Part shown: piece by piece, positions 1 to 64,000 of the stretch | Numbering within the stretch: the stretch's first letter is position 1 | How the letters are laid out: each line of letters starts with the position of its first letter | Assembly (NCBI RefSeq): GCF_013410945.1 | Contig: NZ_JACCCH010000001.1 | Coordinates: 992,001-1,056,000 of the forward strand | Reading direction: 5' to 3' | Source of the DNA: Leifsonia sp. AK011 | GTDB taxonomy: Bacteria; Actinomycetota; Actinomycetes; Actinomycetales; Microbacteriaceae | Length of the DNA stretch: 64,000 bases | Position numbers and translations under genes: made by a program | Notes under the pieces: model-generated | The model's database searches: none | What the model was told of the DNA's origin: nothing | Seen by the model: only the letters and a program-made list of their open reading frames with translations

Positions 1-505
1 TTCCGTACGCCATCGGGTACTCGACCGCCGAACCCCTCGGCTCACCATCGCGACGGATGAACCCGCCCCCGATCGAGAAGTAGGTCTCCTGCAGGAGCAC
101 CTCGCCACCCGCCCCGAGAGCAGTGACCATGAGAGCATTCGGATGCCCCGGCAGTCGAACTCGAGGCTGCAACTGCGCATCGCCCCGAGCAAACGTCACC
201 GGCCACAGCCCATCAAGCAGGAGCGGTGACCCGTCCACCCAGTCTGACCAGACCCCGCGGACGTCGGCAGGGTCCACGGTCTCGGGAGCGTGCCCTTGAA
301 GCCCCGCAACGATGGCATCGGGGGTGCCGTGACCAAGACCAGTTGCGCCGAGCGAACCGTAGAGATCACAGGTGATGCGAGCGGGACGAGCATCCACCGC
401 CCGCCCAGCGAAGTCGAGCGCAGCGCGCATCGGACCGACGGTATGAGAACTCGAAGGCCCCACACCGACGGAGAACAACTCGAACGCCGAGACGTACGCG
501 GTCAT
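1..505 (-). CDS. sdaA: L-serine dehydratase (L-serine ammonia-lyase), N-terminal part, cut by window start
   Basis: Deaminates L-serine to pyruvate and ammonia; members of this family carry an oxygen-labile [4Fe-4S] cluster. The reading frame is open from an ATG at 503-505 to base 1 (168 codons). Near residue 10 it has the family motif ELFSVGVGPSSSHTVGPM, the most diagnostic stretch of the beta-domain of single-chain bacterial SdaA. The cluster-binding cysteines of the C-terminal half would lie outside the window. No strong ribosome binding site is visible before the ATG. The acidic 113-residue ORF upstream on the same strand ends 34 nt before this start and may share its transcript. Identity is confident; the gene is incomplete only because the window ends. 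Confidence 0.93.
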   Translation of the reverse strand, partial: MTAYVSAFELFSVGVGPSSSHTVGPMRAALDFAGRAVDARPARITCDLYGSLGATGLGHGTPDAIVAGLQGHAPETVDPADVRGVWSDWVDGSPLLLDGLWPVTFARGDAQLQPRVRLPGHPNALMVTALGAGGEVLLQETYFSIGGGFIRRDGEPRGSAVEYPMAYG

Positions 506-539
506 GTGTCCGAGGGTACGCCTGGGCTGCACGACATCG

Positions 540-881
540 TCAGTCTCCGCGATCGACTTCTCCGTCGTCGAGGAGGTCGTTGGCGTCGACGGTGTCCTCG
601 CCACCCATCGCGGCATCCGTCTCGATGAGGCCGCCGTCGACCTCGGGAATCACGCCATCCGGGAGCGCCTCACCGGCGGCATCGCCGACAGGTGCATCAG
701 GCGGTGTGGGGTCCTCGGGAGCGCCCTCGGGGGGAGTGGGTGCCGGCGGCGGTGTCGACACCGGTCCGCCGCCGGCAGTCTTGGGGTCCGAGTCCTGCGA
801 AGAGGCGGGCACTTCGCCACCGGCCGACGGCGCGGAGCGACGGATGGGGTCGGGGTCTGCTGACGAGATCGTGTCGGACAT
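540..881 (-). CDS. small acidic proline-rich hypothetical protein
   Basis: Predicted 113-residue protein starting MSDTISSADPDP. The middle is low-complexity, rich in Pro, Gly, Ala, Asp and Glu (for example PPPAPTPPEGAPEDP), and the C-terminus is strongly acidic (DANDLLDDGEVDRGD). There is no signal peptide, membrane segment or recognisable domain, so it is probably disordered. Third codon positions are almost all G or C, as in neighbouring real genes, which supports translation despite the poor complexity. No clear ribosome binding site precedes the ATG, so the start is uncertain. It lies 34 nt upstream of sdaA on the same strand. Function unknown. Confidence 0.5.
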   Translation of the reverse strand: MSDTISSADPDPIRRSAPSAGGEVPASSQDSDPKTAGGGPVSTPPPAPTPPEGAPEDPTPPDAPVGDAAGEALPDGVIPEVDGGLIETDAAMGGEDTVDANDLLDDGEVDRGD

Positions 882-1074
882 GAACCCAGTAAAACCAGCG
901 GACGGGCATCCGTGAAGGGCTGGACACGGTGCCCTCTCCAAGCTAGAGGCAATGGAAGTACTTTCATCCTGCAACGGTAACCAGCGCTTCACCCTGCGGA
1001 CACCGAGCGCGGGGAGGCTGGAGCTTGTCCCCCGCTCCGGGGTACAAAACCCTCGATCCCCTAAGGACCTTCTC

Positions 1075-4000
1075 GTGCCCTTGTCGCATCGCTTCCGCCG
1101 GATCCTCGGCACAGCTCTCGTCGCCTCCGTGGCGACGGGCGCTCTCGTCGCAACACCACTCTCGGCAACAGCCGCAGAAGACGAAGATCTCGCGTCGCGC
1201 TTCACCTTCGCGGTGTTGCCCGACACGCAGTTCTACTCGCGCTATTCCCCCGACCAGTTCCACCCTCGCTATGGCGCTGACCCCTATGAGGTGCAGACGC
1301 AGTGGCTCGCCGACCACGCAGACGACCTCGACATCCCCTTCGTCGCCCACCTCGGTGACATCGTCGACCGCGTCGGCACCAATCACGAATGGGTGGCCGC
1401 AGACACAGCCATGAAGAACCTCGAGAACGCGAACGTGCCGTACTCGATTCTTGCTGGCAACCACGACGTGCGTAACAGCAACGACCAGCTCGACGACACC
1501 AGCTACAACCTGTCCAACGAGCCGTTCCTCACGTGGTTCGGAGTGAACCGCCGAGAGAATCTCTCCACCTACGAGGGAAGCGATCCCACGGGCTTCAGCC
1601 AGTACCACATCTTCGAGGCCGAGGGCCAGCAGTTCATGGTGCTCGCTCTCCCGTGGCGTGCATCCGACGCGACGATGGCGTGGGCGGATGCAGCGATGGC
1701 GGCTCACCCGACGCTTCCCGTCATCCTCACCACCCACTCCCTGCTCAACATCGCACCCGACGGCATCTCGCCGCTCGAGACGGAGTACGGCCTCGAACTC
1801 TGGGACAAGCTCATCCGCAGCAACGACCAGATCTTCATGACGCTCAACGGTCACTTCCACGGTGCCACCCAGCTGGTGAAGACGAACGATGCAGGCCACC
1901 CCGTCTACGAGATCCTCATGGACTACCAGATGGCGTACGAGGGCGGTAACGGTTACCTCGGTCTCTTCGAGTTCGACCTGACCAACAACCTCATCGATGT
2001 GCAGACTGCGTCGCCGTGGGTCACCTGGAAGCCTCAGGAGACGCTCACCGCTTACGACCAGCCGTTCCTCGAGAATTCGATGCAGAAGTACACGATCCCG
2101 TTCAACTTCGCTGAGCGTTTCGCCGGCTTCACGTCGACGTTCACCGCGGGTCCGGCGGACAGCCCCTCGCTCACGAAGAAGGCTCGTGACATCCTGCTCG
2201 ACGGGTTCGAGGGCCCCGACGCGATCACGACAGAGTTCCCGGGCAACGAGCTCGACTACCCGGAGGTGGACGGAACCCTCGCGCACTGGCGCTTCAACGG
2301 TCTCGATGGTGTTGTTGACGGCGACACCGTGATCCCGGACGTCTACGGCGACAACGACATGCACCGAGTCGACCCCGCGACCACCAACGCGGTCGGCTCC
2401 ACGTGGGGCGACGTCACCGTGGAGAGCGACGACGTACACGGCTACTCGTCCGATGGGGCTGCGGTGTGCTTCGCCGACTCCAACCAGACCACCAACCGTT
2501 TCAGCTACTTGAGCACAGCGGCAGACGCGGCGGTCAACAACTCGGCACTCACCGGCGGCTTCACCATCGAGACGTTCGTCAAGATGGACGAGAACTGGGA
2601 TGCCACGGCCAACGGCTGGTCGAAGGCAGTTGTGCACACGGGCAACCGTTCGCAGATCCCCGGGTTCGCCCGCACGCAGTGGGACTGGACGGCATCGCCC
2701 ACAGCACTCGGTATCTCGAACCTGCGTGAGTTCCAGTGGACTGCAGTTCCCGGTGACCCGACCAAGGGTGACAAGACCAACTGGTCCGGCGAGATCATGA
2801 CGGGCGCCTGGTCACACGTCGCAGTGGTGGGGGATCCCAGCAACAGCACCTACACGATGTACGTCGACGGCGCCCCGGTGCTGCGCAACGCGGTCAACGC
2901 TCTCGGCCTCGCTGAGAACCCCAACATGCCCTGGATCCTCGGAGCAGACTGGGTCGACAACGCAGCCAAGAACGGCTGGAACGGATGCATCGGCGAAACC
3001 CGCATCATCGACCACGCAACCACGCCCGACCAGTGGCTCACGCAGCGCGCGGACCTCACGGGCCTTGCAGTCACGCAGGCTCCGACTGGCGAGCTCTCGT
3101 GGAACACCGACTCGGTCGAGATCTCGGGCACCGGGTTCGCAGGAGCCGAGGTGCGTGTTCGTGACGCCAAGGCTGAGCAGGTGGCATCCACTATGGTCGC
3201 CGAGGATGGCACGTGGTCGGTTGAGGTCGCGGGCTTCCACTCGGGTGATGCCGCTCTGAGCGTCGTGCAGGGTCTCGGCGCTCGCGAGTCGGAGGCGATC
3301 GCCGTCTCCTTCTCGATCGCTGACCTCTCGAAGGGTCGCATCGCTGGCGCGAACCGCTACGACACCGCCGTGAAGATCTCGCAGCAGTCGTACCCGGACA
3401 CGGCGCCTGTTGTCTACATCGCGGATGGCACGAAGTACCCCGACGCACTGTCCGCTGGCCCCGCTGCGGCCTTCGAGGGTGGTCCACTGCTGCTCGTTGA
3501 GCCTTCGGCGATTCCCGGCTTCGTGGCCGCGGAGATCGAGCGACTCGCTCCGCAGCGAATCGTCGTCGTGGGAGGAACGCCGTCGGTAAGTGCCGACGTG
3601 TACGCCCAGCTCGACACGATGGCTGATGAGATCACGCGACTGGGTGGTGCCAACCGGTACGAGACATCCCGCATGGTCGCCGATTACGCGTTCGGTGACG
3701 CCGGCGCGTCGATGGCCTACCTCGCGACTGGCACGAAGTTCCCGGATGCGCTCGCCGCGGGTGGTGCCGCTGGTGCGCAGGATGCCCCGGTGATCCTCGT
3801 GAACGGATCGGCTTTCTCCCTCGACTCGGCCACTCGGGCGCTGCTCGACTCGCTCGGCACGACCGACAGCCGCGTACTCGGTGACACGAACTCGATCTCG
3901 GAGGGCATCTTCGAGGACGCGAATGAGGTCACCAACTCGGTTCGTCTCGCCGGCGCCAACCGGTTCCAGACGGCGCGAGTGATCAACGCCGACGCGTTCG

Positions 4001-4227
4001 ACTCGGCCGACCGAGCGTTCCTCTCGACCGGTGAGAACTTCCCTGACGCGCTCGCGGGTTCGGCCTGGGCCGGCTCGGAGGGTGCGCCGCTGTTCACGGT
4101 CCGCCAGGACTGTGTGCCGCAGGGGGTGCTCGATGACCTCATCGCTCTCGGGGTCAGCGAGGTCGTCCTGCTCGGTGGAACGCCGTCACTGAGCGAGAAC
4201 GTCTTCGCCCTCACGCCGTGCGCGTGA
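1075..4227 (+). CDS. secreted metallophosphoesterase with LamG-like domain and three C-terminal CWB2 cell-wall-binding repeats
   Basis: A surface protein of 1050 residues. The GTG at 1075 is preferred over upstream in-frame codons because AAGGA (1063-1067) precedes it at good distance and a signal peptide then starts at once (basic RFRR, hydrophobic LGTALVASVATGAL, cleavage near SATAA). The first third is a calcineurin-like phosphoesterase with its metal motifs in order: LPDTQ, HLGDIVDR, AGNHDV, TTHS and GHFHG. The middle holds a concanavalin/LamG-like region (FTIETFV, MYVDGAPV) and a short Ig-like segment. The C-terminus has three CWB2 repeats (RIAGANRYDTAV, RLGGANRYETSR, RLAGANRFQTAR), each with PDALA and VVGGTPS-type motifs, which attach proteins non-covalently to cell-wall polymers. 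Substrate unknown. A strong hairpin terminator follows. Confidence 0.9.
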   Translation: MPLSHRFRRILGTALVASVATGALVATPLSATAAEDEDLASRFTFAVLPDTQFYSRYSPDQFHPRYGADPYEVQTQWLADHADDLDIPFVAHLGDIVDRVGTNHEWVAADTAMKNLENANVPYSILAGNHDVRNSNDQLDDTSYNLSNEPFLTWFGVNRRENLSTYEGSDPTGFSQYHIFEAEGQQFMVLALPWRASDATMAWADAAMAAHPTLPVILTTHSLLNIAPDGISPLETEYGLELWDKLIRSNDQIFMTLNGHFHGATQLVKTNDAGHPVYEILMDYQMAYEGGNGYLGLFEFDLTNNLIDVQTASPWVTWKPQETLTAYDQPFLENSMQKYTIPFNFAERFAGFTSTFTAGPADSPSLTKKARDILLDGFEGPDAITTEFPGNELDYPEVDGTLAHWRFNGLDGVVDGDTVIPDVYGDNDMHRVDPATTNAVGSTWGDVTVESDDVHGYSSDGAAVCFADSNQTTNRFSYLSTAADAAVNNSALTGGFTIETFVKMDENWDATANGWSKAVVHTGNRSQIPGFARTQWDWTASPTALGISNLREFQWTAVPGDPTKGDKTNWSGEIMTGAWSHVAVVGDPSNSTYTMYVDGAPVLRNAVNALGLAENPNMPWILGADWVDNAAKNGWNGCIGETRIIDHATTPDQWLTQRADLTGLAVTQAPTGELSWNTDSVEISGTGFAGAEVRVRDAKAEQVASTMVAEDGTWSVEVAGFHSGDAALSVVQGLGARESEAIAVSFSIADLSKGRIAGANRYDTAVKISQQSYPDTAPVVYIADGTKYPDALSAGPAAAFEGGPLLLVEPSAIPGFVAAEIERLAPQRIVVVGGTPSVSADVYAQLDTMADEITRLGGANRYETSRMVADYAFGDAGASMAYLATGTKFPDALAAGGAAGAQDAPVILVNGSAFSLDSATRALLDSLGTTDSRVLGDTNSISEGIFEDANEVTNSVRLAGANRFQTARVINADAFDSADRAFLSTGENFPDALAGSAWAGSEGAPLFTVRQDCVPQGVLDDLIALGVSEVVLLGGTPSLSENVFALTPCA

Positions 4228-4234
4228 TGTAACG

Positions 4235-4270
4235 GTGCGGGGCCGACAGGGAATCCGGTCGGCCCCGCAC
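4235..4270 (+). terminator. intrinsic terminator after the metallophosphoesterase gene
   Basis: A perfect 13-bp GC-rich stem (4235-4247 with 4258-4270), a 10-nt loop and then TCTTTG. It begins 7 nt after the stop codon. Confidence 0.85.
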
Positions 4271-4302
4271 TCTTTGTAGGGTGATGAGCTGTGGGGTGAC
4301 GA

Positions 4303-4321
4303 GTTCTGGAACTTCCAGAAC
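4303..4321. promoter_or_regulatory. 19-bp palindrome, possible operator
   Basis: GTTCTGGAA-C-TTCCAGAAC is a perfect inverted repeat around one central base. It lies between the terminator of the upstream gene and the promoter of the LAATG-anchored protein, about 57 bp before that -35 box. It has no T-tract, so it is more likely a protein-binding site than a terminator. The binding protein is unknown. Confidence 0.4.
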
Positions 4322-4377
4322 GACACTTGATCAGACGAAACTTGCGTCCATAAGTGCTTCACGCATCGCATCTTTTG

Positions 4378-4407
4378 TTGACAGGGTGCTGAATGCCTGC
4401 CTACCCT
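4378..4407 (+). promoter_or_regulatory. sigma70-like promoter of the secreted TIM-barrel gene
   Basis: TTGACA at 4378-4383, an 18-bp spacer and TACCCT at 4402-4407. The -35 is a perfect consensus; the -10 keeps the T, A and final T. Transcription would start near 4414, giving a leader of about 95 nt with a GAAGGAAG ribosome binding site. Confidence 0.55.
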
Positions 4408-4507
4408 CGAACATAAGAGGCCTTGAGTGGCCTCCGTTCGGGGGGTAATCGGTGCGTCTGCATCGAACTTCGAGCCACAACGTTCAATGACGAAGGAAGT
4501 GCACACA

Positions 4508-5761
4508 GTGATACGTAGACGACTCACCGCGGCGATGGTCGCAGGAGCGGTCGCCGCTCTGCTGGTCCCACAGGCAGCAACGGCAGCCTCGGCTGCTGAC
4601 GAGGGGGACCGGGTTCTCATTCCCGCAGAGCAGGTGTCGATCCAGATGTTCTCCCTCATCCCGTGGGTGAACGCCGACACCCTTCCTGTCGTACTCGACC
4701 GCCTCAGCGAAATCGGGCTCAAGAACATCGAGCCGTTCGGCTCGAACTTCACCGGCTACACCGCCGCGGAGTTCCGTGCCATGACTGACAGCAAGGGTCT
4801 GAGCATTCCGAGTTCGCACTACAACGTCGACGAGGCCACCTACGACAGCACGCTCCTCTTCGAAAAGACTCTCGGCCAGGAGTTCTCGGGCTCTGGCGGA
4901 TTCGCTTCCCCCGGCATCAACAGCCTCGCCGACGTGCTCGAGACAGCCGCGACCATGAATCGTCTGGGACAGCGTTCGGTCGACGCCGGTGTCGGCAAGT
5001 TCTTCGGCCACAACCACGCTCGCGAGTTCACGACGATGTACGACTACAACGGCGTGATGACGCCAGCGTGGGAGATCCTCGTCGCCGAGACCAACCCCGA
5101 CCTCGTTACCTTCCAGCTCGACGTCGGATGGGCAACACACGCTGGCGTGGATGTTGCTGCCCTCATCACCGAGTACGCGGACCGTATCCAGCTGCTGCAC
5201 ATCAAGGACGCCGTCAACCTGGGTGGCTCGGGCAACCCCACGTTCGTCAACCTCGGCGAGGGTGACGTGCCGCTGCAGGACATTCTGGCTTCCGCCAAGG
5301 CTGCCGGAATCGCCTACTACGTGATGGAGTACGACTTCGCTGCCGACGGCAACAGCTTCGCGACCGAGGGCTTCGAGTACCTGACGGGTCTGCCCGCAGG
5401 GCCGTGGACCGAGGTAACGCCCGCTCCCGTCACCTTCGACGGCACGACCGTCCACATTCCGAGCACCGAGGGCGTCGAGTACGTGCACGACGGCGAGGTG
5501 CTTGCAGCCGGCAGCTACACCGGCGCCGGAACCGTGACGATTACAGCTCAGGCCATCGTCGGCTACGTGATTGCAGAAGGCGCCACCACCGAGTGGACGT
5601 TCACCTTCCCGACAGCAGGTACGCCGGGAGTCACACCTGCCGCGTCGCTCGCAGCGACCGGTTCTGAAACGGCCCCGGGCATCGCCCTCGGAGCAGCACT
5701 CATCCTGCTGCTCGGTGGCGCACTCGTGGTCACCCGTCGTCGCCTGGCAGCGAAGAGCTAG
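4508..5761 (+). CDS. secreted sugar phosphate isomerase/epimerase-like TIM-barrel protein with LAXTG sortase signal
   Basis: A 417-residue protein. The GTG at 4508 is chosen because GAAGGAAG lies 7 nt before it and the signal peptide (IRRRL, then AAMVAGAVAALLV, cleavage near ATAASA) starts there. The central ~260 residues resemble the xylose-isomerase-like TIM barrel: IQMFSLIPW, NIEPFGSNF, KFFGHNHARE, FQLDVGWATHAG, IQLLHIKDA, YYVMEYD. These contain the His, Asp and Glu residues that bind metal in this fold. The C-terminus has LAATG, a hydrophobic helix and RRRLAAKS, the sorting signal used by class E sortases of high-GC actinobacteria. The barrel is normally cytoplasmic, so wall anchoring is unusual. 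No sortase gene is in the window. The gene follows another surface enzyme. Substrate unknown. Confidence 0.88.
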   Translation: MIRRRLTAAMVAGAVAALLVPQAATAASAADEGDRVLIPAEQVSIQMFSLIPWVNADTLPVVLDRLSEIGLKNIEPFGSNFTGYTAAEFRAMTDSKGLSIPSSHYNVDEATYDSTLLFEKTLGQEFSGSGGFASPGINSLADVLETAATMNRLGQRSVDAGVGKFFGHNHAREFTTMYDYNGVMTPAWEILVAETNPDLVTFQLDVGWATHAGVDVAALITEYADRIQLLHIKDAVNLGGSGNPTFVNLGEGDVPLQDILASAKAAGIAYYVMEYDFAADGNSFATEGFEYLTGLPAGPWTEVTPAPVTFDGTTVHIPSTEGVEYVHDGEVLAAGSYTGAGTVTITAQAIVGYVIAEGATTEWTFTFPTAGTPGVTPAASLAATGSETAPGIALGAALILLLGGALVVTRRRLAAKS

Positions 5762-5793
5762 CACTGAGGTAGCAAGCACAGGCTGACGCAGAC

Positions 5794-5837
5794 ACGTCGC
5801 CGACCGAGCGTAGGAGAGCACGCTCGGTCGGCGACGT
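5794..5837 (+). terminator. strong hairpin terminator after the TIM-barrel gene
   Basis: An 18-bp perfect inverted repeat (5794-5811 with 5820-5837) with an 8-nt loop, followed by TCGTCTT. It separates the secreted-protein gene from the helicase gene. Confidence 0.85.
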
Positions 5838-5905
5838 TCGTCTTGGGGCTACGTGTCGTACGATCCCGCTAGCCTTGCCGCAGGCCAGTTAGCAGGGGAG
5901 GGTGC

Positions 5906-8900
5906 GTGTTTCTGCTCGACGGAACCCTCGTCACCTCGCCCAGCGATCTCAGCCTCGCATCTCGATGCGAGTTCGCTTTCGCACTCCAACTGGATGCCAA
6001 GCTCGGCAAGGTCCGCCTCGAGAAGGTCGAACGCGATCCCATCGAGCAGCGTGCGGCCGACCTCGGCGACGTCCACGAGAACCGTCACCTCGCCCTGTAC
6101 CGCTCTCGCTACGGCGAGGGGGTCGTAGAACTGGAACGTCCGGCGATCAGCCGCGACGGGCTCAGGGCGGCAGCGGATGCCACAGCAGAAGCGCTTCGGG
6201 CGGGTGCATCCGTCGTCTTCCAGGCGACCTTCTTCGATGACGGACCAACACCACTCATCGGTTTCGCAGACTTTCTCGTGCGCCAACCGGACGGCCGCTA
6301 CCGAGTACAGGACACGAAACTCGCCCGCAGCGTGAAGGTGCCGGCACTCCTGCAACTCGCGGCGTACCACGAGCAGATCGCACGCCTCGGAATCCCGGTG
6401 GATGACACGGTCGAACTGATCCTCGGGACCGACGAGCATTCCGCCCACAACATCGCCGACATCGCCCCGGTGTATGCAGCAAGAAGAGCACGACTCGTCG
6501 AGATCGCCAGCGAACGCCTCGCCGACCCCGACTATGTGCGTTGGGGTGACGAACGATACGCGATCGACGGACGCTGCGAGATCTGCGAACCACTCGCAGC
6601 GGAGAGCCGCGACGTGCTCCTGACGGCAGGGCTCCGCCTCACACAACGGGCGAAGCTGCGTGCCGCGGGCATCGAGACGATCGAGCAACTCGCAGCCGCA
6701 CACGACAACGAGTCGGGCATCCCGCAACGAACATTTGAGGCGCTACGAACGCAGGCCGCACTCCAGCTGGGCGCAACGGAGGGCGAGCCACCCCCCTTCG
6801 TCGTCTTCGACACGCGACCCATCGCCGATCTTCCCGAGCCGAATGCAGGGGACATCTTCTTCGACTTCGAGGGCGACCCGCTCTACAGCGAGCGCCGCGA
6901 CGGAGAGACGATCTGGGGCATCGACTACCTCTTCGGCTGGGTGGATCGCGACGAGCAGTTCACCCCGATCTGGGCGCACGACCTCGCCGAGGAGAAGGTA
7001 GCGCTGCAGACCTTCCTCGAGCAGCTCGTCGAACGCCGAGCCCAGTACCCCGGCATGCACGTGTACCACTACGCCTCGTACGAGCGAACGCACCTGCTGA
7101 GTCTCGCCGCACGGCACGGCATCGGCGAGCACATCGTCGACGATCTACTCCGAGAGGGAGTTCTCGTTGACCTCTACCCGGTCGTCAAGAAGACGGTGCG
7201 GGTCGGCGGCCGCTCGTACTCGATCAAGAAGCTCGAACCCCTCTACATGGGCGACGAACTCCGAGCCGACGATGGAGTCAGTACAGCAGTCGACTCGATA
7301 GTCCAGTACAACTCCGCCCAGGAGGAGCTGCTGGTGGGCAATGCGGATGCAGCATCCCGAATCCTCGACGACATCGCCGACTACAACCGCTACGACTGCG
7401 TCTCCACCCTGAGGCTGCACGACTGGCTCCTCGGTCTGGGCGAGGAACGCGGCGTACTGCCCGGGCAGGCGAGCGAGGTGCTCGATCGCGCCCCTTTCGA
7501 ACCGAGCCCGCTCGCCGATTCGCTGGCTGAGCGGGCCATCTCAGCCCGACACAATGGCGACCTCACGGGAGCCACCGCCTACGACCTCGCCTCAGCGGCC
7601 GTCGACTACTACCGGCGGGAGGAGAAGAGCTTCTGGTGGGCGCACTACGCGCGCCTCGAGTACCCGGTGGACGAGTGGGAGAACGACCGGGACGTCTTCA
7701 TCGTGGAGCGCGCCGAGGTCGCGAGTGACTGGCAGCTCGAGGGGCCCCGCAGCACGAGCCCGCGGCGAACGCTCTCGTTGACGGGTGCGTGGTCACCGGG
7801 CAGCCGCGGTTCCGGCCGCGAAGCCTTCACCATCTACGACGCCCCAGCCCCCTATGCCGACCCGCGAACACCCGACGGCTATCGCCTCGCGGTGGGGGCA
7901 AACGAACTGGTTACTGAGGACGACGGAACGGTGACCCTGGTCGAGCGCTGCCCAGCCACACAAGACACCTGGGCCGAACTCCCCATCGCGGTCGCTCCCG
8001 GGTCACCACCACGAACCAACAACCTCAAGTCCGCCATCGAGGAGGTGGCCTCGCGGTTGTCGGTGAACGGTCCGGACGGCTCGGCGATCGCCGACATCCT
8101 GTGGCGACAGCCAGCGATCGAGAGTCCGCGGACTGTTGCCGAGAGCATCGTGGAGGCCAGCTACCTCGCGGTGCAGGGCCCGCCGGGTACGGGCAAGACC
8201 CACCTCGCGGCATCCGTCATCAAGGAGCTCGTCGAGAAGCACCAGTGGCGCATCGGAGTGGTCGCACAGTCCCACAAGGTCGTGGAGAACGTGCTGCGCA
8301 AGCTCGTCTCGCCCGAGATCGGGCTCGACCCGTACCTCGTGGGAAAGGCGCCGGGGGAGGGCAGCGACTACTCCGACGAGTTCTTCACGACGATTGCCAA
8401 AGACCAGCAGCTCGCCTTCGCCGCGGCACGTCAGGGCTACGTGATCGGCGGAAGCTCGTGGGACTTTACGAACCCCAAACGGTTCAGGCGCGAGCAGCTC
8501 GACCTGCTCGTGATCGACGAGGCAGGGCAGTTCTCGCTCGCGGCGACGATTGCCGTGAGCGTCGCTGCGAAGCGACTACTACTTCTTGGCGACCCGCAGC
8601 AGCTGCCGCAGGTGAGCCAGGGCACCCATCCAGCGCCCGTCGACCAGTCAGCACTGGGGTTCATCGCGGGGGATCACGCAGTCCTGCCCCAGGAATTCGG
8701 CTACTTCCTCGAGCAGAGCAGACGAATGGATGCCGCGGTCGCCCGCCCCATCTCGCAGCTCGCCTACAACGGACAACTCCGCAGCCACCCCGTTGCGGCC
8801 GAGAGGCACCTTGCCGACATAGCACCGGGCGTGCATCCCGTACCGGTCGACCACGAGGGCAATGCGACGCACTCCCCGGAGGAGGCAGCTCGAGTTGTAC

Positions 8901-9328
8901 TGCTCGTCGCCGAGCACCTCGGACGCGTCTGGACCGACGGGGATGCCGCGACCCGACCACTCGCGCAGCCCGACATCATCGTCGTAACCCCCTACAACGC
9001 GCAGGTCGACACCATTCGTGCTGCCCTCGACGACGCGCTTTACCCGGACGTTCGGGTGGGCACGGTGGACAAGTTTCAGGGCCAGGAGGCGGTGATCTCG
9101 ATCGTGAGTCTTGCTGCATCGAGCGCTGACGACGTGCCGCGGGGCATCGACTTCATCATCAACCGCAACCGACTCAACGTCGCGATCTCCCGGGCGCAGT
9201 GGGCGGCCTACCTGCTCTACTCGCCGGGCCTCACGCGCTACCTCCCGCTCAAGCCCGAGGGTGTGGCCGAGCTGAGCCGCTTCCTGCGCCTGCTGGGACC
9301 GGAGCGTCCGCTCCCGCTGGTTGAGTAG
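5906..9328 (+). CDS. TM0106-type RecB-like nuclease fused to RNase-H-fold domain and SF1 Upf1-like helicase
   Basis: A 1140-residue predicted nucleic-acid helicase/nuclease. GTG at 5906 is preceded by AGGGGAGG. Residues ~1-300 match the TM0106/RecB-like nuclease region, including a CEIC motif near residue 224 that may pair with the early Cys of RCEFAF in an Fe-S or zinc site (inference). Residues ~320-520 form an RNase-H/DEDD-like domain (FFDFEGDP, YNRYDCVSTLRL). The C-terminal half is a superfamily 1 helicase: Walker A QGPPGTGKTH, Walker B LLVIDEAGQF, GDPQQLPQ, and motifs V/VI VDKFQGQE and NVAISRA. The last residues (LVE-stop) are encoded by the first copy of a repeat element. Likely a DNA repair or RNA-DNA processing enzyme; its role in actinobacteria is not established. 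It is monocistronic, so it is probably not part of a defence operon. Confidence 0.9.
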   Translation: MFLLDGTLVTSPSDLSLASRCEFAFALQLDAKLGKVRLEKVERDPIEQRAADLGDVHENRHLALYRSRYGEGVVELERPAISRDGLRAAADATAEALRAGASVVFQATFFDDGPTPLIGFADFLVRQPDGRYRVQDTKLARSVKVPALLQLAAYHEQIARLGIPVDDTVELILGTDEHSAHNIADIAPVYAARRARLVEIASERLADPDYVRWGDERYAIDGRCEICEPLAAESRDVLLTAGLRLTQRAKLRAAGIETIEQLAAAHDNESGIPQRTFEALRTQAALQLGATEGEPPPFVVFDTRPIADLPEPNAGDIFFDFEGDPLYSERRDGETIWGIDYLFGWVDRDEQFTPIWAHDLAEEKVALQTFLEQLVERRAQYPGMHVYHYASYERTHLLSLAARHGIGEHIVDDLLREGVLVDLYPVVKKTVRVGGRSYSIKKLEPLYMGDELRADDGVSTAVDSIVQYNSAQEELLVGNADAASRILDDIADYNRYDCVSTLRLHDWLLGLGEERGVLPGQASEVLDRAPFEPSPLADSLAERAISARHNGDLTGATAYDLASAAVDYYRREEKSFWWAHYARLEYPVDEWENDRDVFIVERAEVASDWQLEGPRSTSPRRTLSLTGAWSPGSRGSGREAFTIYDAPAPYADPRTPDGYRLAVGANELVTEDDGTVTLVERCPATQDTWAELPIAVAPGSPPRTNNLKSAIEEVASRLSVNGPDGSAIADILWRQPAIESPRTVAESIVEASYLAVQGPPGTGKTHLAASVIKELVEKHQWRIGVVAQSHKVVENVLRKLVSPEIGLDPYLVGKAPGEGSDYSDEFFTTIAKDQQLAFAAARQGYVIGGSSWDFTNPKRFRREQLDLLVIDEAGQFSLAATIAVSVAAKRLLLLGDPQQLPQVSQGTHPAPVDQSALGFIAGDHAVLPQEFGYFLEQSRRMDAAVARPISQLAYNGQLRSHPVAAERHLADIAPGVHPVPVDHEGNATHSPEEAARVVLLVAEHLGRVWTDGDAATRPLAQPDIIVVTPYNAQVDTIRAALDDALYPDVRVGTVDKFQGQEAVISIVSLAASSADDVPRGIDFIINRNRLNVAISRAQWAAYLLYSPGLTRYLPLKPEGVAELSRFLRLLGPERPLPLVE

Positions 9329-9535
9329 GCCCGCGAAGCGGCCGAAACCCTGCTGGTTGAGTAGGCCCGCGAAGCGGCGGAAACCCCGCTGGTTGAGTAG
9401 GCCCGCGAAGCGGCCGTTATCGAAACCTCACCTACGTGACCGGTGTTGTTCGTTGGTGAGGTTTCGATAACGCCGGGCTTCGCCGCGGCTACTCAACCCA
9501 CCGGGTTTCGATAACGCCGGGCTTCGCCGCGGAAC
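9315..9535. repeat. cluster of five REP-like elements in direct and inverted orientation
   Basis: Three direct copies of CTGGTTGAGTAGGCCCGCGA-type units (near 9315, 9350 and 9387) are followed by two inverted copies (near 9455 and 9500) containing GGTTTCGATAACGCCGGG. Each copy has a short internal hairpin around CCCGCGAAGCGG. The direct and inverted groups can fold into a long stem. The first copy supplies the last codons and stop of the helicase gene. Confidence 0.85.
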
Positions 9536-9600
9536 CTGACGGCCGAGACGGCCGTCAGCGCTGGCGTCGCGGCGAAGGCCAGAAATGGCCTTCGCTTTTA
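9536..9600. terminator. two hairpins ending the repeat region, one terminator-like
   Basis: CTGACGGCCG-AGA-CGGCCGTCAG forms a perfect 10-bp stem at 9536-9558. A second stem, GCGAAGGCC at 9572-9580 with GGCCTTCGC at 9587-9595, is followed by TTTTA and resembles a rho-independent terminator for plus-strand transcription from the helicase gene. Confidence 0.65.
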
Positions 9601-9609
9601 GCTCCAGCG

Positions 9610-10560
9610 CTACTCAACCTGCGATGAAGCCGGCGGGGTGAGGAACGCACGCACCGCAGCCGCCGCCTCATCGGGCTTGTTCAGCCAGGGGGCATGGTTG
9701 GCGTCCCGCAGTTCCACGAGCTGGGCACGCGGCATCCGCGACCACGATGGACGACCCGTCTCAGGCGACATGAACACGTCCTCCGTTCCCCACACGAGCA
9801 GTACGGGGATGGTGATCGTCGCAAGCTCCGCGTGACTGATGACAGCCGACCTCCGAACCCCGAACACCGAAGCAATGGAGCTGAACAAACCTGGAAGCGT
9901 CTCGGCGAAGGCCTTGCGTTGCGACGCGTACCAGCCCACCTCCACAAGCTCGACGGGCCACGCGTCCACAGTCCCCTTGCCGAGGGTCATCCCACTGTTC
10001 GCACGATACTGCTCGAGCGGAACGACGCGAGAGAGGATGCCGGCACCAAACCCCGGGAAGGCAAGAAGCCGCATGCTCGCCGGCGGCTTGAGCTCGGGGA
10101 AGGCAGCGCCAGGCGCACCAAGCAGAACGAGCCGCTGCACCCGCTCCTGGCGCGTGAGGCAGTAGTAGAGCGCGAACTGGCCGCCGAGCGAGTGGGCGAC
10201 GATGTCGAAGGGCTCCGTGACATCCGCCATAACTGTGTCGATGATCTCGACCGCGAACGCGCGCAGATCGGTGTGACGCGTGAAGGGGAACGGACCGGAC
10301 AGCCCGTGCCCTGGCCAGTCGATGGCGATTACCGGCGCACCGTCGAAAGCGGGAATAAGAGGCACAGCTGCAGCGGTCACGGCGGCAATTCCGTGGAGGA
10401 GAAGAACCGGCGTCTTGGAGGGGTCACCAGCGACCTCGACGACGCGGATGCTCGTGCCGACAGCCTCGACGAAGCGCTCCGTGTAGCTCAGGCCGTAGAC
10501 CTCGAAGAGACGCTGTTCCGCAGCGCGCTGAAGAGCGTCGAGTTCGGGTTCGGATGCCAC
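9610..10560 (-). CDS. alpha/beta hydrolase
   Basis: A 316-residue cytoplasmic alpha/beta-hydrolase-fold protein. It has the oxyanion-hole motif LLLHGIA near residue 54, DWPGHGLSG near 80, the nucleophile elbow AHSLGG near 122, an acidic position in WGTEDVFM and the catalytic-His region DANHAPWL near the C-terminus, so the triad appears complete. The substrate could be an ester, lactone or amide and cannot be predicted. The final codons (QVE-stop) come from a repeat copy, so the C-terminus has been extended or set by the repeat. REP-like elements flank the gene on both sides, which suggests a single-gene unit. Confidence 0.85.
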   Translation of the reverse strand: MASEPELDALQRAAEQRLFEVYGLSYTERFVEAVGTSIRVVEVAGDPSKTPVLLLHGIAAVTAAAVPLIPAFDGAPVIAIDWPGHGLSGPFPFTRHTDLRAFAVEIIDTVMADVTEPFDIVAHSLGGQFALYYCLTRQERVQRLVLLGAPGAAFPELKPPASMRLLAFPGFGAGILSRVVPLEQYRANSGMTLGKGTVDAWPVELVEVGWYASQRKAFAETLPGLFSSIASVFGVRRSAVISHAELATITIPVLLVWGTEDVFMSPETGRPSWSRMPRAQLVELRDANHAPWLNKPDEAAAAVRAFLTPPASSQVE

Positions 10561-10573
10561 GGGCCTACGGTAC

Positions 10574-10682
10574 CGCGTGGGTGAGGTTTCGATGACGCCG
10601 GGCTGCGCCGCGGCTACTCAACCTGCAAGTCTCTGTGGGTTGAGGAGCTCGCGAAGCGAGCGTCTCGAAACCTCACCAACGA
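10574..10682. repeat. inverted pair of REP-like elements
   Basis: A copy containing GGTGAGGTTTCGATGACGCC and CTACTCAACC (10577-10623) is followed by an inverted, more divergent copy GGGTTGAGGAGCTCGCGAAG to GAAACCTCACC (10634-10682). They fill the gap between the alpha/beta hydrolase start and the phoU stop and can fold into one large hairpin. Confidence 0.8.
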
Positions 10683-10700
10683 GACACGAGGTCGCGAGGA

Positions 10701-11351
10701 CTAGTCCGCCGGGATCCAGTCGCCGGTTGCCAGGTACTGAACCTTCTTGGCGATCGAGACGGCGTGGTCGGCGAAGCGCTCGTGGTAGCGCGAAGCAAGA
10801 GTGGCATCCACCGTGTCGACGGCGGCACCCTTCCAGGTCTCGCCGAGCACCTTGTCGAAGACCGAGAGGTGAAGAGCGTCGATCTTGTCGTCCTCGTTGC
10901 GGATGTCCTCGGCGATCTTGAGGTCCTCCGTCTTGAGCAGCTCGACGAGCTTCTTCGCGATCTGCACGTCGAGCGCACCCATCTCGGCGAAGGTCGGGCG
11001 AAGCGACTTCGGAACGACCTTGTCCGGGAAGCGGTACCGCGCCAGCTGCGCGATGTGCTCCGACATGTCGCCCATGCGCTCGAGAGAAGCGGAGATGCGA
11101 AGAGCGGAGACGACGATACGAAGATCGCGGGCCACCGGCTGCTGGCGAGCAAGGATGTTGATGGCGAGCTCGTCGAGCTCGGCCGCTGCCGCGTCGATCT
11201 GGTCGTCGTCCGCGATCACTGCTTCAGCGAGCGACACATTCGACTCGTTGAAGGCTCGCGTGGCGTTCTCGATGGAGGTGGCCACAAGGGTCGAGATCTC
11301 GACAAGCCGGTCCTGCACTTCTCGCAGTTCCTGCTGGAATACTTCGCGCAC
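10701..11351 (-). CDS. phoU: phosphate signalling complex protein PhoU
   Basis: A 216-residue all-helical protein, the usual PhoU length, made of two three-helix repeats. The metal-binding E/DxxxD-type clusters are visible (residues ~80-95 ASLERMGDMSEHIAQ and ~185-200 SRYHERFADHAVSI). PhoU represses the phosphate-starvation response by linking the Pst transporter to the sensor kinase. Here it is divergent from senX3-regX3, an arrangement known from actinobacteria, and no pst genes are in the window. The shared 164-bp upstream region holds GTTCACC-like half sites, consistent with control by the adjacent response regulator. Confidence 0.96.
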   Translation of the reverse strand: MREVFQQELREVQDRLVEISTLVATSIENATRAFNESNVSLAEAVIADDDQIDAAAAELDELAINILARQQPVARDLRIVVSALRISASLERMGDMSEHIAQLARYRFPDKVVPKSLRPTFAEMGALDVQIAKKLVELLKTEDLKIAEDIRNEDDKIDALHLSVFDKVLGETWKGAAVDTVDATLASRYHERFADHAVSIAKKVQYLATGDWIPAD

Positions 11352-11389
11352 GTTAGTCCCTTCGCGACGGACACGACGAAGCCCGCACG

Positions 11390-11515
11390 GTTCAGGCCCA
11401 CCCTGCCCGCCTCAGGTTAACGGTTGGTGCCCATGGCCTGAACATCACCCAAAGTGCTCCGTCAGGTGAACAAACACCCCTCGCAGCACTGCTGGATGTA
11501 ACTAATCTAGTCGCT
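11390..11515. promoter_or_regulatory. phoU/senX3 divergent control region with PHO-box-like half sites and a leaderless senX3 -10
   Basis: GTTCACC-related 7-mers occur at 11390-11396 (GTTCAGG), 11415-11421 (GGTTAAC, followed after 4 nt by GGTGCCC), 11437-11443 (CCTGAAC) and 11465-11471 (GGTGAAC). The 7-4-7 spacing at 11415-11432 fits actinobacterial PHO boxes, but the matches are imperfect. TAATCT at 11503-11508 lies 7 nt before the senX3 ATG, implying a leaderless transcript. Confidence 0.45.
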
Positions 11516-12664
11516 ATGGACTCCGCGTGGCTGGTGCCAGCCGCTCTGGCATTCGGCGTGCTCTTGGGCGCCGGAGTCTTCGGCATCATCCTCGTCTCGG
11601 CCAGGCGCGGCCATCGCGCCATCCAGGTGGCGACCGCAACGGTGCCCGACGGCGTCGACCAGGTGATCGAGGCTCTCGAGTCCGCCGGTGTCGTGATCGA
11701 CCCGTCGAACAACGTCGTGAAGGCTTCCCCTGGTGCGATGGCGTTCGGCCTCGTGTGGAACCATGCGCTCGTGCATCCCGAGCTCGTCGCTCTTGTCGAC
11801 AAGGTTCGCAAGACGGGTGAACCCCTCACCGAGGAGCTGCACCTCTCGCGTGGACCCTTCGGGGATGCCGCGATCTACCTCTTCGTCCGTGTTGCTCGCC
11901 TCGGCACCCGCTACATACTCCTTCTCGCCGAGGATCGCACGGAGTCGTACCGTCTCGACGAGGTGCGCCGCGACTTCGTCGCCAACATCAGCCACGAGCT
12001 CAAGACGCCGATCGGCGCAATCGGACTGCTCGCGGAGGCCCTTGTCAGTGCCTCCGACGAGCCGGACCAGGTCAAGCGTTTCGCCAAGCGCCTCACCAAG
12101 GAGGCGGAGCGCCTCGGCCACATCACGCAGGAGATCATCGAACTCTCCCGCCTGCAGGCAGCCGACGCCCTCACCCGTGCGGATGTGGTCGACGTCGACC
12201 AGCTCGTCGCTGTGGCCGTCGACCAGAACAGGGTCGTGGCGGATGCACGAAACATCGCTCTTGTCAGCGGCGGCGATCGGCACGCCGAGGTCTACGGCGA
12301 TGAGGCTCTTCTCGTGACTGCCCTGCACAACCTCATCGCGAACGCGATCCAGTACTCACCGGACGGCTCGCGTATCGGCATCGGTGTGAGCCAGGGTGAC
12401 GGCATCGTGGAGGTTGCCGTGACCGACCAGGGTGTCGGCATCCCAGAAGATGAACTCGACCGCGTCTTCGAGCGTTTCTTCCGCAGCGATCCGGCGCGCA
12501 GCCGCAACACGGGCGGAACCGGCCTCGGTCTGTCGATCGTCAAGCACGTCATTCAGAACCACGGTGGCGACATCCGTGTCTGGTCGCAGACCGGCAAGGG
12601 TTCCACTTTCACCATCCGACTTCCCGAGGCGAACAGCGCCCCGGGTGCAGCCCTGGGAGCATAA
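11516..12664 (+). CDS. senX3: sensor histidine kinase SenX3 (phosphate two-component system)
   Basis: A 382-residue membrane kinase. One N-terminal membrane helix (residues ~5-28) is followed by a PAS-like region (~45-140), a HisKA domain with phosphoacceptor His160 in FVANISHELKTP, and a HATPase domain with N, G1 and G2 boxes (NLIANAIQYS, DQGVGIP, GGTGLGLSIV). In the SenX3 family this kinase, with PhoU, senses phosphate supply through Pst and phosphorylates RegX3. The regX3 ATG follows the stop after 2 nt, so the two are co-transcribed. The start is preceded by a -10 box and no ribosome binding site, consistent with leaderless initiation. Confidence 0.95.
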   Translation: MDSAWLVPAALAFGVLLGAGVFGIILVSARRGHRAIQVATATVPDGVDQVIEALESAGVVIDPSNNVVKASPGAMAFGLVWNHALVHPELVALVDKVRKTGEPLTEELHLSRGPFGDAAIYLFVRVARLGTRYILLLAEDRTESYRLDEVRRDFVANISHELKTPIGAIGLLAEALVSASDEPDQVKRFAKRLTKEAERLGHITQEIIELSRLQAADALTRADVVDVDQLVAVAVDQNRVVADARNIALVSGGDRHAEVYGDEALLVTALHNLIANAIQYSPDGSRIGIGVSQGDGIVEVAVTDQGVGIPEDELDRVFERFFRSDPARSRNTGGTGLGLSIVKHVIQNHGGDIRVWSQTGKGSTFTIRLPEANSAPGAALGA

Positions 12665-12666
12665 CC

Positions 12667-13347
12667 ATGACCCGCATTCTGATCGTCGAGGACGAGTCCT
12701 CGTTGAGCGAACCCCTCGCCTTCCTCCTGGAGCGTGAGGGCTACGAGACGGCCATCGCACCGGACGGGCCGGCAGCGCTCGCCGAGTTCGGTCGAGCAGG
12801 GGCCGACCTCGTGCTGCTCGACCTCATGCTGCCCGGACTGCCGGGAACCGAGGTGTGCCGGGAGATCCGTGCCGTCTCGAGCGTGCCCATCATCATGCTC
12901 ACCGCCAAGGACAGCGAGGTGGACATCGTTGTGGGTCTCGAGCTGGGGGCGGATGACTACGTCACCAAGCCGTACTCGACCCGCGAGCTGCTCGCCCGCA
13001 TCCGGGCGGTACTTCGTCGTCGCACCGACGCGGACGTCGACGACAATCTCGTGCTCGAGGCCGGAACCGTGCGCATGGACGTGGAGCGTCACGCCGTGTC
13101 GGTGGACGGCAAGGATGTCGCGATGCCCCTCAAGGAGTTCGAACTGCTCGAGCTGCTCCTGCGCAACACCGGTCGTGTTCTCACACGAGGACAGCTGATC
13201 GACCGGGTGTGGGGCTCCGACTACTTCGGTGACACGAAGACTCTCGACGTGCACATCAAGCGCATCCGCTCGAAGATCGAGAAGGTGCCATCCGAGCCGA
13301 CGATGCTCGTCACCGTGCGCGGGCTCGGCTACCGCTTCGAGGCGTAG
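12667..13347 (+). CDS. regX3: response regulator RegX3, OmpR/PhoB family
   Basis: A 226-residue transcription factor. The receiver domain (1-~115) has acidic residues E8/D9, the phosphoacceptor Asp52 in LLLDLMLPG, the conserved Thr/Ser and Lys in VTKPYS. The C-terminal winged-helix domain (~130-226) has KEFELLELLLRN and the recognition-helix segment TLDVHIKRIRSKIE. It activates phosphate-starvation genes and binds PHO boxes in related species. The gene is translationally close to senX3 and ends 4 nt from the convergent beta-propeller gene, leaving no room for a terminator between them. Confidence 0.96.
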   Translation: MTRILIVEDESSLSEPLAFLLEREGYETAIAPDGPAALAEFGRAGADLVLLDLMLPGLPGTEVCREIRAVSSVPIIMLTAKDSEVDIVVGLELGADDYVTKPYSTRELLARIRAVLRRRTDADVDDNLVLEAGTVRMDVERHAVSVDGKDVAMPLKEFELLELLLRNTGRVLTRGQLIDRVWGSDYFGDTKTLDVHIKRIRSKIEKVPSEPTMLVTVRGLGYRFEA

Positions 13348-13351
13348 CTCA

Positions 13352-15220
13352 CTACGGGCAGGGCGTGAGGTCCTCTACCGCGACGCTGAGGGTCGGCTCA
13401 CCCCCGAGGAGGATCACCCTTCGTGTGCCACCGCGGTCGAACTGGTCGAGCACCGCTCTCGGCAGGCAGTCCGATCGCACGACGAACAGCGGCGCGCTGA
13501 GCGCTGAAGCCAGGGGCGTACCAGCCAGGGCATCAGGGAAGTTGGTTCCCGTGGCGAGCACGACTGTCTCACCGGTTGACTGACTGTTCTGGTTGATCAG
13601 GAGTGACGTCTCATAGCGGTCGGCACCACCCTCGCGGGCGACTTCGAGGCCGGCTTGGGAGAGCGACGTCGCAATGCCCGCCGAGACGCTGCTCGTGCTG
13701 CCGAGAATGGTCACCTTCTGCGCGCCCATCCACTTCAGGAGATCGAGGGTCGCAGCATCCACCGAGCCAGCCGAACCGTTGACCAGCAGCAGGGGGAGCC
13801 TCTGCACTCCCGCGGCAGCACCTCCGGAGAGGGCATCGGGGAAGTTCTGGCCGGTGGCGATGTACGCCTCCCACGTGTAGGTGAAATCGACGGATGCCAC
13901 GAGCATGCGAGCCGTCTCGAAGCGATTCGCACCGGCGATGCGAGTGACACTGCCGAAGGCGGCAAGCGCGCTCTCCACGTCCGGTGAGACGGTGGTCGGA
14001 CCGCCGATGACGACGATGTTGTCGGGGTCGAGTCGCACGAGTTCCTCGGCGACGACGGCGGGAAGCTCCTCCCCGCGGGTCAGCAGGATCGGGGCATCCA
14101 CCCTCGCTGCGACGGGACCCGCCGCGAGCGCATCCGGATAGTTGGCTCCTGTCGCGATGTACACGGTGCTCGCGCCCGACGGGAAGGCGCTCTGGGATAT
14201 CTCCACGGCTGTCGCGTAGCGGTCGGGCCCAGCAAGTCGCGAGACCCCCAGATCGAAGGGCAGGACGCTGTTCCCGGCCGTCACGTAGACCAGGCGCTTC
14301 GTCGGATGCGCTGCGACGCCCATCGGCGCGTCGTCGAGGTAGGTGATCGTCTGGTAGTCGCCCGTCGCTGGGTTGACTCGCCGCACCCACTTGGTGCCGT
14401 CGGCCGTAACCCACGCAAAACCCTCGCTGTCGAATGCGAGGCCGACCGAATCCCAGCCCGAATCGATGTAGCGAACGATGGAATGGGTTGACGTGGAGAC
14501 GACCGAGATCTGACCTGCGTTGGTTGTAGCCCAGAGCTGAGAGCCGTCCGGTGTCAGCTTGAGCAGTCCCGGGCGCGCGGGGAGGGCGATCGGAGCTCCG
14601 ACGGGATCGAGTGAGCTCGTCGAGAGCCGCGCGATTCGGTTCATGGCCGACTGCGCCACGTACAGGGTCTGGCCGTTGGCGCTCAGTTCGAGACCGATCG
14701 GAAAGGCGAATCCCATAGTGACGCTGTCCACGACCGCACGCGTGCTCGTGCTGATCTTCGCCACGTTGTTCGTGTGGTAGTTGCTCACGTAGGCGAAATC
14801 GCCGGCTGCGTCGAAGATCACGATCCAGGCGCCGTTTCCCCCGGAGCTGATGGGGGTCGTGCTGAGATCGGCCGTGTCGATGACCACGAGATCGGTGGCC
14901 GTCGGCGACGCCAGGAGAGCCACCCAGACCTCAGAATCGTCGGGGGAGATGGCGATCCCGTGTGGTTCATCCCCGACGACGATCTCGTGGGTCTCGGTGC
15001 CAGAGGCCACGTCGATGACCGAGACGGTTCCACTCAGACGGTTGGACACCCACGCCGTGGTGCCGTCGTGGCTGAAGACGACCTGTTGGCTGAGCTCACC
15101 GGTGGCGATTGCGGTGCCCGGCCCGTAGGCCTGGGCCGGGGCGGGTGCCACCAGCAGGCCTACGGCGACCATCACGGGCACCGCAAGCATGCCCCAGCCA
15201 CGTACCGTCGTGCGCCTCAT
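13352..15220 (-). CDS. secreted YVTN/beta-propeller protein with three CWB2 repeats (copy 1)
   Basis: A 622-residue exported protein. ATG at 15220 has GGGGAG upstream and a signal peptide (MRRTTVRGW, then a hydrophobic run, cleavage after APAQA). Residues ~35-320 form repeated beta-propeller blades with the actinobacterial/archaeal YVTN pattern (VSNRLSGTVSVIDVASGTE, VYVTAGNSVL). Residues ~325-622 hold three CWB2 repeats starting RLAGPDRYATAV, RIAGANRFETAR and a third near REGGADRYETSL, ending in DLTPCP. The protein should sit on the cell wall and probably mediates binding; no enzymatic motif is visible. The neighbouring gene on the same strand is a close paralogue with the same order of domains, so the pair arose by duplication. 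Confidence 0.9.
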   Translation of the reverse strand: MRRTTVRGWGMLAVPVMVAVGLLVAPAPAQAYGPGTAIATGELSQQVVFSHDGTTAWVSNRLSGTVSVIDVASGTETHEIVVGDEPHGIAISPDDSEVWVALLASPTATDLVVIDTADLSTTPISSGGNGAWIVIFDAAGDFAYVSNYHTNNVAKISTSTRAVVDSVTMGFAFPIGLELSANGQTLYVAQSAMNRIARLSTSSLDPVGAPIALPARPGLLKLTPDGSQLWATTNAGQISVVSTSTHSIVRYIDSGWDSVGLAFDSEGFAWVTADGTKWVRRVNPATGDYQTITYLDDAPMGVAAHPTKRLVYVTAGNSVLPFDLGVSRLAGPDRYATAVEISQSAFPSGASTVYIATGANYPDALAAGPVAARVDAPILLTRGEELPAVVAEELVRLDPDNIVVIGGPTTVSPDVESALAAFGSVTRIAGANRFETARMLVASVDFTYTWEAYIATGQNFPDALSGGAAAGVQRLPLLLVNGSAGSVDAATLDLLKWMGAQKVTILGSTSSVSAGIATSLSQAGLEVAREGGADRYETSLLINQNSQSTGETVVLATGTNFPDALAGTPLASALSAPLFVVRSDCLPRAVLDQFDRGGTRRVILLGGEPTLSVAVEDLTPCP

Positions 15221-15315
15221 CGTTCACTCCCCGCAGCTCAGCGTCGCTGGGAGAAGGTCCAGCACCCTCAGAAGTCTACGAGTTATGAGCAGTTCTCGTT
15301 ACGCAGTCACCGCGG

Positions 15316-17187
15316 TCACGAGGCACAGGGCGTGAGGTCCTCGACTTCCACGCTCAGCGTCGGAGTGCCACCGAGCAGGATGACACGACTCGTGCCCAAC
15401 CGATCGAACTCGCTGAGCACGCCCGCGGGTACGCAGTCCGTGCGCACCACGTAGAGCGGCGCGCTCGTTGCGTTGGCCAACGGGGTCCCCGCCAGGGCGT
15501 CCGGGAAGTTCGCGCCAGTGGCGAGCAGCGCTGTGCTCGCGCCGCCGAACGCGTACTGGTTCACGAGGACAGCCGTCTCGTAGCGCGTCGTACCGGCGAG
15601 TCGCTCCACCTCGTAGCTCTGGCCGAGCTGGTCTTCGATTCCGGATGACACGGCATTCGTTTGGCCGAGGATGACCGCCTTGGGGGCTCCCGTGCTCTGG
15701 ATGAGGGACAGCGTCGCGGAATCCAGGCTCGACGCGGTTCCGTTGACGAGGATCACCGGGTCCCCGCCGGACGCAGCCGCGGCACCGGCGGCGAGCGCGT
15801 CCGGGAAGTTGTTGCCGGTCGCGATGTAGACCTGGTCGACCTGAGTGAACTGTGCGGACTGCACCAGCTGGCGAGCGGTGTCGTAGCGGTTCGTACCGGC
15901 GATGCGGCTGACGGTACCGTAAGCGCTCAGGGCGTTCTGGACGCTGCTCGTGACCGTCCCGGTGCCTCCGAGCACGACGATGTTGTCCGGGTCCAGTCGC
16001 GTGAGTTCGTTCGCCACCACGGTGGGAAGAGCGTCGGGGCGGGTCAGGAGGATCGGAGACGCCGACTTGGCCGCGACGGCGCCAGCGGCAAGAGCGTCGG
16101 GGTAGTTGAGTCCGGTCGCGATGTACACCGTCTCGACGCCCGGCTCGAACGCCGCCTCGGAGGCCCTGACGGCGGTCGCGTATCGGTCGGCTCCGGCGAC
16201 ACGCTCTGAGGTGAGTTCGACCACCGTCACGTCAGTTCCCGTAGCCGTGTAAATGAGTCGTTCTGTGGGGTGCACGGCGAGCCCGAACGGAGAGTCGAGC
16301 AGCGGGATCGTCGACACGATCGTGCGCGAGACCGGGTCGATGCGCTGGAGGACGTCGGATGCGTTCGACGAGATCCACCCGTACCCGTCGCTATCGAAGA
16401 CGACATCCGTCGGAGCCGGATTGGTGCTGATCGTGCCGACGACCGTGTTGCTCGTGGTGGAGATGACCGAGACGCTCGAGGCGGAGTTGTTCGTCACCCA
16501 CAGTTCGCTTTCAGAGGGGGACAGCTCGATACCGACGGGAAAGTCGCCGACCGCGATGGGCGAGCCGATCTCGTCGAGCGTGCTGGTCGAGACTCGAGCG
16601 ACCCCGTCGACGGCGCTCAGCGTCACGTAGAGAGTCTGCTCTTCGACGCCCAGTGCGATGTCCTCGGGGTAGGTGTCCGGCAGGGAGACGGTGTCCACGA
16701 CCGAGCGGGTTGCCGCGTCGATCTTGGCGACACTGCTCGAAAGGTAGTTGCTCACGTAGGCATAGGCGCCGGCGGCATCGAACTCGACCGCGTATGGGCC
16801 GTTGCCTCCGGAGCTGATCGCCGTCGTGCTCAGGTCGCTGGTCTCAATGATCGTGATGTCGGTCTCCGTGATGGAGCCCAGCACCGCAACCCAGACTTCG
16901 GATCCGTCCGGCGAGATCGCCAACCCCTTGGGTTCCGTTCCCACCGGGATCTCATCGGTCTCCGCGGACGTGGCGACATCGATCACCGATACGGAGTTAC
17001 TGTCGCGGTTGGTCACGTAGGCAGTGCTGCCGTCCGGACTGAACGCCACCATCTGGCTTCCCTCGCCGACGGCGATGAGGTCGGTCGTGCCGTAGGCGCT
17101 CGCCGCAAGGGGTGCGGCGAACAAGGCCCCGATCGCCAGCAGGGCGACGGATGCCACGGCGATTCTGGGCGCGGTCGTGCGGGTCAT
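15316..17187 (-). CDS. secreted YVTN/beta-propeller protein with three CWB2 repeats (copy 2)
   Basis: A 623-residue paralogue of the adjacent downstream gene. The ATG at 17187 is preferred over an upstream ATG at 17232 because GGAGGAAG lies just before it and the signal peptide (MTRTTAPRIAVAS, hydrophobic core, cleavage after ASA) begins there. Residues ~30-330 carry blades such as YVTNRDSNSVSVIDVATSAE; residues ~335-623 hold CWB2 repeats (RVAGADRYATAV, RIAGTNRYDTAR, RLAGTTRYETAV). It ends DLTPCAS. The 95-nt gap to copy 1 has no clear terminator, so both may be on one transcript. Likely a wall-bound binding or adhesion protein; ligand unknown. Confidence 0.9.
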   Translation of the reverse strand: MTRTTAPRIAVASVALLAIGALFAAPLAASAYGTTDLIAVGEGSQMVAFSPDGSTAYVTNRDSNSVSVIDVATSAETDEIPVGTEPKGLAISPDGSEVWVAVLGSITETDITIIETSDLSTTAISSGGNGPYAVEFDAAGAYAYVSNYLSSSVAKIDAATRSVVDTVSLPDTYPEDIALGVEEQTLYVTLSAVDGVARVSTSTLDEIGSPIAVGDFPVGIELSPSESELWVTNNSASSVSVISTTSNTVVGTISTNPAPTDVVFDSDGYGWISSNASDVLQRIDPVSRTIVSTIPLLDSPFGLAVHPTERLIYTATGTDVTVVELTSERVAGADRYATAVRASEAAFEPGVETVYIATGLNYPDALAAGAVAAKSASPILLTRPDALPTVVANELTRLDPDNIVVLGGTGTVTSSVQNALSAYGTVSRIAGTNRYDTARQLVQSAQFTQVDQVYIATGNNFPDALAAGAAAASGGDPVILVNGTASSLDSATLSLIQSTGAPKAVILGQTNAVSSGIEDQLGQSYEVERLAGTTRYETAVLVNQYAFGGASTALLATGANFPDALAGTPLANATSAPLYVVRTDCVPAGVLSEFDRLGTSRVILLGGTPTLSVEVEDLTPCAS

Positions 17188-17282
17188 TCTTCCTCCACGG
17201 GTCAGCCATTCACCGGATGGAGAATCCGGCACCGGCGTCCAGTGTAGGAGTTACTGAACCGCTCTCGCGATAGGGAAAATGC

Positions 17283-17783
17283 CTACTCGGAGACGAGCGA
17301 ACCGGGCGCGAGATCCGCGTAGTCCCCGACCGCGTCGAGCACGGGCACCATGAGCACCTTGCCCTCGGTGTCACCGTGCTGCACGTACACCTCGAGGAGT
17401 CCGCCAGCCTGAACGCCGGAGTCCCTCACGGTGATGGCGTCATCCTCGGGCGAGATGCCGAGGTTCACGGTCTCTCCACCGCGGACCGGCTGGACGACCG
17501 TGGTCTTCTCGCCGTCCGACTCGAACTGGATGTTCACGTTGGTGATCGGACCATCGTTGTGGAGGATCGTGATGAGGTTGATCTCGTCGCCGGCCTCATT
17601 GATGATGCCGAGCATGTTGAGCACGCGGACCTGATCGAGCGTCGCCCCGACACCATCGCTGGGGTCGTAGTAGTTCAGCGTTGCGGTCGGCGTGATGAAG
17701 ACGCATCCGGACGTGCCCACGAGGAGGCCTCCGGCGAGGACGACGGTTGCCGCAATCCGGGCGGCGCGAGAGCGAGTGGACAC
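17283..17783 (-). CDS. lpqE: LpqE-like lipoprotein
   Basis: A 166-residue lipoprotein precursor: basic N-terminus, hydrophobic helix and a lipobox LLVGTSGC that would be cleaved and lipidated at Cys27. The mature part is a single Ig-like or copper-chaperone-like beta domain (VLNMLGIINEAG, LITILHNDG) with no catalytic motif. In Mycobacterium tuberculosis lpqE lies next to carD with the same orientation as here, divergent from the carD-ispD-ispF-cysS-rlmB series; this synteny is the main reason for the name. Function of the family is not settled. Confidence 0.75.
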   Translation of the reverse strand: MSTRSRAARIAATVVLAGGLLVGTSGCVFITPTATLNYYDPSDGVGATLDQVRVLNMLGIINEAGDEINLITILHNDGPITNVNIQFESDGEKTTVVQPVRGGETVNLGISPEDDAITVRDSGVQAGGLLEVYVQHGDTEGKVLMVPVLDAVGDYADLAPGSLVSE

Positions 17784-17849
17784 CCCACCAGCTTAGCGAT
17801 GCTGCGGCCCCTGCTGGGTTAGGCCAGCCTTACCGAGAGTCGCCTGTGA

Positions 17850-17872
17850 TAAACTAGGTGTCTTCGAAAGGA
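17850..17872 (+). promoter_or_regulatory. carD -10 box and ribosome binding site
   Basis: TAAACT at 17850-17855 within TGTGATAAACT is a plausible extended -10. GAAAGGA at 17866-17872 is the ribosome binding site, 9 nt before the carD ATG. No good -35 is seen at 16-18 bp. Confidence 0.45.
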
Positions 17873-17881
17873 CCCCCTTAC

Positions 17882-18364
17882 ATGTTGTTTGAGGTCGGCG
17901 AGACTGTCGTTTATCCCCACCACGGTGCTGCAACTATCACTGAAGTGAAGAAGCGCATCATCAAGGGTGAGGAGAAGCTGTACCTCAAATTGAACGTGAC
18001 GCAGGGCGATCTCACCATCGAGGTTCCCGCCGAGAACGTCGACCTGGTCGGCGTTCGCGACGTCATCGGTCGCGAGGGTCTCGACAAGGTCTTCGAAGTT
18101 CTGCGCGCTCCCTTCACCGAGGAGCCCACCAACTGGAGCCGTCGCTACAAGGCGAACCTCGAGAAGCTCGCCTCGGGCGATGTCATCAAGGTTTCTGAGG
18201 TCGTCCGCGACCTGTGGCGCCGCGACCAGGACCGCGGTCTTTCCGCTGGCGAGAAGCGCATGCTCGCCAAGGCCCGCCAGATCCTCATCTCCGAGCTCGC
18301 GCTCGCCGAGAAGACCGACGAGGACAAGGCGTCGAGCGTGCTCGACGAGGTACTGGCCTCCTAA
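17882..18364 (+). CDS. carD: CarD family RNA polymerase-binding transcriptional regulator
   Basis: A 160-residue protein, close to the 162 residues of M. tuberculosis CarD. The N-terminal Tudor-like domain ([32 protein letters not shown]) binds the RNA polymerase beta subunit. The helical C-terminal domain ([20 protein letters not shown]) contains the Trp that wedges into the upstream edge of the promoter bubble in CarD structures. It stabilises open complexes, notably at rRNA promoters, and is essential in mycobacteria. The ATG at 17882 is chosen from its ribosome binding site and from family length; the longer open frame starting at 17858 has no ribosome binding site. Confidence 0.96.
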
Positions 18365-18382
18365 GCGCCATCGTTCTCGATG

Positions 18383-18403
18383 ACCACGTACCTATAACGT
18401 GGT
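18383..18403 (+). promoter_or_regulatory. ispDF leaderless promoter inside an inverted repeat
   Basis: TATAAC at 18393-18398 lies 8 nt before the ispDF ATG, so transcription would begin at or next to the start codon. The box sits in the loop of an inverted repeat ACCACGT (18383-18389) / ACGTGGT (18397-18403), which could be an operator. No repressor is identified. Confidence 0.5.
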
Positions 18404-18406
18404 CGT

Positions 18407-19537
18407 ATGACGTCCGTTGCCGTGATCATCGTTGCCGCAGGCTCGGGCACGCGGCTCGGTGCGTCTGAACCCAAGGCGTTCGTGGATGTCGCGGGCAGAA
18501 CCATGCTCGCGCATGCCGTCACCACGGTGCCTGCCGACGCGCAACTCGTCATCGTCGCGCCGGCAAGCCACGTTGATACCGCGCGATCCATCGCGCCCAC
18601 GGCCACCGTGGTGCCAGGGGCGGAGACACGTCAGGGATCTGTGGCTGCAGGCCTTGCGGTTCTCGAGCCGGGCATCCGTACGGTCCTTGTCCATGACGCA
18701 GCACGAGCATTCACGCCCGCGGAGGTGTTCGACCGCGTCGTCGACGCCGTCGAGGTGACGGGGGCTGGCGTCATCCCGGTGCTTCCCGTCGTCGACACGA
18801 TCAAGCGTGTCGACGGGTCAACCGTGCTGGAGACGGTCGACCGCAGTTCGCTCGCCCAGGTGCAGACACCCCAGGGCTTCCCGCGCGTCGAGCTCGAGCT
18901 CGCGTACGCAGCAGCAACCGACGACCACACCGACGACGCAGCACTGTTCGCTCGCGCCGGGGGAGCAGTCACCACAGTCGCGGGCGACGCGCGGTCGTTC
19001 AAGATCACGACGCCCGCCGACCTGCAGCGGGCGGAGAACGAACAGGGGGATGCCGTGTCCAGTGAACTGCGGACGGGCGTCGGAATTGACGTCCACGCCT
19101 ACGACGCGGCCGAGCCCCTCTGGCTCGGCGGACTGTACTGGCCAGACGAGGTCGGGCTCTCCGGTCACTCCGACGGCGATGCGATGTGCCACGCCATCTG
19201 CGACGCGCTGCTCTCCGCTGCGGGCCTCGGCGACATCGGAGGCAAGTTCGGCACCGACGACCCGCGCTTCGACGGTGCTCACGGTGACGTGTTCATCCGC
19301 GAGACCATCGCCTTCGTCGAGGGTGCGGGGTTCACCGTCAACAACGTCGCCGTGCAGCTCATCGCGAACGGCCCGCGGCTCGGAGCACGACGCACCGAGA
19401 TCGAGTCGCACCTCACGAGCCTCGTCGGCGCACCGGTGAGTGTCTCCGCCACCACGTCGGACGGCCTCGGCTTCACGGGCAAGGGCGAGGGCGTCGCGGT
19501 CATCGCGAACGCCCTCATCGCCAAAGTTGCGCAGTAG
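18407..19537 (+). CDS. ispDF: bifunctional 2-C-methyl-D-erythritol 4-phosphate cytidylyltransferase / 2-C-methyl-D-erythritol 2,4-cyclodiphosphate synthase
   Basis: A 376-residue fusion of two MEP-pathway enzymes for isoprenoid precursors. Residues 1-~215 are IspD: the nucleotide-binding loop AAGSGTRLG, HDAARAF, and the Thr/Lys region of QTPQGF. Residues ~225-376 are IspF: GIDVHAY (Asp and His zinc ligands), SDGDAMCHAICDALL, GDIGGKFG and the C-terminal TTSDGLGFTGKGEG. IspD makes CDP-methylerythritol; IspF cyclises the phosphorylated product to release CMP. The intervening step (IspE) is encoded elsewhere. M. tuberculosis has ispD and ispF as adjacent separate genes, so the fusion replaces that pair at the conserved locus. 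Confidence 0.96.
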   Translation: MTSVAVIIVAAGSGTRLGASEPKAFVDVAGRTMLAHAVTTVPADAQLVIVAPASHVDTARSIAPTATVVPGAETRQGSVAAGLAVLEPGIRTVLVHDAARAFTPAEVFDRVVDAVEVTGAGVIPVLPVVDTIKRVDGSTVLETVDRSSLAQVQTPQGFPRVELELAYAAATDDHTDDAALFARAGGAVTTVAGDARSFKITTPADLQRAENEQGDAVSSELRTGVGIDVHAYDAAEPLWLGGLYWPDEVGLSGHSDGDAMCHAICDALLSAAGLGDIGGKFGTDDPRFDGAHGDVFIRETIAFVEGAGFTVNNVAVQLIANGPRLGARRTEIESHLTSLVGAPVSVSATTSDGLGFTGKGEGVAVIANALIAKVAQ

Positions 19538-19540
19538 CAC

Positions 19541-20076
19541 GGCCGGGGTTTCGATACGCGCCTGCGGCGCTACTCAACCAACAGGGTGGGCGGGGCTGGT
19601 CTCTGGGGGTTGAGTAGCCCGCGACGCGGGCGTATCGAAACCTCACCGACGTGGTACACGGTCCGCTACGCCGACGGGGCGGGGTTTCGATACGCGCCTG
19701 CGGCGCTACTCAACCAACAGGGTGGGCGGGGCTGGTCTCTGGGGGTTGAGTAGCCTGCGAAGCGGGCGTATCGAAACCTCACCGACGTGGTACACGGTCC
19801 GCTGCGCCGAGGGGGCGGGGGTTTCGATACGCGCCTGCGGCGCTACTCAACCAACAAGGTGGGCGGGGCTGGTCTCTGGTGGTTGAGTAGCCCGCGACGC
19901 GGGCGTATCGAAACCTCACCGACGTGGTACGCCGTCCGCTGCGCCGAGGGGGCGGGGTTTCGATACGCGCCTGCGGCGCTACTCAACCAACAAGGTGGGG
20001 GGCTGGTCTCTGGGGGTTGAGTAGCCCGCGACGCGGGCGTATCGAAACCTCACCGACGTGGTACACGGTCCGCTAC
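19541..20076. repeat. four tandem ~136-bp units, each a pair of inverted REP-like elements
   Basis: The unit recurs with periods 136, 137 and 136 nt (TTTCGAT at 19549, 19685, 19822 and 19958). Each unit holds GGTTTCGATACGCGCCTGCG to CTACTCAACC, a ~30-nt spacer GGTGGGCGGGGCTGGTCTCT, then the reverse element GGTTGAGTAGCCCGCGACGC to ATCGAAACC and a tail CTCACCGACGTGGTA. Copies are nearly identical, which points to recent amplification or homogenisation. The whole 592-bp gap between ispDF and cysS is this array; it contains no believable gene. Confidence 0.93.
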
Positions 20077-20117
20077 CCACAAGCACCCCGTCAAGGGTGC
20101 CGGCACCGCGCCCTGAC

Positions 20118-20123
20118 TAGAAT
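20118..20123 (+). promoter_or_regulatory. cysS -10 box, leaderless start
   Basis: TAGAAT lies 6 nt before the GTG start of cysS and no ribosome binding site is present. This spacing places the transcription start at or near the GTG. It gives cysS its own promoter downstream of the repeat array. Confidence 0.55.
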
Positions 20124-20129
20124 TACCCG

Positions 20130-21542
20130 GTGACCGTACGCCTCTATGATTCCCGCGCCCAGGCCGTGGTGGACTTCGTTCCCCTCGAGCCCGGAAAGGC
20201 GAGCCTCTACGTGTGCGGTCCCACCGTGCAGTCCTCGCCGCACATCGGCCACCTGCGCTCGGCCCTCGTCTACGACCTCTGGCGCCGCTGGCTGAACTAC
20301 CGCTCGTACGACGTCACGCTCGTGCGCAACGTCACCGACATCGACGACAAGGTGCTCGTCAACGCGACAGAGTCCGAACCGTGGTGGGCCCTGGCCTACC
20401 GGATCGAGCTCGAGTTCTCCGCGGGCTATGCGGCACTCGGCATCCTTCCCCCCACCTACGAACCGCGGGCGACGGCGAGTGTTCCGCAGATGGTGGCCAT
20501 GATTGAGTGCCTCATCGAGCGCGGTCACGCCTACCCCGCCCCGGATGCCTCGGGCGACGTGTACTTCGACACTGCATCCTGGCCGTCCTACGGTGAGCTC
20601 ACGCGACAGAAGCCCGACGACATGGTCGCCGCCACCGACGCGGACCCACGTGGCAAGAAGGATCCGCGCGACTTCGCGCTCTGGAAGGGTACGAAGCCGG
20701 GCGAACCGTCGACAGCGAGCTGGGCATCCCCCTGGGGCGATGGCCGACCCGGGTGGCACATCGAATGCTCCGCCATGTCGAGACGCTACCTCGGCCCGGC
20801 ATTCGACATCCACGGCGGCGGCCTCGACCTGCGGTTCCCGCACCACGAGAACGAGCTGGCCCAGACGACCGCAGCCGGTGACGCCTTCGCGAGCTACTGG
20901 GTGCACAACGGTCTCGTGAATGTGAACGGCCAGAAGATGTCGAAGTCGCTCGGCAACTCGCTCTTCGCAGCGGAGTTCCTCGGCATGGCCCGCCCGATCG
21001 CGGTGCGCTACTACCTGGGCACCGCACACTACCGCTCGACGATCGACTACCACGACGGCGCACTGCTCGAGGCGGAGGCCGCGGTCGATCGCATCGAGGC
21101 GTTCCTGACCCGCGTCGATCGCCGCCTCGAGGGCACGCGCTACTCCGGGTCCGGCGTCGAGCAGGTGCCGGCCGAGTTCGCCGACGCCATGGACGACGAC
21201 CTCTCCGTGCCGCAGGCGATCGCCGTGCTGCACGACACGATTCGGGCCGGAAACACCGCCCTCGACGGCGAGGACCTCGCGGCCGCGGCATCCGCTCGCG
21301 GTGCAGTCCTCGCGATGACCGAGATCCTCGGTATCAACCCCCTGTCTCCGATGTGGCGAGGGGATGCCTCGGCTCCCGCCGAGCGCGCGCTCGCCAGCCT
21401 CGTCGACTCCCTCATCGCCGACCGCAACGCAGCGCGGTCGGCCAAGGACTTTGCCACGGCGGATCGCATCCGTGACGAACTCGCCGCGGCCGGCATCTCG
21501 GTCGAGGACGGCGCCGGCGCGACCCAATGGAGCCTCACATGA
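20130..21542 (+). CDS. cysS: cysteine--tRNA ligase
   Basis: A 470-residue class I aminoacyl-tRNA synthetase that charges tRNA-Cys. It has the zinc-site CGPT near residue 28, the HIGH motif in [19 protein letters not shown] and HHENELAQ with the remaining zinc ligands, and the KMSKS loop as KMSKSLGNS. The C-terminal helical tRNA-binding region ([17 protein letters not shown]) separates it from the shorter mycothiol ligase MshC. The next gene, rlmB, overlaps its stop codon by 4 nt, so they form an operon, as in mycobacteria. Confidence 0.97.
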
Positions 21543-22537
21543 AGAACCCCGGAAACAAGCCGCGTGCCGGCGCAGTCCGCAAGAGCCGAAAGGGACCACA
21601 GGTCGGTTCCGGCGGCCAGGGCCGACAAGCACTGGAGGGGCGCAAGCCCACGCCCAAGGCGGAGGATCGGCCGTACCATCCCGCTGGCAAGCGCAAGGCA
21701 GCCCAGGAGCGCTACGAGGCAGCAGGCGGAAAGCGCACAGGCAAGGCGCCCCAGCAGGCCAACCGCACGCCCAAGCGGAGCAATACCGACGACTCGGAGC
21801 TCGTGACCGGCCGCAACTCGATCCTTGAGGCGCTGCGCGCGCGGATCCCCGCGTCCACCCTCTACATCGCGGCCCGCATCGAGTTCGATGACCGCGTGAA
21901 GGAGATCCTGAGCATGGCCACGGGTCGTGGCATCCCCGTGCTCGAGGTCATGCGACCGGAGCTCGACCGCCTCACGGGTGCCGACTCGGTGCACCAGGGC
22001 CTCGCGCTCAAGGTGCCCGCGTACGAGTACGCGCACCCCGTCGACCTGCTCGAGAAGACGATCTCGCGCGGCAAGGTGCCGTTGTTTGTCGCGCTGGACG
22101 GCATCACCGACCCGCGCAACCTTGGGGCGATCATCCGCTCGACGGCTGCCTTCGGTGGCCAGGGCGTGATCGTGCCGCAGCGCCGCTCGGTGGGTATGAC
22201 CGCCTCGGCGTGGAAGACCTCCGCGGGTGCAGCAGCGCGTACACCCGTTGCCATGGCCGCGAACCTCAACCAGACCATCAAGGCCTTCAAGGAGCGCGGC
22301 GTGTTTGTGCTCGGCCTCGATGGCGGTGGGGATGTCTCGCTGCCGCAGCTGGCCCTCGCGAAGGAGCCCGTGCTCATCGTTGTCGGCAGCGAGGGCAAGG
22401 GTCTTTCGCGCCTCGTCACCGAGAACTGCGACGCGGTCGTCTCGATCCCGATCAGCGCGTCCACGGAGTCGCTCAACGCCGGTATCGCGGCGAGCGTGAC
22501 CCTCTACGAGATCGCGAAGCTCCGCGCCGGCAACTAG
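21539..22537 (+). CDS. rlmB: 23S rRNA 2'-O-ribose methyltransferase, RlmB/TrmH (SpoU) family
   Basis: A 332-residue SAM-dependent RNA methyltransferase predicted to modify the peptidyl-transferase-region guanosine of 23S rRNA. ATG at 21539 overlaps the cysS stop (ATGA), with GGAG a few bases upstream; an in-frame ATG at 21527 is possible. The first ~85 residues are a basic, Lys/Arg-rich disordered extension typical of actinobacterial members. Then come the substrate-binding domain (ELVTGRNSILEALRA) and the knotted SPOUT domain with motif 1 DPRNLGAIIRS, motif 2 VGSEGKGLSRL and motif 3 IPISASTESLNAGIA. Confidence 0.94.
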   Translation: MKNPGNKPRAGAVRKSRKGPQVGSGGQGRQALEGRKPTPKAEDRPYHPAGKRKAAQERYEAAGGKRTGKAPQQANRTPKRSNTDDSELVTGRNSILEALRARIPASTLYIAARIEFDDRVKEILSMATGRGIPVLEVMRPELDRLTGADSVHQGLALKVPAYEYAHPVDLLEKTISRGKVPLFVALDGITDPRNLGAIIRSTAAFGGQGVIVPQRRSVGMTASAWKTSAGAAARTPVAMAANLNQTIKAFKERGVFVLGLDGGGDVSLPQLALAKEPVLIVVGSEGKGLSRLVTENCDAVVSIPISASTESLNAGIAASVTLYEIAKLRAGN

Positions 22538-22574
22538 GTCGCAGTGCGGCCCCGCATCCGGGTTTCTTCTCGCT

Positions 22575-22666
22575 TCTCCGGAGCTTTGTGCTCTTCTCCG
22601 GAGGTTCGGCGCCCAGCTCCCTGCTTTTGGGTTACCAGTGTGACTGGAGGCCGAAAGCTCCGGAGA
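22575..22666. terminator. inverted repeat between convergent rlmB and the reductase gene
   Basis: TCTCCGGAGCTTT (22575-22587) is repeated in inverse as AAAGCTCCGGAGA (22654-22666), separated by 66 nt; a third partial copy TCTCCGGAG lies inside at about 22594. The long loop makes a simple terminator doubtful, but the site lies exactly where two convergent transcripts would end. Confidence 0.4.
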
Positions 22667-22708
22667 AAAGTGCGTGGTCTGCGGGGGTGGGCTAGAGCCC
22701 AGTCGTGA

Positions 22709-23725
22709 CTACAGCCCGAGCAGCAGGTCGAGGTTGCGTGGGCTGCGCTCGAGCGTGCCCGCCTCGATCTGCCGGGCGAGGGCGACCGTGTGCGCATTGT
22801 GCGGGGCGGTCTCGCCCACCCGCGCAAGCACCTCCACGACGAGGCCGTTGACCTCGTCGACCTCACCGCGACGGCCCTTCATCCAGTCCTGGAGAACTGT
22901 CGTCCGAGTGTCGGGCAGCGAGTACTTGTCGAGCACCTCGCCGAGGAGGTCCTGGGCGTACTGCTCCGGGCCGGTCACTTGGGTCTCCGTGAGTCCGAAG
23001 ATGGGCACGAGCCGGGAGCCGTCGGCAATGGCGGCACGAGCCGCCTCCTTGCCGCACTCGATCATGAACTCGTGGACACCCGGCATCCGCACCGCCTCGG
23101 CGAGGGGAACATCGAGGATGGCGGAGGGCACGAGCTCACCGGCGTTGGCGACGAGCTTCATCCACTTGGAGGAGCGGATGTCCGCGGAGATCTCGACGGT
23201 TCCCGCGTGTCCCAGTGCCGCCTGCACCTCGAGCTCTCGGCCCCGAGCGGCGTCATCGTAGGCACCCACCGCGAACCACGAGTTGGCCACCTCGGTCTGC
23301 CGGTTGACGATGCCGGGCTCGAACATGTTCGAGGCCATCTCGATGACGGCGCCGATGGTGCGCTCAGGCCCCACGATGGAGGCGACGTCGTCGATGGACA
23401 TGCCGTTCTGCAGTCCGACAACCAGGCCGTCCGGCGCGAGGAGCGGCTTGATGAGTTCGACGGCCCAGCGGGTGTCGTAGGCCTTGACGAGGAGGAACAC
23501 GAGGTCGAAAGGGTCACGCAGCGTCGCGACCTCGGCCAGGTGGAAGGCCCGCACCGGTGTCACCTCGGTGTGGCTCGGGAACCGCACCTCGATGCCGCGC
23601 TCTCGCATGGCCTCGACGTGCGCCGGCCACTGCTCGATGAAGGTCACGTCGAGCCCTGCCCGAGTGAGGTCTGCGCCGATGCCTGCGCCCTGGGCGCCCG
23701 TTCCGACGAATGCGATCCTGGTCAT
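22709..23725 (-). CDS. ketopantoate reductase (PanE/ApbA) family protein, copy 1
   Basis: A 338-residue NAD(P)-dependent reductase. It has an N-terminal Rossmann fold (RIAFVGTGAQGAGIG), the middle motif LLVKAYDTRWA (a Lys typical of PanE), LQNGMS, and the C-terminal helical domain with SSKWMKLVANAGEL, where the catalytic Lys lies. It is longer than biosynthetic PanE (~300 residues) and paralogous to the next gene upstream, only 13 nt away on the same strand. It stands at the edge of a catabolic gene island, so reduction or oxidation of a 2-hydroxy/2-oxo acid intermediate is more likely than pantothenate synthesis. Substrate unknown. Confidence 0.85.
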   Translation of the reverse strand: MTRIAFVGTGAQGAGIGADLTRAGLDVTFIEQWPAHVEAMRERGIEVRFPSHTEVTPVRAFHLAEVATLRDPFDLVFLLVKAYDTRWAVELIKPLLAPDGLVVGLQNGMSIDDVASIVGPERTIGAVIEMASNMFEPGIVNRQTEVANSWFAVGAYDDAARGRELEVQAALGHAGTVEISADIRSSKWMKLVANAGELVPSAILDVPLAEAVRMPGVHEFMIECGKEAARAAIADGSRLVPIFGLTETQVTGPEQYAQDLLGEVLDKYSLPDTRTTVLQDWMKGRRGEVDEVNGLVVEVLARVGETAPHNAHTVALARQIEAGTLERSPRNLDLLLGL

Positions 23726-23738
23726 GTCTCTCCTGGGG

Positions 23739-24758
23739 TCAGCCGAGCGCGCGGCGCAGGTCGGCGATGTTCTCGGGCGAGGGGGTGACCTCGCCCTGTT
23801 CGATGCGGTGGGCGAGGGCGACGACCGCTGCGTTCATCGGGGTCGGGACGCCGAGTCGAGCGCCCTCCGACACGACGGTGCCGTTGATGTCGTCGACCTC
23901 GCTGTGACGCGATTTCGTCCAGTCCTGCAGAACGGTGGTGGTGGCGCCCGGCAGCACGAAGGCGCGATAGAGGGTGTCGAGCAGTGTCTCGACGACCTCA
24001 TCGGGCCGTGAGACGTCGTCGGCGGTGAGCCCGAAGATGGGGAGCACGGGATGCCCGAGCGCCCGCCCCACGTCGAGTGCTTCCTGCCCGGCCGCGAGCA
24101 TGATCTCGCGCATGCCGTCCACGCCGATCGCGTCTGCCATGGGAAGGCCGAGACTCGCGGTGGGCACGAGCACGGTCGCGTTGCTCACGAGCTTCATCCA
24201 CTTGGTCGCCTGGATGTCGTCGACGATGGACACGGTGCCGGAGTGGCGCAGCAGGGTCGCGACATCCTCCTGGCGGTCGACGGGTCCGCCGGGGAGAGCA
24301 CCCACGGCGAACCAGGAGCGATCGGGGCCGGAGTGCCGGGTCACGCGACCAGGGTCGGTCATCGTGGACGAGATCTCGATGACGGTGCCCATGGTGCGGT
24401 CGACACCCACAACATCGGCGATGGCCTGCGTCGACATCCCGTTCTGGACACCGGCCACGATGCCGTCGTCGGCGAGGTAGGGCTCGATGAGCTGGGTGGC
24501 CCACCGCGAGTCGTAGGCCTTCATGAGCAGGAGCACGATGTCGAACTTCTGCTTGAGCGTGGCGACCTCACAGAGGTGCATCGTGCGCGGGCGCACGTGC
24601 AGCTCGCTGTCGGGCATCCGGATGGTGAGTCCGTCGGTGCGCATCGCCTCGACGTGGGCCGGCCACTGCTCGATGAGAGTCACGTCGGCTCCCGCGTGCG
24701 TGAGGTCGGCGCCGATCGAGGCTCCATTGGCCCCGGAACCGAGTACAGCGATTCGCAT
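23739..24758 (-). CDS. ketopantoate reductase (PanE/ApbA) family protein, copy 2
   Basis: A 339-residue paralogue of the downstream gene: Rossmann motif RIAVLGSGANGASIG, LLMKAYDSRWA, VQNGMST and the C-terminal ATKWMKLVSNATVL with the probable catalytic Lys. First gene of a two-gene minus-strand unit that is divergent from the first amidohydrolase gene across a 129-bp gap. Two neighbouring copies could form a heterodimer or act on two successive substrates (inference). In biochemistry the family reduces 2-dehydropantoate with NADPH. Confidence 0.86.
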   Translation of the reverse strand: MRIAVLGSGANGASIGADLTHAGADVTLIEQWPAHVEAMRTDGLTIRMPDSELHVRPRTMHLCEVATLKQKFDIVLLLMKAYDSRWATQLIEPYLADDGIVAGVQNGMSTQAIADVVGVDRTMGTVIEISSTMTDPGRVTRHSGPDRSWFAVGALPGGPVDRQEDVATLLRHSGTVSIVDDIQATKWMKLVSNATVLVPTASLGLPMADAIGVDGMREIMLAAGQEALDVGRALGHPVLPIFGLTADDVSRPDEVVETLLDTLYRAFVLPGATTTVLQDWTKSRHSEVDDINGTVVSEGARLGVPTPMNAAVVALAHRIEQGEVTPSPENIADLRRALG

Positions 24759-24793
24759 CCCAACTCCTTCGTTCTGGATGTACGGAACTACAG

Positions 24794-24819
24794 CCTAGAT
24801 GAACACTTTGTGCTCTAGG
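24794..24819. promoter_or_regulatory. inverted repeat in the divergent control region of the catabolic island
   Basis: CCTAGA (24794-24799) and TCTAGG (24814-24819) are separated by 14 nt, between the reductase pair and the first amidohydrolase gene. CCTAGAT also appears, in reverse, within the control region of the E1 dehydrogenase gene (42130s), so the site may be shared regulation. The amidohydrolase ATG has AGGAG 6-10 nt upstream. Confidence 0.35.
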
Positions 24820-24887
24820 ACTTGTCATTCTGCCATTTCAGCGGCAGAGTGTGAATCGTCACTGAACATTCTCAACGAGGAGAACAG

Positions 24888-26321
24888 ATGAGCGCTATCA
24901 CGCCAACGCCGGAGGACTTCACGCCCGGCAGGCCCGTCGTCTTCCGAAACGGCATCGTCATCACCGTCGACACCCCAGGCGTCCTCCCGAAGGCCGATGT
25001 TCTGGTCGTCGGAGACACGATCGAAGCGGTCGGGCCCGATCTCGCCGTGCCAGAGGGCACACTCGAGGTCGATGCATCCGGCGGCATCCTGATGCCCGGC
25101 ATGATCGACACCCACCGCCACATGTGGCAGACGGCACTGCGCGGCTACGGCGGCGACTGGGCCCTCAGCCAGTACTTCGTCTTCTACTACCTGCAGCACG
25201 GCGAGGTCTTCCGTCCGGAGGACATCTACGCCGGCAACCTCCTGAGCGCCCTCGAGTCGGTCGACACGGGCGTCACGACGACCCTCGACTGGTCGCACGC
25301 GCTTCGAACGCCGGAGTACGCGGATGCCGCGCTCCAGGCCTTCGACGAGATCCCGGGCCGTTTCGTGCTCGGCTACGGCAACTACCTCGGAGCACCGTGG
25401 GAGTGGACCGCGGACCCGGCGTTCCGCGCGTGGATCGAGAAGTTCCCCCGCACCGATCGCGTGGGGCTCCAGATCGCCTTCGACGTGCCCGACTCGGAGG
25501 ACTTCCCCGAGCTCGCGGCCTTCCAGTACGCACGGGACAACGGCATCCGCGTCACGACCCACGCCGGAGTGTGGGGCGCGACGACCGACGTCGGTCTCGA
25601 CAACATGTACAGGGCGGGCGTCATGACCGACCAGCTCACGTACGTGCACTCCGCGAGTCTCAGCGCTGACAGTTATCACAAGATCGCGGCGACCGGCGGG
25701 ACTGTCTCCGTCGCGACCGAGAGCGAGCAGAGCGCTGGCCAGGGCTACCCCTCGACGTGGGAGATCCGCAAGTACGGCATCCCGGCATCCCTCTCGATGG
25801 ACACGAGCGTGTGGTGGAGTGCCGACTACTTCTCGGCGATGCGCGCGACGCTGAGCTCCGACCGGTCCCGCGACCACCTCGAGGCGCACCGCGTGGGGGA
25901 GACGGTCAACGTCAACCGCATGCGTGCGGAGGACGTGATCTGGATGGCGACCATGGGCGGTGCCAAGTCCCTCGGCATGGAGGACAAGATCGGTTCGATC
26001 ACGCCGGGCAAGAAGGCCGATCTCCTCCTGATCAAGAACGACGAGTCACCAGCCATGACGCCCATCCTGAACCCGACCGCCCACGTGGTGTACCAGGCGG
26101 GAACCGCCGACATCCACACCGTCGTGATCGACGGCCGCGTCGTCAAGTACGACGGCAAGCGCATCGGACTCGACCTCGCTCCCGTGCGGGACACGGTCGC
26201 GAAGTCCGTCGAGTACGTGCGCAGCCAGCTCGGCGAACAGGCCTGGGAGGAGGGGATGCATCCGCCCCTCAACCCCGACGAGCCCATCGACAACCCCTAC
26301 CAGTACACCGAGGACGACTGA
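24888..26321 (+). CDS. amidohydrolase superfamily protein (TRZ/ATZ-like), paralogue 1
   Basis: A 477-residue metal-dependent hydrolase. Metal ligands of the subtype III active site are visible: H76-R-H78 in MIDTHRHMW, H225 in TTHAGVWG, H254 in TYVHSASL and D305 in SLSMDTSV. The Glu of the HxxE motif used by deaminases and chlorohydrolases is absent (H225-A-G-V). A small composite beta-domain is formed by the N-terminus (NGIVITVDTPG) and the C-terminus (SITPGKKADLLLI, VVIDGRVVKYDG). It is followed after 6 nt by the Dabb gene. One of three related amidohydrolases within 6 kb, presumably acting on one compound or successive intermediates. Substrate unknown. Confidence 0.87.
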   Translation: MSAITPTPEDFTPGRPVVFRNGIVITVDTPGVLPKADVLVVGDTIEAVGPDLAVPEGTLEVDASGGILMPGMIDTHRHMWQTALRGYGGDWALSQYFVFYYLQHGEVFRPEDIYAGNLLSALESVDTGVTTTLDWSHALRTPEYADAALQAFDEIPGRFVLGYGNYLGAPWEWTADPAFRAWIEKFPRTDRVGLQIAFDVPDSEDFPELAAFQYARDNGIRVTTHAGVWGATTDVGLDNMYRAGVMTDQLTYVHSASLSADSYHKIAATGGTVSVATESEQSAGQGYPSTWEIRKYGIPASLSMDTSVWWSADYFSAMRATLSSDRSRDHLEAHRVGETVNVNRMRAEDVIWMATMGGAKSLGMEDKIGSITPGKKADLLLIKNDESPAMTPILNPTAHVVYQAGTADIHTVVIDGRVVKYDGKRIGLDLAPVRDTVAKSVEYVRSQLGEQAWEEGMHPPLNPDEPIDNPYQYTEDD

Positions 26322-26327
26322 GCACCG

Positions 26328-26639
26328 ATGATCCTGCACCTCGCGACCTTCCGTTGGAAGGATGACGTGACCGCGGCCGATGTGGCCGATCTGACCGAAG
26401 CACTGCGCGACATGGCGGTGGGCATCCCAGAACTGAGTTCCTATGTCTGCGGCGAGAGCCTCGGCCTGCGTCCCGGCGGTGCCGACTTCGGTGTCGCCGC
26501 GATCGTCGCGGACGAGCCCGCCCTCTCGGCGTACCTCGATTCGCCGGCGCACGCTGCGGTGTACGAGCGGCTGCTCGGCCGGATGATCGCCGAGCGCGCG
26601 GCGGTGCAGCTCCCGGTCGAGTCGAGCGCGTGGCTGTGA
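26328..26639 (+). CDS. Dabb (stress-responsive alpha/beta barrel) domain protein
   Basis: A 103-residue single-domain protein that matches the dimeric ferredoxin-like Dabb fold: it opens MILHLATFRWKDDV, has a central VGIPELSSYVCGES and the helix SPAHAAVYERL. Family members are dimers of small barrels, some acting as cyclases or monooxygenases, most uncharacterised. Located between an amidohydrolase and a dehydrogenase with which it overlaps (TGATG), so it is co-translated with them and may handle a reactive intermediate (inference). Confidence 0.8.
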   Translation: MILHLATFRWKDDVTAADVADLTEALRDMAVGIPELSSYVCGESLGLRPGGADFGVAAIVADEPALSAYLDSPAHAAVYERLLGRMIAERAAVQLPVESSAWL

Positions 26640-27691
26640 TGCGCGCGGGTGTCCTCCACGCGGCGGGTGACCTCCGCGTGGAGGAGCGCCCCGTTCCCCA
26701 GCCAGGGCCCGGCGAGGTGCTCGTGCGCGTCGCCGTGTGCGGCGTGTGCGGATCGGATGCGACGGAGTTCGACCGCGGCCCTGTGCTGACTGAGCTCCCC
26801 GTGACGCTCGGGCACGAGTTCGCGGGAGTGGTCGAGGCGATAGGCGAGGGTGTCACCTCCCTCACGCCCGGTGCCGTCGTCGTCTCTGGCGCAGGCATCT
26901 CGTGCGGCGAGTGCAAGCCGTGCCGTCAAGGCCGCACGAACCTCTGCCGCTCCTATCGGACGGCTGGCCTGCAGGTCGACGGCGGACTCGCGGGCTACAC
27001 GATCGTGCCCGAGGGCATCCTGTTGGATGTCACGGCAACAGGTCTTCCCCTCGACACCCTCGGCCTCACCCAGCCCATGGCCATCGCGGTCCACGCGGTG
27101 CGCAGGAGCGGGCTGACTGCCGGACAGGATGCCGTCATCATCGGAGTCGGCGGGATCGGCGCCTTCGTGACCTTCGCGGCCGCGGCTACGGGCGCTCGCG
27201 TACTCGTCGTCGACCTGAGCGGCGAACGGCTCGAACTCGCCAGGCGCCTCGGCGCGACGGCGACCTTCCGGTCGGGGGACGGCACGCTCGCCGAACAGCT
27301 CGAGTCGGTCGGGATGGACGCCGACGTGCTCTTCGAGGTCAGCGGCTCAGCTCCGGGCCTCGCCTCGGTCCTCGATGCTGCCCGACCAGGAGCGACGATC
27401 GTGCCCATCGGCATCCAGAAGGCCGACGTGGCGGTGCCGCTCGGGTCGTGGACGCTCCGCGAGTACACGATCGTCGGCACGGTCGCGCACGTCATGGCCG
27501 AGGACATCCCCGAGGCAGTTCGCCTGCTCGGCACAAGAGACGACTGGACCGACATCGCGTCCGAGGTGCTGCCGCTCGACGAGGTCGTCGAACGTGGCCT
27601 GCGCCCGCTGCTCGGCGGCGGCGCCACCCAGATCAAGACACTGATAGACCCGTGGATCGCCGAGGCGCGCCCCGCGACCCACGAAAGGTAG
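26639..27691 (+). CDS. zinc-dependent medium-chain alcohol/polyol dehydrogenase
   Basis: A 350-residue MDR-superfamily oxidoreductase. ATG at 26639 overlaps the preceding stop codon. Catalytic zinc ligands are in CGVCGSDATEF and GHEFAGVVEAIG (Cys, His, Glu); the structural zinc lobe is CGECKPCRQGRTNLC. The Rossmann fold motif is GVGGIGAFVTFAA, with Asp in VVDLSG favouring NAD. Closest to threonine/sorbitol-dehydrogenase-like members. The next amidohydrolase gene starts 3 nt after its stop, so it belongs to the same operon. Likely oxidises a secondary alcohol made or released by the amidohydrolases. Confidence 0.88.
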   Translation: MRAGVLHAAGDLRVEERPVPQPGPGEVLVRVAVCGVCGSDATEFDRGPVLTELPVTLGHEFAGVVEAIGEGVTSLTPGAVVVSGAGISCGECKPCRQGRTNLCRSYRTAGLQVDGGLAGYTIVPEGILLDVTATGLPLDTLGLTQPMAIAVHAVRRSGLTAGQDAVIIGVGGIGAFVTFAAAATGARVLVVDLSGERLELARRLGATATFRSGDGTLAEQLESVGMDADVLFEVSGSAPGLASVLDAARPGATIVPIGIQKADVAVPLGSWTLREYTIVGTVAHVMAEDIPEAVRLLGTRDDWTDIASEVLPLDEVVERGLRPLLGGGATQIKTLIDPWIAEARPATHER

Positions 27692-27694
27692 AGC

Positions 27695-29131
27695 ATGACC
27701 TCCCGCACCCTCATCACCGACGCCGCGGTCGTCACCATGGACCCGGAGCTCGGAGACTTCGAGCGAGCGAACATCCTCATCGAGGACGGCAGGATTGCCG
27801 CTGTGCAGCCCGGCCTCGAGGCTGATGCCGAGCGCATCGACGGCTCCACGATGATCGCGATGCCAGGCATGGTCGACACCCACCGCCACACCTGGCAGAC
27901 CGCGTTGCGGGGGATGCTCGCCGACGGCAACATCCCCGACTACCTGCGTGGGGTCCGCCTGCAGATGGCTCCGCGCTATCGGGCTGCCGACATGTACGCG
28001 GGCAACTACGTCGGCGCGCTCGACGCCCTCAACTCGGGCGTGACGACGCTCGTCGATTACTGCCACAACATCCTCGATCCGGATGGTGCGCACGCGGCCG
28101 TCTCGGGACTCCGGGATGCCGGCATCCGTGCGCTCTACGGGCATGGACTCACACCCATCACCACGAACACGTGGAGTGAGAGCAAGGGCGGCCAGGAGAC
28201 GAACGCCGATCCGGCGGACCTCGCGACGCGGGCGCGACTGGCACGGGAGATCCGCGACGAGTACTTCCCCACGGACACGGGTCTGCTGCGCTTCGGCATC
28301 GCACCCCAGGAGCTCGCGATCGCACCGGCGGCGACGGTGAACCTCGAGTTCGCACTAGCGCGGGAGCTCGGAGCGCGTATCACCATGCACGCGAACCAGG
28401 TGATGGTGCGGCAGCTCTTCAAGGACGTCGAGGTGCTCGCCGAGAACGGCCTCCTCGGCGACGACCTCCTGCTCGTGCATGGCACGTTCAACACCGCGGA
28501 GGAGTGGGAGCTGCTTCGCGACACCGGCACCATGATCTCGGTGTGCGCGGAGACCGAGATGCAGATGGGCATGGGGTATCCCGCCATCGCCGAGGTCACC
28601 GAGTACACCCGCGGCCCGAGCCTCGGCATCGACTGCGTGAGCGGATGCGGCGGCGACATGATCTCGCACAGCCGATTCGTGCTCCAGGCCACGCGCTACC
28701 GCGCCGATGAACCCGGGTACAAGGAGTGGAAGGCCCCGCAGACCATGGCGTGGACCACCCGCGACGCCCTCCGGTGGCTCACCGTCAACGGCGCGGCAGC
28801 GGCGGGCATGGGCGACGAGATCGGTTCCCTGACGCCGGGCAAGCGGGCGGACGTCGTGCTGCTCGAGATGGGCGGCGTGAGTCAGGCCGGCTGGAACCGA
28901 CACGATCCGGCTGGCGCGATCATCGCGCAGGCCCATGCCGGCTGTGTCGACACGGTGCTCGTGGAGGGCCGGGTCGTCAAGCGCGGAGGCGAGCTCGTGC
29001 ATGTCGACGTGGCATCCGCCCTGCGCACACTGGGGGAGTCCCACGACTACCTGCAGCGCGAGATGGCGGACAACGGGGGCTTCATTCCGCAGCCCCCCAT
29101 CGACATCCCGCTGTACCGCGAGCGCGCCTGA
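27695..29131 (+). CDS. amidohydrolase superfamily protein (TRZ/ATZ-like), paralogue 2
   Basis: A 478-residue protein with GAAAGGTAGAGC before its ATG. Metal ligands: HRH in MVDTHRHTW, His in ARITMHANQVM, His in LLLVHGTFN and Asp in LGIDCVSGCGGDM. The HxxE glutamate is replaced (H-A-N-Q). The last segment LTPGKRADVVLLEMGG and VLVEGRVVKRGG forms the composite beta-domain. It closes the four-gene operon amidohydrolase 1 - Dabb - MDR - amidohydrolase 2. About as related to paralogue 3 as to paralogue 1 by eye, so the three probably descend from ancient duplications and now take different substrates. Confidence 0.87.
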   Translation: MTSRTLITDAAVVTMDPELGDFERANILIEDGRIAAVQPGLEADAERIDGSTMIAMPGMVDTHRHTWQTALRGMLADGNIPDYLRGVRLQMAPRYRAADMYAGNYVGALDALNSGVTTLVDYCHNILDPDGAHAAVSGLRDAGIRALYGHGLTPITTNTWSESKGGQETNADPADLATRARLAREIRDEYFPTDTGLLRFGIAPQELAIAPAATVNLEFALARELGARITMHANQVMVRQLFKDVEVLAENGLLGDDLLLVHGTFNTAEEWELLRDTGTMISVCAETEMQMGMGYPAIAEVTEYTRGPSLGIDCVSGCGGDMISHSRFVLQATRYRADEPGYKEWKAPQTMAWTTRDALRWLTVNGAAAAGMGDEIGSLTPGKRADVVLLEMGGVSQAGWNRHDPAGAIIAQAHAGCVDTVLVEGRVVKRGGELVHVDVASALRTLGESHDYLQREMADNGGFIPQPPIDIPLYRERA

Positions 29132-29156
29132 ACGGATGCCTCGGCACCTTGTTCAT

Positions 29157-29214
29157 TCACAGTAAACAATCTGGTAACTGTGACTTGACAGTCGTGCAGT
29201 CTCGCTACTAGCTT
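29157..29214 (+). promoter_or_regulatory. promoter and operator-like repeat before amidohydrolase 3
   Basis: TTGACA at 29185-29190, 18-bp spacer, TAGCTT at 29209-29214. Just upstream, TCACAGT (29157-29163) and ACTGTGA (29177-29183) form an inverted repeat that encloses AAACAATCTGG; nearly the same string, AAACAATCTAGG, lies in the E1 dehydrogenase promoter. The arrangement suggests a regulated promoter for the transporter operon. Confidence 0.5.
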
Positions 29215-29288
29215 TGCCTCACACACCCAACGCGACGTGGCGGTCGGTCGACCTACGCGTCGCCCACTTTCTGGAGTCAACGACGACT

Positions 29289-30677
29289 ATGAGCACACGC
29301 ACTCTGCTCCGTGGCGGAACCGTCATCACCTCGGCCAAGACCGGCGAGGTCCTTCCCGCCACCGACATCCTCATCGGCACCGACGGCACCATCGAAGCCA
29401 TCGGCCCCGACCTCTCGGCGGCCGACGCCGAGGTCATCGACGTCACCGGCCGCATCGTCCTGCCGGGCTTCGTCGACACCCACCGCCACACGTGGCAGTC
29501 GGTCGTGCGCAACGTGGCCTCCGACTGGTCGCTCACCGAGTACCTGGCCGGTCTCCACACGGGTCTGTCGAAGTACTTCCGCCCCGAGGACACCTACACG
29601 GGCAACTACCTCGGCGCCCTCGAGGCCCTCGACTCCGGAATCACGACGCTCGTCGACTGGTCGCACAACCTCGCGACCCCCGCCCACGCGGATGCCGCGA
29701 TCCAGGCCCTCAAGGACACCGGGATGCGCGCCGTCTTCGCCCATGGCGGCGGCTCGAAGCAGTGGGGTGCCCCACTGCCCTCGCCGAACAACCACCCAGA
29801 GGATGCACGCCGCATCCGCGACGAGTACTTCAGCGACAACACCGGGCTCGTGACCATGGCGCTCGCCCTCCGCGGTCCGCAGTTCACTCTCCCCGAGGTG
29901 AACCGGCACGACTTCGCCCTCGCCAATGACCTCGACCTGCGCGTGACCGTGCACGTCGGCGACGGCTACTGGGGCAAGTCGGGTCCCATTCGCAAGATGA
30001 ACGACGACGGCCTCCTCTCCGACCGCATCACCTACGTGCACTGCTGCACCCTTGGCGAGGACGAGTTGCAGATGATCGCGGACTCGGGCGGAACGGCATC
30101 CGTCGCCCCCGACGTGGAGATGCAGATGGGTCACGGCTACCCGGCGACCGGGCGACTGCTGAAGCACGGCATTCGTCCCACCTTCTCCATCGACGTGTGC
30201 AGCTCCAACGGTGGCGACATGTTCGGCACCATGCGCACCGCTATCGGCATGCAGCGGGTGCTCGACAACGCGCCGGCAGTTGAGACCGGTGAGACGATCG
30301 AGCGCATCGGGCTGAGCGTCAACGACGTGATCCAGTTCGCGACGATCGACGGAGCGCACGCTGCCGGCCTCGACACCGTGACGGGATCACTCGCGGTGGG
30401 CAAGGCGGCGGACATCGTCGTCCTCGACGACCGTTCACTCGCGCTCACGCCGCTCAACAACCCGATCGGTGCCGTCGTCTACAACTCTCACCCGGGCCTC
30501 GTCCGCGACGTGTTCGTGCAGGGCAACCGCGTGAAGAAGGACGGCGTTCTCGTGGGAGTCGACTTCGACAAGCTCAGGGCGCAGGCGATCGCCTCTCGCG
30601 ACTACATCGTGGGCGAGATGCCCGAGGCGCATCTCGACGGCTCGTGGCACCCGGACCTCGCGACCCAGACGGCATGA
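29289..30677 (+). CDS. amidohydrolase superfamily protein (TRZ/ATZ-like), paralogue 3
   Basis: A 462-residue protein. ATG at 29289 (MSTRTLLRGGTVIT) is preferred over an in-frame ATG at 29214, which would overlap the -10 box. Ligands: HRH in FVDTHRHTW, His in RVTVHVGDGYWG, His in TYVHCCTL and Asp in FSIDVCSSNGGDM; the HxxE Glu is an Asp (H-V-G-D). Composite domain at the C-terminus: SLAVGKAADIVVL. It is the first gene of an operon with a complete ABC importer: the permease ATG overlaps its stop codon. Co-translation with an importer suggests that the imported molecule, or its first product, is the substrate. Confidence 0.87.
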   Translation: MSTRTLLRGGTVITSAKTGEVLPATDILIGTDGTIEAIGPDLSAADAEVIDVTGRIVLPGFVDTHRHTWQSVVRNVASDWSLTEYLAGLHTGLSKYFRPEDTYTGNYLGALEALDSGITTLVDWSHNLATPAHADAAIQALKDTGMRAVFAHGGGSKQWGAPLPSPNNHPEDARRIRDEYFSDNTGLVTMALALRGPQFTLPEVNRHDFALANDLDLRVTVHVGDGYWGKSGPIRKMNDDGLLSDRITYVHCCTLGEDELQMIADSGGTASVAPDVEMQMGHGYPATGRLLKHGIRPTFSIDVCSSNGGDMFGTMRTAIGMQRVLDNAPAVETGETIERIGLSVNDVIQFATIDGAHAAGLDTVTGSLAVGKAADIVVLDDRSLALTPLNNPIGAVVYNSHPGLVRDVFVQGNRVKKDGVLVGVDFDKLRAQAIASRDYIVGEMPEAHLDGSWHPDLATQTA

Positions 30678-31732
30678 CGACGATGACCGAGCAGACCGCA
30701 CCCGAGCGGACGGCCCCGACCGACCGCCGGTCGCGCGCCTCCGAGATCCTGTCCTGGCCGGGCACGCGCGCGCTCATCGCCGTGGTCGCGCTGTTCGCCG
30801 TGAGCCCGCTCATCGCGATCGGGAGCGTGAGCCCCACCGCGATCGTGTCGATGCTGCCCTTCGCGGCCCTCATCGCGATCGTTGCGGTGGGACAGACACT
30901 CGTGATCCAGCAGGGTGGACTCGACCTGTCGATTCCGGGAGCCGTCACGCTCGGTGCACTCATCGCCGCCAAGTTCGGCACGGAGTGGGATCTCGCGACG
31001 GCGATCATCGTGGCCATCATCGGCACGTCGCTGTTCGGTCTGCTGAGCGGCATCATCATCGCCTACTTCGGTCTTCCGCCGCTCGTCGTCACGATCGCGA
31101 GCAACGCGCTCATGATCGGCGCCGTCCAGGCGATCTCCGGCGGGTTCAGCGAGCAGAGCGCCAAGGCACTCAGTGACTTCGCGCTCAGCAGGTTCTGGGG
31201 CATCCCCGTTCTCGCGTTCTTCGCGGTCGGCATCGTGCTCATCGTGCACGTCGTGCTCAAGCTCACGCGCCTCGGGCGCCGGTTCGAGCTCGTCGGTGAG
31301 AACCCTCGAAGCGCCGCGAACATCGGCATCAGCACCCGCGGCTACGTCATCTCGTCGTACTGGCTCGCGACCATGCTGGGCGCGACGACGGGTGTGCTCC
31401 TCGCGGGGCTCCTTCGTCTGCCCACGCTGACGGCGGGCAACGACTACCTGCTGCCGTCGATCGCAGCGGTCGTGCTCGGTGGCACGGCCCTCACGGGAGG
31501 CAAGGGAAGCATCGTGGGCACAGCCCTCGGCGCGCTGTTCCTGGCCCAGCTGAGCCAGCTCGTCCAAACCTTTACACAGGCTTCGGCCGTGCAGAACATC
31601 GTCCAGGCGCTCATCATCGGCGTCGGGATCGTCGCCCAGCTTCAGCTGGGCGGCTCCTCCGGGAGGCTCAAGGGCCTCATGCGGAGGAACGCAGTACCCC
31701 AACCAAGTGACTCAATGAGGAGTGAGAAGTGA
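30674..31732 (+). CDS. ribose-type (RbsC/BPL_transp_2 family) ABC transporter permease
   Basis: A 352-residue inner-membrane protein with about 8-10 hydrophobic helices. Recognisable family segments are QTLVIQQGGLDLSIPG, SIAAVVLGGTALTGGKGS and an LVGENPRSAANIGI cytoplasmic loop (the EAA-like coupling region, here ENPRSA). ATG at 30674 overlaps the amidohydrolase stop (ATGA). It pairs with the permease half of the ATPase fusion encoded two genes downstream, so the importer would have two different permease subunits. Family members import sugars, autoinducer-2 or nucleosides. Confidence 0.9.
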   Translation: MTTMTEQTAPERTAPTDRRSRASEILSWPGTRALIAVVALFAVSPLIAIGSVSPTAIVSMLPFAALIAIVAVGQTLVIQQGGLDLSIPGAVTLGALIAAKFGTEWDLATAIIVAIIGTSLFGLLSGIIIAYFGLPPLVVTIASNALMIGAVQAISGGFSEQSAKALSDFALSRFWGIPVLAFFAVGIVLIVHVVLKLTRLGRRFELVGENPRSAANIGISTRGYVISSYWLATMLGATTGVLLAGLLRLPTLTAGNDYLLPSIAAVVLGGTALTGGKGSIVGTALGALFLAQLSQLVQTFTQASAVQNIVQALIIGVGIVAQLQLGGSSGRLKGLMRRNAVPQPSDSMRSEK

Positions 31733-32916
31733 TCCGAATCATGCAGCACCGCAGGTTGGCCTTCGTGGCCGCCACGGTCGCCCTGGGCGCGGTCGCGCTC
31801 GCAGGCTGTTCGTCCACCAACGCCGGCGGCGGAGAGACGGGCGGCAACAACCTGACAGCCGACATCGCGGCGGGCTCGGTCGGCACCGTCGACCAGTTCG
31901 CAGACATGACCGACATCTGTGTCACCGACGCGGAGCCCGGCAGCATCACGCTGGGCGTCGTCGACGGCGGTGGCACCAACAGCTGGTCCAAGACGGTTCT
32001 CGCCGAGATCGAGAGCGAGGCGGCCCAGTGCCCCGCGATCTCGAAGGTCGACTACGTCGCGGGCAGCTTCGACCTGGAGACGACGACGTCGGGCATCACA
32101 AGCCTCGCGGCCAAGGGCACCGACATCATCCTCGTCATCCCGGACGCAGGCCCCGGTGAGGCGCACCTCCCGGCGATCCGCCAAGCCACCCAGGCCGGCT
32201 CGATCGTCATCAACTTCGCCTCCGACCCGCAGGGCAAGGCCGGTACCGACTACCTCGACTACACGGACCAGAGCCCCAAGTTCGTCGGTAAGACGAAGGC
32301 CGAGTGGCTCGTGGAGCAGCTCGGCGACGCCGGTGGCAACGTCGTGTTCTTCGGTGGACCGGCTGGCGCGCTCGTGTCGACGCAGGAGTTCGAGGGCGCT
32401 CAGGAGGTCTTCGCGGACAACCCGCAGATCAACCTCCTCTCGAGTGAGCCCATCGCCACCAACTGGGACCCCGCACAGGCACAGCAGGCCATGGCCGGAC
32501 TCCTCTCCCAGGGCGAGAAGATCGACGCGGTCATCGCCGACTACGGCGCATCGGCGTCGGGTGTGATCCGTGCGTACGAGGCGGCGGGCATCCCGCTCCC
32601 GCTCATCACGACGACGGATGACAACTCGCTGAGCTGTGGCTTCGCCGACCTCAAGGCAGCCAACCCCGACTACGAGCTGGCGACCGTGTCGTCGCGCACG
32701 TGGATCGGTCGCGTAGCCCTGCGCAAGGCCGTCGCCGCCTACCTCGGTGGTTCCGACCAGGAGCCGTCGATCTACAACCTGGCCCTCTTCGAGGACTCGA
32801 CCGGCGCCACACCCGGCACGGTCACCCCTGAGGAGGCCTGCCTCGCCGACGCGCCGGCTGACGCCACGCCGTCGACGCTGCTCACCCCCGAAGAGATCTC
32901 CGCTCTCTTCGGCTGA
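31729..32916 (+). CDS. sugar-type (periplasmic-binding protein, RbsB-like) substrate-binding lipoprotein
   Basis: A 395-residue binding lipoprotein: signal peptide with lipobox AVALAGC, lipidated at Cys26-27. After a linker rich in Gly and Asn it has the two-lobed RbsB fold (ITLGVVDGGGTNSW, GTDIILVIPDAGPG, INLLSSEPIATNWDPAQAQQAM, DAVIADYGASASGVI, ITTTDDNS). GTG at 31729 overlaps the permease stop (GTGA) and has AGGAG upstream. Ligand-contacting residues differ from ribose-binding protein, and the neighbouring enzymes argue for a nitrogenous ligand rather than a free pentose (inference). Confidence 0.88.
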   Translation: MIRIMQHRRLAFVAATVALGAVALAGCSSTNAGGGETGGNNLTADIAAGSVGTVDQFADMTDICVTDAEPGSITLGVVDGGGTNSWSKTVLAEIESEAAQCPAISKVDYVAGSFDLETTTSGITSLAAKGTDIILVIPDAGPGEAHLPAIRQATQAGSIVINFASDPQGKAGTDYLDYTDQSPKFVGKTKAEWLVEQLGDAGGNVVFFGGPAGALVSTQEFEGAQEVFADNPQINLLSSEPIATNWDPAQAQQAMAGLLSQGEKIDAVIADYGASASGVIRAYEAAGIPLPLITTTDDNSLSCGFADLKAANPDYELATVSSRTWIGRVALRKAVAAYLGGSDQEPSIYNLALFEDSTGATPGTVTPEEACLADAPADATPSTLLTPEEISALFG

Positions 32917-32933
32917 TGAACGGAGACCCGACG

Positions 32934-35417
32934 ATGATGGATGCTGCTCTCACCCTGACCGGGATCACGAAGACCTACCCGGGTGTGCGTGCCCTCGATG
33001 ACGTGAGCGTCACGGTGGCGCGTGGGAAGGTCCACGCGATCCTCGGCGAGAACGGTGCTGGCAAGTCCACACTCGTCGGGGTTGCCGCTGGGTCGGTCGT
33101 GCCGGATTCCGGCACGATCGGCCTCGGCGACGCAGAGTTCGCGCGGATCCAGACCCGCGCGGCACGCGAGCGCGGGCTGGCGATCGTCTACCAGATCCCC
33201 GCGCTCGCCCCGTCGCTCTCGGTCCTCGACGCCGTGCTGCTGCTCCTCCCGGAGTCCAAGCGGCCGAAGCGTCGGGGTGCCGGCGAGTGGCTCACCGACC
33301 TCTTCGACAGGCTGGGCCTGCGCATCGACCCGTCCGCGACGATCTCGTCGCTGTCACTGCGCGAGGCCCACCTGATCGAGATCGCGGCTGCCCTGGCATC
33401 CGACCCCTCGGTTCTGGTGCTCGACGAGCCGACCGAGGCGCTCGGCCCCGAGGAGACCAACTGGCTCTTCGAGAGGATCCAGGAGCTCCTGGCCAAGGAT
33501 GTCGCGATCGTCTACATCACCCACCGCATCCCCGAGGTCGTGGAGATCGCGACGGACCTGACCGTGCTGCGCGACGGTCGCGTCGTCGGTCGCGGCGTCG
33601 TCGCCGACTACACCGAGGACCAGATCGTCGAGCTCATCGTCGGACGGTCGCTCGAGACGACCTTCCCCGACAAGGCCCATGCTGCCGTCGACGACGAGCC
33701 CCTCCTCGAGGTGCTCGAACTCAGCGGCCCCGGCTTCTCGGACATCTCGCTCTCGGTGCTCCCCGGCCAGATCATCGGCCTCGCGGGCGTCGAGGGCAAC
33801 GGGCAGCGGGAGTTCCTGCGTGCACTCGGTGGACACGGTTCGACCTCCGGTCGCATGCTCGTGCGGGGCTCCGAGATCTCGCTGCGCTCACCCCGCAGCA
33901 CCAACCGAGCAGGCGTCGCCTTCCTGCCCGGCGACCGCATCGGCAAGGCCATGTTCGGCAAGATGTCGGTGCGCGAGAACATCATCGCCCCGTCGATCGA
34001 CGAGGCCATGCCCACGGGCTTCGCCGACCGCGGTCGCGAGTACCGCCTCACCCGGCAGGCCATCGAGGGCCTCGCCGTGAAGACCCCGACACTCGAGACC
34101 CCTGTCATGGCGCTCTCGGGCGGCAGCCAGCAGAAGGTACTTCTCGCCCGCGCCAGGCTCGGCGACCCCAAGGTCCTGCTCGTCGAGGACCCCACTCAGG
34201 GAGTGGATGCCGGGGCTCGCGTCGAGATCTATGCATTCCTCCGCGCCCTTGCCGACTCCGGCGTCGCGATCGTTGTGCTCTCGACGGATGCCGTGGAACT
34301 CGAGGGCCTCTGCGACCGGGTCATCGTGTTCTCGCGAGGTCAAGCCCAGGCGACCCTTTCGGGCGACGAGGTGACGGAGCGCGCGATCACGGGTGCTGCC
34401 GTCCTCTCCACGACCGGCTCCATCGCGACCGTCGACGCGGTGCCGTCGCGACGGCTGCGCATCCCGGCCTCCCTCCGTGGTGAGGTGCAGGCTGCGGTCC
34501 TCGTGGTTCTCACGATCGGTCTCGGCATCGCCACGACGTTCGTGTCGTCGGCGTTCGTGAGCCCGCTCAACATCAGCCAGCTTCTCGCCGGTGCTGCCGT
34601 CATTGTGCTCGTGGGACTCGCACAGCTACTCGTCGTCATGACCGGCGGTATCGACCTGAGCGTCGGCTCGGTCATCGCACTCTCCGCCGTCGTCATCTCG
34701 TTCTTCGGTCAGGGCGGTCCGGGATTCTTCGCGCTCGGCGTCGCACTCACGATCGGTATGGGCCTCGTCGTGGGGCTCGTGAACGGCCTGCTCGTGACGA
34801 GGTTGTCGCTGCCTCCCGTGATCGCCACGCTCGTGACATCCATCGCCATCGTCGGTGTCGCGCAGGTGCTGCGCCCGAGCCCCGGCGGCTCGGCCACGGG
34901 CGACATCATGACCGCCATCGGCACAACCATCGGCGGCATCCCGCTCGTGCTCATCGTCTCGCTCGTCGTCACTGTCGCGATCTGGTACATCATCCAGCGC
35001 ACGGGACTCGGTCGTGGCTTCCGCGCCGCGGGCTCCGACCCGATCAAGGCCAACCGCATGGGTGTGAGCGTGCCGCGCATGCGCCTCTACGCGGCGCTCG
35101 CGGCCGGCGTGCTCGCGGCTCTCGCCGGACTCGTGCTGTACTCGCGCACGGGCATCGGTGACGCCAACACGGGCCAGGCGCTCACGCTCACGTCCGTGAC
35201 GGCCATCGTCATCGCTGGCGCCAGCATCTTCGGCGGGTCGGGTTCGGCCATCGCCGTCGCAGCAGCCGCGCTCCTGCTGCAGACGATCACCAACTCGCTG
35301 TCCTACCTCGGGCTGAGCCTCTCGTGGCAGTACTGGCTGCAGGGCGCGTTCGTGCTCGTGGCCGCCATCATCCCGATGGTCGCGCGCTACCAGCGCCGAG
35401 CTGCGGAGGGCTCGTGA
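32934..35417 (+). CDS. fused ABC transporter: two RbsA-type ATPase domains plus RbsC-type permease
   Basis: An 827-residue fusion that supplies both energy and one membrane subunit. GGAG lies 10 nt before ATG 32934; an in-frame ATG at 32916 that overlaps the previous stop is also possible. ATPase 1 (~1-240): Walker A GENGAGKST, signature LSLREAHLIEIA, Walker B VLVLDEPTEAL. ATPase 2 (~245-490): degenerate Walker A EGNGQRE, signature ALSGGSQQK, and LLVEDPTQGVD, in which the usual Asp-Glu pair is Glu-Asp. Residues ~520-827 are a complete permease (GGIDLSVGSVIALSA, ASIFGGSGSA). In most organisms RbsA and RbsC are separate proteins. Last gene of the transporter operon, ending 11 nt before a convergent regulator. 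Confidence 0.9.
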   Translation: MMDAALTLTGITKTYPGVRALDDVSVTVARGKVHAILGENGAGKSTLVGVAAGSVVPDSGTIGLGDAEFARIQTRAARERGLAIVYQIPALAPSLSVLDAVLLLLPESKRPKRRGAGEWLTDLFDRLGLRIDPSATISSLSLREAHLIEIAAALASDPSVLVLDEPTEALGPEETNWLFERIQELLAKDVAIVYITHRIPEVVEIATDLTVLRDGRVVGRGVVADYTEDQIVELIVGRSLETTFPDKAHAAVDDEPLLEVLELSGPGFSDISLSVLPGQIIGLAGVEGNGQREFLRALGGHGSTSGRMLVRGSEISLRSPRSTNRAGVAFLPGDRIGKAMFGKMSVRENIIAPSIDEAMPTGFADRGREYRLTRQAIEGLAVKTPTLETPVMALSGGSQQKVLLARARLGDPKVLLVEDPTQGVDAGARVEIYAFLRALADSGVAIVVLSTDAVELEGLCDRVIVFSRGQAQATLSGDEVTERAITGAAVLSTTGSIATVDAVPSRRLRIPASLRGEVQAAVLVVLTIGLGIATTFVSSAFVSPLNISQLLAGAAVIVLVGLAQLLVVMTGGIDLSVGSVIALSAVVISFFGQGGPGFFALGVALTIGMGLVVGLVNGLLVTRLSLPPVIATLVTSIAIVGVAQVLRPSPGGSATGDIMTAIGTTIGGIPLVLIVSLVVTVAIWYIIQRTGLGRGFRAAGSDPIKANRMGVSVPRMRLYAALAAGVLAALAGLVLYSRTGIGDANTGQALTLTSVTAIVIAGASIFGGSGSAIAVAAAALLLQTITNSLSYLGLSLSWQYWLQGAFVLVAAIIPMVARYQRRAAEGS

Positions 35418-35428
35418 TGGGCCCGGTC

Positions 35429-36136
35429 TCAGCCGGTCAGCTCGTCCATGGCACGAAGCACGTCCACCGCAGAGGAGAGCGGGGCACCCTTGGTGGCCTC
35501 GCCGCCCGGCGCGGTCGGCATCGCCTGGTTCTGCTGACGGCGACCCACCACGAACCAGATGCCGCGGGCGACCGCCGTGCCGTTGTTGGAATAGAGGTGC
35601 GGTCGCACCGAGTCGAACTGCAGCGAGTCGCCCGGGCCCAGCACGTGGGTGTCGAAGTCGAGCTGCAGCGTGAGCTCGCCCTCGAGGATGTACGCGTACT
35701 CGATGCCAGAGTGGCGCATGAGCTTGCCCTCGATGGAGCTCGAAGCTCCCGGGTCGTAGCTCACGAGGAGAGCATCCGCGGGGCCGCCCTCGCCGACGGC
35801 CAGTCGCTGCCAGTGCACGCCGTTCTCCATCTCGAGGACGGGGTTCTCGGAGGAGCGCTGCACGGCGGGCAGCACCGGTCCGGTGCGGCCGACGACCGGG
35901 GTGGGCTGGGTGGACGGCGTGACGCCGAGCAGCTCGTCCATGGAGACACCGAGGTGGTTGACCATCGCGTAGAGCGTGGACACCGAGGGCTGCGTCTTGC
36001 CCGTCTCGACCTGCGAGATGAGGCTCGCGGACACGCCCAGGGCCTGGGCCACACTGCGCAGGCTGAGCCCGCGCTGCATCCGCGCATCGCGCAGACGTGC
36101 GCCGATGTCTTCCGCCTTCATTGCTTCTCCCACCAT
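35429..36136 (-). CDS. XRE-family transcriptional regulator with C-terminal cupin domain
   Basis: A 235-residue DNA-binding regulator. Residues ~10-65 form a helix-turn-helix (LRDARMQRGLSLRSVAQALGV, SASLISQVETGKTQPS). The C-terminal half is a cupin barrel (MRHSGIEYAYILEGELTLQL, HVLGPGDSLQFDS, PHLYSNNG) that usually binds a small metabolite and controls a neighbouring catabolic operon. Starts at 36136 (GGGAG upstream) or 36121 (GGGAGAAG upstream) are both possible. It is convergent with the transporter operon and divergent from the M24 operon across 158 bp, making it the likely local regulator of the island. Confidence 0.88.
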   Translation of the reverse strand: MVGEAMKAEDIGARLRDARMQRGLSLRSVAQALGVSASLISQVETGKTQPSVSTLYAMVNHLGVSMDELLGVTPSTQPTPVVGRTGPVLPAVQRSSENPVLEMENGVHWQRLAVGEGGPADALLVSYDPGASSSIEGKLMRHSGIEYAYILEGELTLQLDFDTHVLGPGDSLQFDSVRPHLYSNNGTAVARGIWFVVGRRQQNQAMPTAPGGEATKGAPLSSAVDVLRAMDELTG

Positions 36137-36294
36137 CGTGGGGTCTCCCTCGACCCGAACGTTCTTTCAGTATCCAGCACCGGCGTACAGAACCCTCGCA
36201 TTGGCGGGGCGACTCCGGCACACACGTTTATATCCGCTACACACCATTCTGTATTACTTAACGATGCGCATCGCGGCATCGGAGGAGGTATCTC

Positions 36295-37677
36295 ATGAGG
36301 AGCACCGGAACCACAGGCACGAACGGCGTGGACTGGGAGGAGCGGGTCGACTTCGAGCGACTGCGCACCGAGCGCCTCGCGCGTCTCCGCGCAGAACTCG
36401 AGATCTCCGAGCTCGGCGCCGTTCTCGCATTCGACTTCTCCAACATCCGCTACATGACGTCCACCCACATCGGTACGTGGGCCATGGACAAGCTCATCCG
36501 CTTCAGCCTGCTGACGCGACAGAGCGACCCGATCTCGTGGGACTTCGGCTCTGCCGCAAAGCACCACAAGCTCTACAACCCGTGGCTCGACGTGACGAGC
36601 ATGGAGATGGATGCCGACCCCAACTCGCCCCACGAGGGTGCGGTGCGCCCCCGCCTCGAGTCCGGTGCACGCGCCGGGATCTCGACGCTGCGTGGAGCAT
36701 TCTCGCCGGACGCGGAGATCGCCGACGGCGTCGCCCGCAAGATCAAGCGCGAGCTCGAGAAGTTCGGCGTCGCCGACCAGCCGCTCGGTGTCGACGTGAT
36801 CGAGCTCCCCGTGCTCTTCGCTCTGCAGAAGCTCGGCATCCAGGTGGTCGACGGCCAGCAGCTCTTCATGGAAGCGCGCCGCATCAAGACCTACGACGAG
36901 ATCCGACTGCTCACGCAAGCCGCATCGATGGTGGATGCCGCGTACGAGGAGCTCTACCGGTTCCTCCGGCCGGGCGTCCGCGAGAACGAGGCGGTCGGCG
37001 TCGTCGCGAAGACCCTGTACGACCTCGGATCGGAGTACGTCGAGGGGGTCAACGCGATCTCCGGTGAGCGCTGCTCGCCGCATCCGCACGTCTTCTCGGA
37101 CCGTCTCATCCGCCCGGGCGACCCGGCCTTCTTCGACATCCTGCACAGCTTCAACGGCTACCGCACGTGCTACTACCGCACGTTCGCGGTGGGCTCGGCG
37201 AGCTCGGCACAGCGCGACGCGTACACCCGCGCCCGCGAGTACATGGACCGTGCCATCGCCCTCGTGAAGCCTGGGGCGACCACGGCCGACATCGTGAAGG
37301 TGTGGCCCACCGCCCAGGAGTTCGGCTTCGCCGACGAGGAAGCCGCCTTCGCCCTCCAGTACGGTCACGGTGTGGGCCTGTCGATCTGGGAGAAGCCGAT
37401 CTTCTCGCGGCTCGTCTCGCTCGACCACCCCGAGGAGCTCAAGGAGGGCATGGTGTTCGCACTGGAGACGTATTGGCCGTCGGCCGACGGCTGGGGCGCC
37501 GCACGCATCGAGGAGGAGGTCGTCGTGACCGCCGACGGATGCGAGGTCATCACCAAGTTCCCGGCCGAGGATCTCATCGTGGCTGGCAAGCGGTACTACA
37601 CGATCGACGGGCCGCTCGACCTGAACCGTGATTCCCAGTCCCACCTCAACACGACCTGGGGTCGCGGGGAGGCGTGA
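36295..37677 (+). CDS. M24 (creatinase/aminopeptidase P-like) protein with altered metal site
   Basis: A 460-residue pita-bread-fold protein with an N-terminal creatinase-type domain (~1-200) and a C-terminal M24 domain. GGAGGAGG precedes the ATG. Of the five dinuclear metal ligands, D281 (FFDILHSF), H358 (YGHGVGLS), E391 (ALETYW) and the Glu of ARIEEEVV are present. The second Asp, expected 11 residues after D281, is C292 in GYRTCYYRTF. Loss of a bridging ligand is seen in non-metal relatives such as creatinase, so this is probably not a classical Xaa-Pro aminopeptidase; a C-N hydrolase acting on a small molecule is more likely (inference). The next gene overlaps its stop codon. Confidence 0.85.
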   Translation: MRSTGTTGTNGVDWEERVDFERLRTERLARLRAELEISELGAVLAFDFSNIRYMTSTHIGTWAMDKLIRFSLLTRQSDPISWDFGSAAKHHKLYNPWLDVTSMEMDADPNSPHEGAVRPRLESGARAGISTLRGAFSPDAEIADGVARKIKRELEKFGVADQPLGVDVIELPVLFALQKLGIQVVDGQQLFMEARRIKTYDEIRLLTQAASMVDAAYEELYRFLRPGVRENEAVGVVAKTLYDLGSEYVEGVNAISGERCSPHPHVFSDRLIRPGDPAFFDILHSFNGYRTCYYRTFAVGSASSAQRDAYTRAREYMDRAIALVKPGATTADIVKVWPTAQEFGFADEEAAFALQYGHGVGLSIWEKPIFSRLVSLDHPEELKEGMVFALETYWPSADGWGAARIEEEVVVTADGCEVITKFPAEDLIVAGKRYYTIDGPLDLNRDSQSHLNTTWGRGEA

Positions 37678-38537
37678 GTGTGATCGGCTTCCTCGGACTC
37701 GGCTCGATGGGCACGGCGATGGCCGGGCGGCTCATCGAGACCGGTCACGACGTGCTCGCGTGGAACCGCAGCGCAGGGCCCGCGGAGTCGCTCGCGGGCG
37801 CCGCCGTGGCATCCTCCGCTGCGGAGGCCCTCGCGCAGCCGGTGTCGTTCTCGATGCTCGCCAACGACGAGGCGGCCGATGCCGTGCTGTCGGTGGAGAA
37901 CATCGGCGATACGCCGGGGCGCATCCACGTCAACACGGCATCGATCAGCATGAACCTTGCTGGTGTTCTACAGCAGCGGTTCGAGGCGGCCGGCGTGCGC
38001 TACGTCGCGGCACCGGTGCTGGGGCGGCCGCCCGTCGCGGCGGCGGGCAAGCTCAACATCCTCGCCGCAGGCGCGCCGGACGACCTGGATGCAGTACTCG
38101 AGTACCTCGAGGCGCTCGGCGTTCGCGTCTGGCGCCTGGGCGAGAAGCCGCCCATGGCCAACGCCGTCAAGATCGCGGTGAACTACAACATCATCCACGC
38201 GCTCGAGGCGATCGGGGAATCGGTGGCGCTCGTGGAGCGCCAGGGCATCGATCCTGCCGAGTTCACGGAACTACTCTCGAGCACACTCTTCACGGGTGTC
38301 GTGTACCAGGGCTACGGCGCCATCATCGCCCAGCAGAATTACGTACCGCCGGGCTTCACGGTGACGCTCGGCCTCAAGGACCTGGCACTCGCGGAGGAGA
38401 TCGCCGACGACGGTGGTGTCACCCTGCCGACGGCCCCCGCGCTTCGGGCCGTCTTCGAGCGCACGCTCGCCGAACCCGACCTCGCCGAGGCCGACTGGGC
38501 CGCGATCGCCGAGGTCGCCAGGCGCGACCTGCACTGA
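37674..38537 (+). CDS. NAD(P)-dependent beta-hydroxyacid dehydrogenase (3-hydroxyisobutyrate dehydrogenase-like)
   Basis: A 287-residue oxidoreductase of the 6PGDH-related beta-hydroxyacid family. N-terminal Rossmann motif GFLGLGSMGTAMAG, substrate loop YVAAPVLGRPPVA (usual DAPVSGG is diverged), and the catalytic Lys in ANAVKIAVNYN. C-terminal helical domain KDLALAEEIADDGG. GTG at 37674 overlaps the M24 stop (GTGA), with GGGGAGG upstream. It would oxidise a 3-hydroxy acid to a semialdehyde or the reverse; an aldehyde dehydrogenase gene 0.9 kb away could take the product (inference). Confidence 0.87.
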   Translation: MSVIGFLGLGSMGTAMAGRLIETGHDVLAWNRSAGPAESLAGAAVASSAAEALAQPVSFSMLANDEAADAVLSVENIGDTPGRIHVNTASISMNLAGVLQQRFEAAGVRYVAAPVLGRPPVAAAGKLNILAAGAPDDLDAVLEYLEALGVRVWRLGEKPPMANAVKIAVNYNIIHALEAIGESVALVERQGIDPAEFTELLSSTLFTGVVYQGYGAIIAQQNYVPPGFTVTLGLKDLALAEEIADDGGVTLPTAPALRAVFERTLAEPDLAEADWAAIAEVARRDLH

Positions 38538-38573
38538 GCTCCCACTTTTTCGCAGACCTGCAAGGAGGCAGAC

Positions 38574-39281
38574 ATGACTGACCGCACCATCCTCATCGTC
38601 GGCGGCACCTCGGGCATCGGGCTCGAGCTGGCGCGCGACACCATCGCACGCGGCGACCGCGTTGTGCTCACGGGTCGCGACCAGGAGCGTGCCGACGAGG
38701 TGGCACGTTCGCTCGGCGATCGCGCGACAGGCGTCGCCCTCGACATCTCCGAGCCCGAGGCCATCGCCGGTCACCTCGCCGGCGTCGGCCAGGTGCACGG
38801 CATCGTCCTCGCGGCGATTGAGCGCGACGCCAACAGTGTGCGCGAGTACAGCGTCGAGCGTGCGCGGCGCCTCGTGACGTTGAAGCTCGTCGGGTACACC
38901 GAGGTGATCCATACGATGCTCGACAGGCTCGAGGCATCCGGAGATTCCGGCATCGTGCTGTTCGGCGGCCGAGCCAAGGACATGCCGTACCCGGGCTCGA
39001 CGACGGTCTCCACCATCAACGGCGGTGTCGAGGGTCTCACCATGACGCTCGCGCTCGAGCTCGCGCCCATCCGGGTGAACGCGCTGCACCCCGGCATCAT
39101 CGGCGACAGCCCGTTCTGGGCAGGCAAGCCCGAGGGAGTGCTCGACGGCTACAAGTCGCGCACGCCGGGGGGCGAACTCGCGACCATGGCGGACGTCGTG
39201 GATGCCACCCAGTTCCTGCTGCGCAACCGCGGCGTCTCGGGCACAAGCATCGCGGTGGACCGCGGCTGGCGTATCACCTAG
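38574..39281 (+). CDS. SDR-family protein lacking the catalytic Tyr and Lys
   Basis: A 235-residue Rossmann-fold protein. The cofactor loop GGTSGIGLELA and the acidic DIS at residue 57 are normal. The active-site YxxxK is replaced: alignment of NGGVEGLTMTLALEL with the usual KAAVEGLT places Asn149 for Lys and Val145 for Tyr, and the catalytic Ser is in a Gly-Gly region (LFGGRA). The C-terminus keeps RVNALHPGII. It may bind a nucleotide without being a standard reductase, or use another catalytic group. Third gene of the operon after M24 and the hydroxyacid dehydrogenase (36-nt gap, AAGGAGG upstream). Confidence 0.85.
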   Translation: MTDRTILIVGGTSGIGLELARDTIARGDRVVLTGRDQERADEVARSLGDRATGVALDISEPEAIAGHLAGVGQVHGIVLAAIERDANSVREYSVERARRLVTLKLVGYTEVIHTMLDRLEASGDSGIVLFGGRAKDMPYPGSTTVSTINGGVEGLTMTLALELAPIRVNALHPGIIGDSPFWAGKPEGVLDGYKSRTPGGELATMADVVDATQFLLRNRGVSGTSIAVDRGWRIT

Positions 39282-39295
39282 GGCTATGCCTCCCA

Positions 39296-39368
39296 CCGTT
39301 GCGGAGGACGACGCGCCGCGCAACTAGCCCAGGCAGGGCTTGCTGCGGCGCGTCATCCTCCGCAACGG
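39296..39368. terminator. long bidirectional hairpin between convergent operons
   Basis: 24-bp arms, 39296-39319 and 39345-39368, pair with one mismatch around a 25-nt loop. It lies between the stops of the SDR gene and the convergent aldehyde dehydrogenase gene and would serve both. Confidence 0.75.
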
Positions 39369-39396
39369 TCGGCACCGCGCAGAGCGCGCGAGTGCC

Positions 39397-40770
39397 CTAT
39401 GCCTTCCAGACGCTCTTCGCGTTGACGAACTCGCGGATGCCCTCTACCGAGAGCTCGCGGCCGATGCCGGAGTCCTTCGTTCCTCCGAAGGGCACCTGCG
39501 GGTACGAGATCGACATGCCGTTGACGAACACGGCACCCACGACGAGTCCCGCGATCGCGCGGCGCTCCTCCTCGGCATCCTCGGTCCACACCGCGGAGCT
39601 CAGCCCGAAGGTCGTGTCGTTGGCGATCTCGAGAGCCTCGTCGAGCGATGCCGCACGGAACACCGTGGCGACCGGCCCAAAGGCCTCCTCCGCGTAGAGC
39701 CGCATGCTCTTCGTGACGCCCGTGACGACGGTCGGCGGGTAGAACCAGCCGGGGCCGTCCGGAATGGCGCCACCCGTCGTCGCGACAGCACCCTGCGCGA
39801 GCGCGTCGGCGACGAGCTCGGCGACCTCGTCGCGACCGGAGCTCGTGGCGAGCGGGCCGATGTCCGTGGCATCCGCCGTCGGGTCGCCCACGACGAGAGT
39901 CGCCATCGCCGCCGTGAACTTCTCGACGAACGCGTCGTAGATGTCCTCGTGAACGATGAACCGCTTGGCGTTGATGCACGCCTGGCCGTTGTTTGAGGTG
40001 CGTGCGGTGACGGCCGTCGCGACCGCCTTCTCGAGGTCGGCGCTCGGCATCACCAGGAACGGGTCGGAACCGCCCAGCTCGAGCACGACGTGCTTGACCT
40101 CGGACCCCGCGATGGATGCCACCGACCGCCCGGCCGGCTCGGATCCCGTGAGTGTCACGGCCACAACTCGGCGATCGCGCAGCACCGGCTCCACCTCGCG
40201 TGCACCGATCAGGAGGGTGTTGAACGAGCCGGCGGGGAACCCACCCCGCTCGAAGATCGTGTCGAGGTAGAGCGCGGCCTGCGGCACGTTCGAGGCGTGC
40301 TTGAGCACCACCGTGTTGCCGGCCATGAGAGCGGGTGCGGCGAAACGGATGACCTGCCATAGCGGGTAGTTCCACGGCATGACCGCGAGTACGACGCCGA
40401 TCGGTTCGTAGACCGTGTACGCGCGCGTGGCACCGACGGCCGGGGCATCCAGCTCGCGCCCGGTGAGGTACTCCTCGGCGTGGTCTGCGTAGAACCGCAG
40501 GTTTGTGGCCGACTTGCGCACCTCGGCGCGGGCCTGGGCGAGCGTCTTGCCCATCTCGAGCGTGAGGAGGGCTGCGGTCTCCTCGACCTCCGCGTCCATG
40601 AGGTCGGCGGCAGCGCGCATCCACTCGGCGCGCTGGGCGAATGTCGTGCCGCGCAGCCCGAGGAACGCCTCGTGCGACTGGGTGATGCGACGGTCGACCT
40701 CGGCGGAGTCGTGTGGTTCGAAGGTCGCAACGGTCTCGCCGGTGGCTGGGTTGATGGTGGCGATGGCCAT
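39397..40770 (-). CDS. NAD(P)-dependent aldehyde dehydrogenase (succinate-semialdehyde dehydrogenase-like)
   Basis: A 457-residue ALDH-superfamily enzyme. Cofactor and catalytic motifs: PWNYPLWQ, TGSEPAG, general base Glu231 in VLELGGSDPF, nucleophile Cys265 in NNGQACINAKR and EEAFGPVA near 370. The length and the QACINAKR sequence fit the short GabD/Sad-type subgroup that oxidises succinate semialdehyde and similar C4-C5 semialdehydes to acids. Last gene of a minus-strand unit led by the VOC protein and the FCD-GntR regulator (55-nt gap). Confidence 0.9.
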   Translation of the reverse strand: MAIATINPATGETVATFEPHDSAEVDRRITQSHEAFLGLRGTTFAQRAEWMRAAADLMDAEVEETAALLTLEMGKTLAQARAEVRKSATNLRFYADHAEEYLTGRELDAPAVGATRAYTVYEPIGVVLAVMPWNYPLWQVIRFAAPALMAGNTVVLKHASNVPQAALYLDTIFERGGFPAGSFNTLLIGAREVEPVLRDRRVVAVTLTGSEPAGRSVASIAGSEVKHVVLELGGSDPFLVMPSADLEKAVATAVTARTSNNGQACINAKRFIVHEDIYDAFVEKFTAAMATLVVGDPTADATDIGPLATSSGRDEVAELVADALAQGAVATTGGAIPDGPGWFYPPTVVTGVTKSMRLYAEEAFGPVATVFRAASLDEALEIANDTTFGLSSAVWTEDAEEERRAIAGLVVGAVFVNGMSISYPQVPFGGTKDSGIGRELSVEGIREFVNAKSVWKA

Positions 40771-40825
40771 GGTGCTCCTCGGTGCGGCTAGTCGGTCGGG
40801 GGTGTCGAGTCAGGGGGATGTCGGT

Positions 40826-41500
40826 TCAGGCGAAGACTTCGGGATGCCGCGCAAGCTCCAGTCGCGTGCGGCGGATGTGACCCGCGAGAATGCGCTCGGC
40901 ATCCTCCAGGTCGTGGCGGCGCAGCGCGGACACGAGCAGATGGTGTTCGTGGTGCACGCTGCGATCGTCGGCACCTCGAACACGCATGAACGCGCGACGG
41001 TAGTGCTGGGTACGGTTCCACAGCTGGAGCACCGTCTCGCCGAGCACGCTTGTCTGGGCGACCGCATAGCTCGCGAGGTGGAACTCGCGGTCGAGCGCGA
41101 TGAACTCCTCGAGATCGTCAGTGTGCTCCATGGCGGCGGCGAGCCGATCCAGATCGTCGACCTGCTCGACCGACAGCAGGGGAACGTTGTAGCGCAGCAG
41201 CAGCGGCTCGATGCGCTCGCGGATCTGGTACATCTCCTCGCACTCGGCGAGGCTCAGGCTCGATACCCACGCACCCGTGTTGGCGACGAGCGTCACGAGC
41301 CCCTCGCCCTCGAGCACACGCAGCGCCTCGCGCACCGGGAGGCGGCTCGCGCCGTGCCGGTCGGCGAGGTCCTCCTGGCGGATGCGCGCACCGGGCTCGT
41401 ACTCGCCCGCGAGGATCGACTGCCGGAGGTCGTCGGCGATGCGTGTTCCGGCGGCGCCGTGCGGTGCGGGGGAGCCGTGCTGTGCAGGGGTGACGGTCAT
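40826..41500 (-). CDS. GntR-family transcriptional regulator, FCD (FadR/PdhR) subgroup
   Basis: A 224-residue repressor-type protein. ATG at 41500 (MTVTPAQHG) is preferred because it leaves a 5-nt gap from the VOC gene stop; an upstream in-frame ATG would overlap that gene. Winged helix: IRQEDLADRHGASRLPVREALRVLEGEGLV. The C-terminal FCD helical domain has the metal or acid-binding Asp/His set (RIEPLLLRY, ALDREFHLASY, EHHLLVSALRRHD). Members bind short inverted repeats and respond to organic acids. Two ATTGGAAACA sites lie just upstream of this operon and of the divergent E1 gene, as expected for its operators. Confidence 0.9.
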   Translation of the reverse strand: MTVTPAQHGSPAPHGAAGTRIADDLRQSILAGEYEPGARIRQEDLADRHGASRLPVREALRVLEGEGLVTLVANTGAWVSSLSLAECEEMYQIRERIEPLLLRYNVPLLSVEQVDDLDRLAAAMEHTDDLEEFIALDREFHLASYAVAQTSVLGETVLQLWNRTQHYRRAFMRVRGADDRSVHHEHHLLVSALRRHDLEDAERILAGHIRRTRLELARHPEVFA

Positions 41501-41505
41501 GCTCA

Positions 41506-42036
41506 CTATTGTGCGGCTCCGCCCGGGTGCCACAGCTTCACGGGAGCCTCGGCCTCATAGGCCTTGCCGCCCGGGTAGCTCACGAGCTCGAACTGCATGC
41601 CCCACGGGCTGAGGAAGTACACCCAGCGCTGCCCGAACGCGGGCCCCGCGCTTGCCGTGGGTTCGCCCATGATCTCGACGCCGTGTGCACGCAGGTGCGC
41701 GAGCGCGGCATCCATGTCGTCGACGTAGATCGCGAAGTGGTGCCCACCGATATCGCTGTTGCGCGGCTGCGGCGCCTGCCCGTCCGCGGACTCGTACTTG
41801 AACGTCTCGATGTTGCTGCCGTTGCCGAGCCGGTAGAAGCGGATCTCGCGGATGACCGTGCGCGGGTGAACGCCGAGGTGGATGCTCATCCACTCGTCAT
41901 CCGACTGCTTCGCGCCGAGGGTGTACACGTGCACGGCCCCGAGTACATCGACCAGGAAACGCTCTGCCTCATCGAGGTCGGGAACGGTGATGCCGACGTG
42001 GTCCATGCCGCGCATACCGGGGATCCCGTTGCTCAT
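41506..42036 (-). CDS. VOC (glyoxalase/bleomycin resistance/dioxygenase) family protein
   Basis: A 176-residue metalloprotein candidate with two beta-alpha-beta-beta-beta modules: RGMDHVGITVPDLDEAERFL (His as a metal ligand) and GGHHFAIYVDDMDAALAHL, with WGMQFELVSY giving a likely Glu ligand. Such proteins are lyases, epimerases or dioxygenases. First gene of the minus-strand unit VOC-GntR-ALDH, divergent from the E1 dehydrogenase gene. Reaction unknown. Confidence 0.86.
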   Translation of the reverse strand: MSNGIPGMRGMDHVGITVPDLDEAERFLVDVLGAVHVYTLGAKQSDDEWMSIHLGVHPRTVIREIRFYRLGNGSNIETFKYESADGQAPQPRNSDIGGHHFAIYVDDMDAALAHLRAHGVEIMGEPTASAGPAFGQRWVYFLSPWGMQFELVSYPGGKAYEAEAPVKLWHPGGAAQ

Positions 42037-42059
42037 GGCGACTCCTTCGTCTTGGCGTT

Positions 42060-42147
42060 ATTGGAAACAGTGTGCCCCATATCTGCAACGAAATCCAGCA
42101 AAGTGTGGTCGATGGGGATTGAATTGGAAACAATCTAGGGGTATCGT
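42060..42147. promoter_or_regulatory. E1 dehydrogenase promoter and paired operator-like sites
   Basis: ATTGGAAACA occurs at 42060-42069 and 42123-42132, 63 bp apart, which is six helical turns. For the plus strand, TTGAAT (42119-42124), a 17-bp spacer and TATCGT (42142-42147) form a promoter; the second site overlaps the -35 and spacer. ATG 42155 follows the -10 by 7 nt, so the mRNA would be leaderless. The second site extends to ATTGGAAACAAT, similar in shape to GntR/FCD operators. Confidence 0.55.
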
Positions 42148-42154
42148 GCTCGAC

Positions 42155-44344
42155 ATGGCACGACAAAGACGTCTCTCCACCGGCGTGGACTGGATCGAAC
42201 TGACCACCACAGCCTCCGACTGGAAAGCGGCGGACCCCGCTCTCCTCGGCACGATGCTCACCCAGCTGCACCTCATCCGTGCCTTCGAGGAGACCGTGCT
42301 CGAACTCGCGGGTGAGGGACTCGTCCACGGGCCGGCACACTCCAGCATCGGCCAGGAGGGCGGCGCGGTGGGCTCGATCGCCGGACTGCGGTCCACGGAT
42401 GCCGTCAACGGCTCGCACCGCGGACACCACCAGTTCCTCGCCAAAGCCCTCACCCACGTGAGCGGCGGGGTGCTCGACCCGACCGCGCCGGTCGGCGACA
42501 AGGTGCAGGAGGTCCTCCAGCGCAGCCTCGCCGAGATCCTCGGTCTCGCGCAGGGCTATTGCCGCGGTCGCGGTGGATCGATGCACCTCCAGTGGTTCGA
42601 GGCGGGCGCCCTCGGCACCAACGCCATCGTCGGTGGCGGCGCGCCGGCCGCGACCGGCAACGCCTGGGCGCAGAAGCACGCGGGCACCACAGACCTCACC
42701 ATCAACTACTTCGGGGATGGTGCGAGCCAGATCGGTTCCGTGCTCGAGTCGATGAACCTCGCGGCCACGTGGAAACTGCCGGTCTGCTTCTTCATCGAGA
42801 ACAACCTCTACGCGGTCTCCACGAACGCCTCCGAGATCAGCGCCGACGGCCGGTTCTCCGTGCGGGGCCAAGGCTTCAGCATCCCCGCCTGGCGCGTGGA
42901 CGGCATGAACCCGCTCGCCGTGCACCTCGCGATGGAGGCAGCGGCCGAGCGCATGCGCGCGGGCGAGGGCCCCACCATCATCGAGGCCGAGGTCTACCGC
43001 TTCTTCCACCAGAACGGCCCGTACCCGGGCAGCGCGTTCGGCTACCGCACGAAGGAGGAGGAGGCGTCGTGGCGTGCCCGTGACCCCCTCGACCGGCAGG
43101 CGCAGGAGATGATCGCCCTCGGCCTCACGACGCCCGAAGCGGTCGCCGAGCTGCGCGCGAATGCCCAGGCGGCGATGACGGCGGCAGCGGCCGAGCTGCT
43201 CGAGTCCGACCCCGAGGCCGAGGGGAAGCGTCGCATCCGCCCGACCCTCTGGCCCGACCCTGGCTTCGTCAACGTGGGCGTTCGAGGGGATGCCAGCGAG
43301 CTCGCCGGCCTCGGAGCATCCGACCCCCTCGATTACACCGGGGAGTGGCGCGACACCAAGTTCGTCGACGCCGTGGCCGGTGTCATGGATCGGCGGATGG
43401 AACGCGACAACCGCATCGTCGTGCTCGGCGAGGACGTGCACCGTCTCGGCGGCGGCACCAACGGCGCAACCAAGGGTCTTGCGAAGAAGTACGGCGACGA
43501 GCGTGTGCTCGGCACTCCCATCAGCGAGAACGCCTTCACGGGTCTCGCCGAGGGTCTGGCTCTCGACGGCCGGTTCCGCCCGGTCGTCGAGTTCATGTAC
43601 CCGGACTTCATGTGGGTCGCCGCCGACCAGGTCTTCAACCAGATCGGCAAGGCGCGCCACATGTTCGGCGGCGACAATCCGGTGCCGCTCGTGCTGCGTA
43701 CGAAGGTCGCGATGGGTTCTGGCTACGGCTCACAGCACCTCATGGACCCCGCAGGCATCTTCGCGACGAGCCCCGGCTGGCGCATCATCGCCCCGTCTAC
43801 TGCCGCCGACTACGTGGGCCTCATGAACGCGGCGCTCGCGCTCCAGGATCCGGTGCTCGTCATCGAGCACGTCGACCTCTACGGCACCGCCGACCGCGTG
43901 CCCGTCGGTGACCTCGACTACATCCTCCCCCCGGGCCGCGCCGCGGTGCGCCGTCACGGTGAGGATGTCACAGTCATCTCGTACCTCTCGATGGTGCGTC
44001 ACGCGGCCGAGGCCATCGAACAGACCGGAATCGACGCGGAACTCATCGACCTCCGCTGGCTCGATCGTGCATCCATCGATTGGGAGACCATCGGGGCGAG
44101 CATCCGCAAGACCAACGCCGTACTCATCGTCGAACAGGGAGCCCAGGGCACGTCGTACGGTGCGTGGCTCTCCGATGAGATCCAGCGCCGGTTCTTCGAC
44201 TGGCTCGACCAGCCGATCGAGCGCGTGACGGGCGCGGAGGCGAGCCCGAGCATCTCGAAGGTGCTCGAGCGGGCAGCCATTGCCCGCACCGAGGAGGTCG
44301 TCGCCGGCCTCGAGCGCGTCCGTAGCGCGATGGGAGCCCGCTGA
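42155..44344 (+). CDS. 2-oxoacid (branched-chain/acetoin/pyruvate-type) dehydrogenase E1, fused alpha and beta subunits
   Basis: A 729-residue thiamine-diphosphate enzyme that decarboxylates a 2-oxo acid and passes the acyl group to lipoyl-E2. ATG at 42155 is chosen from the leaderless promoter; upstream in-frame codons run into the divergent VOC gene. The alpha part (~1-370) has the ThDP motif GDGASQIGSVLES (residues 187-199) ending in NN at 216-217, and the phosphorylation-loop-like region YRFFHQNGPYPGSAFGYR. The beta part (~405-729) has GEDVHRLGG, TPISENAFTGLAEG and the His in YGSQHLMDPAG. Most organisms encode alpha and beta separately. The E2 gene overlaps its stop; no E3 gene is nearby. 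Confidence 0.9.
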   Translation: MARQRRLSTGVDWIELTTTASDWKAADPALLGTMLTQLHLIRAFEETVLELAGEGLVHGPAHSSIGQEGGAVGSIAGLRSTDAVNGSHRGHHQFLAKALTHVSGGVLDPTAPVGDKVQEVLQRSLAEILGLAQGYCRGRGGSMHLQWFEAGALGTNAIVGGGAPAATGNAWAQKHAGTTDLTINYFGDGASQIGSVLESMNLAATWKLPVCFFIENNLYAVSTNASEISADGRFSVRGQGFSIPAWRVDGMNPLAVHLAMEAAAERMRAGEGPTIIEAEVYRFFHQNGPYPGSAFGYRTKEEEASWRARDPLDRQAQEMIALGLTTPEAVAELRANAQAAMTAAAAELLESDPEAEGKRRIRPTLWPDPGFVNVGVRGDASELAGLGASDPLDYTGEWRDTKFVDAVAGVMDRRMERDNRIVVLGEDVHRLGGGTNGATKGLAKKYGDERVLGTPISENAFTGLAEGLALDGRFRPVVEFMYPDFMWVAADQVFNQIGKARHMFGGDNPVPLVLRTKVAMGSGYGSQHLMDPAGIFATSPGWRIIAPSTAADYVGLMNAALALQDPVLVIEHVDLYGTADRVPVGDLDYILPPGRAAVRRHGEDVTVISYLSMVRHAAEAIEQTGIDAELIDLRWLDRASIDWETIGASIRKTNAVLIVEQGAQGTSYGAWLSDEIQRRFFDWLDQPIERVTGAEASPSISKVLERAAIARTEEVVAGLERVRSAMGAR

Positions 44345-45606
44345 TGGCCACCGTCATCCGGATGCCGGAGGTGCTCGCCGGGGCAAGCGAGGCTGCGATT
44401 CAGTCCTGGCTGGTCTCGCCCGGCCAGAGCCTCGAGGTGGGCCAGCCGCTCGCCGAGATCGAGACCGAGAAGGCGGTCGTCGAGTACGCCGCCGAGACCT
44501 CGGGCACGGTTCTCCAGCTGCTCGCGGAGGCGGGGGTCTCGCTCAACGTCGGCGACCCGATCGCCGTTGTCGGTGCCGAGGGGGAGGCGGTGGAGGATGT
44601 CGCGCCAGCTGCCCCTGCGGCTGAGCCAACTCCCGAGCCCGCAGTAGTCGAAGCTGCGACCCCGGCACCCGCTGCCGCCGTGGCATCCGCCCCGCCCGCG
44701 GCGCCTGCTCCCGCCCCGGCGGCGGCCGTCGCGGACTCGGGCGAGCGCCAGTTCGCCAGCCCGCTGGTCCGGAGGCTCGCGCGCGAGCGCGGCCTCGACC
44801 TCAGCGGTGTGCGCGGCTCGGGGCCAGGCGGGCGGATCGTTCGGCGTGATCTCGACGCACTGCCGGCCGCCGTGGCATCCGCCCCGCCCGCGGCTGCTCC
44901 CGCTCCTGTCCCGTCGGCCGCCCCCGCTGAGGCCACCGAGGTTCCGCACACGCGCATGCGCAAGGCGATCGCGCGGCGGCTCACCGAGAGCAAGTCCACT
45001 GTGCCGCACTTCTACCTCGTGGCCGACTGCCGAGTGGACAAGCTGCTGGCTCTCCGGGCCGAGGCCAATGCGACGTCACCCGTGAAGCTCTCGGTCAACG
45101 ACTTCGTGCTGAAGGCCGCTGCCGCGGCTTTCGTCGACGTCCCCGAAGCGAACGCGACCTGGGGCGAGGAAGCGGTCACGCGCTACTCGACCGTCGACAT
45201 GTCCGTCGCGGTCGCGATCGACGGGGGTCTCGTCACTCCCGTACTGCGCTCGGTGGAGAAGGCCACGCTCACCGAGATCGCGCGCAGCGTCGCCGACCTC
45301 GCCGAGCGTGCCCGCACCGGCCAGCTGCGACAGCACGAACTGGAGGGCGGCAGCTTCTCTGTCTCCAACCTCGGCATGTACGGGGTCACCGAGTTCTCGG
45401 CGATCATCAACCCCCCGCAGTCGGCGATCCTCGCTGTCGGCAGGGCGACCCAGCAGCCCGTCGTCGATGACGGCGCGCTCGCGGTGGGGACGGTCATGAC
45501 GGTCACGCTGTCGGCCGACCACCGGGTCCTGGACGGAGCGCTCGCGGCACAGTGGCTCGCGGCCTTCGTGAAGCACATCGAGAACCCCCTGGGGATGCTC
45601 GTCTGA
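44344..45606 (+). CDS. dihydrolipoamide acyltransferase (E2) of the 2-oxoacid dehydrogenase complex
   Basis: A 420-residue E2. Domains in order: one lipoyl domain (1-~80) with lipoyl-lysine K43 in IETEKAVVEY; an Ala/Pro-rich linker (~85-135); the peripheral subunit-binding domain ASPLVRRLARERGLDLS; a second Ala/Pro linker; and the trimeric catalytic domain (~195-420) with the active-site HRVLDGA. ATG overlaps the E1 stop (TGATG), so the two are co-translated. The specificity is not determined by sequence; the local context suggests the last step of the catabolic route. E3 is presumably supplied by the housekeeping complex. Confidence 0.93.
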   Translation: MATVIRMPEVLAGASEAAIQSWLVSPGQSLEVGQPLAEIETEKAVVEYAAETSGTVLQLLAEAGVSLNVGDPIAVVGAEGEAVEDVAPAAPAAEPTPEPAVVEAATPAPAAAVASAPPAAPAPAPAAAVADSGERQFASPLVRRLARERGLDLSGVRGSGPGGRIVRRDLDALPAAVASAPPAAAPAPVPSAAPAEATEVPHTRMRKAIARRLTESKSTVPHFYLVADCRVDKLLALRAEANATSPVKLSVNDFVLKAAAAAFVDVPEANATWGEEAVTRYSTVDMSVAVAIDGGLVTPVLRSVEKATLTEIARSVADLAERARTGQLRQHELEGGSFSVSNLGMYGVTEFSAIINPPQSAILAVGRATQQPVVDDGALAVGTVMTVTLSADHRVLDGALAAQWLAAFVKHIENPLGMLV

Positions 45607-45609
45607 GAC

Positions 45610-45649
45610 ACGGGCCGTTCCGCTGCTGGCAGGTGACGGAACGGCCCGT
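45610..45649. terminator. bidirectional terminator between E2 and DUF4032 genes
   Basis: A perfect 13-bp stem, ACGGGCCGTTCCG at 45610-45622 with its inverse at 45637-45649, sits between the two convergent stops, 3 nt after the E2 stop and 5 nt from the DUF4032 stop. Confidence 0.8.
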
Positions 45650-45654
45650 CACAC

Positions 45655-46938
45655 CTAAACCTTCGAGCGCCAGTCGTCCTCGGCGTCGGACTCGTCGATC
45701 ACCGAGAGCGGGATCGTGAAAGTGCCCGTCGGCGGGTTGATGATCGTCGCCTCGTCGCGGCGGTGGCGCAGCACCGAGTCGACATAGCTCGAGACCGCCT
45801 CGGCGAGGGGCACGTCGCGCGCCTCGTTCTGCGACAGGTACCAGCGGTGGTCGAGCAGCTGGTGGAAGATCTCCGCGGGCTCCAACTTGCCCTTGAGCTC
45901 CTTGGGGATGGCACGGATGACGGGCTCGAACACCTTCGCAGTCCACTCGTGCGCGATCACTTCCTCGTCGGCGTCCTGCTTTCCGCGGCGGGCACGGAAC
46001 GCGTCGAGGTCGTTGAGGAGTCGACGTGCCTGGTTCTCCTGGGCGTCGAGGCCCGTGAGCCGAAGCAGGCGACGGGAGTGGTGCCCGGCATCCACCACCT
46101 TGGGCTGGATGCGCACCTGAGTGCCGGTCTCGTCGGTGACGATCGCGAGCTCCTCGATGTCGAAGCCGAGGTCGTTGAGACGCTCGACGCGGGAGTTGAT
46201 GCGCCAGCGCTCTGACTGGTCGAACTGTTCGGGGCCCGTGAGTTCCTTCCACAGGGTGCGATAGCGACCCACGATCCCGTCGCTGATGGCCACGGGATCG
46301 ATGTCCTCGTCGAGGCGTCCGCCGGCCTGGAGGTCGAGGAGTTCGCCGGCGATGTTGATGCGGGCGATCTCCAGATCGTTCTCGCGCTGGCCGTTGGAGA
46401 GTCCGTCGTAGAGCTGTCCGGTCTCGGCATCGACGAGGTAGGCGGCGAAGGCACCGGCATCCCGGCGGAAGAGGGTGTTGGAGAGCGAGACATCCCCCCA
46501 GAAGAAGCCGACGATGTGGAGACGCACGAGGAGGACGGCGAGGGCATCCACGAGGCGCGTTGCCGTCTCGGGTCGCAGGGACTGGGAGTAGACCGCGCGA
46601 TACGGCAGCGAGAACCGGAGGTGCCGCGTGACGAGCACGGATGCCAGTTCCTCACCGGAATCGGACACGCGGTCGGTGATGACAGCCACCGGCTCCACGC
46701 TCGGGATGTCGAGGCGCTGAAGCGTGCGCAGCAGCTCGTACTCGCGCTTGGCCAGCTCGGACGAGGTCTCCTTGATCGCCACCACGTAGTCGCTCAGGGT
46801 GACGAAGCGCACGAGGTGTCGGGAGATGCCCTTCGGCAGGGCCGTGATCGTGTCCTCGGGCCAGAGCTCGAGAGGGATGTTCCACGGCAGGTCGAGGAGA
46901 CCGGGGTCGGCTGTCGCCGACGTGATGTTGAGTGGCAC
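45655..46938 (-). CDS. DUF4032 protein with kinase-like N-terminal domain
   Basis: A 427-residue cytoplasmic protein of a family found mainly in actinobacteria. The N-terminal ~200 residues look like a small-molecule/LPS-type kinase: a possible Lys in VVAIKETS near 55, a catalytic-loop-like GDVSLSNTLF near 148 and a DFG-like LVDAETGQ near 168. The DUF4032 C-terminal half contains HHSRRLLRLTG and EWTAKVFEPVIRAIP. Neither substrate nor role is known. It follows the UgpC-type ATPase gene on the same strand, separated by a 65-nt gap with a hairpin. Confidence 0.85.
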   Translation of the reverse strand: MPLNITSATADPGLLDLPWNIPLELWPEDTITALPKGISRHLVRFVTLSDYVVAIKETSSELAKREYELLRTLQRLDIPSVEPVAVITDRVSDSGEELASVLVTRHLRFSLPYRAVYSQSLRPETATRLVDALAVLLVRLHIVGFFWGDVSLSNTLFRRDAGAFAAYLVDAETGQLYDGLSNGQRENDLEIARINIAGELLDLQAGGRLDEDIDPVAISDGIVGRYRTLWKELTGPEQFDQSERWRINSRVERLNDLGFDIEELAIVTDETGTQVRIQPKVVDAGHHSRRLLRLTGLDAQENQARRLLNDLDAFRARRGKQDADEEVIAHEWTAKVFEPVIRAIPKELKGKLEPAEIFHQLLDHRWYLSQNEARDVPLAEAVSSYVDSVLRHRRDEATIINPPTGTFTIPLSVIDESDAEDDWRSKV

Positions 46939-46954
46939 GAGCTACTCCTTAACC

Positions 46955-46990
46955 CAGCAGAGCGGGACGCTGTGGCGCCCCGCTCTGCTG
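46955..46990 (-). terminator. hairpin between the ABC ATPase and DUF4032 genes
   Basis: CAGCAGAGCGGG (46955-46966) pairs with CCCGCTCTGCTG (46979-46990). It lies 13 nt after the ATPase stop on the minus strand. The T-tract is poor, so termination may be partial. Confidence 0.6.
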
Positions 46991-47003
46991 TAGAGAAAAC
47001 GGA

Positions 47004-48098
47004 CTAGGCCGCGACCTTGGCGCTCAGGCGCTCGCCGGTCGAGGACTCGAACACGTGGATGTGGTTGGGCTCCGGGGTGATGAAGACCTTCTCGCCAGCG
47101 TTCGGGTGGTTGCGGCCGTCGACGCGCGCGACGATGTCGACACGGTTGCCATCGACCTCGGTGTGGCCGTAGAGGTAGCCGTCGGCTCCGAGCTCCTCGA
47201 CAAGGTCAACATCGACGGGCAGGCCTTCGCCGGTCGTCGATACCTTGACGTCCTCGGGACGGATGCCGATCGTGACGCGGTTGGATGTCGCGCCACTGAG
47301 CGTGTCACGGTCGACCTTGGCCACCGCGGTGCCGAACTTGAGGCCACCGTCGACGACCTCAGCGTCGAACAGGTTCATCGCGGGGCTTCCGATGAAGCCT
47401 GCGACGAAGACGTTCTGCGGAGCCTCGTACAGGTCGCGCGGGGTTCCGACCTGCTGGAGCACGCCGTCCTTGAGCACCGCGATGCGGTCACCCATGGTCA
47501 GTGCCTCGGTCTGGTCGTGGGTGACGTACACCGTGGTGACGCCCAGGCGGCGCTGCAGGGACGCGATCTGCGTGCGCGTCTGCACACGGAGCTTCGCGTC
47601 GAGGTTCGACAGTGGCTCGTCCATGAGGAACACCTGCGGCTGGCGCACGATCGCGCGGCCCATGGCAACGCGCTGACGCTGACCACCGGAGAGGGCCTTG
47701 GGCTTGCGGCTGAGGTAGGGCTCGAGGTCGAGCAGCTTGGCGGCCTCGAGAACGCGCGTCGCACGCTCCTCCTTGTTGACGCCGGCGATCTTCAGGGCGA
47801 AGCCCATGTTCTCGGCGACCGTCATGTGCGGGTAGAGCGCGTAGTTCTGGAACACCATCGCGATGTCGCGGTCCTTCGGCGGCACGTCGGTGACGTTGCG
47901 GTCGCCGATGAGGATGCGACCATCGTTGACCTCTTCGAGGCCGGCGAGCATGCGCAGGGTGGTGGACTTACCGCAACCGGAGGGGCCGACGAGAACCAGG
48001 AACTCGCCATCGGCGATCTCGAGGTCGATCTTGTCGACTGCGGGGCGGGTGGATCCCGGGTAGATGCGGGATGCCTTGTCAAAGGTGACAGATGCCAT
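47004..48098 (-). CDS. UgpC/MsiK-type sugar ABC transporter ATP-binding protein
   Basis: A 364-residue ATPase of the MalK/UgpC subgroup. Walker A GPSGCGKST near residue 36, Q-loop in VFQNYALYPHMT, signature ALSGGQRQRVAMGRA, Walker B FLMDEPLSNLD and the switch His in VTHDQTEA. The C-terminal ~120 residues form the TOBE/OB regulatory domain (VTIGIRPEDVKV). No permease or binding protein adjoins it. In Streptomyces the homologue MsiK energises several sugar importers, so this is likely a shared ATPase for transporters encoded elsewhere. Confidence 0.92.
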   Translation of the reverse strand: MASVTFDKASRIYPGSTRPAVDKIDLEIADGEFLVLVGPSGCGKSTTLRMLAGLEEVNDGRILIGDRNVTDVPPKDRDIAMVFQNYALYPHMTVAENMGFALKIAGVNKEERATRVLEAAKLLDLEPYLSRKPKALSGGQRQRVAMGRAIVRQPQVFLMDEPLSNLDAKLRVQTRTQIASLQRRLGVTTVYVTHDQTEALTMGDRIAVLKDGVLQQVGTPRDLYEAPQNVFVAGFIGSPAMNLFDAEVVDGGLKFGTAVAKVDRDTLSGATSNRVTIGIRPEDVKVSTTGEGLPVDVDLVEELGADGYLYGHTEVDGNRVDIVARVDGRNHPNAGEKVFITPEPNHIHVFESSTGERLSAKVAA

Positions 48099-48251
48099 GA
48101 CTGTATTACTCCTTCACCGGCAGGTACGTGCCGGACGATCCGTAGTGAATGGAAGTGGTGGCCTGAACCACCATCTCCAGTATGGCACTGTCCTGCTCTC
48201 AGTCACCGGTTAGCCAACATCCAGCCTTCTCTCCTAGAATTCCGGAGGCGC

Positions 48252-48305
48252 GTGAAGAGAGTGCTTCGCGGTGCCCAGTCGCGAGACGCGACATATCCCG
48301 AATGA
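48252..48305 (+). CDS. possible 17-residue leader ORF coupled to the DsbA-like gene
   Basis: GTG at 48252 follows GGAGG (48244-48248) after 3 nt and a TAGAAT -10-like box at about 48235. It would encode a basic peptide starting MKRVLRGAQ, and its TGA overlaps the ATG at 48302 of the next gene (ATGA). The combination suggests translational coupling, but the ORF is very short and the spacing is tight; it may be chance. Confidence 0.25.
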   Translation: MKRVLRGAQSRDATYPE

Positions 48306-49222
48306 ATGAGGTCCGAGTGAGTGACTCAGCCGACGACAAGCTCTCCAAGAACGCCAAGCGCGAGGCCGCGCGCGAGAAAGCGCGCCAGATGCGTGAGGAC
48401 CAGAAGAAGAAGGAGCGACGCAATCGCTTCCTCCTCCAGGGCGGAGTAGTCGTCGGTGCGCTCGCGATCGTCGCGATCGTGGGGCTCGTGATCGTCAACT
48501 CGGTCAAGCCGGAGGGCCCCGGCCCCCTCAACATGGCCAGCGATGGCATCCAGATCGGCGAGGGATACGTCGCCACCCAGACCCCGGCGCTCGCGCCGGG
48601 CGAGGAGCCCGTGCCGAACGAGCGCGCCGAGGGTGAGCTCAACATCACGATGTACGTCGACTACCTCTGCCCGATCTGCCGCCAGTTCGAGGAGACCAAC
48701 GCCGACTACATCTCGAGCCTGCTCGAGAACGGTGGAACGACGGTCGACATCCACCCGATCACGATCCTGGATCGACTCTCCCAGGGCACCAAGTACTCGA
48801 CGCGGGCAGCGAACGCCGCCTCGTGTGTCGCGAACTACCAGCCCAACAGCTTCTACGACTACCACCTGCAGCTCTTCGTGCGACAGCCCGCCGAGAACAC
48901 CCCGGGGCTGAGCGACGACGAGCTGATCGCGCTGCTCGGGGACGCCGGCGTCGAGGACGATGGCAAGATTGCGAACTGCATCAAGAGCCAGGAGTTCCGG
49001 CCCTTCGTCGTGGCATCCACGGATCGCGCGCTCAACGGCCCGATCCCGAACTCGAACGTCGACAAGGTCGAGGGCACGCCCACGGTCATCGTCAACGGAC
49101 TCAAGTACGAGGGTGCCGTCGATGATCTTGCGTCGTTCCAGGCGTTCGTCGTGAGTGCCGCAGGCGAGACCTTCAACGACGAGTCGAGCACGCCGACCCC
49201 CACCCCGACGCCCGCGGGCTGA
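48302..49222 (+). CDS. membrane-anchored DsbA-like thiol-disulfide oxidoreductase
   Basis: A protein of about 306 residues. The N-terminal ~45 residues are charged and cytoplasmic (KNAKREAAREKARQMREDQK), followed by one membrane helix (VVVGALAIVAIVGLVIV) and an extracellular thioredoxin-fold domain of the DsbA/G insertion type. The active site is CPIC in YVDYLCPICRQFEE; the cis-Pro is in EGTPTVIVNG. Extra Cys pairs (ASCVAN, ANCIKS) may form a structural disulfide. It ends in a Thr-Pro repeat tail. A GTG at 48317 with GAGG upstream is an alternative start. Probably oxidises or reduces exported proteins, in the way of mycobacterial DsbA-like proteins. Confidence 0.9.
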   Translation: MNEVRVSDSADDKLSKNAKREAAREKARQMREDQKKKERRNRFLLQGGVVVGALAIVAIVGLVIVNSVKPEGPGPLNMASDGIQIGEGYVATQTPALAPGEEPVPNERAEGELNITMYVDYLCPICRQFEETNADYISSLLENGGTTVDIHPITILDRLSQGTKYSTRAANAASCVANYQPNSFYDYHLQLFVRQPAENTPGLSDDELIALLGDAGVEDDGKIANCIKSQEFRPFVVASTDRALNGPIPNSNVDKVEGTPTVIVNGLKYEGAVDDLASFQAFVVSAAGETFNDESSTPTPTPTPAG

Positions 49223-49261
49223 GACTGAGACTGGCACTGGGACTGGGACTGACACTGGGCC
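49222..49261 (+). repeat. short degenerate tandem repeat of GACTGGGACTG type
   Basis: About six copies of a 6-nt unit near GACTGG/CACTGG follow directly after the DsbA-like stop codon. Low-complexity sequence, probably from replication slippage; no stem-loop or coding value seen. Confidence 0.6.
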
Positions 49262-49334
49262 GTGGCCTCGGCCGCGGAACACCACGGGACCTACGGCACT
49301 GTGGTGAGGCATCCGATCGTCTTCTGATGGTGGG

Positions 49335-50036
49335 GTGAACCGCTACCTCGCCGTGCTCTCCGGCCTCCCGCCGGAGCGCTGGGACGCCTACCTGACGGAG
49401 AACTCCGGCTTGCCGGGCCCGCGCGCGAACCTTGCACTGGCCGACGCTTTCGCGACGGTCGCGAGCCGCGAGTCGATCGTCGCCCACGCGAACTCGAGCG
49501 ACGAGTACCTGCGCTTCTGTGGCACTCAGGCACTGGGGATGGCACTGGCCGCTGAGCCGCACGACGCAGAACTCATCGCGATCCTTCGGGAGCGTGCGAG
49601 CGACGAGAACTGGCGAGTGCGCGAAGCTTCGGCTCGTGGGCTGCAGTTCGTCGGGGACGCCCGCCCGGAACTCCTGTGCTTCATCGCCGCGCGCTGGATG
49701 CGGGACGCTGACCCGTATGTGCGCCGCGCCGCAGTCGCCGCCCTGTGCGAGCCTCGTCTGCTCGTGACTGAGGCGATCTGGCAGTGCGCGATGATGTCGT
49801 GCATCGTGGCGACCGCGTCGATCACGAATACTCCGCTGGCCGCGCGAAGGGACGCTGGCCTGCGGAACCTCCGCCAGGCGCTCGGCTACTGCTGGAGCGT
49901 CGTGGTAGCCGCTGCGCCGGACCGTGGGATCTCCCAGTTCGAGCGGCTCCGGGCATCCGCTGATCCCGACGTCGAGTGGATCGTTCGGTCGAACCTCAGC
50001 AAGGCGCGGTTGCGCCGCCTGATGGTGAACGCCTAG
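49335..50036 (+). CDS. HEAT-repeat protein
   Basis: A 233-residue soluble helical protein starting at a GTG (MNRYLAVLSGLPPERW). The middle contains paired-helix repeats of the HEAT/PBS lyase or DNA alkylation repair type: EYLRFCGTQALGMALA, NWRVREASARGLQFVG, PYVRRAAVAALCEP and PDVEWIVRSNLSKARL. Such solenoids bind proteins or nucleic acids; no catalytic motif is present. The family usually occurs as a stand-alone gene in actinobacteria. Function unknown; a DNA-glycosylase-like AlkD role is possible but not supported by specific residues I can see. Confidence 0.8.
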   Translation: MNRYLAVLSGLPPERWDAYLTENSGLPGPRANLALADAFATVASRESIVAHANSSDEYLRFCGTQALGMALAAEPHDAELIAILRERASDENWRVREASARGLQFVGDARPELLCFIAARWMRDADPYVRRAAVAALCEPRLLVTEAIWQCAMMSCIVATASITNTPLAARRDAGLRNLRQALGYCWSVVVAAAPDRGISQFERLRASADPDVEWIVRSNLSKARLRRLMVNA

Positions 50037-50359
50037 CGACGGCAGGAAGGGAAGAGGGCCCTCGCGTGGGGGAAGCGCAAGGGCCCTCGCGCCACAATCG
50101 CCCAAGGCGATGCAGCGACTCGCGCGCTGGGGGGAGCGCGGAGAACTGTGGGCTCGCCCGCGGTGGGGCGGCGTTTCGGTGTGGGTATCACCTTCTCGGG
50201 AGGGGCTCGTTGTCGAGCTCACCGGGTCGGGTCCGGCTTCGGGTGGTCGTAACCGTAACATGTCCTCCTTAATGAGGACAAGCGTGCGAGGCCAACTCTC
50301 AGGTCGACTCGATCGCCAGCGTGGTCGGGAACGCGGCGCCGAGCGCGGAGAATAGTGCG
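50037..50359. other. intergenic region with a hairpin and an inverted repeat
   Basis: No convincing gene; an 81-codon frame at 50110-50355 has weak coding character. A hairpin (50054-50066 with 50076-50088, one mismatch, arms GAGGGCCCTCGCG-like) may terminate the HEAT-repeat gene although it has no T-tract. TGTCCTC (50261-50267) and GAGGACA (50274-50280) form an inverted repeat with loop CTTAAT, a possible operator about 80 nt before the permease start. Confidence 0.55.
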
Positions 50360-51514
50360 ATGCGTCTTGCACTTCTCGGGGCGGTGCTACTGGTCCTCGG
50401 TGGCATTGCGATGGTCACCGGCATCCTTCCCCCGCAGGACGCGCTCGCCGTCGCCGACCGTGTGTGGCCGATCCTGCTCTTCGCTGTGGCCATCACCGTG
50501 GTGGCCGAACTCGCGTCGGAGGCGGGCGTTTTCAGCGTCGTGGCCGAACGGACCGCGCGCGCTGCCCGAGGCCGGGCGTGGGTGTTGTGGCTCTTCGTGA
50601 TCGTGATCGCTGTCGTGAGCACCGCGTTCCTCAGTCTCGACACCACGGCTGTGCTTCTCACGCCCGTGGTCGTGCTGGTTGCCACGGCCCACGGGCTTCC
50701 GCCGCTGCCCTTCGCGCTCACGACGGTGTGGCTCGCGAACACGGCATCCCTTGTGCTCCCCGTCTCGAATCTCACCAATCTGCTGTCGCTCGACGTGCTC
50801 GGGTTCAGCGACCCGTATCGCTTCTTCGCGCTGCTCCTCGTGCCCGCAGTCGTGGCGATCGTCGTGCCGTGCCTGCTGTTGCTGGTGATCTTCCGTCGCG
50901 ACCTCGCCACGAAATTCGAGCCGCAGCAGTCCGCCCCGCCCGCCGACCCGGTGCTGTTCTGGCTGAGTGCCGTGGTGCTCGTCGCCCTGCTGCCGCTTCT
51001 GGTCACGGGCATCCCCGTATGGATTCCTTCGTCGGTCGCAGCGCTCGTGCTCGTGGTGGCCTTCGCGATCCGGCGCAGCCGCACTGTGAGGTTCTCGCTG
51101 ATCCCCTGGCAGCTCGTGGTGTTCGCGTCAGGGCTGTTCCTGGTCGTGGAGGCCGGGCACTCGCTCGGGATGACGGCGGCCCTCGCCCAGGTCGCGGGAA
51201 CTGGCACTGACCTCGGCAGCCTCCTCCGGCTCTCGCTGTCGGGACTCGTCGGCTCCAACATCGTCAACAACCTCCCCGCCTACCTGGCGCTCGAGCCCGT
51301 GGCGGGGGAGCCGGTGCGAGTCGCGGCCCTGCTCATCGGCGTCAACGCTGGTGCGCTCATCACGCCATGGGCGTCGCTCGCGACCCTGCTCTGGCATTCG
51401 CGGCTCAATTCGCTCGGCGTCGAGATCCGCTGGTCGCGGTACATGCTGCTGGGCCTGCTTGTCGCGCCGCTCACAGTCGTGGCGGCGACGGTCGTGCTCG
51501 CCCTCACGTCGTAG
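50360..51514 (+). CDS. SLC13/ArsB-type ion transporter permease
   Basis: A 384-residue membrane protein with ~10-11 helices. ATG at 50360 has GGAG 9 nt before it and leads into the first helix (LALLGAVLLVLGGIAMV). Features of the ion-transporter superfamily: two inverted halves with re-entrant-loop motifs, LDTTAVLLTPVVVLVA and NTASLVLPVSNLTNLLSL in the first, and GSNIVNNLPAYLAL and GVNAGALITPWASLATLLW in the second. These resemble ArsB arsenite and YbiR-type transporters. The ion is not predictable; no arsR or arsC gene is near. Confidence 0.85.
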   Translation: MRLALLGAVLLVLGGIAMVTGILPPQDALAVADRVWPILLFAVAITVVAELASEAGVFSVVAERTARAARGRAWVLWLFVIVIAVVSTAFLSLDTTAVLLTPVVVLVATAHGLPPLPFALTTVWLANTASLVLPVSNLTNLLSLDVLGFSDPYRFFALLLVPAVVAIVVPCLLLLVIFRRDLATKFEPQQSAPPADPVLFWLSAVVLVALLPLLVTGIPVWIPSSVAALVLVVAFAIRRSRTVRFSLIPWQLVVFASGLFLVVEAGHSLGMTAALAQVAGTGTDLGSLLRLSLSGLVGSNIVNNLPAYLALEPVAGEPVRVAALLIGVNAGALITPWASLATLLWHSRLNSLGVEIRWSRYMLLGLLVAPLTVVAATVVLALTS

Positions 51515-51546
51515 CCGTGCGGCCCTGCCCCGGGTACGGTAGGGAG

Positions 51547-52308
51547 ATGAGGGAACGTCGACTCGCTCTGTTGTTCATGATCGGTCTCACGACGATGGTG
51601 CTGGCAGGGTGCTCCCTGCCGTCCGCGTATCCGGACCTGGATCGTGAGGCGGGGCCCGACGACGTCTCCGAGGGATTCGCGGAGAGGTACCCGGACGATC
51701 TCGAGAACATCGACCTCGACTCGGTCCGCTGGGTGGCGAGCGATGGCGACATCGATTTGTACTTGATGCGGCAGCGCCTCGGCGGCATCTGCCTGGAGGT
51801 CAAGGGCAACGAGAGGCAGTACGGATTGTCCTGTTCCGGGGGCGAGGGTGGGCTCACTGTTCAGTCGCGCACAGGCACGTACCAGGTGCGTCCCGCGCCT
51901 ATGCCCGAGGAGGACGGATGGCTCGTACTCTCCGAGAACGTGCGCGTGAGGGTCACAGCATCCGACGGTGCCGCGCCGGCAGATGCGGGGTTGCCGCCCT
52001 GGCAGTCCACCCCTCGCGCAGTGAGCGACTCGGGGGAGCGCGCAGGAGCATCGGGCTCGGTGACGGGGGCAGGAACTGCCGAGATGACCTACGTCGTCGC
52101 TGAGGGCGACACCGCGTCCGACATCGCCGCGAGGTTTGCCGTGGGTCTCGAGCAGCTCATCGACGAGCAGGGTGAGCGCCTTGGCGACCACCCGACCCTG
52201 AACGTCGGCGACAGCATCCAGTTCGGCGCGCCACTCACCGGCGACGACTACGACTGCTTCTTCGGCCTCGAAGGGCCCACAGCTAAGGGCGAGACCTGCT
52301 ACGAGTAG
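51547..52308 (+). CDS. LysM-domain lipoprotein
   Basis: A 253-residue lipoprotein: signal MRERRLALLFMIGL and lipobox TMVLAGC at Cys22. ATG at 51547 follows a TACGGT box by 6 nt and a close AGGGAG; upstream in-frame codons overlap the permease gene. Residues ~25-150 form an uncharacterised domain with paired Cys (GGICLEVK, YGLSCSGG). Residues ~178-230 are one LysM (TYVVAEGDTASDIAARF, NVGDSIQFG), which binds peptidoglycan GlcNAc chains. Short cysteine-containing tail. Likely attached to membrane and wall; function unknown. Confidence 0.83.
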   Translation: MRERRLALLFMIGLTTMVLAGCSLPSAYPDLDREAGPDDVSEGFAERYPDDLENIDLDSVRWVASDGDIDLYLMRQRLGGICLEVKGNERQYGLSCSGGEGGLTVQSRTGTYQVRPAPMPEEDGWLVLSENVRVRVTASDGAAPADAGLPPWQSTPRAVSDSGERAGASGSVTGAGTAEMTYVVAEGDTASDIAARFAVGLEQLIDEQGERLGDHPTLNVGDSIQFGAPLTGDDYDCFFGLEGPTAKGETCYE

Positions 52309-52321
52309 GGGCGGCTGAACC

Positions 52322-52759
52322 TCAGTCGTGCATCCGTGCGCCCTTGACGACGCGGTCGACGGCATTGCGCGGGCCGCGGAGGGCGATGCCCACGAGGTCG
52401 AGGTCGTCCGCGCCCACAGCGGCGACGACGGCGCGATTGGCCGCATCGTGCCCTGAGGCGAAGAGCTCGCGGGTGTAGATACTGGGGCGCAGGCCGCGCC
52501 CGAGTGCTCTCGTGCGGACCGCCGCGAGCACCTCACCTGGCCCGGTCAGCACCACGATCGGCTGCCTGCTCATGGGGAGATACTCGTTGCCGTCGGCGTC
52601 CCTGTAGGGATCGCCGACGATGCCGGGCTCGCTCGTCGCGATGCCACTCGTGAGGAAGGCCGTGACGTTCAGCTCCTGCCACGGCAGAAGCCCCTCGCGA
52701 AGCACGACGACGATCTTGGTGTCGAAGCGGACGGGTTCAGTCTCAGGAGTGTCAGTCAC
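52322..52759 (-). CDS. DUF2000 family protein
   Basis: A 145-residue protein from GTG at 52759 (VTDTPETEPVRFDTK). The family pattern is clear: FDTKIVVVLREGLLPWQELNVTAFL, GIVGDPYRDADGN and LPMSRQPIVVLTG. Upstream in-frame starts would overlap the divergent AraC gene. DUF2000 proteins have a peptidyl-tRNA-hydrolase-like fold of unknown function and commonly lie beside a divergent AraC-type regulator, as here. It is convergent with the LysM gene (13-nt gap). Confidence 0.82.
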   Translation of the reverse strand: MTDTPETEPVRFDTKIVVVLREGLLPWQELNVTAFLTSGIATSEPGIVGDPYRDADGNEYLPMSRQPIVVLTGPGEVLAAVRTRALGRGLRPSIYTRELFASGHDAANRAVVAAVGADDLDLVGIALRGPRNAVDRVVKGARMHD

Positions 52760-52808
52760 CCCTCGAGTTTCCCGGTGGAGTGACGGCGTCGTCTTGTACG
52801 TTTCTTGC

Positions 52809-53588
52809 ATGGAGGAGACGGTGCGGGCGTGGCATCCCGGTGTCCCTCTTGTGCGCGAAGTCCTCACGGCGACCTTCGAGCGGCATGCCTACCCGGCCCA
52901 CACCCATGACGCGTGGACGGTGCTCTTCATCAGCGAGGGAGCGGTCGCGTACACGCTCGACCGAACGTCGCGCCAGGCCGTGCCCGCCACGATCACGCTT
53001 CTGCCCCCGCACGTGCCCCACGACGGCCGTACCGCGGTGAGCGGCCGTGCCTTCCGCAAGCGCGTGCTCTACCTCGAGGAGTCCTGGCTCCCTCAGGAGT
53101 CGATCGGCGCGGCAGTGGCGCGACCGCTCATGGCCCACCCGCAGGCCACGCGCACGCTGACCCGGATCCACAGGGCGCTGCAATCGCCGGGGGACGAACT
53201 GGCGGCGGAAGGTGACATCCTCGCTCTCGGCGCACTCGCACGGGAGTACCTCGGTGGCGGGGTGGAGACCGCTGGGGATGCACCCCTCGCCCGGCGTCTG
53301 CGTGCCATGCTCGACGACCACATCGCCGAGACCTTCACGCTCGCGCAGGCGGCACAGCACCTCGGAGTGCACCCGAGTCACCTCGTGCGGGTGTTCTCGG
53401 CCGCCTACGGCATATCGCCGCACCGCTACGTCACCGCGCGACGCGTCGACCGCGCTCGCCGACTCCTCGGCCAGGGGCGCCCCGCTGCCGCGGTCGCATC
53501 CGAGGTCGGGTTCCACGACCAGGCGCACATGAGCCGCCACTTCCGCAGGTTCCTGGGTGCACCCCCGGGCGCGTTCAGCGCGGCGTAG
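52809..53588 (+). CDS. AraC-family transcriptional regulator
   Basis: A 259-residue regulator: N-terminal AraC-type cupin sensor domain (~1-140; ERHAYPAHTHDAWTVLFISEG, LLPPHVPHDG) and two C-terminal helix-turn-helix motifs (TLAQAAQHLGVHPSHLVRVFSAAYG and AAAVASEVGFHDQAHMSRHFRRF). ATG 52809 follows a TACGTT -10-like box by 6 nt. Divergent from the DUF2000 gene by 49 bp, so it very likely controls that gene and itself. Inducer unknown. Confidence 0.92.
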   Translation: MEETVRAWHPGVPLVREVLTATFERHAYPAHTHDAWTVLFISEGAVAYTLDRTSRQAVPATITLLPPHVPHDGRTAVSGRAFRKRVLYLEESWLPQESIGAAVARPLMAHPQATRTLTRIHRALQSPGDELAAEGDILALGALAREYLGGGVETAGDAPLARRLRAMLDDHIAETFTLAQAAQHLGVHPSHLVRVFSAAYGISPHRYVTARRVDRARRLLGQGRPAAAVASEVGFHDQAHMSRHFRRFLGAPPGAFSAA

Positions 53589-53589
53589 G

Positions 53590-54405
53590 TCAGAAGCCGG
53601 AGGCCAGGAGCCGGTTCGTCTCCTGGCTGCGAGCTCGCTCGCCCGCCTCGAGCGTCCTCTCGGATGGCTTCCCGATCTTGGGGAGCCACACGATGAGCTT
53701 GCGGTGGTGTCCGCTCAGCTCCTGGTACTCGGTCACGAGACTCATACGCGGGAACGTGTTGATGAGCACGGAGTCGGGGACGAGCCGGTCGACGAAGCGC
53801 GCCCACGCGGGGTTCGGCAGGGTGGCATCCTTGCCGTCGCGCTTGGCGCGGAGGTAGACGTTCTTCTGCGCTGTGCGGCGGTACGCGAGAAGGGTGAGCA
53901 CGGTGGAGAAGAGTGTGGCGAGGATGAGCAGGGTCAGAATGGGCAGTCCGATGGCTGGCGGGATCATCAGCAGAAGCTGCACGTTCACCACATCGAGGCC
54001 ATAGAGGAGCACGAGTGAGAGGCCGCCCCAGATGAGCGCGTACTTGAGACAGACACGGCCCTGGATGTTGAGGAACTCCTTGCTGTAGTCCCAGTACACG
54101 GCGTGGAACGCCTTCTCCATGAAGAGGCTCGTGAAGTACTCGAGCACGGTTCCGACCACGAGCCCGAGCCCGAAGACGATGAACGGATCGTCGAAGTAGG
54201 GCAGAAGTGCGAGCGTGATGATGAGACCGCCTGCTCCGTAAAGGAGGTTGAACGGAAGGTAGAGGAGCCCCAGGCGCGACTCGATCACGCCGCGGTACTC
54301 GATGGTCCAGCAGTAGATCATCTCGGCGATGACGCCGAGGAACGCGTAGATGAAGAACAGCCAGAGAGCGACGTAGATGCCCCCGACGATCAGTTCGATG
54401 CTCAC
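53590..54405 (-). CDS. CmpB-type (PF06541-like) putative membrane protein
   Basis: A 271-residue membrane protein with about six helices. GTG at 54405 overlaps the glycosyltransferase stop codon and is preceded by GAGGAG, so the much longer upstream open frame is discounted. Family motifs: FIYAFLGVIAEMIYCW, YRGVIESRLGLLYLPFNLLYGAGGLI and YFTSLFMEKAFHAVYWDYS, the hallmark of proteins labelled putative ABC-transporter type IV/CmpB, which have no demonstrated transport function. The C-terminal ~70 residues are cytoplasmic and basic. Co-translated with a glycosyltransferase, so a role in envelope glycan assembly is possible (inference). Confidence 0.8.
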   Translation of the reverse strand: MSIELIVGGIYVALWLFFIYAFLGVIAEMIYCWTIEYRGVIESRLGLLYLPFNLLYGAGGLIITLALLPYFDDPFIVFGLGLVVGTVLEYFTSLFMEKAFHAVYWDYSKEFLNIQGRVCLKYALIWGGLSLVLLYGLDVVNVQLLLMIPPAIGLPILTLLILATLFSTVLTLLAYRRTAQKNVYLRAKRDGKDATLPNPAWARFVDRLVPDSVLINTFPRMSLVTEYQELSGHHRKLIVWLPKIGKPSERTLEAGERARSQETNRLLASGF

Positions 54406-55244
54406 GGTGTCTCCTCGATGGGTTGGTGTTCGGTCCGGGTGGCCCCCCGCCGTCCGGTGATGGCGCGCTCCGCGTGGAGCGCCGGGTAGACCCCGAGCAG
54501 CACCACCATGGGCGCGAGCAGTCGTGGGTCGTGGATGCCGTGCTTCTCGTAGGTGCGCTTGAAGCGCTCCACGTAGAAGAGGTAGTCCCTGGGGCTCGAA
54601 TCGAGGCGGCGAGCTGACATTCCCGCCTCCATCGCCGAGACGTAGGCGATGCGCTTGCCCGCCATCGCGAGGTGGATCGCCAGGTCGAGATCCTCGTGCA
54701 TGAGGTCCTCGCGGTCGTCGTGCACGGTATCGCGCACGGCCTCCCACGCGTCGCGGCGGAGAGCCATGTTGCTGCCGAAGAGGAAGACGTAGTCACCCGC
54801 GAGCTTCGCCTGCACCTTGCGGTAGGTGTCATCGGCCCGGTGTCCGAAGGCGCGCATGGGCATGTCGTAGTAGTCGACCGAGCCGCTCGCCGCGTCGATG
54901 TCGCCGGGCCCGAAGGCGACCTGCACCTGCTCGACCCAGTCGGGCTTGATCGCCGAGTCAGAGTCGATGCGGCCGATGATGTCGCTCGTTGCCGCGTTGA
55001 AGCCGGCGTTGCGTGTGGCCGTGATTCCCTGCACGTCGTTCTGGTGGATGAGACGAATATGCGCCTCGGGGAATGCAACCTGCATCGCCTCGACGGCCCT
55101 GACCGTGCCATCCGTCGACTTGTTGTTGACGACGATGATCTCGGCCGCGGGTACGGTCTGGTCGATGCAGGCCATGAGGCAGTGGCGGATGCTCGACTCC
55201 TCGTTGTACGCGGGGATGACGATCGACACGGACGGCGCGCTCAT
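54402..55244 (-). CDS. family 2 glycosyltransferase
   Basis: A 280-residue GT-A-fold enzyme: SIVIPAYNEESSI at the N-terminus, the DxD-type metal motif DSDSAI near residue 95, SNMALRRDAWE and the acceptor-side EDLDLAIHLAMAG (EDxDL type). It transfers a sugar from a nucleotide donor, probably to a lipid or polysaccharide at the membrane. No membrane helix of its own. The downstream CmpB-like gene overlaps it by 4 nt (GTGA). Sugar unknown. Confidence 0.9.
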   Translation of the reverse strand: MSAPSVSIVIPAYNEESSIRHCLMACIDQTVPAAEIIVVNNKSTDGTVRAVEAMQVAFPEAHIRLIHQNDVQGITATRNAGFNAATSDIIGRIDSDSAIKPDWVEQVQVAFGPGDIDAASGSVDYYDMPMRAFGHRADDTYRKVQAKLAGDYVFLFGSNMALRRDAWEAVRDTVHDDREDLMHEDLDLAIHLAMAGKRIAYVSAMEAGMSARRLDSSPRDYLFYVERFKRTYEKHGIHDPRLLAPMVVLLGVYPALHAERAITGRRGATRTEHQPIEETP

Positions 55245-55288
55245 GGCATGACCCTATCGGCGGGTGGGCGCCGCGCGCACGGAACTCG

Positions 55289-55636
55289 CTAGTGGGTCCA
55301 GAGGGAACGCACAACGCTGAGCACGTCCTCGAGCGAGTCGCCGTTGCTCTTGGCCGCCTCGACGAGTCCTCGCGCCTGCGTCATCGTGGCACCCGAGGTT
55401 CTCGCGGCCCCGGGAGCGACCGTTGTGCCCGCTCCGACCCGTGTCACCACGAGATGGTCTGCTTCGAGCATTTTGAAGGCTCTCGCCGCAGTCCCTGGGG
55501 ATACCCCGAGGTCGAGCGCCACTTGGCGCACGGTTGGCAGCCTTTCGCCGGCACCCACGAGGCCGGCTGCGACGAGGCCCCTGAACTGGTCGTAGATCTC
55601 CGCGGAGGTCGGGGGAACAGCGGATTCGGGAGTCAT
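55289..55636 (-). CDS. GntR-family (YtrA subgroup) transcriptional regulator
   Basis: A 115-residue regulator, short as in the YtrA subgroup: winged helix PPTSAEIYDQFRGLVAAGLVGAGERLPTVR and LGVSPGTAARAFKMLEADHLV in two parts, then a small dimerisation tail with no ligand domain. GGAG lies 6 nt before the ATG. Its ATG overlaps the stop of the upstream membrane-protein gene (ATGA), so it is the second gene of that operon. The palindrome over the operon promoter is the probable autoregulatory site. Confidence 0.9.
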   Translation of the reverse strand: MTPESAVPPTSAEIYDQFRGLVAAGLVGAGERLPTVRQVALDLGVSPGTAARAFKMLEADHLVVTRVGAGTTVAPGAARTSGATMTQARGLVEAAKSNGDSLEDVLSVVRSLWTH

Positions 55637-56568
55637 CGTGTCTCCAGCGCGGGTGCCCGGCCCGGTGCGCGGCTGCCGAACCTCGGCACGCGGCGGCCCC
55701 CGAGGAGCGACAGGAGAAGCAGCACGACCCCGAGGATCTGGGCCCAGCGGCCGAGCACGATGAGGAAGTCGCCTACCGAGCCGAATCCGAGGCGGCCCGC
55801 AACCTCGATCACGGGGAACACGAACTGACCGTACCCGGTGGCGGCTGCCCCCGCGGACGCAAGGGCAGTCCCGAAGGAGAGGGCGATGGCCGCGATGCTG
55901 ATCCGGCTCATCGACGTCGCAAGGGCTCGTCGTGCCGCCGACTCCTCGCGCATCGCATCGGGGCGAGAGAAGGCCGGCGCGGCAACAGTGTGCAGGGAGA
56001 GGGCCCACAACGCCACCACGAGCAGGGTGCCCACCAGCACGGGGAGGCTGTACCGCCAGCCGAAGAAGTCGACGAGTTTGCCATCGGGGTCGGGGATCGA
56101 CATCCACCGCTGCAGCGCGAGTGCGCCACCGCAGAGGAGAGCCGTGAGCGTTGCACTAGCCACGACGAGAATGAGGTCTCCTCGTGTGCTGAAGCTTCGC
56201 CACGTGCGCCGGTCGGCGGTGAGCGTGGGTGCCTCCGGTGCGCGTCGACGGATTCGGAGCGCGACCGTGACAGCGGCCAGGGCGACGGCCGCGACAAGGA
56301 GGGGCAGCGGATGCTGGTACCAGCGATACACGAAGGGCTGCCAGTTTCCCGTAGCCAGCGGAAGGCTCGCGGCCACGAAGGTGACGAGGATCGCGGAGCT
56401 CGCCCCAACCCCGAACCATCGGGTGGTCATCCATGTCGCCCTGGCTGTCTCGCTGACTCGCTGCCGTGCGCCGTCGCGGATGGGCGCCGTCAGGAGTACC
56501 ACGACACCGAACAGGAGCGCGGTGACGATGATCGACACGAGGGGGTCAAGTAGGTACAGATACGACAT
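55633..56568 (-). CDS. membrane protein of unknown function, first gene of the YtrA-type operon
   Basis: A 311-residue protein with about seven hydrophobic helices (PLVSIIVTALLFGVVVLL, GASSAILVTFVAASLPL, LPLLVAAVALAAVTVAL, LILVVASATLTALLCGG, LPVLVGTLLVVALWALSL, ISIAAIALSFGTALASAG, WAQILGVVLLLLSLLGG). No transport or enzyme motif is recognised. TTGGAG lies 5-10 nt before the ATG. YtrA-type regulators often accompany membrane or ABC transport proteins that answer cell-wall antibiotics; that role is only an inference here. Confidence 0.8.
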   Translation of the reverse strand: MSYLYLLDPLVSIIVTALLFGVVVLLTAPIRDGARQRVSETARATWMTTRWFGVGASSAILVTFVAASLPLATGNWQPFVYRWYQHPLPLLVAAVALAAVTVALRIRRRAPEAPTLTADRRTWRSFSTRGDLILVVASATLTALLCGGALALQRWMSIPDPDGKLVDFFGWRYSLPVLVGTLLVVALWALSLHTVAAPAFSRPDAMREESAARRALATSMSRISIAAIALSFGTALASAGAAATGYGQFVFPVIEVAGRLGFGSVGDFLIVLGRWAQILGVVLLLLSLLGGRRVPRFGSRAPGRAPALETR

Positions 56569-56592
56569 CAGGCTCCAATTGTGTCCGGCAAT

Positions 56593-56629
56593 GAGTACAA
56601 TTTGTACTCGCCAGGAGGAACAATGTCAA
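56593..56629 (-). promoter_or_regulatory. promoter with overlapping operator for the membrane protein/GntR operon
   Basis: On the minus strand TTGACA (56629-56624), a 17-bp spacer and TACAAA (56606-56601). The palindrome GAGTACAA-T-TTGTACTC (56593-56609) covers the -10 and start point, an ideal repression site for the YtrA-type GntR protein of the operon. The -35 box lies only 11 bp past the stop of the upstream amidohydrolase gene. Confidence 0.75.
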
Positions 56630-56639
56630 CCTCCCATGA

Positions 56640-58250
56640 CTACGCCCCGTGCACCTTCTCGCCCGCGAGGTAGGTGGCCAGCACCTCGATCGACGGGATA
56701 TCGGTGGTCTCCACCGCGTACGGGTCTTTCGCGAGCACGACCAGGTCGGCGAACTTGCCGACCTCGATGCTGCCGACCTCGTGGTCGCTGAACAGCTGCC
56801 ACGCGGCATCCAGCGTCTCGGCTCGGATCGCCTGGTCGAGAGTGAGCCCCTCCGCCCCGGGGAGGTGTCGGCCACTGCGACTCGTGCGGGTCATCGCCAC
56901 CGCGATGTTGCGGAGCGGTTCTGCTGGCGTCACGGTGCCGTCGTTGTGGAGCGAGATCTTGAGCCCCGCGTCGACCGCGGCCCGCGCGTTCGCCCAGGGA
57001 CCGCCGTGCTCGGCGCCGAACAGGTCGTCGACGAGCACGTCGCCCCAGTAGTAGACGTGATCGATCAGCATGCTCGCCGTAACGCCAAGCGAATGTGCAC
57101 GCTCGAACTGGGCCGGGGTCATGGCCCCGACGTGCTCGAGACGCAGCCGGTGGTCGGATCGCGGGTGCCGCTCGAGCAGCGCCTCCCACGTGTCGAGCAC
57201 CATGTCGACCGCGCGGTCGCCGTGCACGTGGCACGCGAGCTGCCATCCCTGCGGAAAGTACTGTTCCACGATCGTGTCGAGCTGCTGGCGGTCATAGTTG
57301 GCCGAGCCATGCGACCCGGGCTCGACCCCGATCGAGCGCGTGCCATCGGTGTCGAGGTAGGGGAACGAGAGAAGGATGTTGCCCACCCACGGCGATCCGT
57401 CGGCCCACGTCTTCACGCCCACCTGGCGCACGAGCTCGTCGCCGTTGCCCGGCTCGACCGACGTGGCTTTGGCGGGCGCCGACATCTCATAGAGTCGCAA
57501 CCGCGCGGTGATTCCGCCCGCCTGACGCGCTGCGTCGAGTGCCGGGCGCTTCTGGTTGTCCCAGCTCATGTCGCTGACGGTCGTGATGCCGACCGCGTTG
57601 AGGCCGCCGAGGTAGTCGCGCAGCAGGGCGGGCAACTCCTTGCCTGCGGTCGCGAGCGTGCCGCCGAGGAGGGCGAAGACCGTGCCGACCTCGAAGCCCT
57701 TGCCGGTGAGGTGCCCCGCGGCATCCTTCTCCCACTTCGAGCCGACGGGGTCTGGAGTGCTCTCGTCGACGCCCGCACGGTCGGCAGCAGCACGGTTGAA
57801 GTAGACCACGTGGCCGGAGTTGTGCAGGATCACGATGGGCGTGCTCCCGCCGATCTCGTCGAGCTCGGCCATGGTCGGGTCGGTGAGGCCCTTCTGCAGC
57901 AGGCCGTCCCACCCGCTGAAGGCGACGCCTTCGGGGTGCTCGGCCACTCCGGCGTGAATCGCGGCCATCACCTCGTCTGCCGTCTCGAGCACGACGGGCC
58001 GGATGTCCACGACGTAGTGACTGAGCACGATGGCCGAATCGGTTGGATGCCCGTGCGCTTCGACGAAGCCGGGTAGAAGCACCCCGTCCCCGAGCTCGAT
58101 GACCTCCGCGTTGGCGGATGCCTGCTGCCGAACCTCGTCCGCACTGCCGACGGCCGCGATGCGCCCGTCGCGCACGAGCACAGCCTCCGCGCGGGGGTTG
58201 GTGTCATCCACCGTGATGATGCTTCCGACGAAAAGAGTCTCGCTGCCCAT
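56640..58250 (-). CDS. YtcJ-like amidohydrolase (amidohydrolase family 3)
   Basis: A 536-residue metal-dependent hydrolase. HGH in FVEAHGHPTDS near residue 67 gives two metal ligands; further sites are LACHVHGDRAVDM, RLEHVGAM and SLHNDGTVTPAEPL (Asp). Long inserted domain between the first and second ligand sets, as usual for the YtcJ/NfdA group, whose few known members cleave N-formyl or amide bonds. Composite beta-domain at the ends (LFVGSIITVDDTN, SIEVGKFADLVVLAKDP). Unrelated in architecture to the three TRZ/ATZ-like enzymes of the island. Monocistronic as far as can be seen. Confidence 0.88.
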   Translation of the reverse strand: MGSETLFVGSIITVDDTNPRAEAVLVRDGRIAAVGSADEVRQQASANAEVIELGDGVLLPGFVEAHGHPTDSAIVLSHYVVDIRPVVLETADEVMAAIHAGVAEHPEGVAFSGWDGLLQKGLTDPTMAELDEIGGSTPIVILHNSGHVVYFNRAAADRAGVDESTPDPVGSKWEKDAAGHLTGKGFEVGTVFALLGGTLATAGKELPALLRDYLGGLNAVGITTVSDMSWDNQKRPALDAARQAGGITARLRLYEMSAPAKATSVEPGNGDELVRQVGVKTWADGSPWVGNILLSFPYLDTDGTRSIGVEPGSHGSANYDRQQLDTIVEQYFPQGWQLACHVHGDRAVDMVLDTWEALLERHPRSDHRLRLEHVGAMTPAQFERAHSLGVTASMLIDHVYYWGDVLVDDLFGAEHGGPWANARAAVDAGLKISLHNDGTVTPAEPLRNIAVAMTRTSRSGRHLPGAEGLTLDQAIRAETLDAAWQLFSDHEVGSIEVGKFADLVVLAKDPYAVETTDIPSIEVLATYLAGEKVHGA

Positions 58251-58325
58251 GCAGTCACTGTATCGAGGGAGGGTGAGCGGTGGTCAGGACCTAAGCCTGT
58301 CGGTGGACCGCCCTAGCGTTGGCGC

Positions 58326-59018
58326 ATGGACGTCATCCTCATTCCTGGTTTCTGGCTCAACGGCGACTCGTGGGGCGTGGTCACGGAGCGCCTGCGTGAG
58401 GCGGGGCACACGCCGCATCCCGTGACGCTCCCCGGCATGGAGTCGGTGGATGCCGACCGCTCCGGCATCACGCTGCGCGACAACATCGACGCGGTCATGG
58501 CGATCGTCGACTCGCTGCCTTCGGGTGTCGTGCTCGTGGGACACAGCGGTGGGGGCGCGATCGCGTCGGGTGTCGTGGATGCTCGGCCGGATGCGATCTC
58601 CCGAGTGATCTACGTCGACTCTGGCCCGCTCGGCGAAGGTGACTCCATCAACGACGAGTTGCCCGTGGTAGACGGGGAGATACCGCTGCCCGACTGGGAC
58701 GTCTTCGAGGATGCCGATCTCATCGACCTGACCGACGAGCTACGCGCGCACTTCAGGCAGATCGCGATCCCCATCCCGGCGAGGCTTGCGAGTGACATGC
58801 AGGTGCTCAGCGATCCGCGGCGCTACGACGTGCCCGTGACGGTGATCTGTTGTGAGTTCCCTGCGGCGCAGCTGCAGCAGTGGCTGAACGGCGGTGTGCC
58901 GATCGTCGCCGAGCTCGCGGCCATGAAGCATCGAACGCTCATCGACCTCCCGACCGGCCACTGGCCGCAGCTGACGAAGCCGCACGAACTCGCCGACGTC
59001 ATCGTGCACGCGCTGTAG
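58326..59018 (+). CDS. small alpha/beta hydrolase, 230 residues
   Basis: Alpha/beta-hydrolase fold: oxyanion region LIPGFWLNGDSW, TLPGMESVDADRS, nucleophile elbow GHSGGG near residue 79 with the catalytic Ser, and a C-terminal His in LPTGHWPQLTKP. The acid is probably in the region after VICCEF. Resembles salicylate-esterase/methylesterase-like hydrolases (EstC/MES-like), which share a short sequence and no lid. The next plus-strand gene is another member of the fold, 141 nt away. Substrate unknown. Confidence 0.86.
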   Translation: MDVILIPGFWLNGDSWGVVTERLREAGHTPHPVTLPGMESVDADRSGITLRDNIDAVMAIVDSLPSGVVLVGHSGGGAIASGVVDARPDAISRVIYVDSGPLGEGDSINDELPVVDGEIPLPDWDVFEDADLIDLTDELRAHFRQIAIPIPARLASDMQVLSDPRRYDVPVTVICCEFPAAQLQQWLNGGVPIVAELAAMKHRTLIDLPTGHWPQLTKPHELADVIVHAL

Positions 59019-59159
59019 GCCGCTCGGAGGAATATTCACCTGAGGTCTGGCGCCGGTTCACGTGCCAGTTCTACAGTGGGCGCAAGCGTCCCGAACCCGA
59101 CGCACGACGCGAAAGAGCAGCCACCTGCACTCGCGTGGCGTCAGGGAGAGGGAACAGGG

Positions 59160-59891
59160 ATGTCAGAGACAAAACCGACGATCGTGCTCGTCCATGGAGC
59201 ATGGGCCGACGCCTCCAGTTGGACGGCGGTGAGCGTTCCGCTGCAGGCCGAGGGATACACGGTGTTCGCGCCGCCGAACGAGCTGCGCGGGCTCACGGGG
59301 GATGCCGCGTACATCGCCTCCTTCCTCGCGCAGCGCACCACCGGTCCGGTCGTGCTCGTCGGCCACTCCTACGGCGGAGCCGTGATCACCAACGCCGGAG
59401 CCCAGGGCGGGGACGTCAGGGCGCTCGTGTATGTCGACGCCTTCATCCCCGACGAGGGGGAGTCGGTGGTCAGCATCCTCGAGGGCTCCGGGTCTGCGCT
59501 CGCCGTCGCGGACCCGACCACGGTCCTGGATGTCGCGGGGTACCCCGGCGCACCCGAAGGTGCTGCTGACGCCTTCCTCAAGCCGGACACAGTCCACAAC
59601 TCCTTCGCCCAGGATCTGCCCGAAGCGGATCGGTGGACCATCGTCGCCCAGCAGCGCCCGATATCGCTCGTCGCCAACGTCACGCCCGCTGGCCCGCCCG
59701 CGTGGAAGACGATCCCCAGCTGGGCGGTGCTCGGCACCGAGGATCTCGTGATCCCGATCGGCACGCAACGCAGTATGGCTCAACGCGCGGGCTCGACCGT
59801 GACCGAGGTGGCGGGATCGCACGTGTCGATGATCTCGCACCCCGACGTCACGCTGGCGGCGATCCGGGCGGCGGCCGACTCGATCACCTGA
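59160..59891 (+). CDS. small alpha/beta hydrolase, 243 residues
   Basis: Alpha/beta-hydrolase fold: VLVHGAWADASSW, nucleophile elbow GHSYGG near residue 70, VYVDAFIPDEGES, acid candidate in LGTEDLVIP and catalytic His in GSHVSMISHP. The ATG at 59160 is preceded by AGGGAGAGGGAACAGGG; an in-frame ATG at 59076 lacks a ribosome binding site. A TACAGT box at 59072-59077 could be its -10. Member of the same esterase group as the previous gene, often seen as stress-induced or antibiotic-modifying enzymes in actinobacteria (general knowledge, not shown here). Confidence 0.87.
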   Translation: MSETKPTIVLVHGAWADASSWTAVSVPLQAEGYTVFAPPNELRGLTGDAAYIASFLAQRTTGPVVLVGHSYGGAVITNAGAQGGDVRALVYVDAFIPDEGESVVSILEGSGSALAVADPTTVLDVAGYPGAPEGAADAFLKPDTVHNSFAQDLPEADRWTIVAQQRPISLVANVTPAGPPAWKTIPSWAVLGTEDLVIPIGTQRSMAQRAGSTVTEVAGSHVSMISHPDVTLAAIRAAADSIT

Positions 59892-59910
59892 GACAGCGCT
59901 CGTCTTAATT

Positions 59911-59930
59911 TCGAACATATGTTCTACTAT
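59911..59930 (+). promoter_or_regulatory. LexA-like SOS box overlapping a leaderless promoter
   Basis: TCGAACATATGTTCTA at 59911-59926 matches the actinobacterial LexA box TCGAAC-N4-GTTCGA at all positions but the last two. TACTAT at 59925-59930 is a -10 box 4 nt before the radical SAM ATG, directly overlapping the site, so LexA binding would block transcription. Confidence 0.65.
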
Positions 59931-59934
59931 CGGA

Positions 59935-60939
59935 ATGCGGTGGAGCGGACAATCGGTAACTGCCCCCGGGGGCCTCATTGGGCTCGCGGGCCTGGTGCGA
60001 ACGGTGCGCACTCCGGAGTTCGCGGGGATGCTCTTCCACGAAGTCATGGCCAAGAGCGCGCTCAATCGCGTTCCCGGCCAGAGTGCGATGCCGTTCGACT
60101 GGACGGTCAATCCCTACCGTGGCTGTTCGCACGCCTGCGTCTACTGCTTTGCGCGCAACACCCACCTCTACCTCGACCTTGATGCCGGAATCGACTTCGA
60201 TACGCAGGTCGTCGTGAAGGTCAACGTTGCCGAGGTGCTTCGCGCGGAGTTGTCGAAGCCGAAGTGGAAGCGCGAGCCGGTGGCGCTCGGCACGAACACC
60301 GACCCGTACCAGCGGGCTGAGGGGCGATACGGGCTGATGCCCGGCATCATCGGGGCGCTCGCCGACAGCGGCACCCCCTTCTCGATCCTCACCAAGGGCA
60401 CGCTCCTCAGGCGCGACCTCGGACTGCTCGTCGACGCGGCGGAGAAGGTGCCGATCCATCTGGCCATGTCGATTGCCGTCTACGACGATGAGTTGCAGCA
60501 GCAGCTCGAGCCAGGCACCCCGACCACCACGGCGCGGTTGGCGACAGTTCGGGCGGCGGTGGATGCGGGCTTCGACGTGTCCGTGTTCGTCATGCCCGTG
60601 CTGCCCTACCTCACCGACACGAAGCAGCACCTCGAGTCCGCGCTTTCCGCGATCCGGGAAGCGGGGGCGACCCGGCTCACGTACGGGGCGCTGCATCTGA
60701 GGCCGGGTGCGCGGGAGTGGTTCCTGCTGTGGCTCGAGCGCGAGCATCCCGAGCTGGTGGCTCGATATCGGGCGATGTACGCGGACTCCTCGTATGCCCC
60801 GAAGGCGTACCGCGCATGGCTTGGCGAGAAGATGCGTGCGCTCATGGCCGAGTACGGCTTCGACTCCCGCGCGACATGGGCGCCTCCCGCGAGAAGGCTG
60901 CCTGCCTTCGAGCAGGTCGGGCAGCCCACGCTGTTCTGA
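59935..60939 (+). CDS. radical SAM protein of the Rv2578c/SplB-like type
   Basis: A 334-residue enzyme. The [4Fe-4S]-binding CxxxCxxC is CSHACVYC (C64, C68, C71) in NPYRGCSHACVYCFARN; GTNTDPYQRAEG and the barrel strands TLLRRDLGLL, VSVFVMPVLPYL follow. The N-terminal FDWTVNPYRGC is typical of the Rv2578c family, related to spore photoproduct lyase-like proteins. Rv2578c is DNA-damage induced and under LexA in M. tuberculosis; the LexA-like box here supports the same control. The reaction is not known. Confidence 0.9.
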   Translation: MRWSGQSVTAPGGLIGLAGLVRTVRTPEFAGMLFHEVMAKSALNRVPGQSAMPFDWTVNPYRGCSHACVYCFARNTHLYLDLDAGIDFDTQVVVKVNVAEVLRAELSKPKWKREPVALGTNTDPYQRAEGRYGLMPGIIGALADSGTPFSILTKGTLLRRDLGLLVDAAEKVPIHLAMSIAVYDDELQQQLEPGTPTTTARLATVRAAVDAGFDVSVFVMPVLPYLTDTKQHLESALSAIREAGATRLTYGALHLRPGAREWFLLWLEREHPELVARYRAMYADSSYAPKAYRAWLGEKMRALMAEYGFDSRATWAPPARRLPAFEQVGQPTLF

Positions 60940-60993
60940 GGCGAGGATGCCACGGCATGTGTACAACGTGAACATCTCCGCTATCGTCGTGCC

Positions 60994-61653
60994 ATGACGA
61001 AACTGCGCGTGCACAATCTGGCCATCTCGCTGGACGGCTTCGCGGCCGGAGAGGATCGGACGTTCGAGGCCCCCTTCGGTCATGCCGGCATGCGACTCAC
61101 GGAGTGGTTCTTTCCCACGCGGACCTTCGTTGCGATGAGCGGCCACGAGGACGAGGCGATCGGCGCCGGCACGACGGGCGTCGACGACTCCTTCGCCGCC
61201 GCCACGGGAGTGGGTATCGGCGCCGAGATCATGGGCCGCGGAAAGTTCGGGCCGCAGGTCGGCCCGTGGGAGGACGAAACCTGGCGAGGATGGTGGGGCG
61301 AGGAGCCCCCCTTCCACTCGCCCGTGGTCGTGCTCACGCATCACGAGCGCCCCGATCTCGCGGTGGGGGAGACGACGTTTCTCTTCCGCAACGCCTCCCC
61401 GCGCGAGGCGTTGGACCTCGCGACCGAACTGGCGAACGGCCTCGACGTGCGACTCGGGGGAGGTGCGACCGTCGTGAGGGAGTTCCTCGAGGCGGATCTC
61501 GTCGACTACCTGCACGTGGTGGTCGTGCCGATCGTGCTCGGGAGGGGCCAGCGCATCTGGGATGGACAGGAGGGCCTCGAGCAGCGCTTCGACGTCGAGG
61601 TGACCGCCTCCCCCAGCGGCGTGGTGCACTACGTGTTCACGCGGAAGGCCTGA
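60994..61653 (+). CDS. dihydrofolate reductase-fold (RibD C-terminal) protein
   Basis: A 219-residue DHFR-fold protein of the RibD C-terminal group: LAISLDGFAAGED at the start, IMGRGKFG near 80, VVVLTHHERPD, the NADPH-binding GGGATVVREFLEADLVDYLHV and VVPIVLGRGQRIW. This group includes many reductases of unknown substrate, rarely true folate reductases. A TATCGT box 6 nt before the ATG suggests a leaderless transcript. It follows the SOS-type radical SAM gene by 54 nt but seems to have its own promoter. Confidence 0.88.
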   Translation: MTKLRVHNLAISLDGFAAGEDRTFEAPFGHAGMRLTEWFFPTRTFVAMSGHEDEAIGAGTTGVDDSFAAATGVGIGAEIMGRGKFGPQVGPWEDETWRGWWGEEPPFHSPVVVLTHHERPDLAVGETTFLFRNASPREALDLATELANGLDVRLGGGATVVREFLEADLVDYLHVVVVPIVLGRGQRIWDGQEGLEQRFDVEVTASPSGVVHYVFTRKA

Positions 61654-61710
61654 CGCGCGGATCCTCTCGGGAAACTTCCGCCCGTAACATCCGTCGGCGA
61701 AGATGAAACG

Positions 61711-63369
61711 GTGACAGACGAACCGCACATCCTGACGAACACGTTCACCGAGGAGCAGTGGGGCAGGATCCTGCCCTATGCCAAGCCGATCGAGGCAGGT
61801 GTCGACGATCTTGTGCTGCGCGTGGGTGAGCAGTGGTACCCGCTCGTGCTCGTCGACGCCGGTGTTGTCGACATCGTGCGCCCGGCGAACGCGTGGTTCC
61901 CCGAAATTCTGGTGGCCAGTGTCGGCCAACGGTCGTACACGGGCGAACTGGGGGTCCTGAGTGGACAACGCGCGTTCCTGAGCGGGCGCGTTCGTGAGGC
62001 GGGACGGATGTTCGCGCTCGACACCGCGGCGTTCCGTCGAGTCATGGCCGAGCACGACGATCTCGCCGATCTGCTCCTGCGGGATCTCTGGAAGCGCAGG
62101 CAGGGACTCCTCAACGGCCCGGCCGCTCTCACGCTGAAGATCGTCGGCCCCGAACGTTCGCGCGAGGTGCTCGCGCTCCGCTCCTACGCGATCCGCCTCG
62201 GGCTCGCCCACACGTGGCACGACGGCACAGAACACGAGGACGAGCTCCAGGATCACGGCATCAGCGCCGCCGACATGCCCGTCGTCTGGGTGCAGGGTGA
62301 ACCGATCCTCAATGCCACCCCCGGCATCGTCGCGGAGAAACTCGGGCTCGCCTACCAGGAGGCCGAGGATGTCGCGGTCGACCTCGCCGTCGTCGGTGCG
62401 GGGCCGTCCGGGCTCGCCGCCGCCATCTACGGCGCATCCGAGGGGCTCTCCACCGTGTTGCTCGACCGTGTCGCGCCCGGTGGACAGGCCTCCGCTACCT
62501 CGCGCATCGAGAACTACCTCGGATTCCCGTTCGGGGTCAGCGGCGGGGACCTCATCGGTCAGGCGCAACTGCAGGCCCTCAAGTTCGGTGTGAGGGTCTT
62601 CGCGCCCTGTGAGGCGACCGGGCTCGAGGCATCCGCCGACGGCATCACGCTGTCGCTGACCGACGGTGCGCAGGTGCACGCGAGGGCCGTGATCGTCTCC
62701 ACGGGGGCCTCGTACCGTGCGCTGCCGCTCGAACGCTGGGCCGAGCTGGAGGGTGCCGGCATCTACTACTCGGCGACCCCGCTCGAGGCCAAGCAGGTGG
62801 CGGGGTCCACCGTGGTCGTCGTCGGTGGTGCGAACTCGGCAGGGCAGGCGGCGCTGTTCCTCGCGTCGAATGCGTGCTCCGTGCACCTCGTCATCCGTGG
62901 CGACAAGCTCGACGCGAGCATGTCGGCCTACCTCATCGATCGGCTCACCGATGACCCGCGGGTCACCGTCCACACCCAGACCCAGGTGAGCGCACTCGAG
63001 GGCGGGGATGCTCTGGAGCGAGTCACGCTGACGACCGGCGAGGTCATCGACTGCGCCGGGCTGTTCTGCTTCATCGGGGCCGAACCCGCCACGAGCTGGC
63101 TCGAGGGAATTGCGACGGATGACCGTGGCTTCCTCGTCACCGGAACGGATGTGCCCCTCGCCGAAGCCGCAGCCTGCCTCGGCATCCACGGACGGGATCC
63201 GCTTCCGTTCGAGACCAGCGTGCCGTTTGTGTTCGCGACCGGGGACGTTCGGAAGGGCTCGATGAAGCGCGTGGCCGCAGCGGTCGGGGAGGGGTCGAGT
63301 GCCGTGGCATCCGTGCACCGCGCATTCGCGCACGTCGCGCCGGAGCCCAGGGTGGTTGCCGAGCTGTGA
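61711..63369 (+). CDS. cyclic-nucleotide-binding domain fused to thioredoxin-reductase-like flavoprotein without CxxC
   Basis: A 552-residue, three-part protein starting at GTG. Residues ~1-130 are a cNMP-binding beta-roll (VLVDAGVVDIVRPAN, YTGELGVLSGQRAF). Residues ~138-215 look like a degenerate glutaredoxin/thioredoxin fold (LKIVGPERSREVLALRSYA) without Cys pairs. Residues ~222-540 are a two-dinucleotide-domain flavoprotein: FAD loop VVGAGPSGLAAA (228-239), NADPH loop VVGGANSAGQAA (371-382) and FATGDVRKGSMKRVA. The redox CATC of thioredoxin reductase is SATP (354-357). It cannot act as a classical thioredoxin reductase. Last gene before a coupled membrane-protein gene. Confidence 0.9.
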   Translation: MTDEPHILTNTFTEEQWGRILPYAKPIEAGVDDLVLRVGEQWYPLVLVDAGVVDIVRPANAWFPEILVASVGQRSYTGELGVLSGQRAFLSGRVREAGRMFALDTAAFRRVMAEHDDLADLLLRDLWKRRQGLLNGPAALTLKIVGPERSREVLALRSYAIRLGLAHTWHDGTEHEDELQDHGISAADMPVVWVQGEPILNATPGIVAEKLGLAYQEAEDVAVDLAVVGAGPSGLAAAIYGASEGLSTVLLDRVAPGGQASATSRIENYLGFPFGVSGGDLIGQAQLQALKFGVRVFAPCEATGLEASADGITLSLTDGAQVHARAVIVSTGASYRALPLERWAELEGAGIYYSATPLEAKQVAGSTVVVVGGANSAGQAALFLASNACSVHLVIRGDKLDASMSAYLIDRLTDDPRVTVHTQTQVSALEGGDALERVTLTTGEVIDCAGLFCFIGAEPATSWLEGIATDDRGFLVTGTDVPLAEAAACLGIHGRDPLPFETSVPFVFATGDVRKGSMKRVAAAVGEGSSAVASVHRAFAHVAPEPRVVAEL

Positions 63370-64000
63370 CGGCCGCAGAGGAGCGCGAGCTCGAGGCCCT
63401 GCGGGAGCGCGTGTACGGGCCGAACGGCGGGCTTGCGCCGGATGAGGCCGCGGTACGCCGGCTCCAACAGCTGGAGGAGGCGCGGCGACCGACGGTGCCG
63501 CGTCGCGTCGAGGTCGACATGATGGAGCGCCCTCCGGAGGTTCCCGAGGCTTCAGCGCCCGAGGAGATCCCGCGACCTTGGTGGGAGTCGGCGGCCCGCG
63601 AGCTCTTGCGCCGGCTCGACACGGTGCCACGCCTGATGATTCCGATCATCCTCGCGGTGGCGGCGCTCGTGACGGTGATCGTTGTGGCGGTGATTCTCGT
63701 GCAGAGGCTCCAGACGGAGCCGTTGGTGGGGTCGACGCAGGAGGTGGCGCGACTGGCCCTCGACCCCACCTACGACGCGCCGCTGATGTTCACCGGTGAG
63801 GGTGAGGTGCAGGTCTTCGAGTCCTTCCACGGCCTTCGCGCGATCGCTGGGGGTAACGGAGCCGCGTTCGCTAGCGGGACGCAACAGACCTGCCTTCTCG
63901 TCTTCAATGACGCGGAAGCGAACAATGCCGACGAGGACTTCTTCAGCGGGTTCGTTCTTAGTGGATGCGGCGCTGGCGGGTTCCCCGCGGTGGCCCAGTT
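63366..64000 (+). CDS. single-pass membrane protein of unknown function, 3' end outside window
   Basis: Open from GTG at 63366, which overlaps the previous stop (GTGA), to the last base (211 codons). The N-terminal ~85 residues are charged and probably cytoplasmic (LRERVYGPNGGLAPDEAAV, a pattern common in Microbacteriaceae hypothetical proteins), followed by PRPWWESAARELLRR, one membrane helix (IPIILAVAALVTVIVVAVILV) and an extracellular part containing ATP-independent, unrecognised sequence with Cys (GTQQTCLLVFND, SGCGAGG). Co-translated with the flavoprotein fusion. Family known only as hypothetical. Confidence 0.8.
   Translation, partial: MTAAEERELEALRERVYGPNGGLAPDEAAVRRLQQLEEARRPTVPRRVEVDMMERPPEVPEASAPEEIPRPWWESAARELLRRLDTVPRLMIPIILAVAALVTVIVVAVILVQRLQTEPLVGSTQEVARLALDPTYDAPLMFTGEGEVQVFESFHGLRAIAGGNGAAFASGTQQTCLLVFNDAEANNADEDFFSGFVLSGCGAGGFPAVAQ

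Follow-up and report, generated by a model that had tools for sequence, protein, structure and literature searches.

Several described systems resemble parts of the locus reported here. Inositol catabolism (Iol) combines polyol import, oxidation, TPP-dependent ring cleavage and a semialdehyde dehydrogenase, while the rut uracil pathway includes a flavin reductase or LLM enzyme, an alpha/beta hydrolase and RidA, which is typical of enamine or imine intermediates. At the level of single families, canonical M24 peptidases have a dinuclear metal site of five residues (Asp-Asp-His-Glu-Glu), TRZ/ATZ deaminases bind metal through HxH, His, His and Asp, the Glu of HxxE is characteristic of the deaminase branch of amidohydrolases, and classical SDR dehydrogenases carry a catalytic Tyr-xxx-Lys. 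An island in Leifsonia sp. AK011 combines members of these families in a set that an earlier note could match to no known pathway, and we likewise found no published match in searches of open PMC papers. In PMC9477822 and PMC8305020, the term M24 does not occur in the main text, and the matches (one passage and two places, respectively) lie in the reference lists.

ORF analysis of the window, meaning the whole 64,000-nucleotide stretch analyzed, places 19 uninterrupted genes at 22709–45606, between rlmB and a DUF4032 gene. The catabolic island of named families described in the earlier note is borne out as a tight gene set, with 19 genes in place of about 16; the XRE-cupin family was read from the translation and the other named island families have Pfam support. 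The genes and flanks are as follows.

21527..22537, plus strand: rlmB, left flank (named from reading of the translation; match in 14/14 genomes searched)
22709..23725, minus strand: PanE/ApbA-like reductase 1 (Pfam ApbA 6.8e-27, ApbA_C 3.7e-14; TIGR00745 133.3 bits, under the 2-dehydropantoate reductase cut-off of 141.35)
23739..24758, minus strand: PanE/ApbA-like reductase 2 (Pfam ApbA 6.5e-27; TIGR00745 163.8 bits, above cut-off)
24888..26321, plus strand: AH1, amidohydrolase-superfamily, PRK08204-like (Pfam Amidohydro_1 2.7e-29; NF006056 368 bits, cut-off 391)
26328..26639, plus strand: Dabb-domain protein (Pfam Dabb 4.1e-11)
26630..27691, plus strand: zinc-binding alcohol dehydrogenase (ADH), polyol/inosose-dehydrogenase-like (Pfam ADH_N, ADH_zinc_N)
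27695..29131, plus strand: AH2, amidohydrolase-superfamily (NF006056 443 bits, above cut-off)
29214..30677, plus strand: AH3, amidohydrolase-superfamily (NF006056 531 bits; start probably about 29289)
30644..31732, plus strand: CUT2 (ribose-type) permease (Pfam BPD_transp_2 5.7e-29)
31729..32916, plus strand: CUT2 substrate-binding protein (Pfam Peripla_BP_4 2.2e-31)
32916..35417, plus strand: CUT2 importer fusion of two ATPases and a permease, 833 aa (two ABC_tran stretches, BPD_transp_2)
35429..36136, minus strand: XRE-cupin regulator (relatives at >=45% identity in 46/101 loci)
36295..37677, plus strand: M24-fold protein, CYY type (Pfam Peptidase_M24 8.9e-40, residues 205–413)
37674..38537, plus strand: HIBADH-family beta-hydroxyacid dehydrogenase (Pfam NAD_binding_2 1.7e-24, NAD_binding_11 6.3e-14)
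38574..39281, plus strand: SDR, PRK07041-like (Pfam adh_short 3.6e-23; NF005449 144 bits, cut-off 257)
39397..40770, minus strand: succinate-semialdehyde-dehydrogenase (SSADH)-type ALDH (Pfam Aldedh 1.5e-140; NF006915 742 bits, cut-off 730)
40826..41533, minus strand: FCD-GntR regulator (Pfam FCD 4.3e-22, GntR 2.1e-15)
41506..42036, minus strand: VOC protein (Pfam Glyoxalase_4 4.8e-14), heading the run VOC-GntR-ALDH and divergent from E1
42155..44344, plus strand: fused E1 alpha/beta, PDH/acetoin-dehydrogenase-like (Pfam E1_dh, Transket_pyr, Transketolase_C)
44344..45606, plus strand: E2 acyltransferase with lipoyl and E3-binding domains (Pfam 2-oxoacid_dh, E3_binding, Biotin_lipoyl; TIGR01349 425.5 bits, cut-off 445)
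45655..46938, minus strand: DUF4032 gene, right flank (Pfam DUF4032 2.1e-74; match in 10/14 genomes)

The 19-gene set is a genomic island, present by insertion between flanks that are contiguous in relatives. Among the 10 genomes with both flanks, rlmB and the DUF4032 gene are separated by about 20 bp in G001, about 70 bp in G002, 1.9–2.3 kb in G082, G145 and G009, and 28 kb in G036 and G032 (23 kb in Leifsonia sp. AK011); they are far apart in G010 and on separate contigs in G044 and G066. Because the flanks are nearly contiguous in two relatives, we treat the set as an island at a shared site. We found no tRNA genes in the 64-kb window, no integrase among the 19 genes, and no aberrant G+C (0.63–0.70 across the window). 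Sigma-70-type promoters show no excess in 22500–42200 (1 found vs 1.0 expected), and the inverted repeats of the three divergent intergenic regions have no evident sequence in common.

Conservation extends well beyond this genome. All 19 genes are found again in another genus (G036) between the same flanks, the combination of AH2, AH3, importer, M24, HIBADH, GntR, VOC, E1 and E2 occurs in seven of 101 loci, and partial sets occur in many more. Among 150 same-family genomes, 33 carry both M24 and E1, 1 only M24, 4 only E1, and 112 neither (one weak row was left out of each search), such that E1 is present in 33/34 genomes with M24 vs 4/116 without it (Fisher P about 1e-27, relatedness ignored). 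All 26 genomes with both genes on one contig have them within 16 kb (different contigs in 7/33). The several transcription units, both strands and two regulators could be read as unrelated operons adjacent by chance; given a gene set conserved across genera and the strong M24–E1 linkage, the grouping is not chance, and we consider that reading extremely improbable. The same two observations support the earlier proposal of a dedicated catabolic island with conserved co-occurrence, and the possibility that the genes come together only in this genome does not hold.

Which genes recur also shifts the earlier emphasis. The conserved heart is M24 plus E1/E2, read earlier as late steps, rather than the amidohydrolases. 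Judged by sequence, the island's core is the CYY-type M24 protein with the PDH/acetoin-dehydrogenase-like E1/E2, often joined by the SSADH-type ALDH, HIBADH-type dehydrogenase and VOC/GntR, and the periphery here consists of the fused CUT2 importer, the PRK08204-type AH1–3, the two PanE-like reductases, the Dabb protein, the zinc ADH and the SDR. Importers and upper genes differ from relative to relative, and very probably the locus is a conserved catabolic island of a core with exchangeable peripheral modules. Across the phylum, M24 matches at E<=1e-60 occur in 41/396 Actinomycetota genomes (Leifsonia sp. AK011 included), and among the best-scoring loci E1 alpha lies near M24 in 16/20 and is absent in 4/20. 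Four same-family genomes have E1 and lack M24, and therefore E1/E2 can exist without M24; E1 was not found within the stretch compared in 38/101 loci, and short contigs are perhaps partly responsible for this and for the phylum-wide absences. Roseobacters show M24-E1a-E1b-lipoyl/E2-SSADH-E2 in 3/3 loci read. Haloarchaea have E1a/b in 2/4 loci read and a separate TPP-binding protein in 3/4 (acetolactate-synthase (ALS)-like in the one scanned). The stretches read of the Halorussus, Paenarthrobacter R1 and R. opacus 1CP loci contain no E1 annotation; in the Paenarthrobacter R1 locus, lpdA follows M24 as the third gene. The Streptomyces ORF taken for E1 beta (L118:12284-13321) has no Pfam match, probably because its frame is wrong; the evidence for E1 beta in that locus comes from tblastn against sister loci. 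Among the carriers of M24 are Microbacteriaceae whose genomes measure 1.1–2 Mb, not all of them complete.

The M24 protein has the M24 domain and lacks the five-residue dinuclear site of the metallopeptidases: it retains Asp281, His358, Glu391 and Glu406/407, while Cys292 replaces the second metal Asp in alignment with prolidases 3q6d, 5cdl and 1pv9. The relatives checked, with identities as low as 33%, conserve this Cys, and the GYRxCYYR motif is found in Actinomycetota, roseobacters and haloarchaea. Prolidases are its nearest PDB neighbors, as expected if the protein were a prolidase or aminopeptidase degrading peptides or proline derivatives, which is how databases name it; the conserved Cys and an importer that is here ribose-type rather than peptide-type make this very unlikely. 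The match to the DddP model NF043017 reaches 110 of the 600 bits needed, that to DoeA is also weak, and an AlphaFold prediction (17 rows) was poor (pLDDT 57). Sulfonamide degradation came into consideration because the M24 gene lies near sulR in Paenarthrobacter R1 and because Microbacterium CSI-V is a sulfonamide degrader; we reject it as the general function because the 572 M24 relatives found span many genera (counted among the best 80 of the 572). Matching Sinorhizobium plasmid records number 53, at about 26–29% among the matches listed.

The E1 and E2 genes together encode the E1 alpha/beta domains and the lipoyl, E3-binding and acyltransferase domains of a 2-oxoacid dehydrogenase complex (Pfam). 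E1 most likely starts at 42155 rather than at the first ORF start (41882), since most matching rows show homology from a point between residues 70 and 97 onward, and those with a beginning at 3–6 cross stop codons. Its best NCBIfam scores are to PDH models, below the listed PDH cut-offs, and it reaches no curated substrate cut-off. Were the pathway one of pantoate or branched-chain compounds, PanE-like and HIBADH-like enzymes would yield 2-oxoisovalerate for E1/E2 to convert to isobutyryl-CoA, a scheme that fits the presence of HIBADH, ALDH and a 2-oxoacid complex in the island and the score of PanE2 above the 2-dehydropantoate reductase subfamily cut-off. We regard it as highly improbable: E1 scores best against PDH models, PDH chains rank ahead of branched-chain ones in the PDB, PanE at >=50% identity occurs in only 23–24/101 loci, and the 19 genes include no acyl-CoA dehydrogenase.

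The active sites of the amidohydrolases depart from the deaminase pattern. Metal ligands (HxH, His, His, Asp) are invariant in 7/7 aligned sequences, and the deaminase-Glu position is Val in AH1 (20/20 relatives), Gln in AH2 (9/9) and Asp in AH3 (Asp or Met in 29/29 relatives, Met in 19/29), where the Asp aligns with Glu of 4dyk, 4gbd and 3lnp. The true start of AH3 is likely near residue 25, since homology begins at residues 20–31 in most matching rows. The SDR similarly has Val145/Asn149 where four other SDRs have Tyr/Lys (both substitutions in 32/32 relatives), and has no PDB match at 1e-18. These conserved changes, together with that in M24, count against the earlier suggestions of a nitrogen-containing substrate, for which no nitrogen-assimilation family is found among the 19 genes, and of C–N hydrolysis. 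An N-heterocycle or amide (purine, hydantoin, triazine, lactam) that is imported, opened by amidohydrolase C–N hydrolysis and M24, and then oxidized would agree with the TRZ/ATZ and deaminase models scoring next after NF006056 for AH1–3, with RidA adjoining M24 in Paenarthrobacter R1 and accompanying an amidase in a P. ureafaciens plasmid cluster, and with the AH–M24 association (12 of the 150 genomes carry both; Fisher P 1e-4). However, besides the missing Glu, an AH3 match at E<=1e-60 is missing in 22/34 M24-bearing family genomes (at least one of which, G009, carries an AH1 relative by direct comparison), and a Cupriavidus AH relative adjoins an intradiol dioxygenase, with maleylacetate reductase nearby; we judge this route unlikely. 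In streptomycetes and Acidimicrobiaceae, a bicupin occurs alongside AH and SDR; it is closest to quercetinase, gentisate dioxygenase and glyoxylate-induced protein, with weak E-values that indicate no single reaction.

The importer has the parts of a CUT2 system (RbsA-type double ATPase, RbsC-type permeases and a Peripla_BP_4 binding protein); its components fall below the equivalog cut-offs shown, and we therefore leave the sugar unnamed. PDB relatives of the binding protein are mostly sugar-binding proteins, and those of the zinc ADH include ketose reductase and sorbitol dehydrogenase. Such matches are in keeping with an inositol-like cyclitol or cyclohexane-dione route, in which oxidation of a polyol gives a ketone, M24 serves as a dehydratase or opens the ring, a TPP enzyme (E1/E2, or the haloarchaeal ALS-like protein) cleaves a vicinal dione, and ALDH acts last. 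Elsewhere, up to three zinc ADHs directly follow M24, the top-scoring models for a roseobacter SDR are acetoin reductase and iditol dehydrogenase (both below cut-off), and M24 and SSADH stay constant while the TPP enzyme changes. We nonetheless hold this route to be a minority possibility: the best NCBIfam model of the zinc ADH, IolM, scores far too low (179 bits vs 450), no IolE/IolD/IolB relatives were recognized in general family scans, and in some relatives of the island an MhpA-type hydroxylase of aromatic compounds or an LLM monooxygenase is found instead.

The 19-gene set probably imports and degrades a small molecule. In the chemistry we propose for the core and modules, the importer would take up a small polar compound, probably polyol- or ring-derived, which AH1–3 and the dehydrogenases would convert to a keto compound. 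M24 would break a bond, either hydrolytically or by elimination, and so yield a 2-oxo acid, vicinal dione or acyloin, which E1/E2 would split to an acyl-CoA; that the M24 step feeds E1/E2 cleavage is suggested with moderate-to-low confidence. ALDH would oxidize a released or derived semialdehyde, HIBADH/PanE would deal with beta-hydroxy or alpha-keto side products, and XRE-cupin and FCD-GntR probably sense intermediates. This order of steps, read from sequence, is tentative and somewhat doubtful, and the core-plus-modules island with this chemistry, our best explanation of the whole, has about an even chance of being right. A broader idea, which we rate slightly less probable than that, is that CYY-type M24 proteins form a new enzyme class, neither peptidase nor DMSP lyase, whose Cys-containing metal site cleaves a C–C, C–O or C–N bond and whose 2-oxo or acyloin product goes on to a dedicated thiamine enzyme, E1/E2 or ALS-like. 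An unrecognized catabolic pathway in Actinomycetota, roseobacters and haloarchaea would center on these proteins, with interchangeable importer and upper modules, including the amidohydrolase module of this island, supplying different substrates. About one in ten sampled Actinomycetota genomes carry the M24 hub, as do some marine and halophilic microbes, and it probably handles something common. The annotations "Xaa-Pro peptidase," "amidohydrolase" and "SDR" suggest chemistry that the active sites do not support; the identity of the substrate would aid annotation of hundreds of loci and might establish a new reaction for M24.

Compared with known systems, the island has none of the rut-type genes among its 19; RidA, an alpha/beta hydrolase and a flavin reductase or LLM enzyme appear in some relatives. 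In its predicted pathway logic the island resembles Iol, which has no counterpart of M24. Among PRK08204/NF006056 amidohydrolases, from the TRZ/ATZ, deaminase-rich branch, AH2 and AH3 score above the NF006056 cut-off and AH1 below it; the metal ligands are kept and the deaminase Glu is absent. The model itself is described only as "hypothetical protein." The E1 and E2 domains match those of pyruvate/acetoin dehydrogenase complexes (E1-E2-E3), from which the island differs in its fused E1 alpha/beta, in an operon of its own beside M24/ALDH/VOC, and in having no E3 gene. Finally, the M24 protein shares its domain and four of the metal-site positions with the family that includes prolidase, the DMSP lyase DddP, creatinase and the ectoine hydrolase DoeA, and is set apart from them by Cys at the second metal Asp and by its link to a 2-oxoacid dehydrogenase.

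A conserved hub of an M24-fold protein (M24) and a thiamine enzyme with exchangeable upper modules is the best-supported model for the catabolic island at 22709-45606. The island comprises 19 uninterrupted genes, which fall into six runs between two flanking genes:

21527-22537: rlmB, named by its translation; flank
Run 1, minus strand: PanE2-PanE1 (PanE/ApbA-like reductases)
Run 2, plus strand: AH1-Dabb-ZnADH-AH2-AH3-permease-SBP-ATPase/permease fusion (AH1, AH2 and AH3, amidohydrolase-superfamily proteins; SBP, CUT2 substrate-binding protein)
Run 3, minus strand: XRE-cupin
Run 4, plus strand: M24-HIBADH-SDR (M24 at 36295-37677)
Run 5, minus strand: VOC-GntR-ALDH
Run 6, plus strand: E1-E2 (PDH/acetoin-dehydrogenase-like complex, 42155-45606)
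45655-46938: DUF4032 gene; flank

The genes had been seen correctly in the earlier note, and Pfam and NCBIfam scans agree with the families it gave, except for XRE-cupin, whose family assignment is a reading of the translation. There is no E3 gene among the island genes; four lpdA relatives lie outside the island in the 3.01 Mb host genome, the top one at 40% identity. G+C is uniform across the window, which contains no tRNA. In the CUT2 importer (32916-35417), a double ATPase and a permease are fused as a single chain, with relatives at ≥60% identity in 9/101 compared loci and remoter ones in further loci.

M24 and E1 are closely linked within the family. Among 150 Microbacteriaceae genomes, M24 is present in 35 (E ≤ 1e-20) and E1 in 38 (E ≤ 1e-100). 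With one weak row dropped per search (G057, G121), 33 genomes carry both, 1 only M24, 4 only E1 and 112 neither, counts that, like those for AH3 below, are uncorrected for relatedness and rest on unequal E-value limits. The two genes lie within 16 kb of each other in 26/26 genomes with both on one contig, and are split between contigs in the other 7/33. AH3-type amidohydrolases (E ≤ 1e-60) are bound to M24 less tightly than E1 is (both 12, M24 only 22, amidohydrolase only 8, neither 108; P = 1e-4), a count that is too low because one genome (G009) carries an AH1 relative. A second M24 paralogue with ~55% identity and the same Cys motif is often found close to the first, encoded on the other strand, for example at L061:16409-17749 (-).

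The association extends well beyond the family. A scan of named genomes returned at least 572 M24 relatives. The 80 kept have 72–91% identity and come from Microbacterium, Agromyces, Nocardioides, Streptomyces, Nonomuraea, Acidimicrobiaceae and further groups. When the phylum was sampled evenly, 41/396 genomes, the present one counted, had an M24 match at E ≤ 1e-60. Among 20 of these 41 loci, drawn from the best-scoring, E1 alpha is near M24 in 16, a succinate-semialdehyde-dehydrogenase-type ALDH (SSADH) at ≥55% identity is found in 7, and an amidohydrolase-bicupin-SDR trio in 6. Across 101 loci, after removal of two duplicates, 63 have E1 (fused or split) near M24 and 49 have an amidohydrolase there; bicupin plus SDR accompany M24 in 30, of which 27 also have an amidohydrolase. 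The trio, with an SDR lacking Tyr and Lys, recurs in Streptomyces and Acidimicrobiaceae (bicupin, L118:14685-15566). Four records titled Planococcus, Bifidobacterium breve or Acidobacteria (L098, L124, L136, L105) carry loci resembling those of Microbacteriaceae or other actinobacteria and are probably mislabelled or misbinned.

Plasmids also carry M24: 107 records match, including Paenarthrobacter, Rhodococcus opacus 1CP, Streptomyces, roseobacters and haloarchaea, and 53 of them are distant Sinorhizobium records. All three roseobacter loci read have a CUT2 importer, SDRs and M24-E1a-E1b-lipoyl/E2-SSADH-E2. Of four haloarchaeal loci read, two have E1a/b and three a separate TPP-binding protein, acetolactate-synthase-like in the one scanned. 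The Paenarthrobacter sp. R1 plasmid carries RidA-M24-HIBADH-SDR-lpdA (L149:12211-19479) near sulR, whose annotation reads flavin reductase and predicted sulfonamide resistance; a P. ureafaciens SD-1 plasmid with catabolic genes also bears a cyclase/Pycsar-effector pair and a zeta-toxin-family gene (L155:13607-15964).

A search for the flanks in 14 Microbacteriaceae genomes found rlmB in 14 and DUF4032 in 10. The gap between them is ~20 bp in G001, ~70 bp in G002, 1.9 kb in G082 and G145 (same genus), 2.3 kb in G009, 23 kb in the window and 28 kb in G036 and G032; the flanks are distant from each other in G010 and on separate contigs in G044 and G066. All 19 genes lie within the gap in G036 and the core (M24 and E1/E2) in G032, and in G145 and G009 the core is close by, yet not between the flanks. 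Related genes also lie between rlmB and DUF4032 in Salinibacterium (L069) and Microcella (L079). Gap sizes and contents thus mark a common site of variable content. In Microbacteriaceae it is nearly empty, ~2 kb, or filled with ~15–28 kb of catabolic genes.

The surroundings of the core are exchangeable. Other loci have CUT2 importers of ~40% identity instead, or a LIV-type importer accompanied by an MhpA-type hydroxylase and a homologue of enoyl-CoA hydratase, as scanned in G117 and judged from shared clusters in G046. Zinc ADHs, PRISE-like reductases, LLM monooxygenases and RidA are present in some loci and absent in others. Given this exchange of importer and upper genes, the periphery looks like a set of adaptors for varying starting compounds. 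The earlier proposal of a catabolic island matching no characterised pathway was borne out within the open-paper searches made. Our leading guess for its substrate is a polyol or ring-derived compound, because the importer is sugar-type and the dehydrogenases polyol-type. The nitrogen-containing compound first suggested is possible, but that reading was built on family names and the residues give it no backing: AH1-3 retain the metal ligands and lack the deaminase glutamate. In the SDR, Val and Asn replace Tyr and Lys, as in 32/32 relatives. The catalytic and metal roles ascribed to these residues, and to those of M24, are textbook knowledge.

M24 retains Asp281, His358, Glu391 and Glu406/407. 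Its Cys292 is kept in 27/27 M24 proteins from family regions and in 30/30 phylum-search loci, the window's own counted (the motif is strict in 27 and varies slightly downstream in the other 3); a wider tally of 106/106 takes in loci fetched by a motif-containing pattern and so is not independent. The Cys is also found in aligned roseobacter, Streptomyces and haloarchaeal M24 proteins at 33–57% identity, and a 28% relative (L164) has Asp instead. Compared with prolidases, M24 differs in placing this Cys at the position of their second metal Asp.
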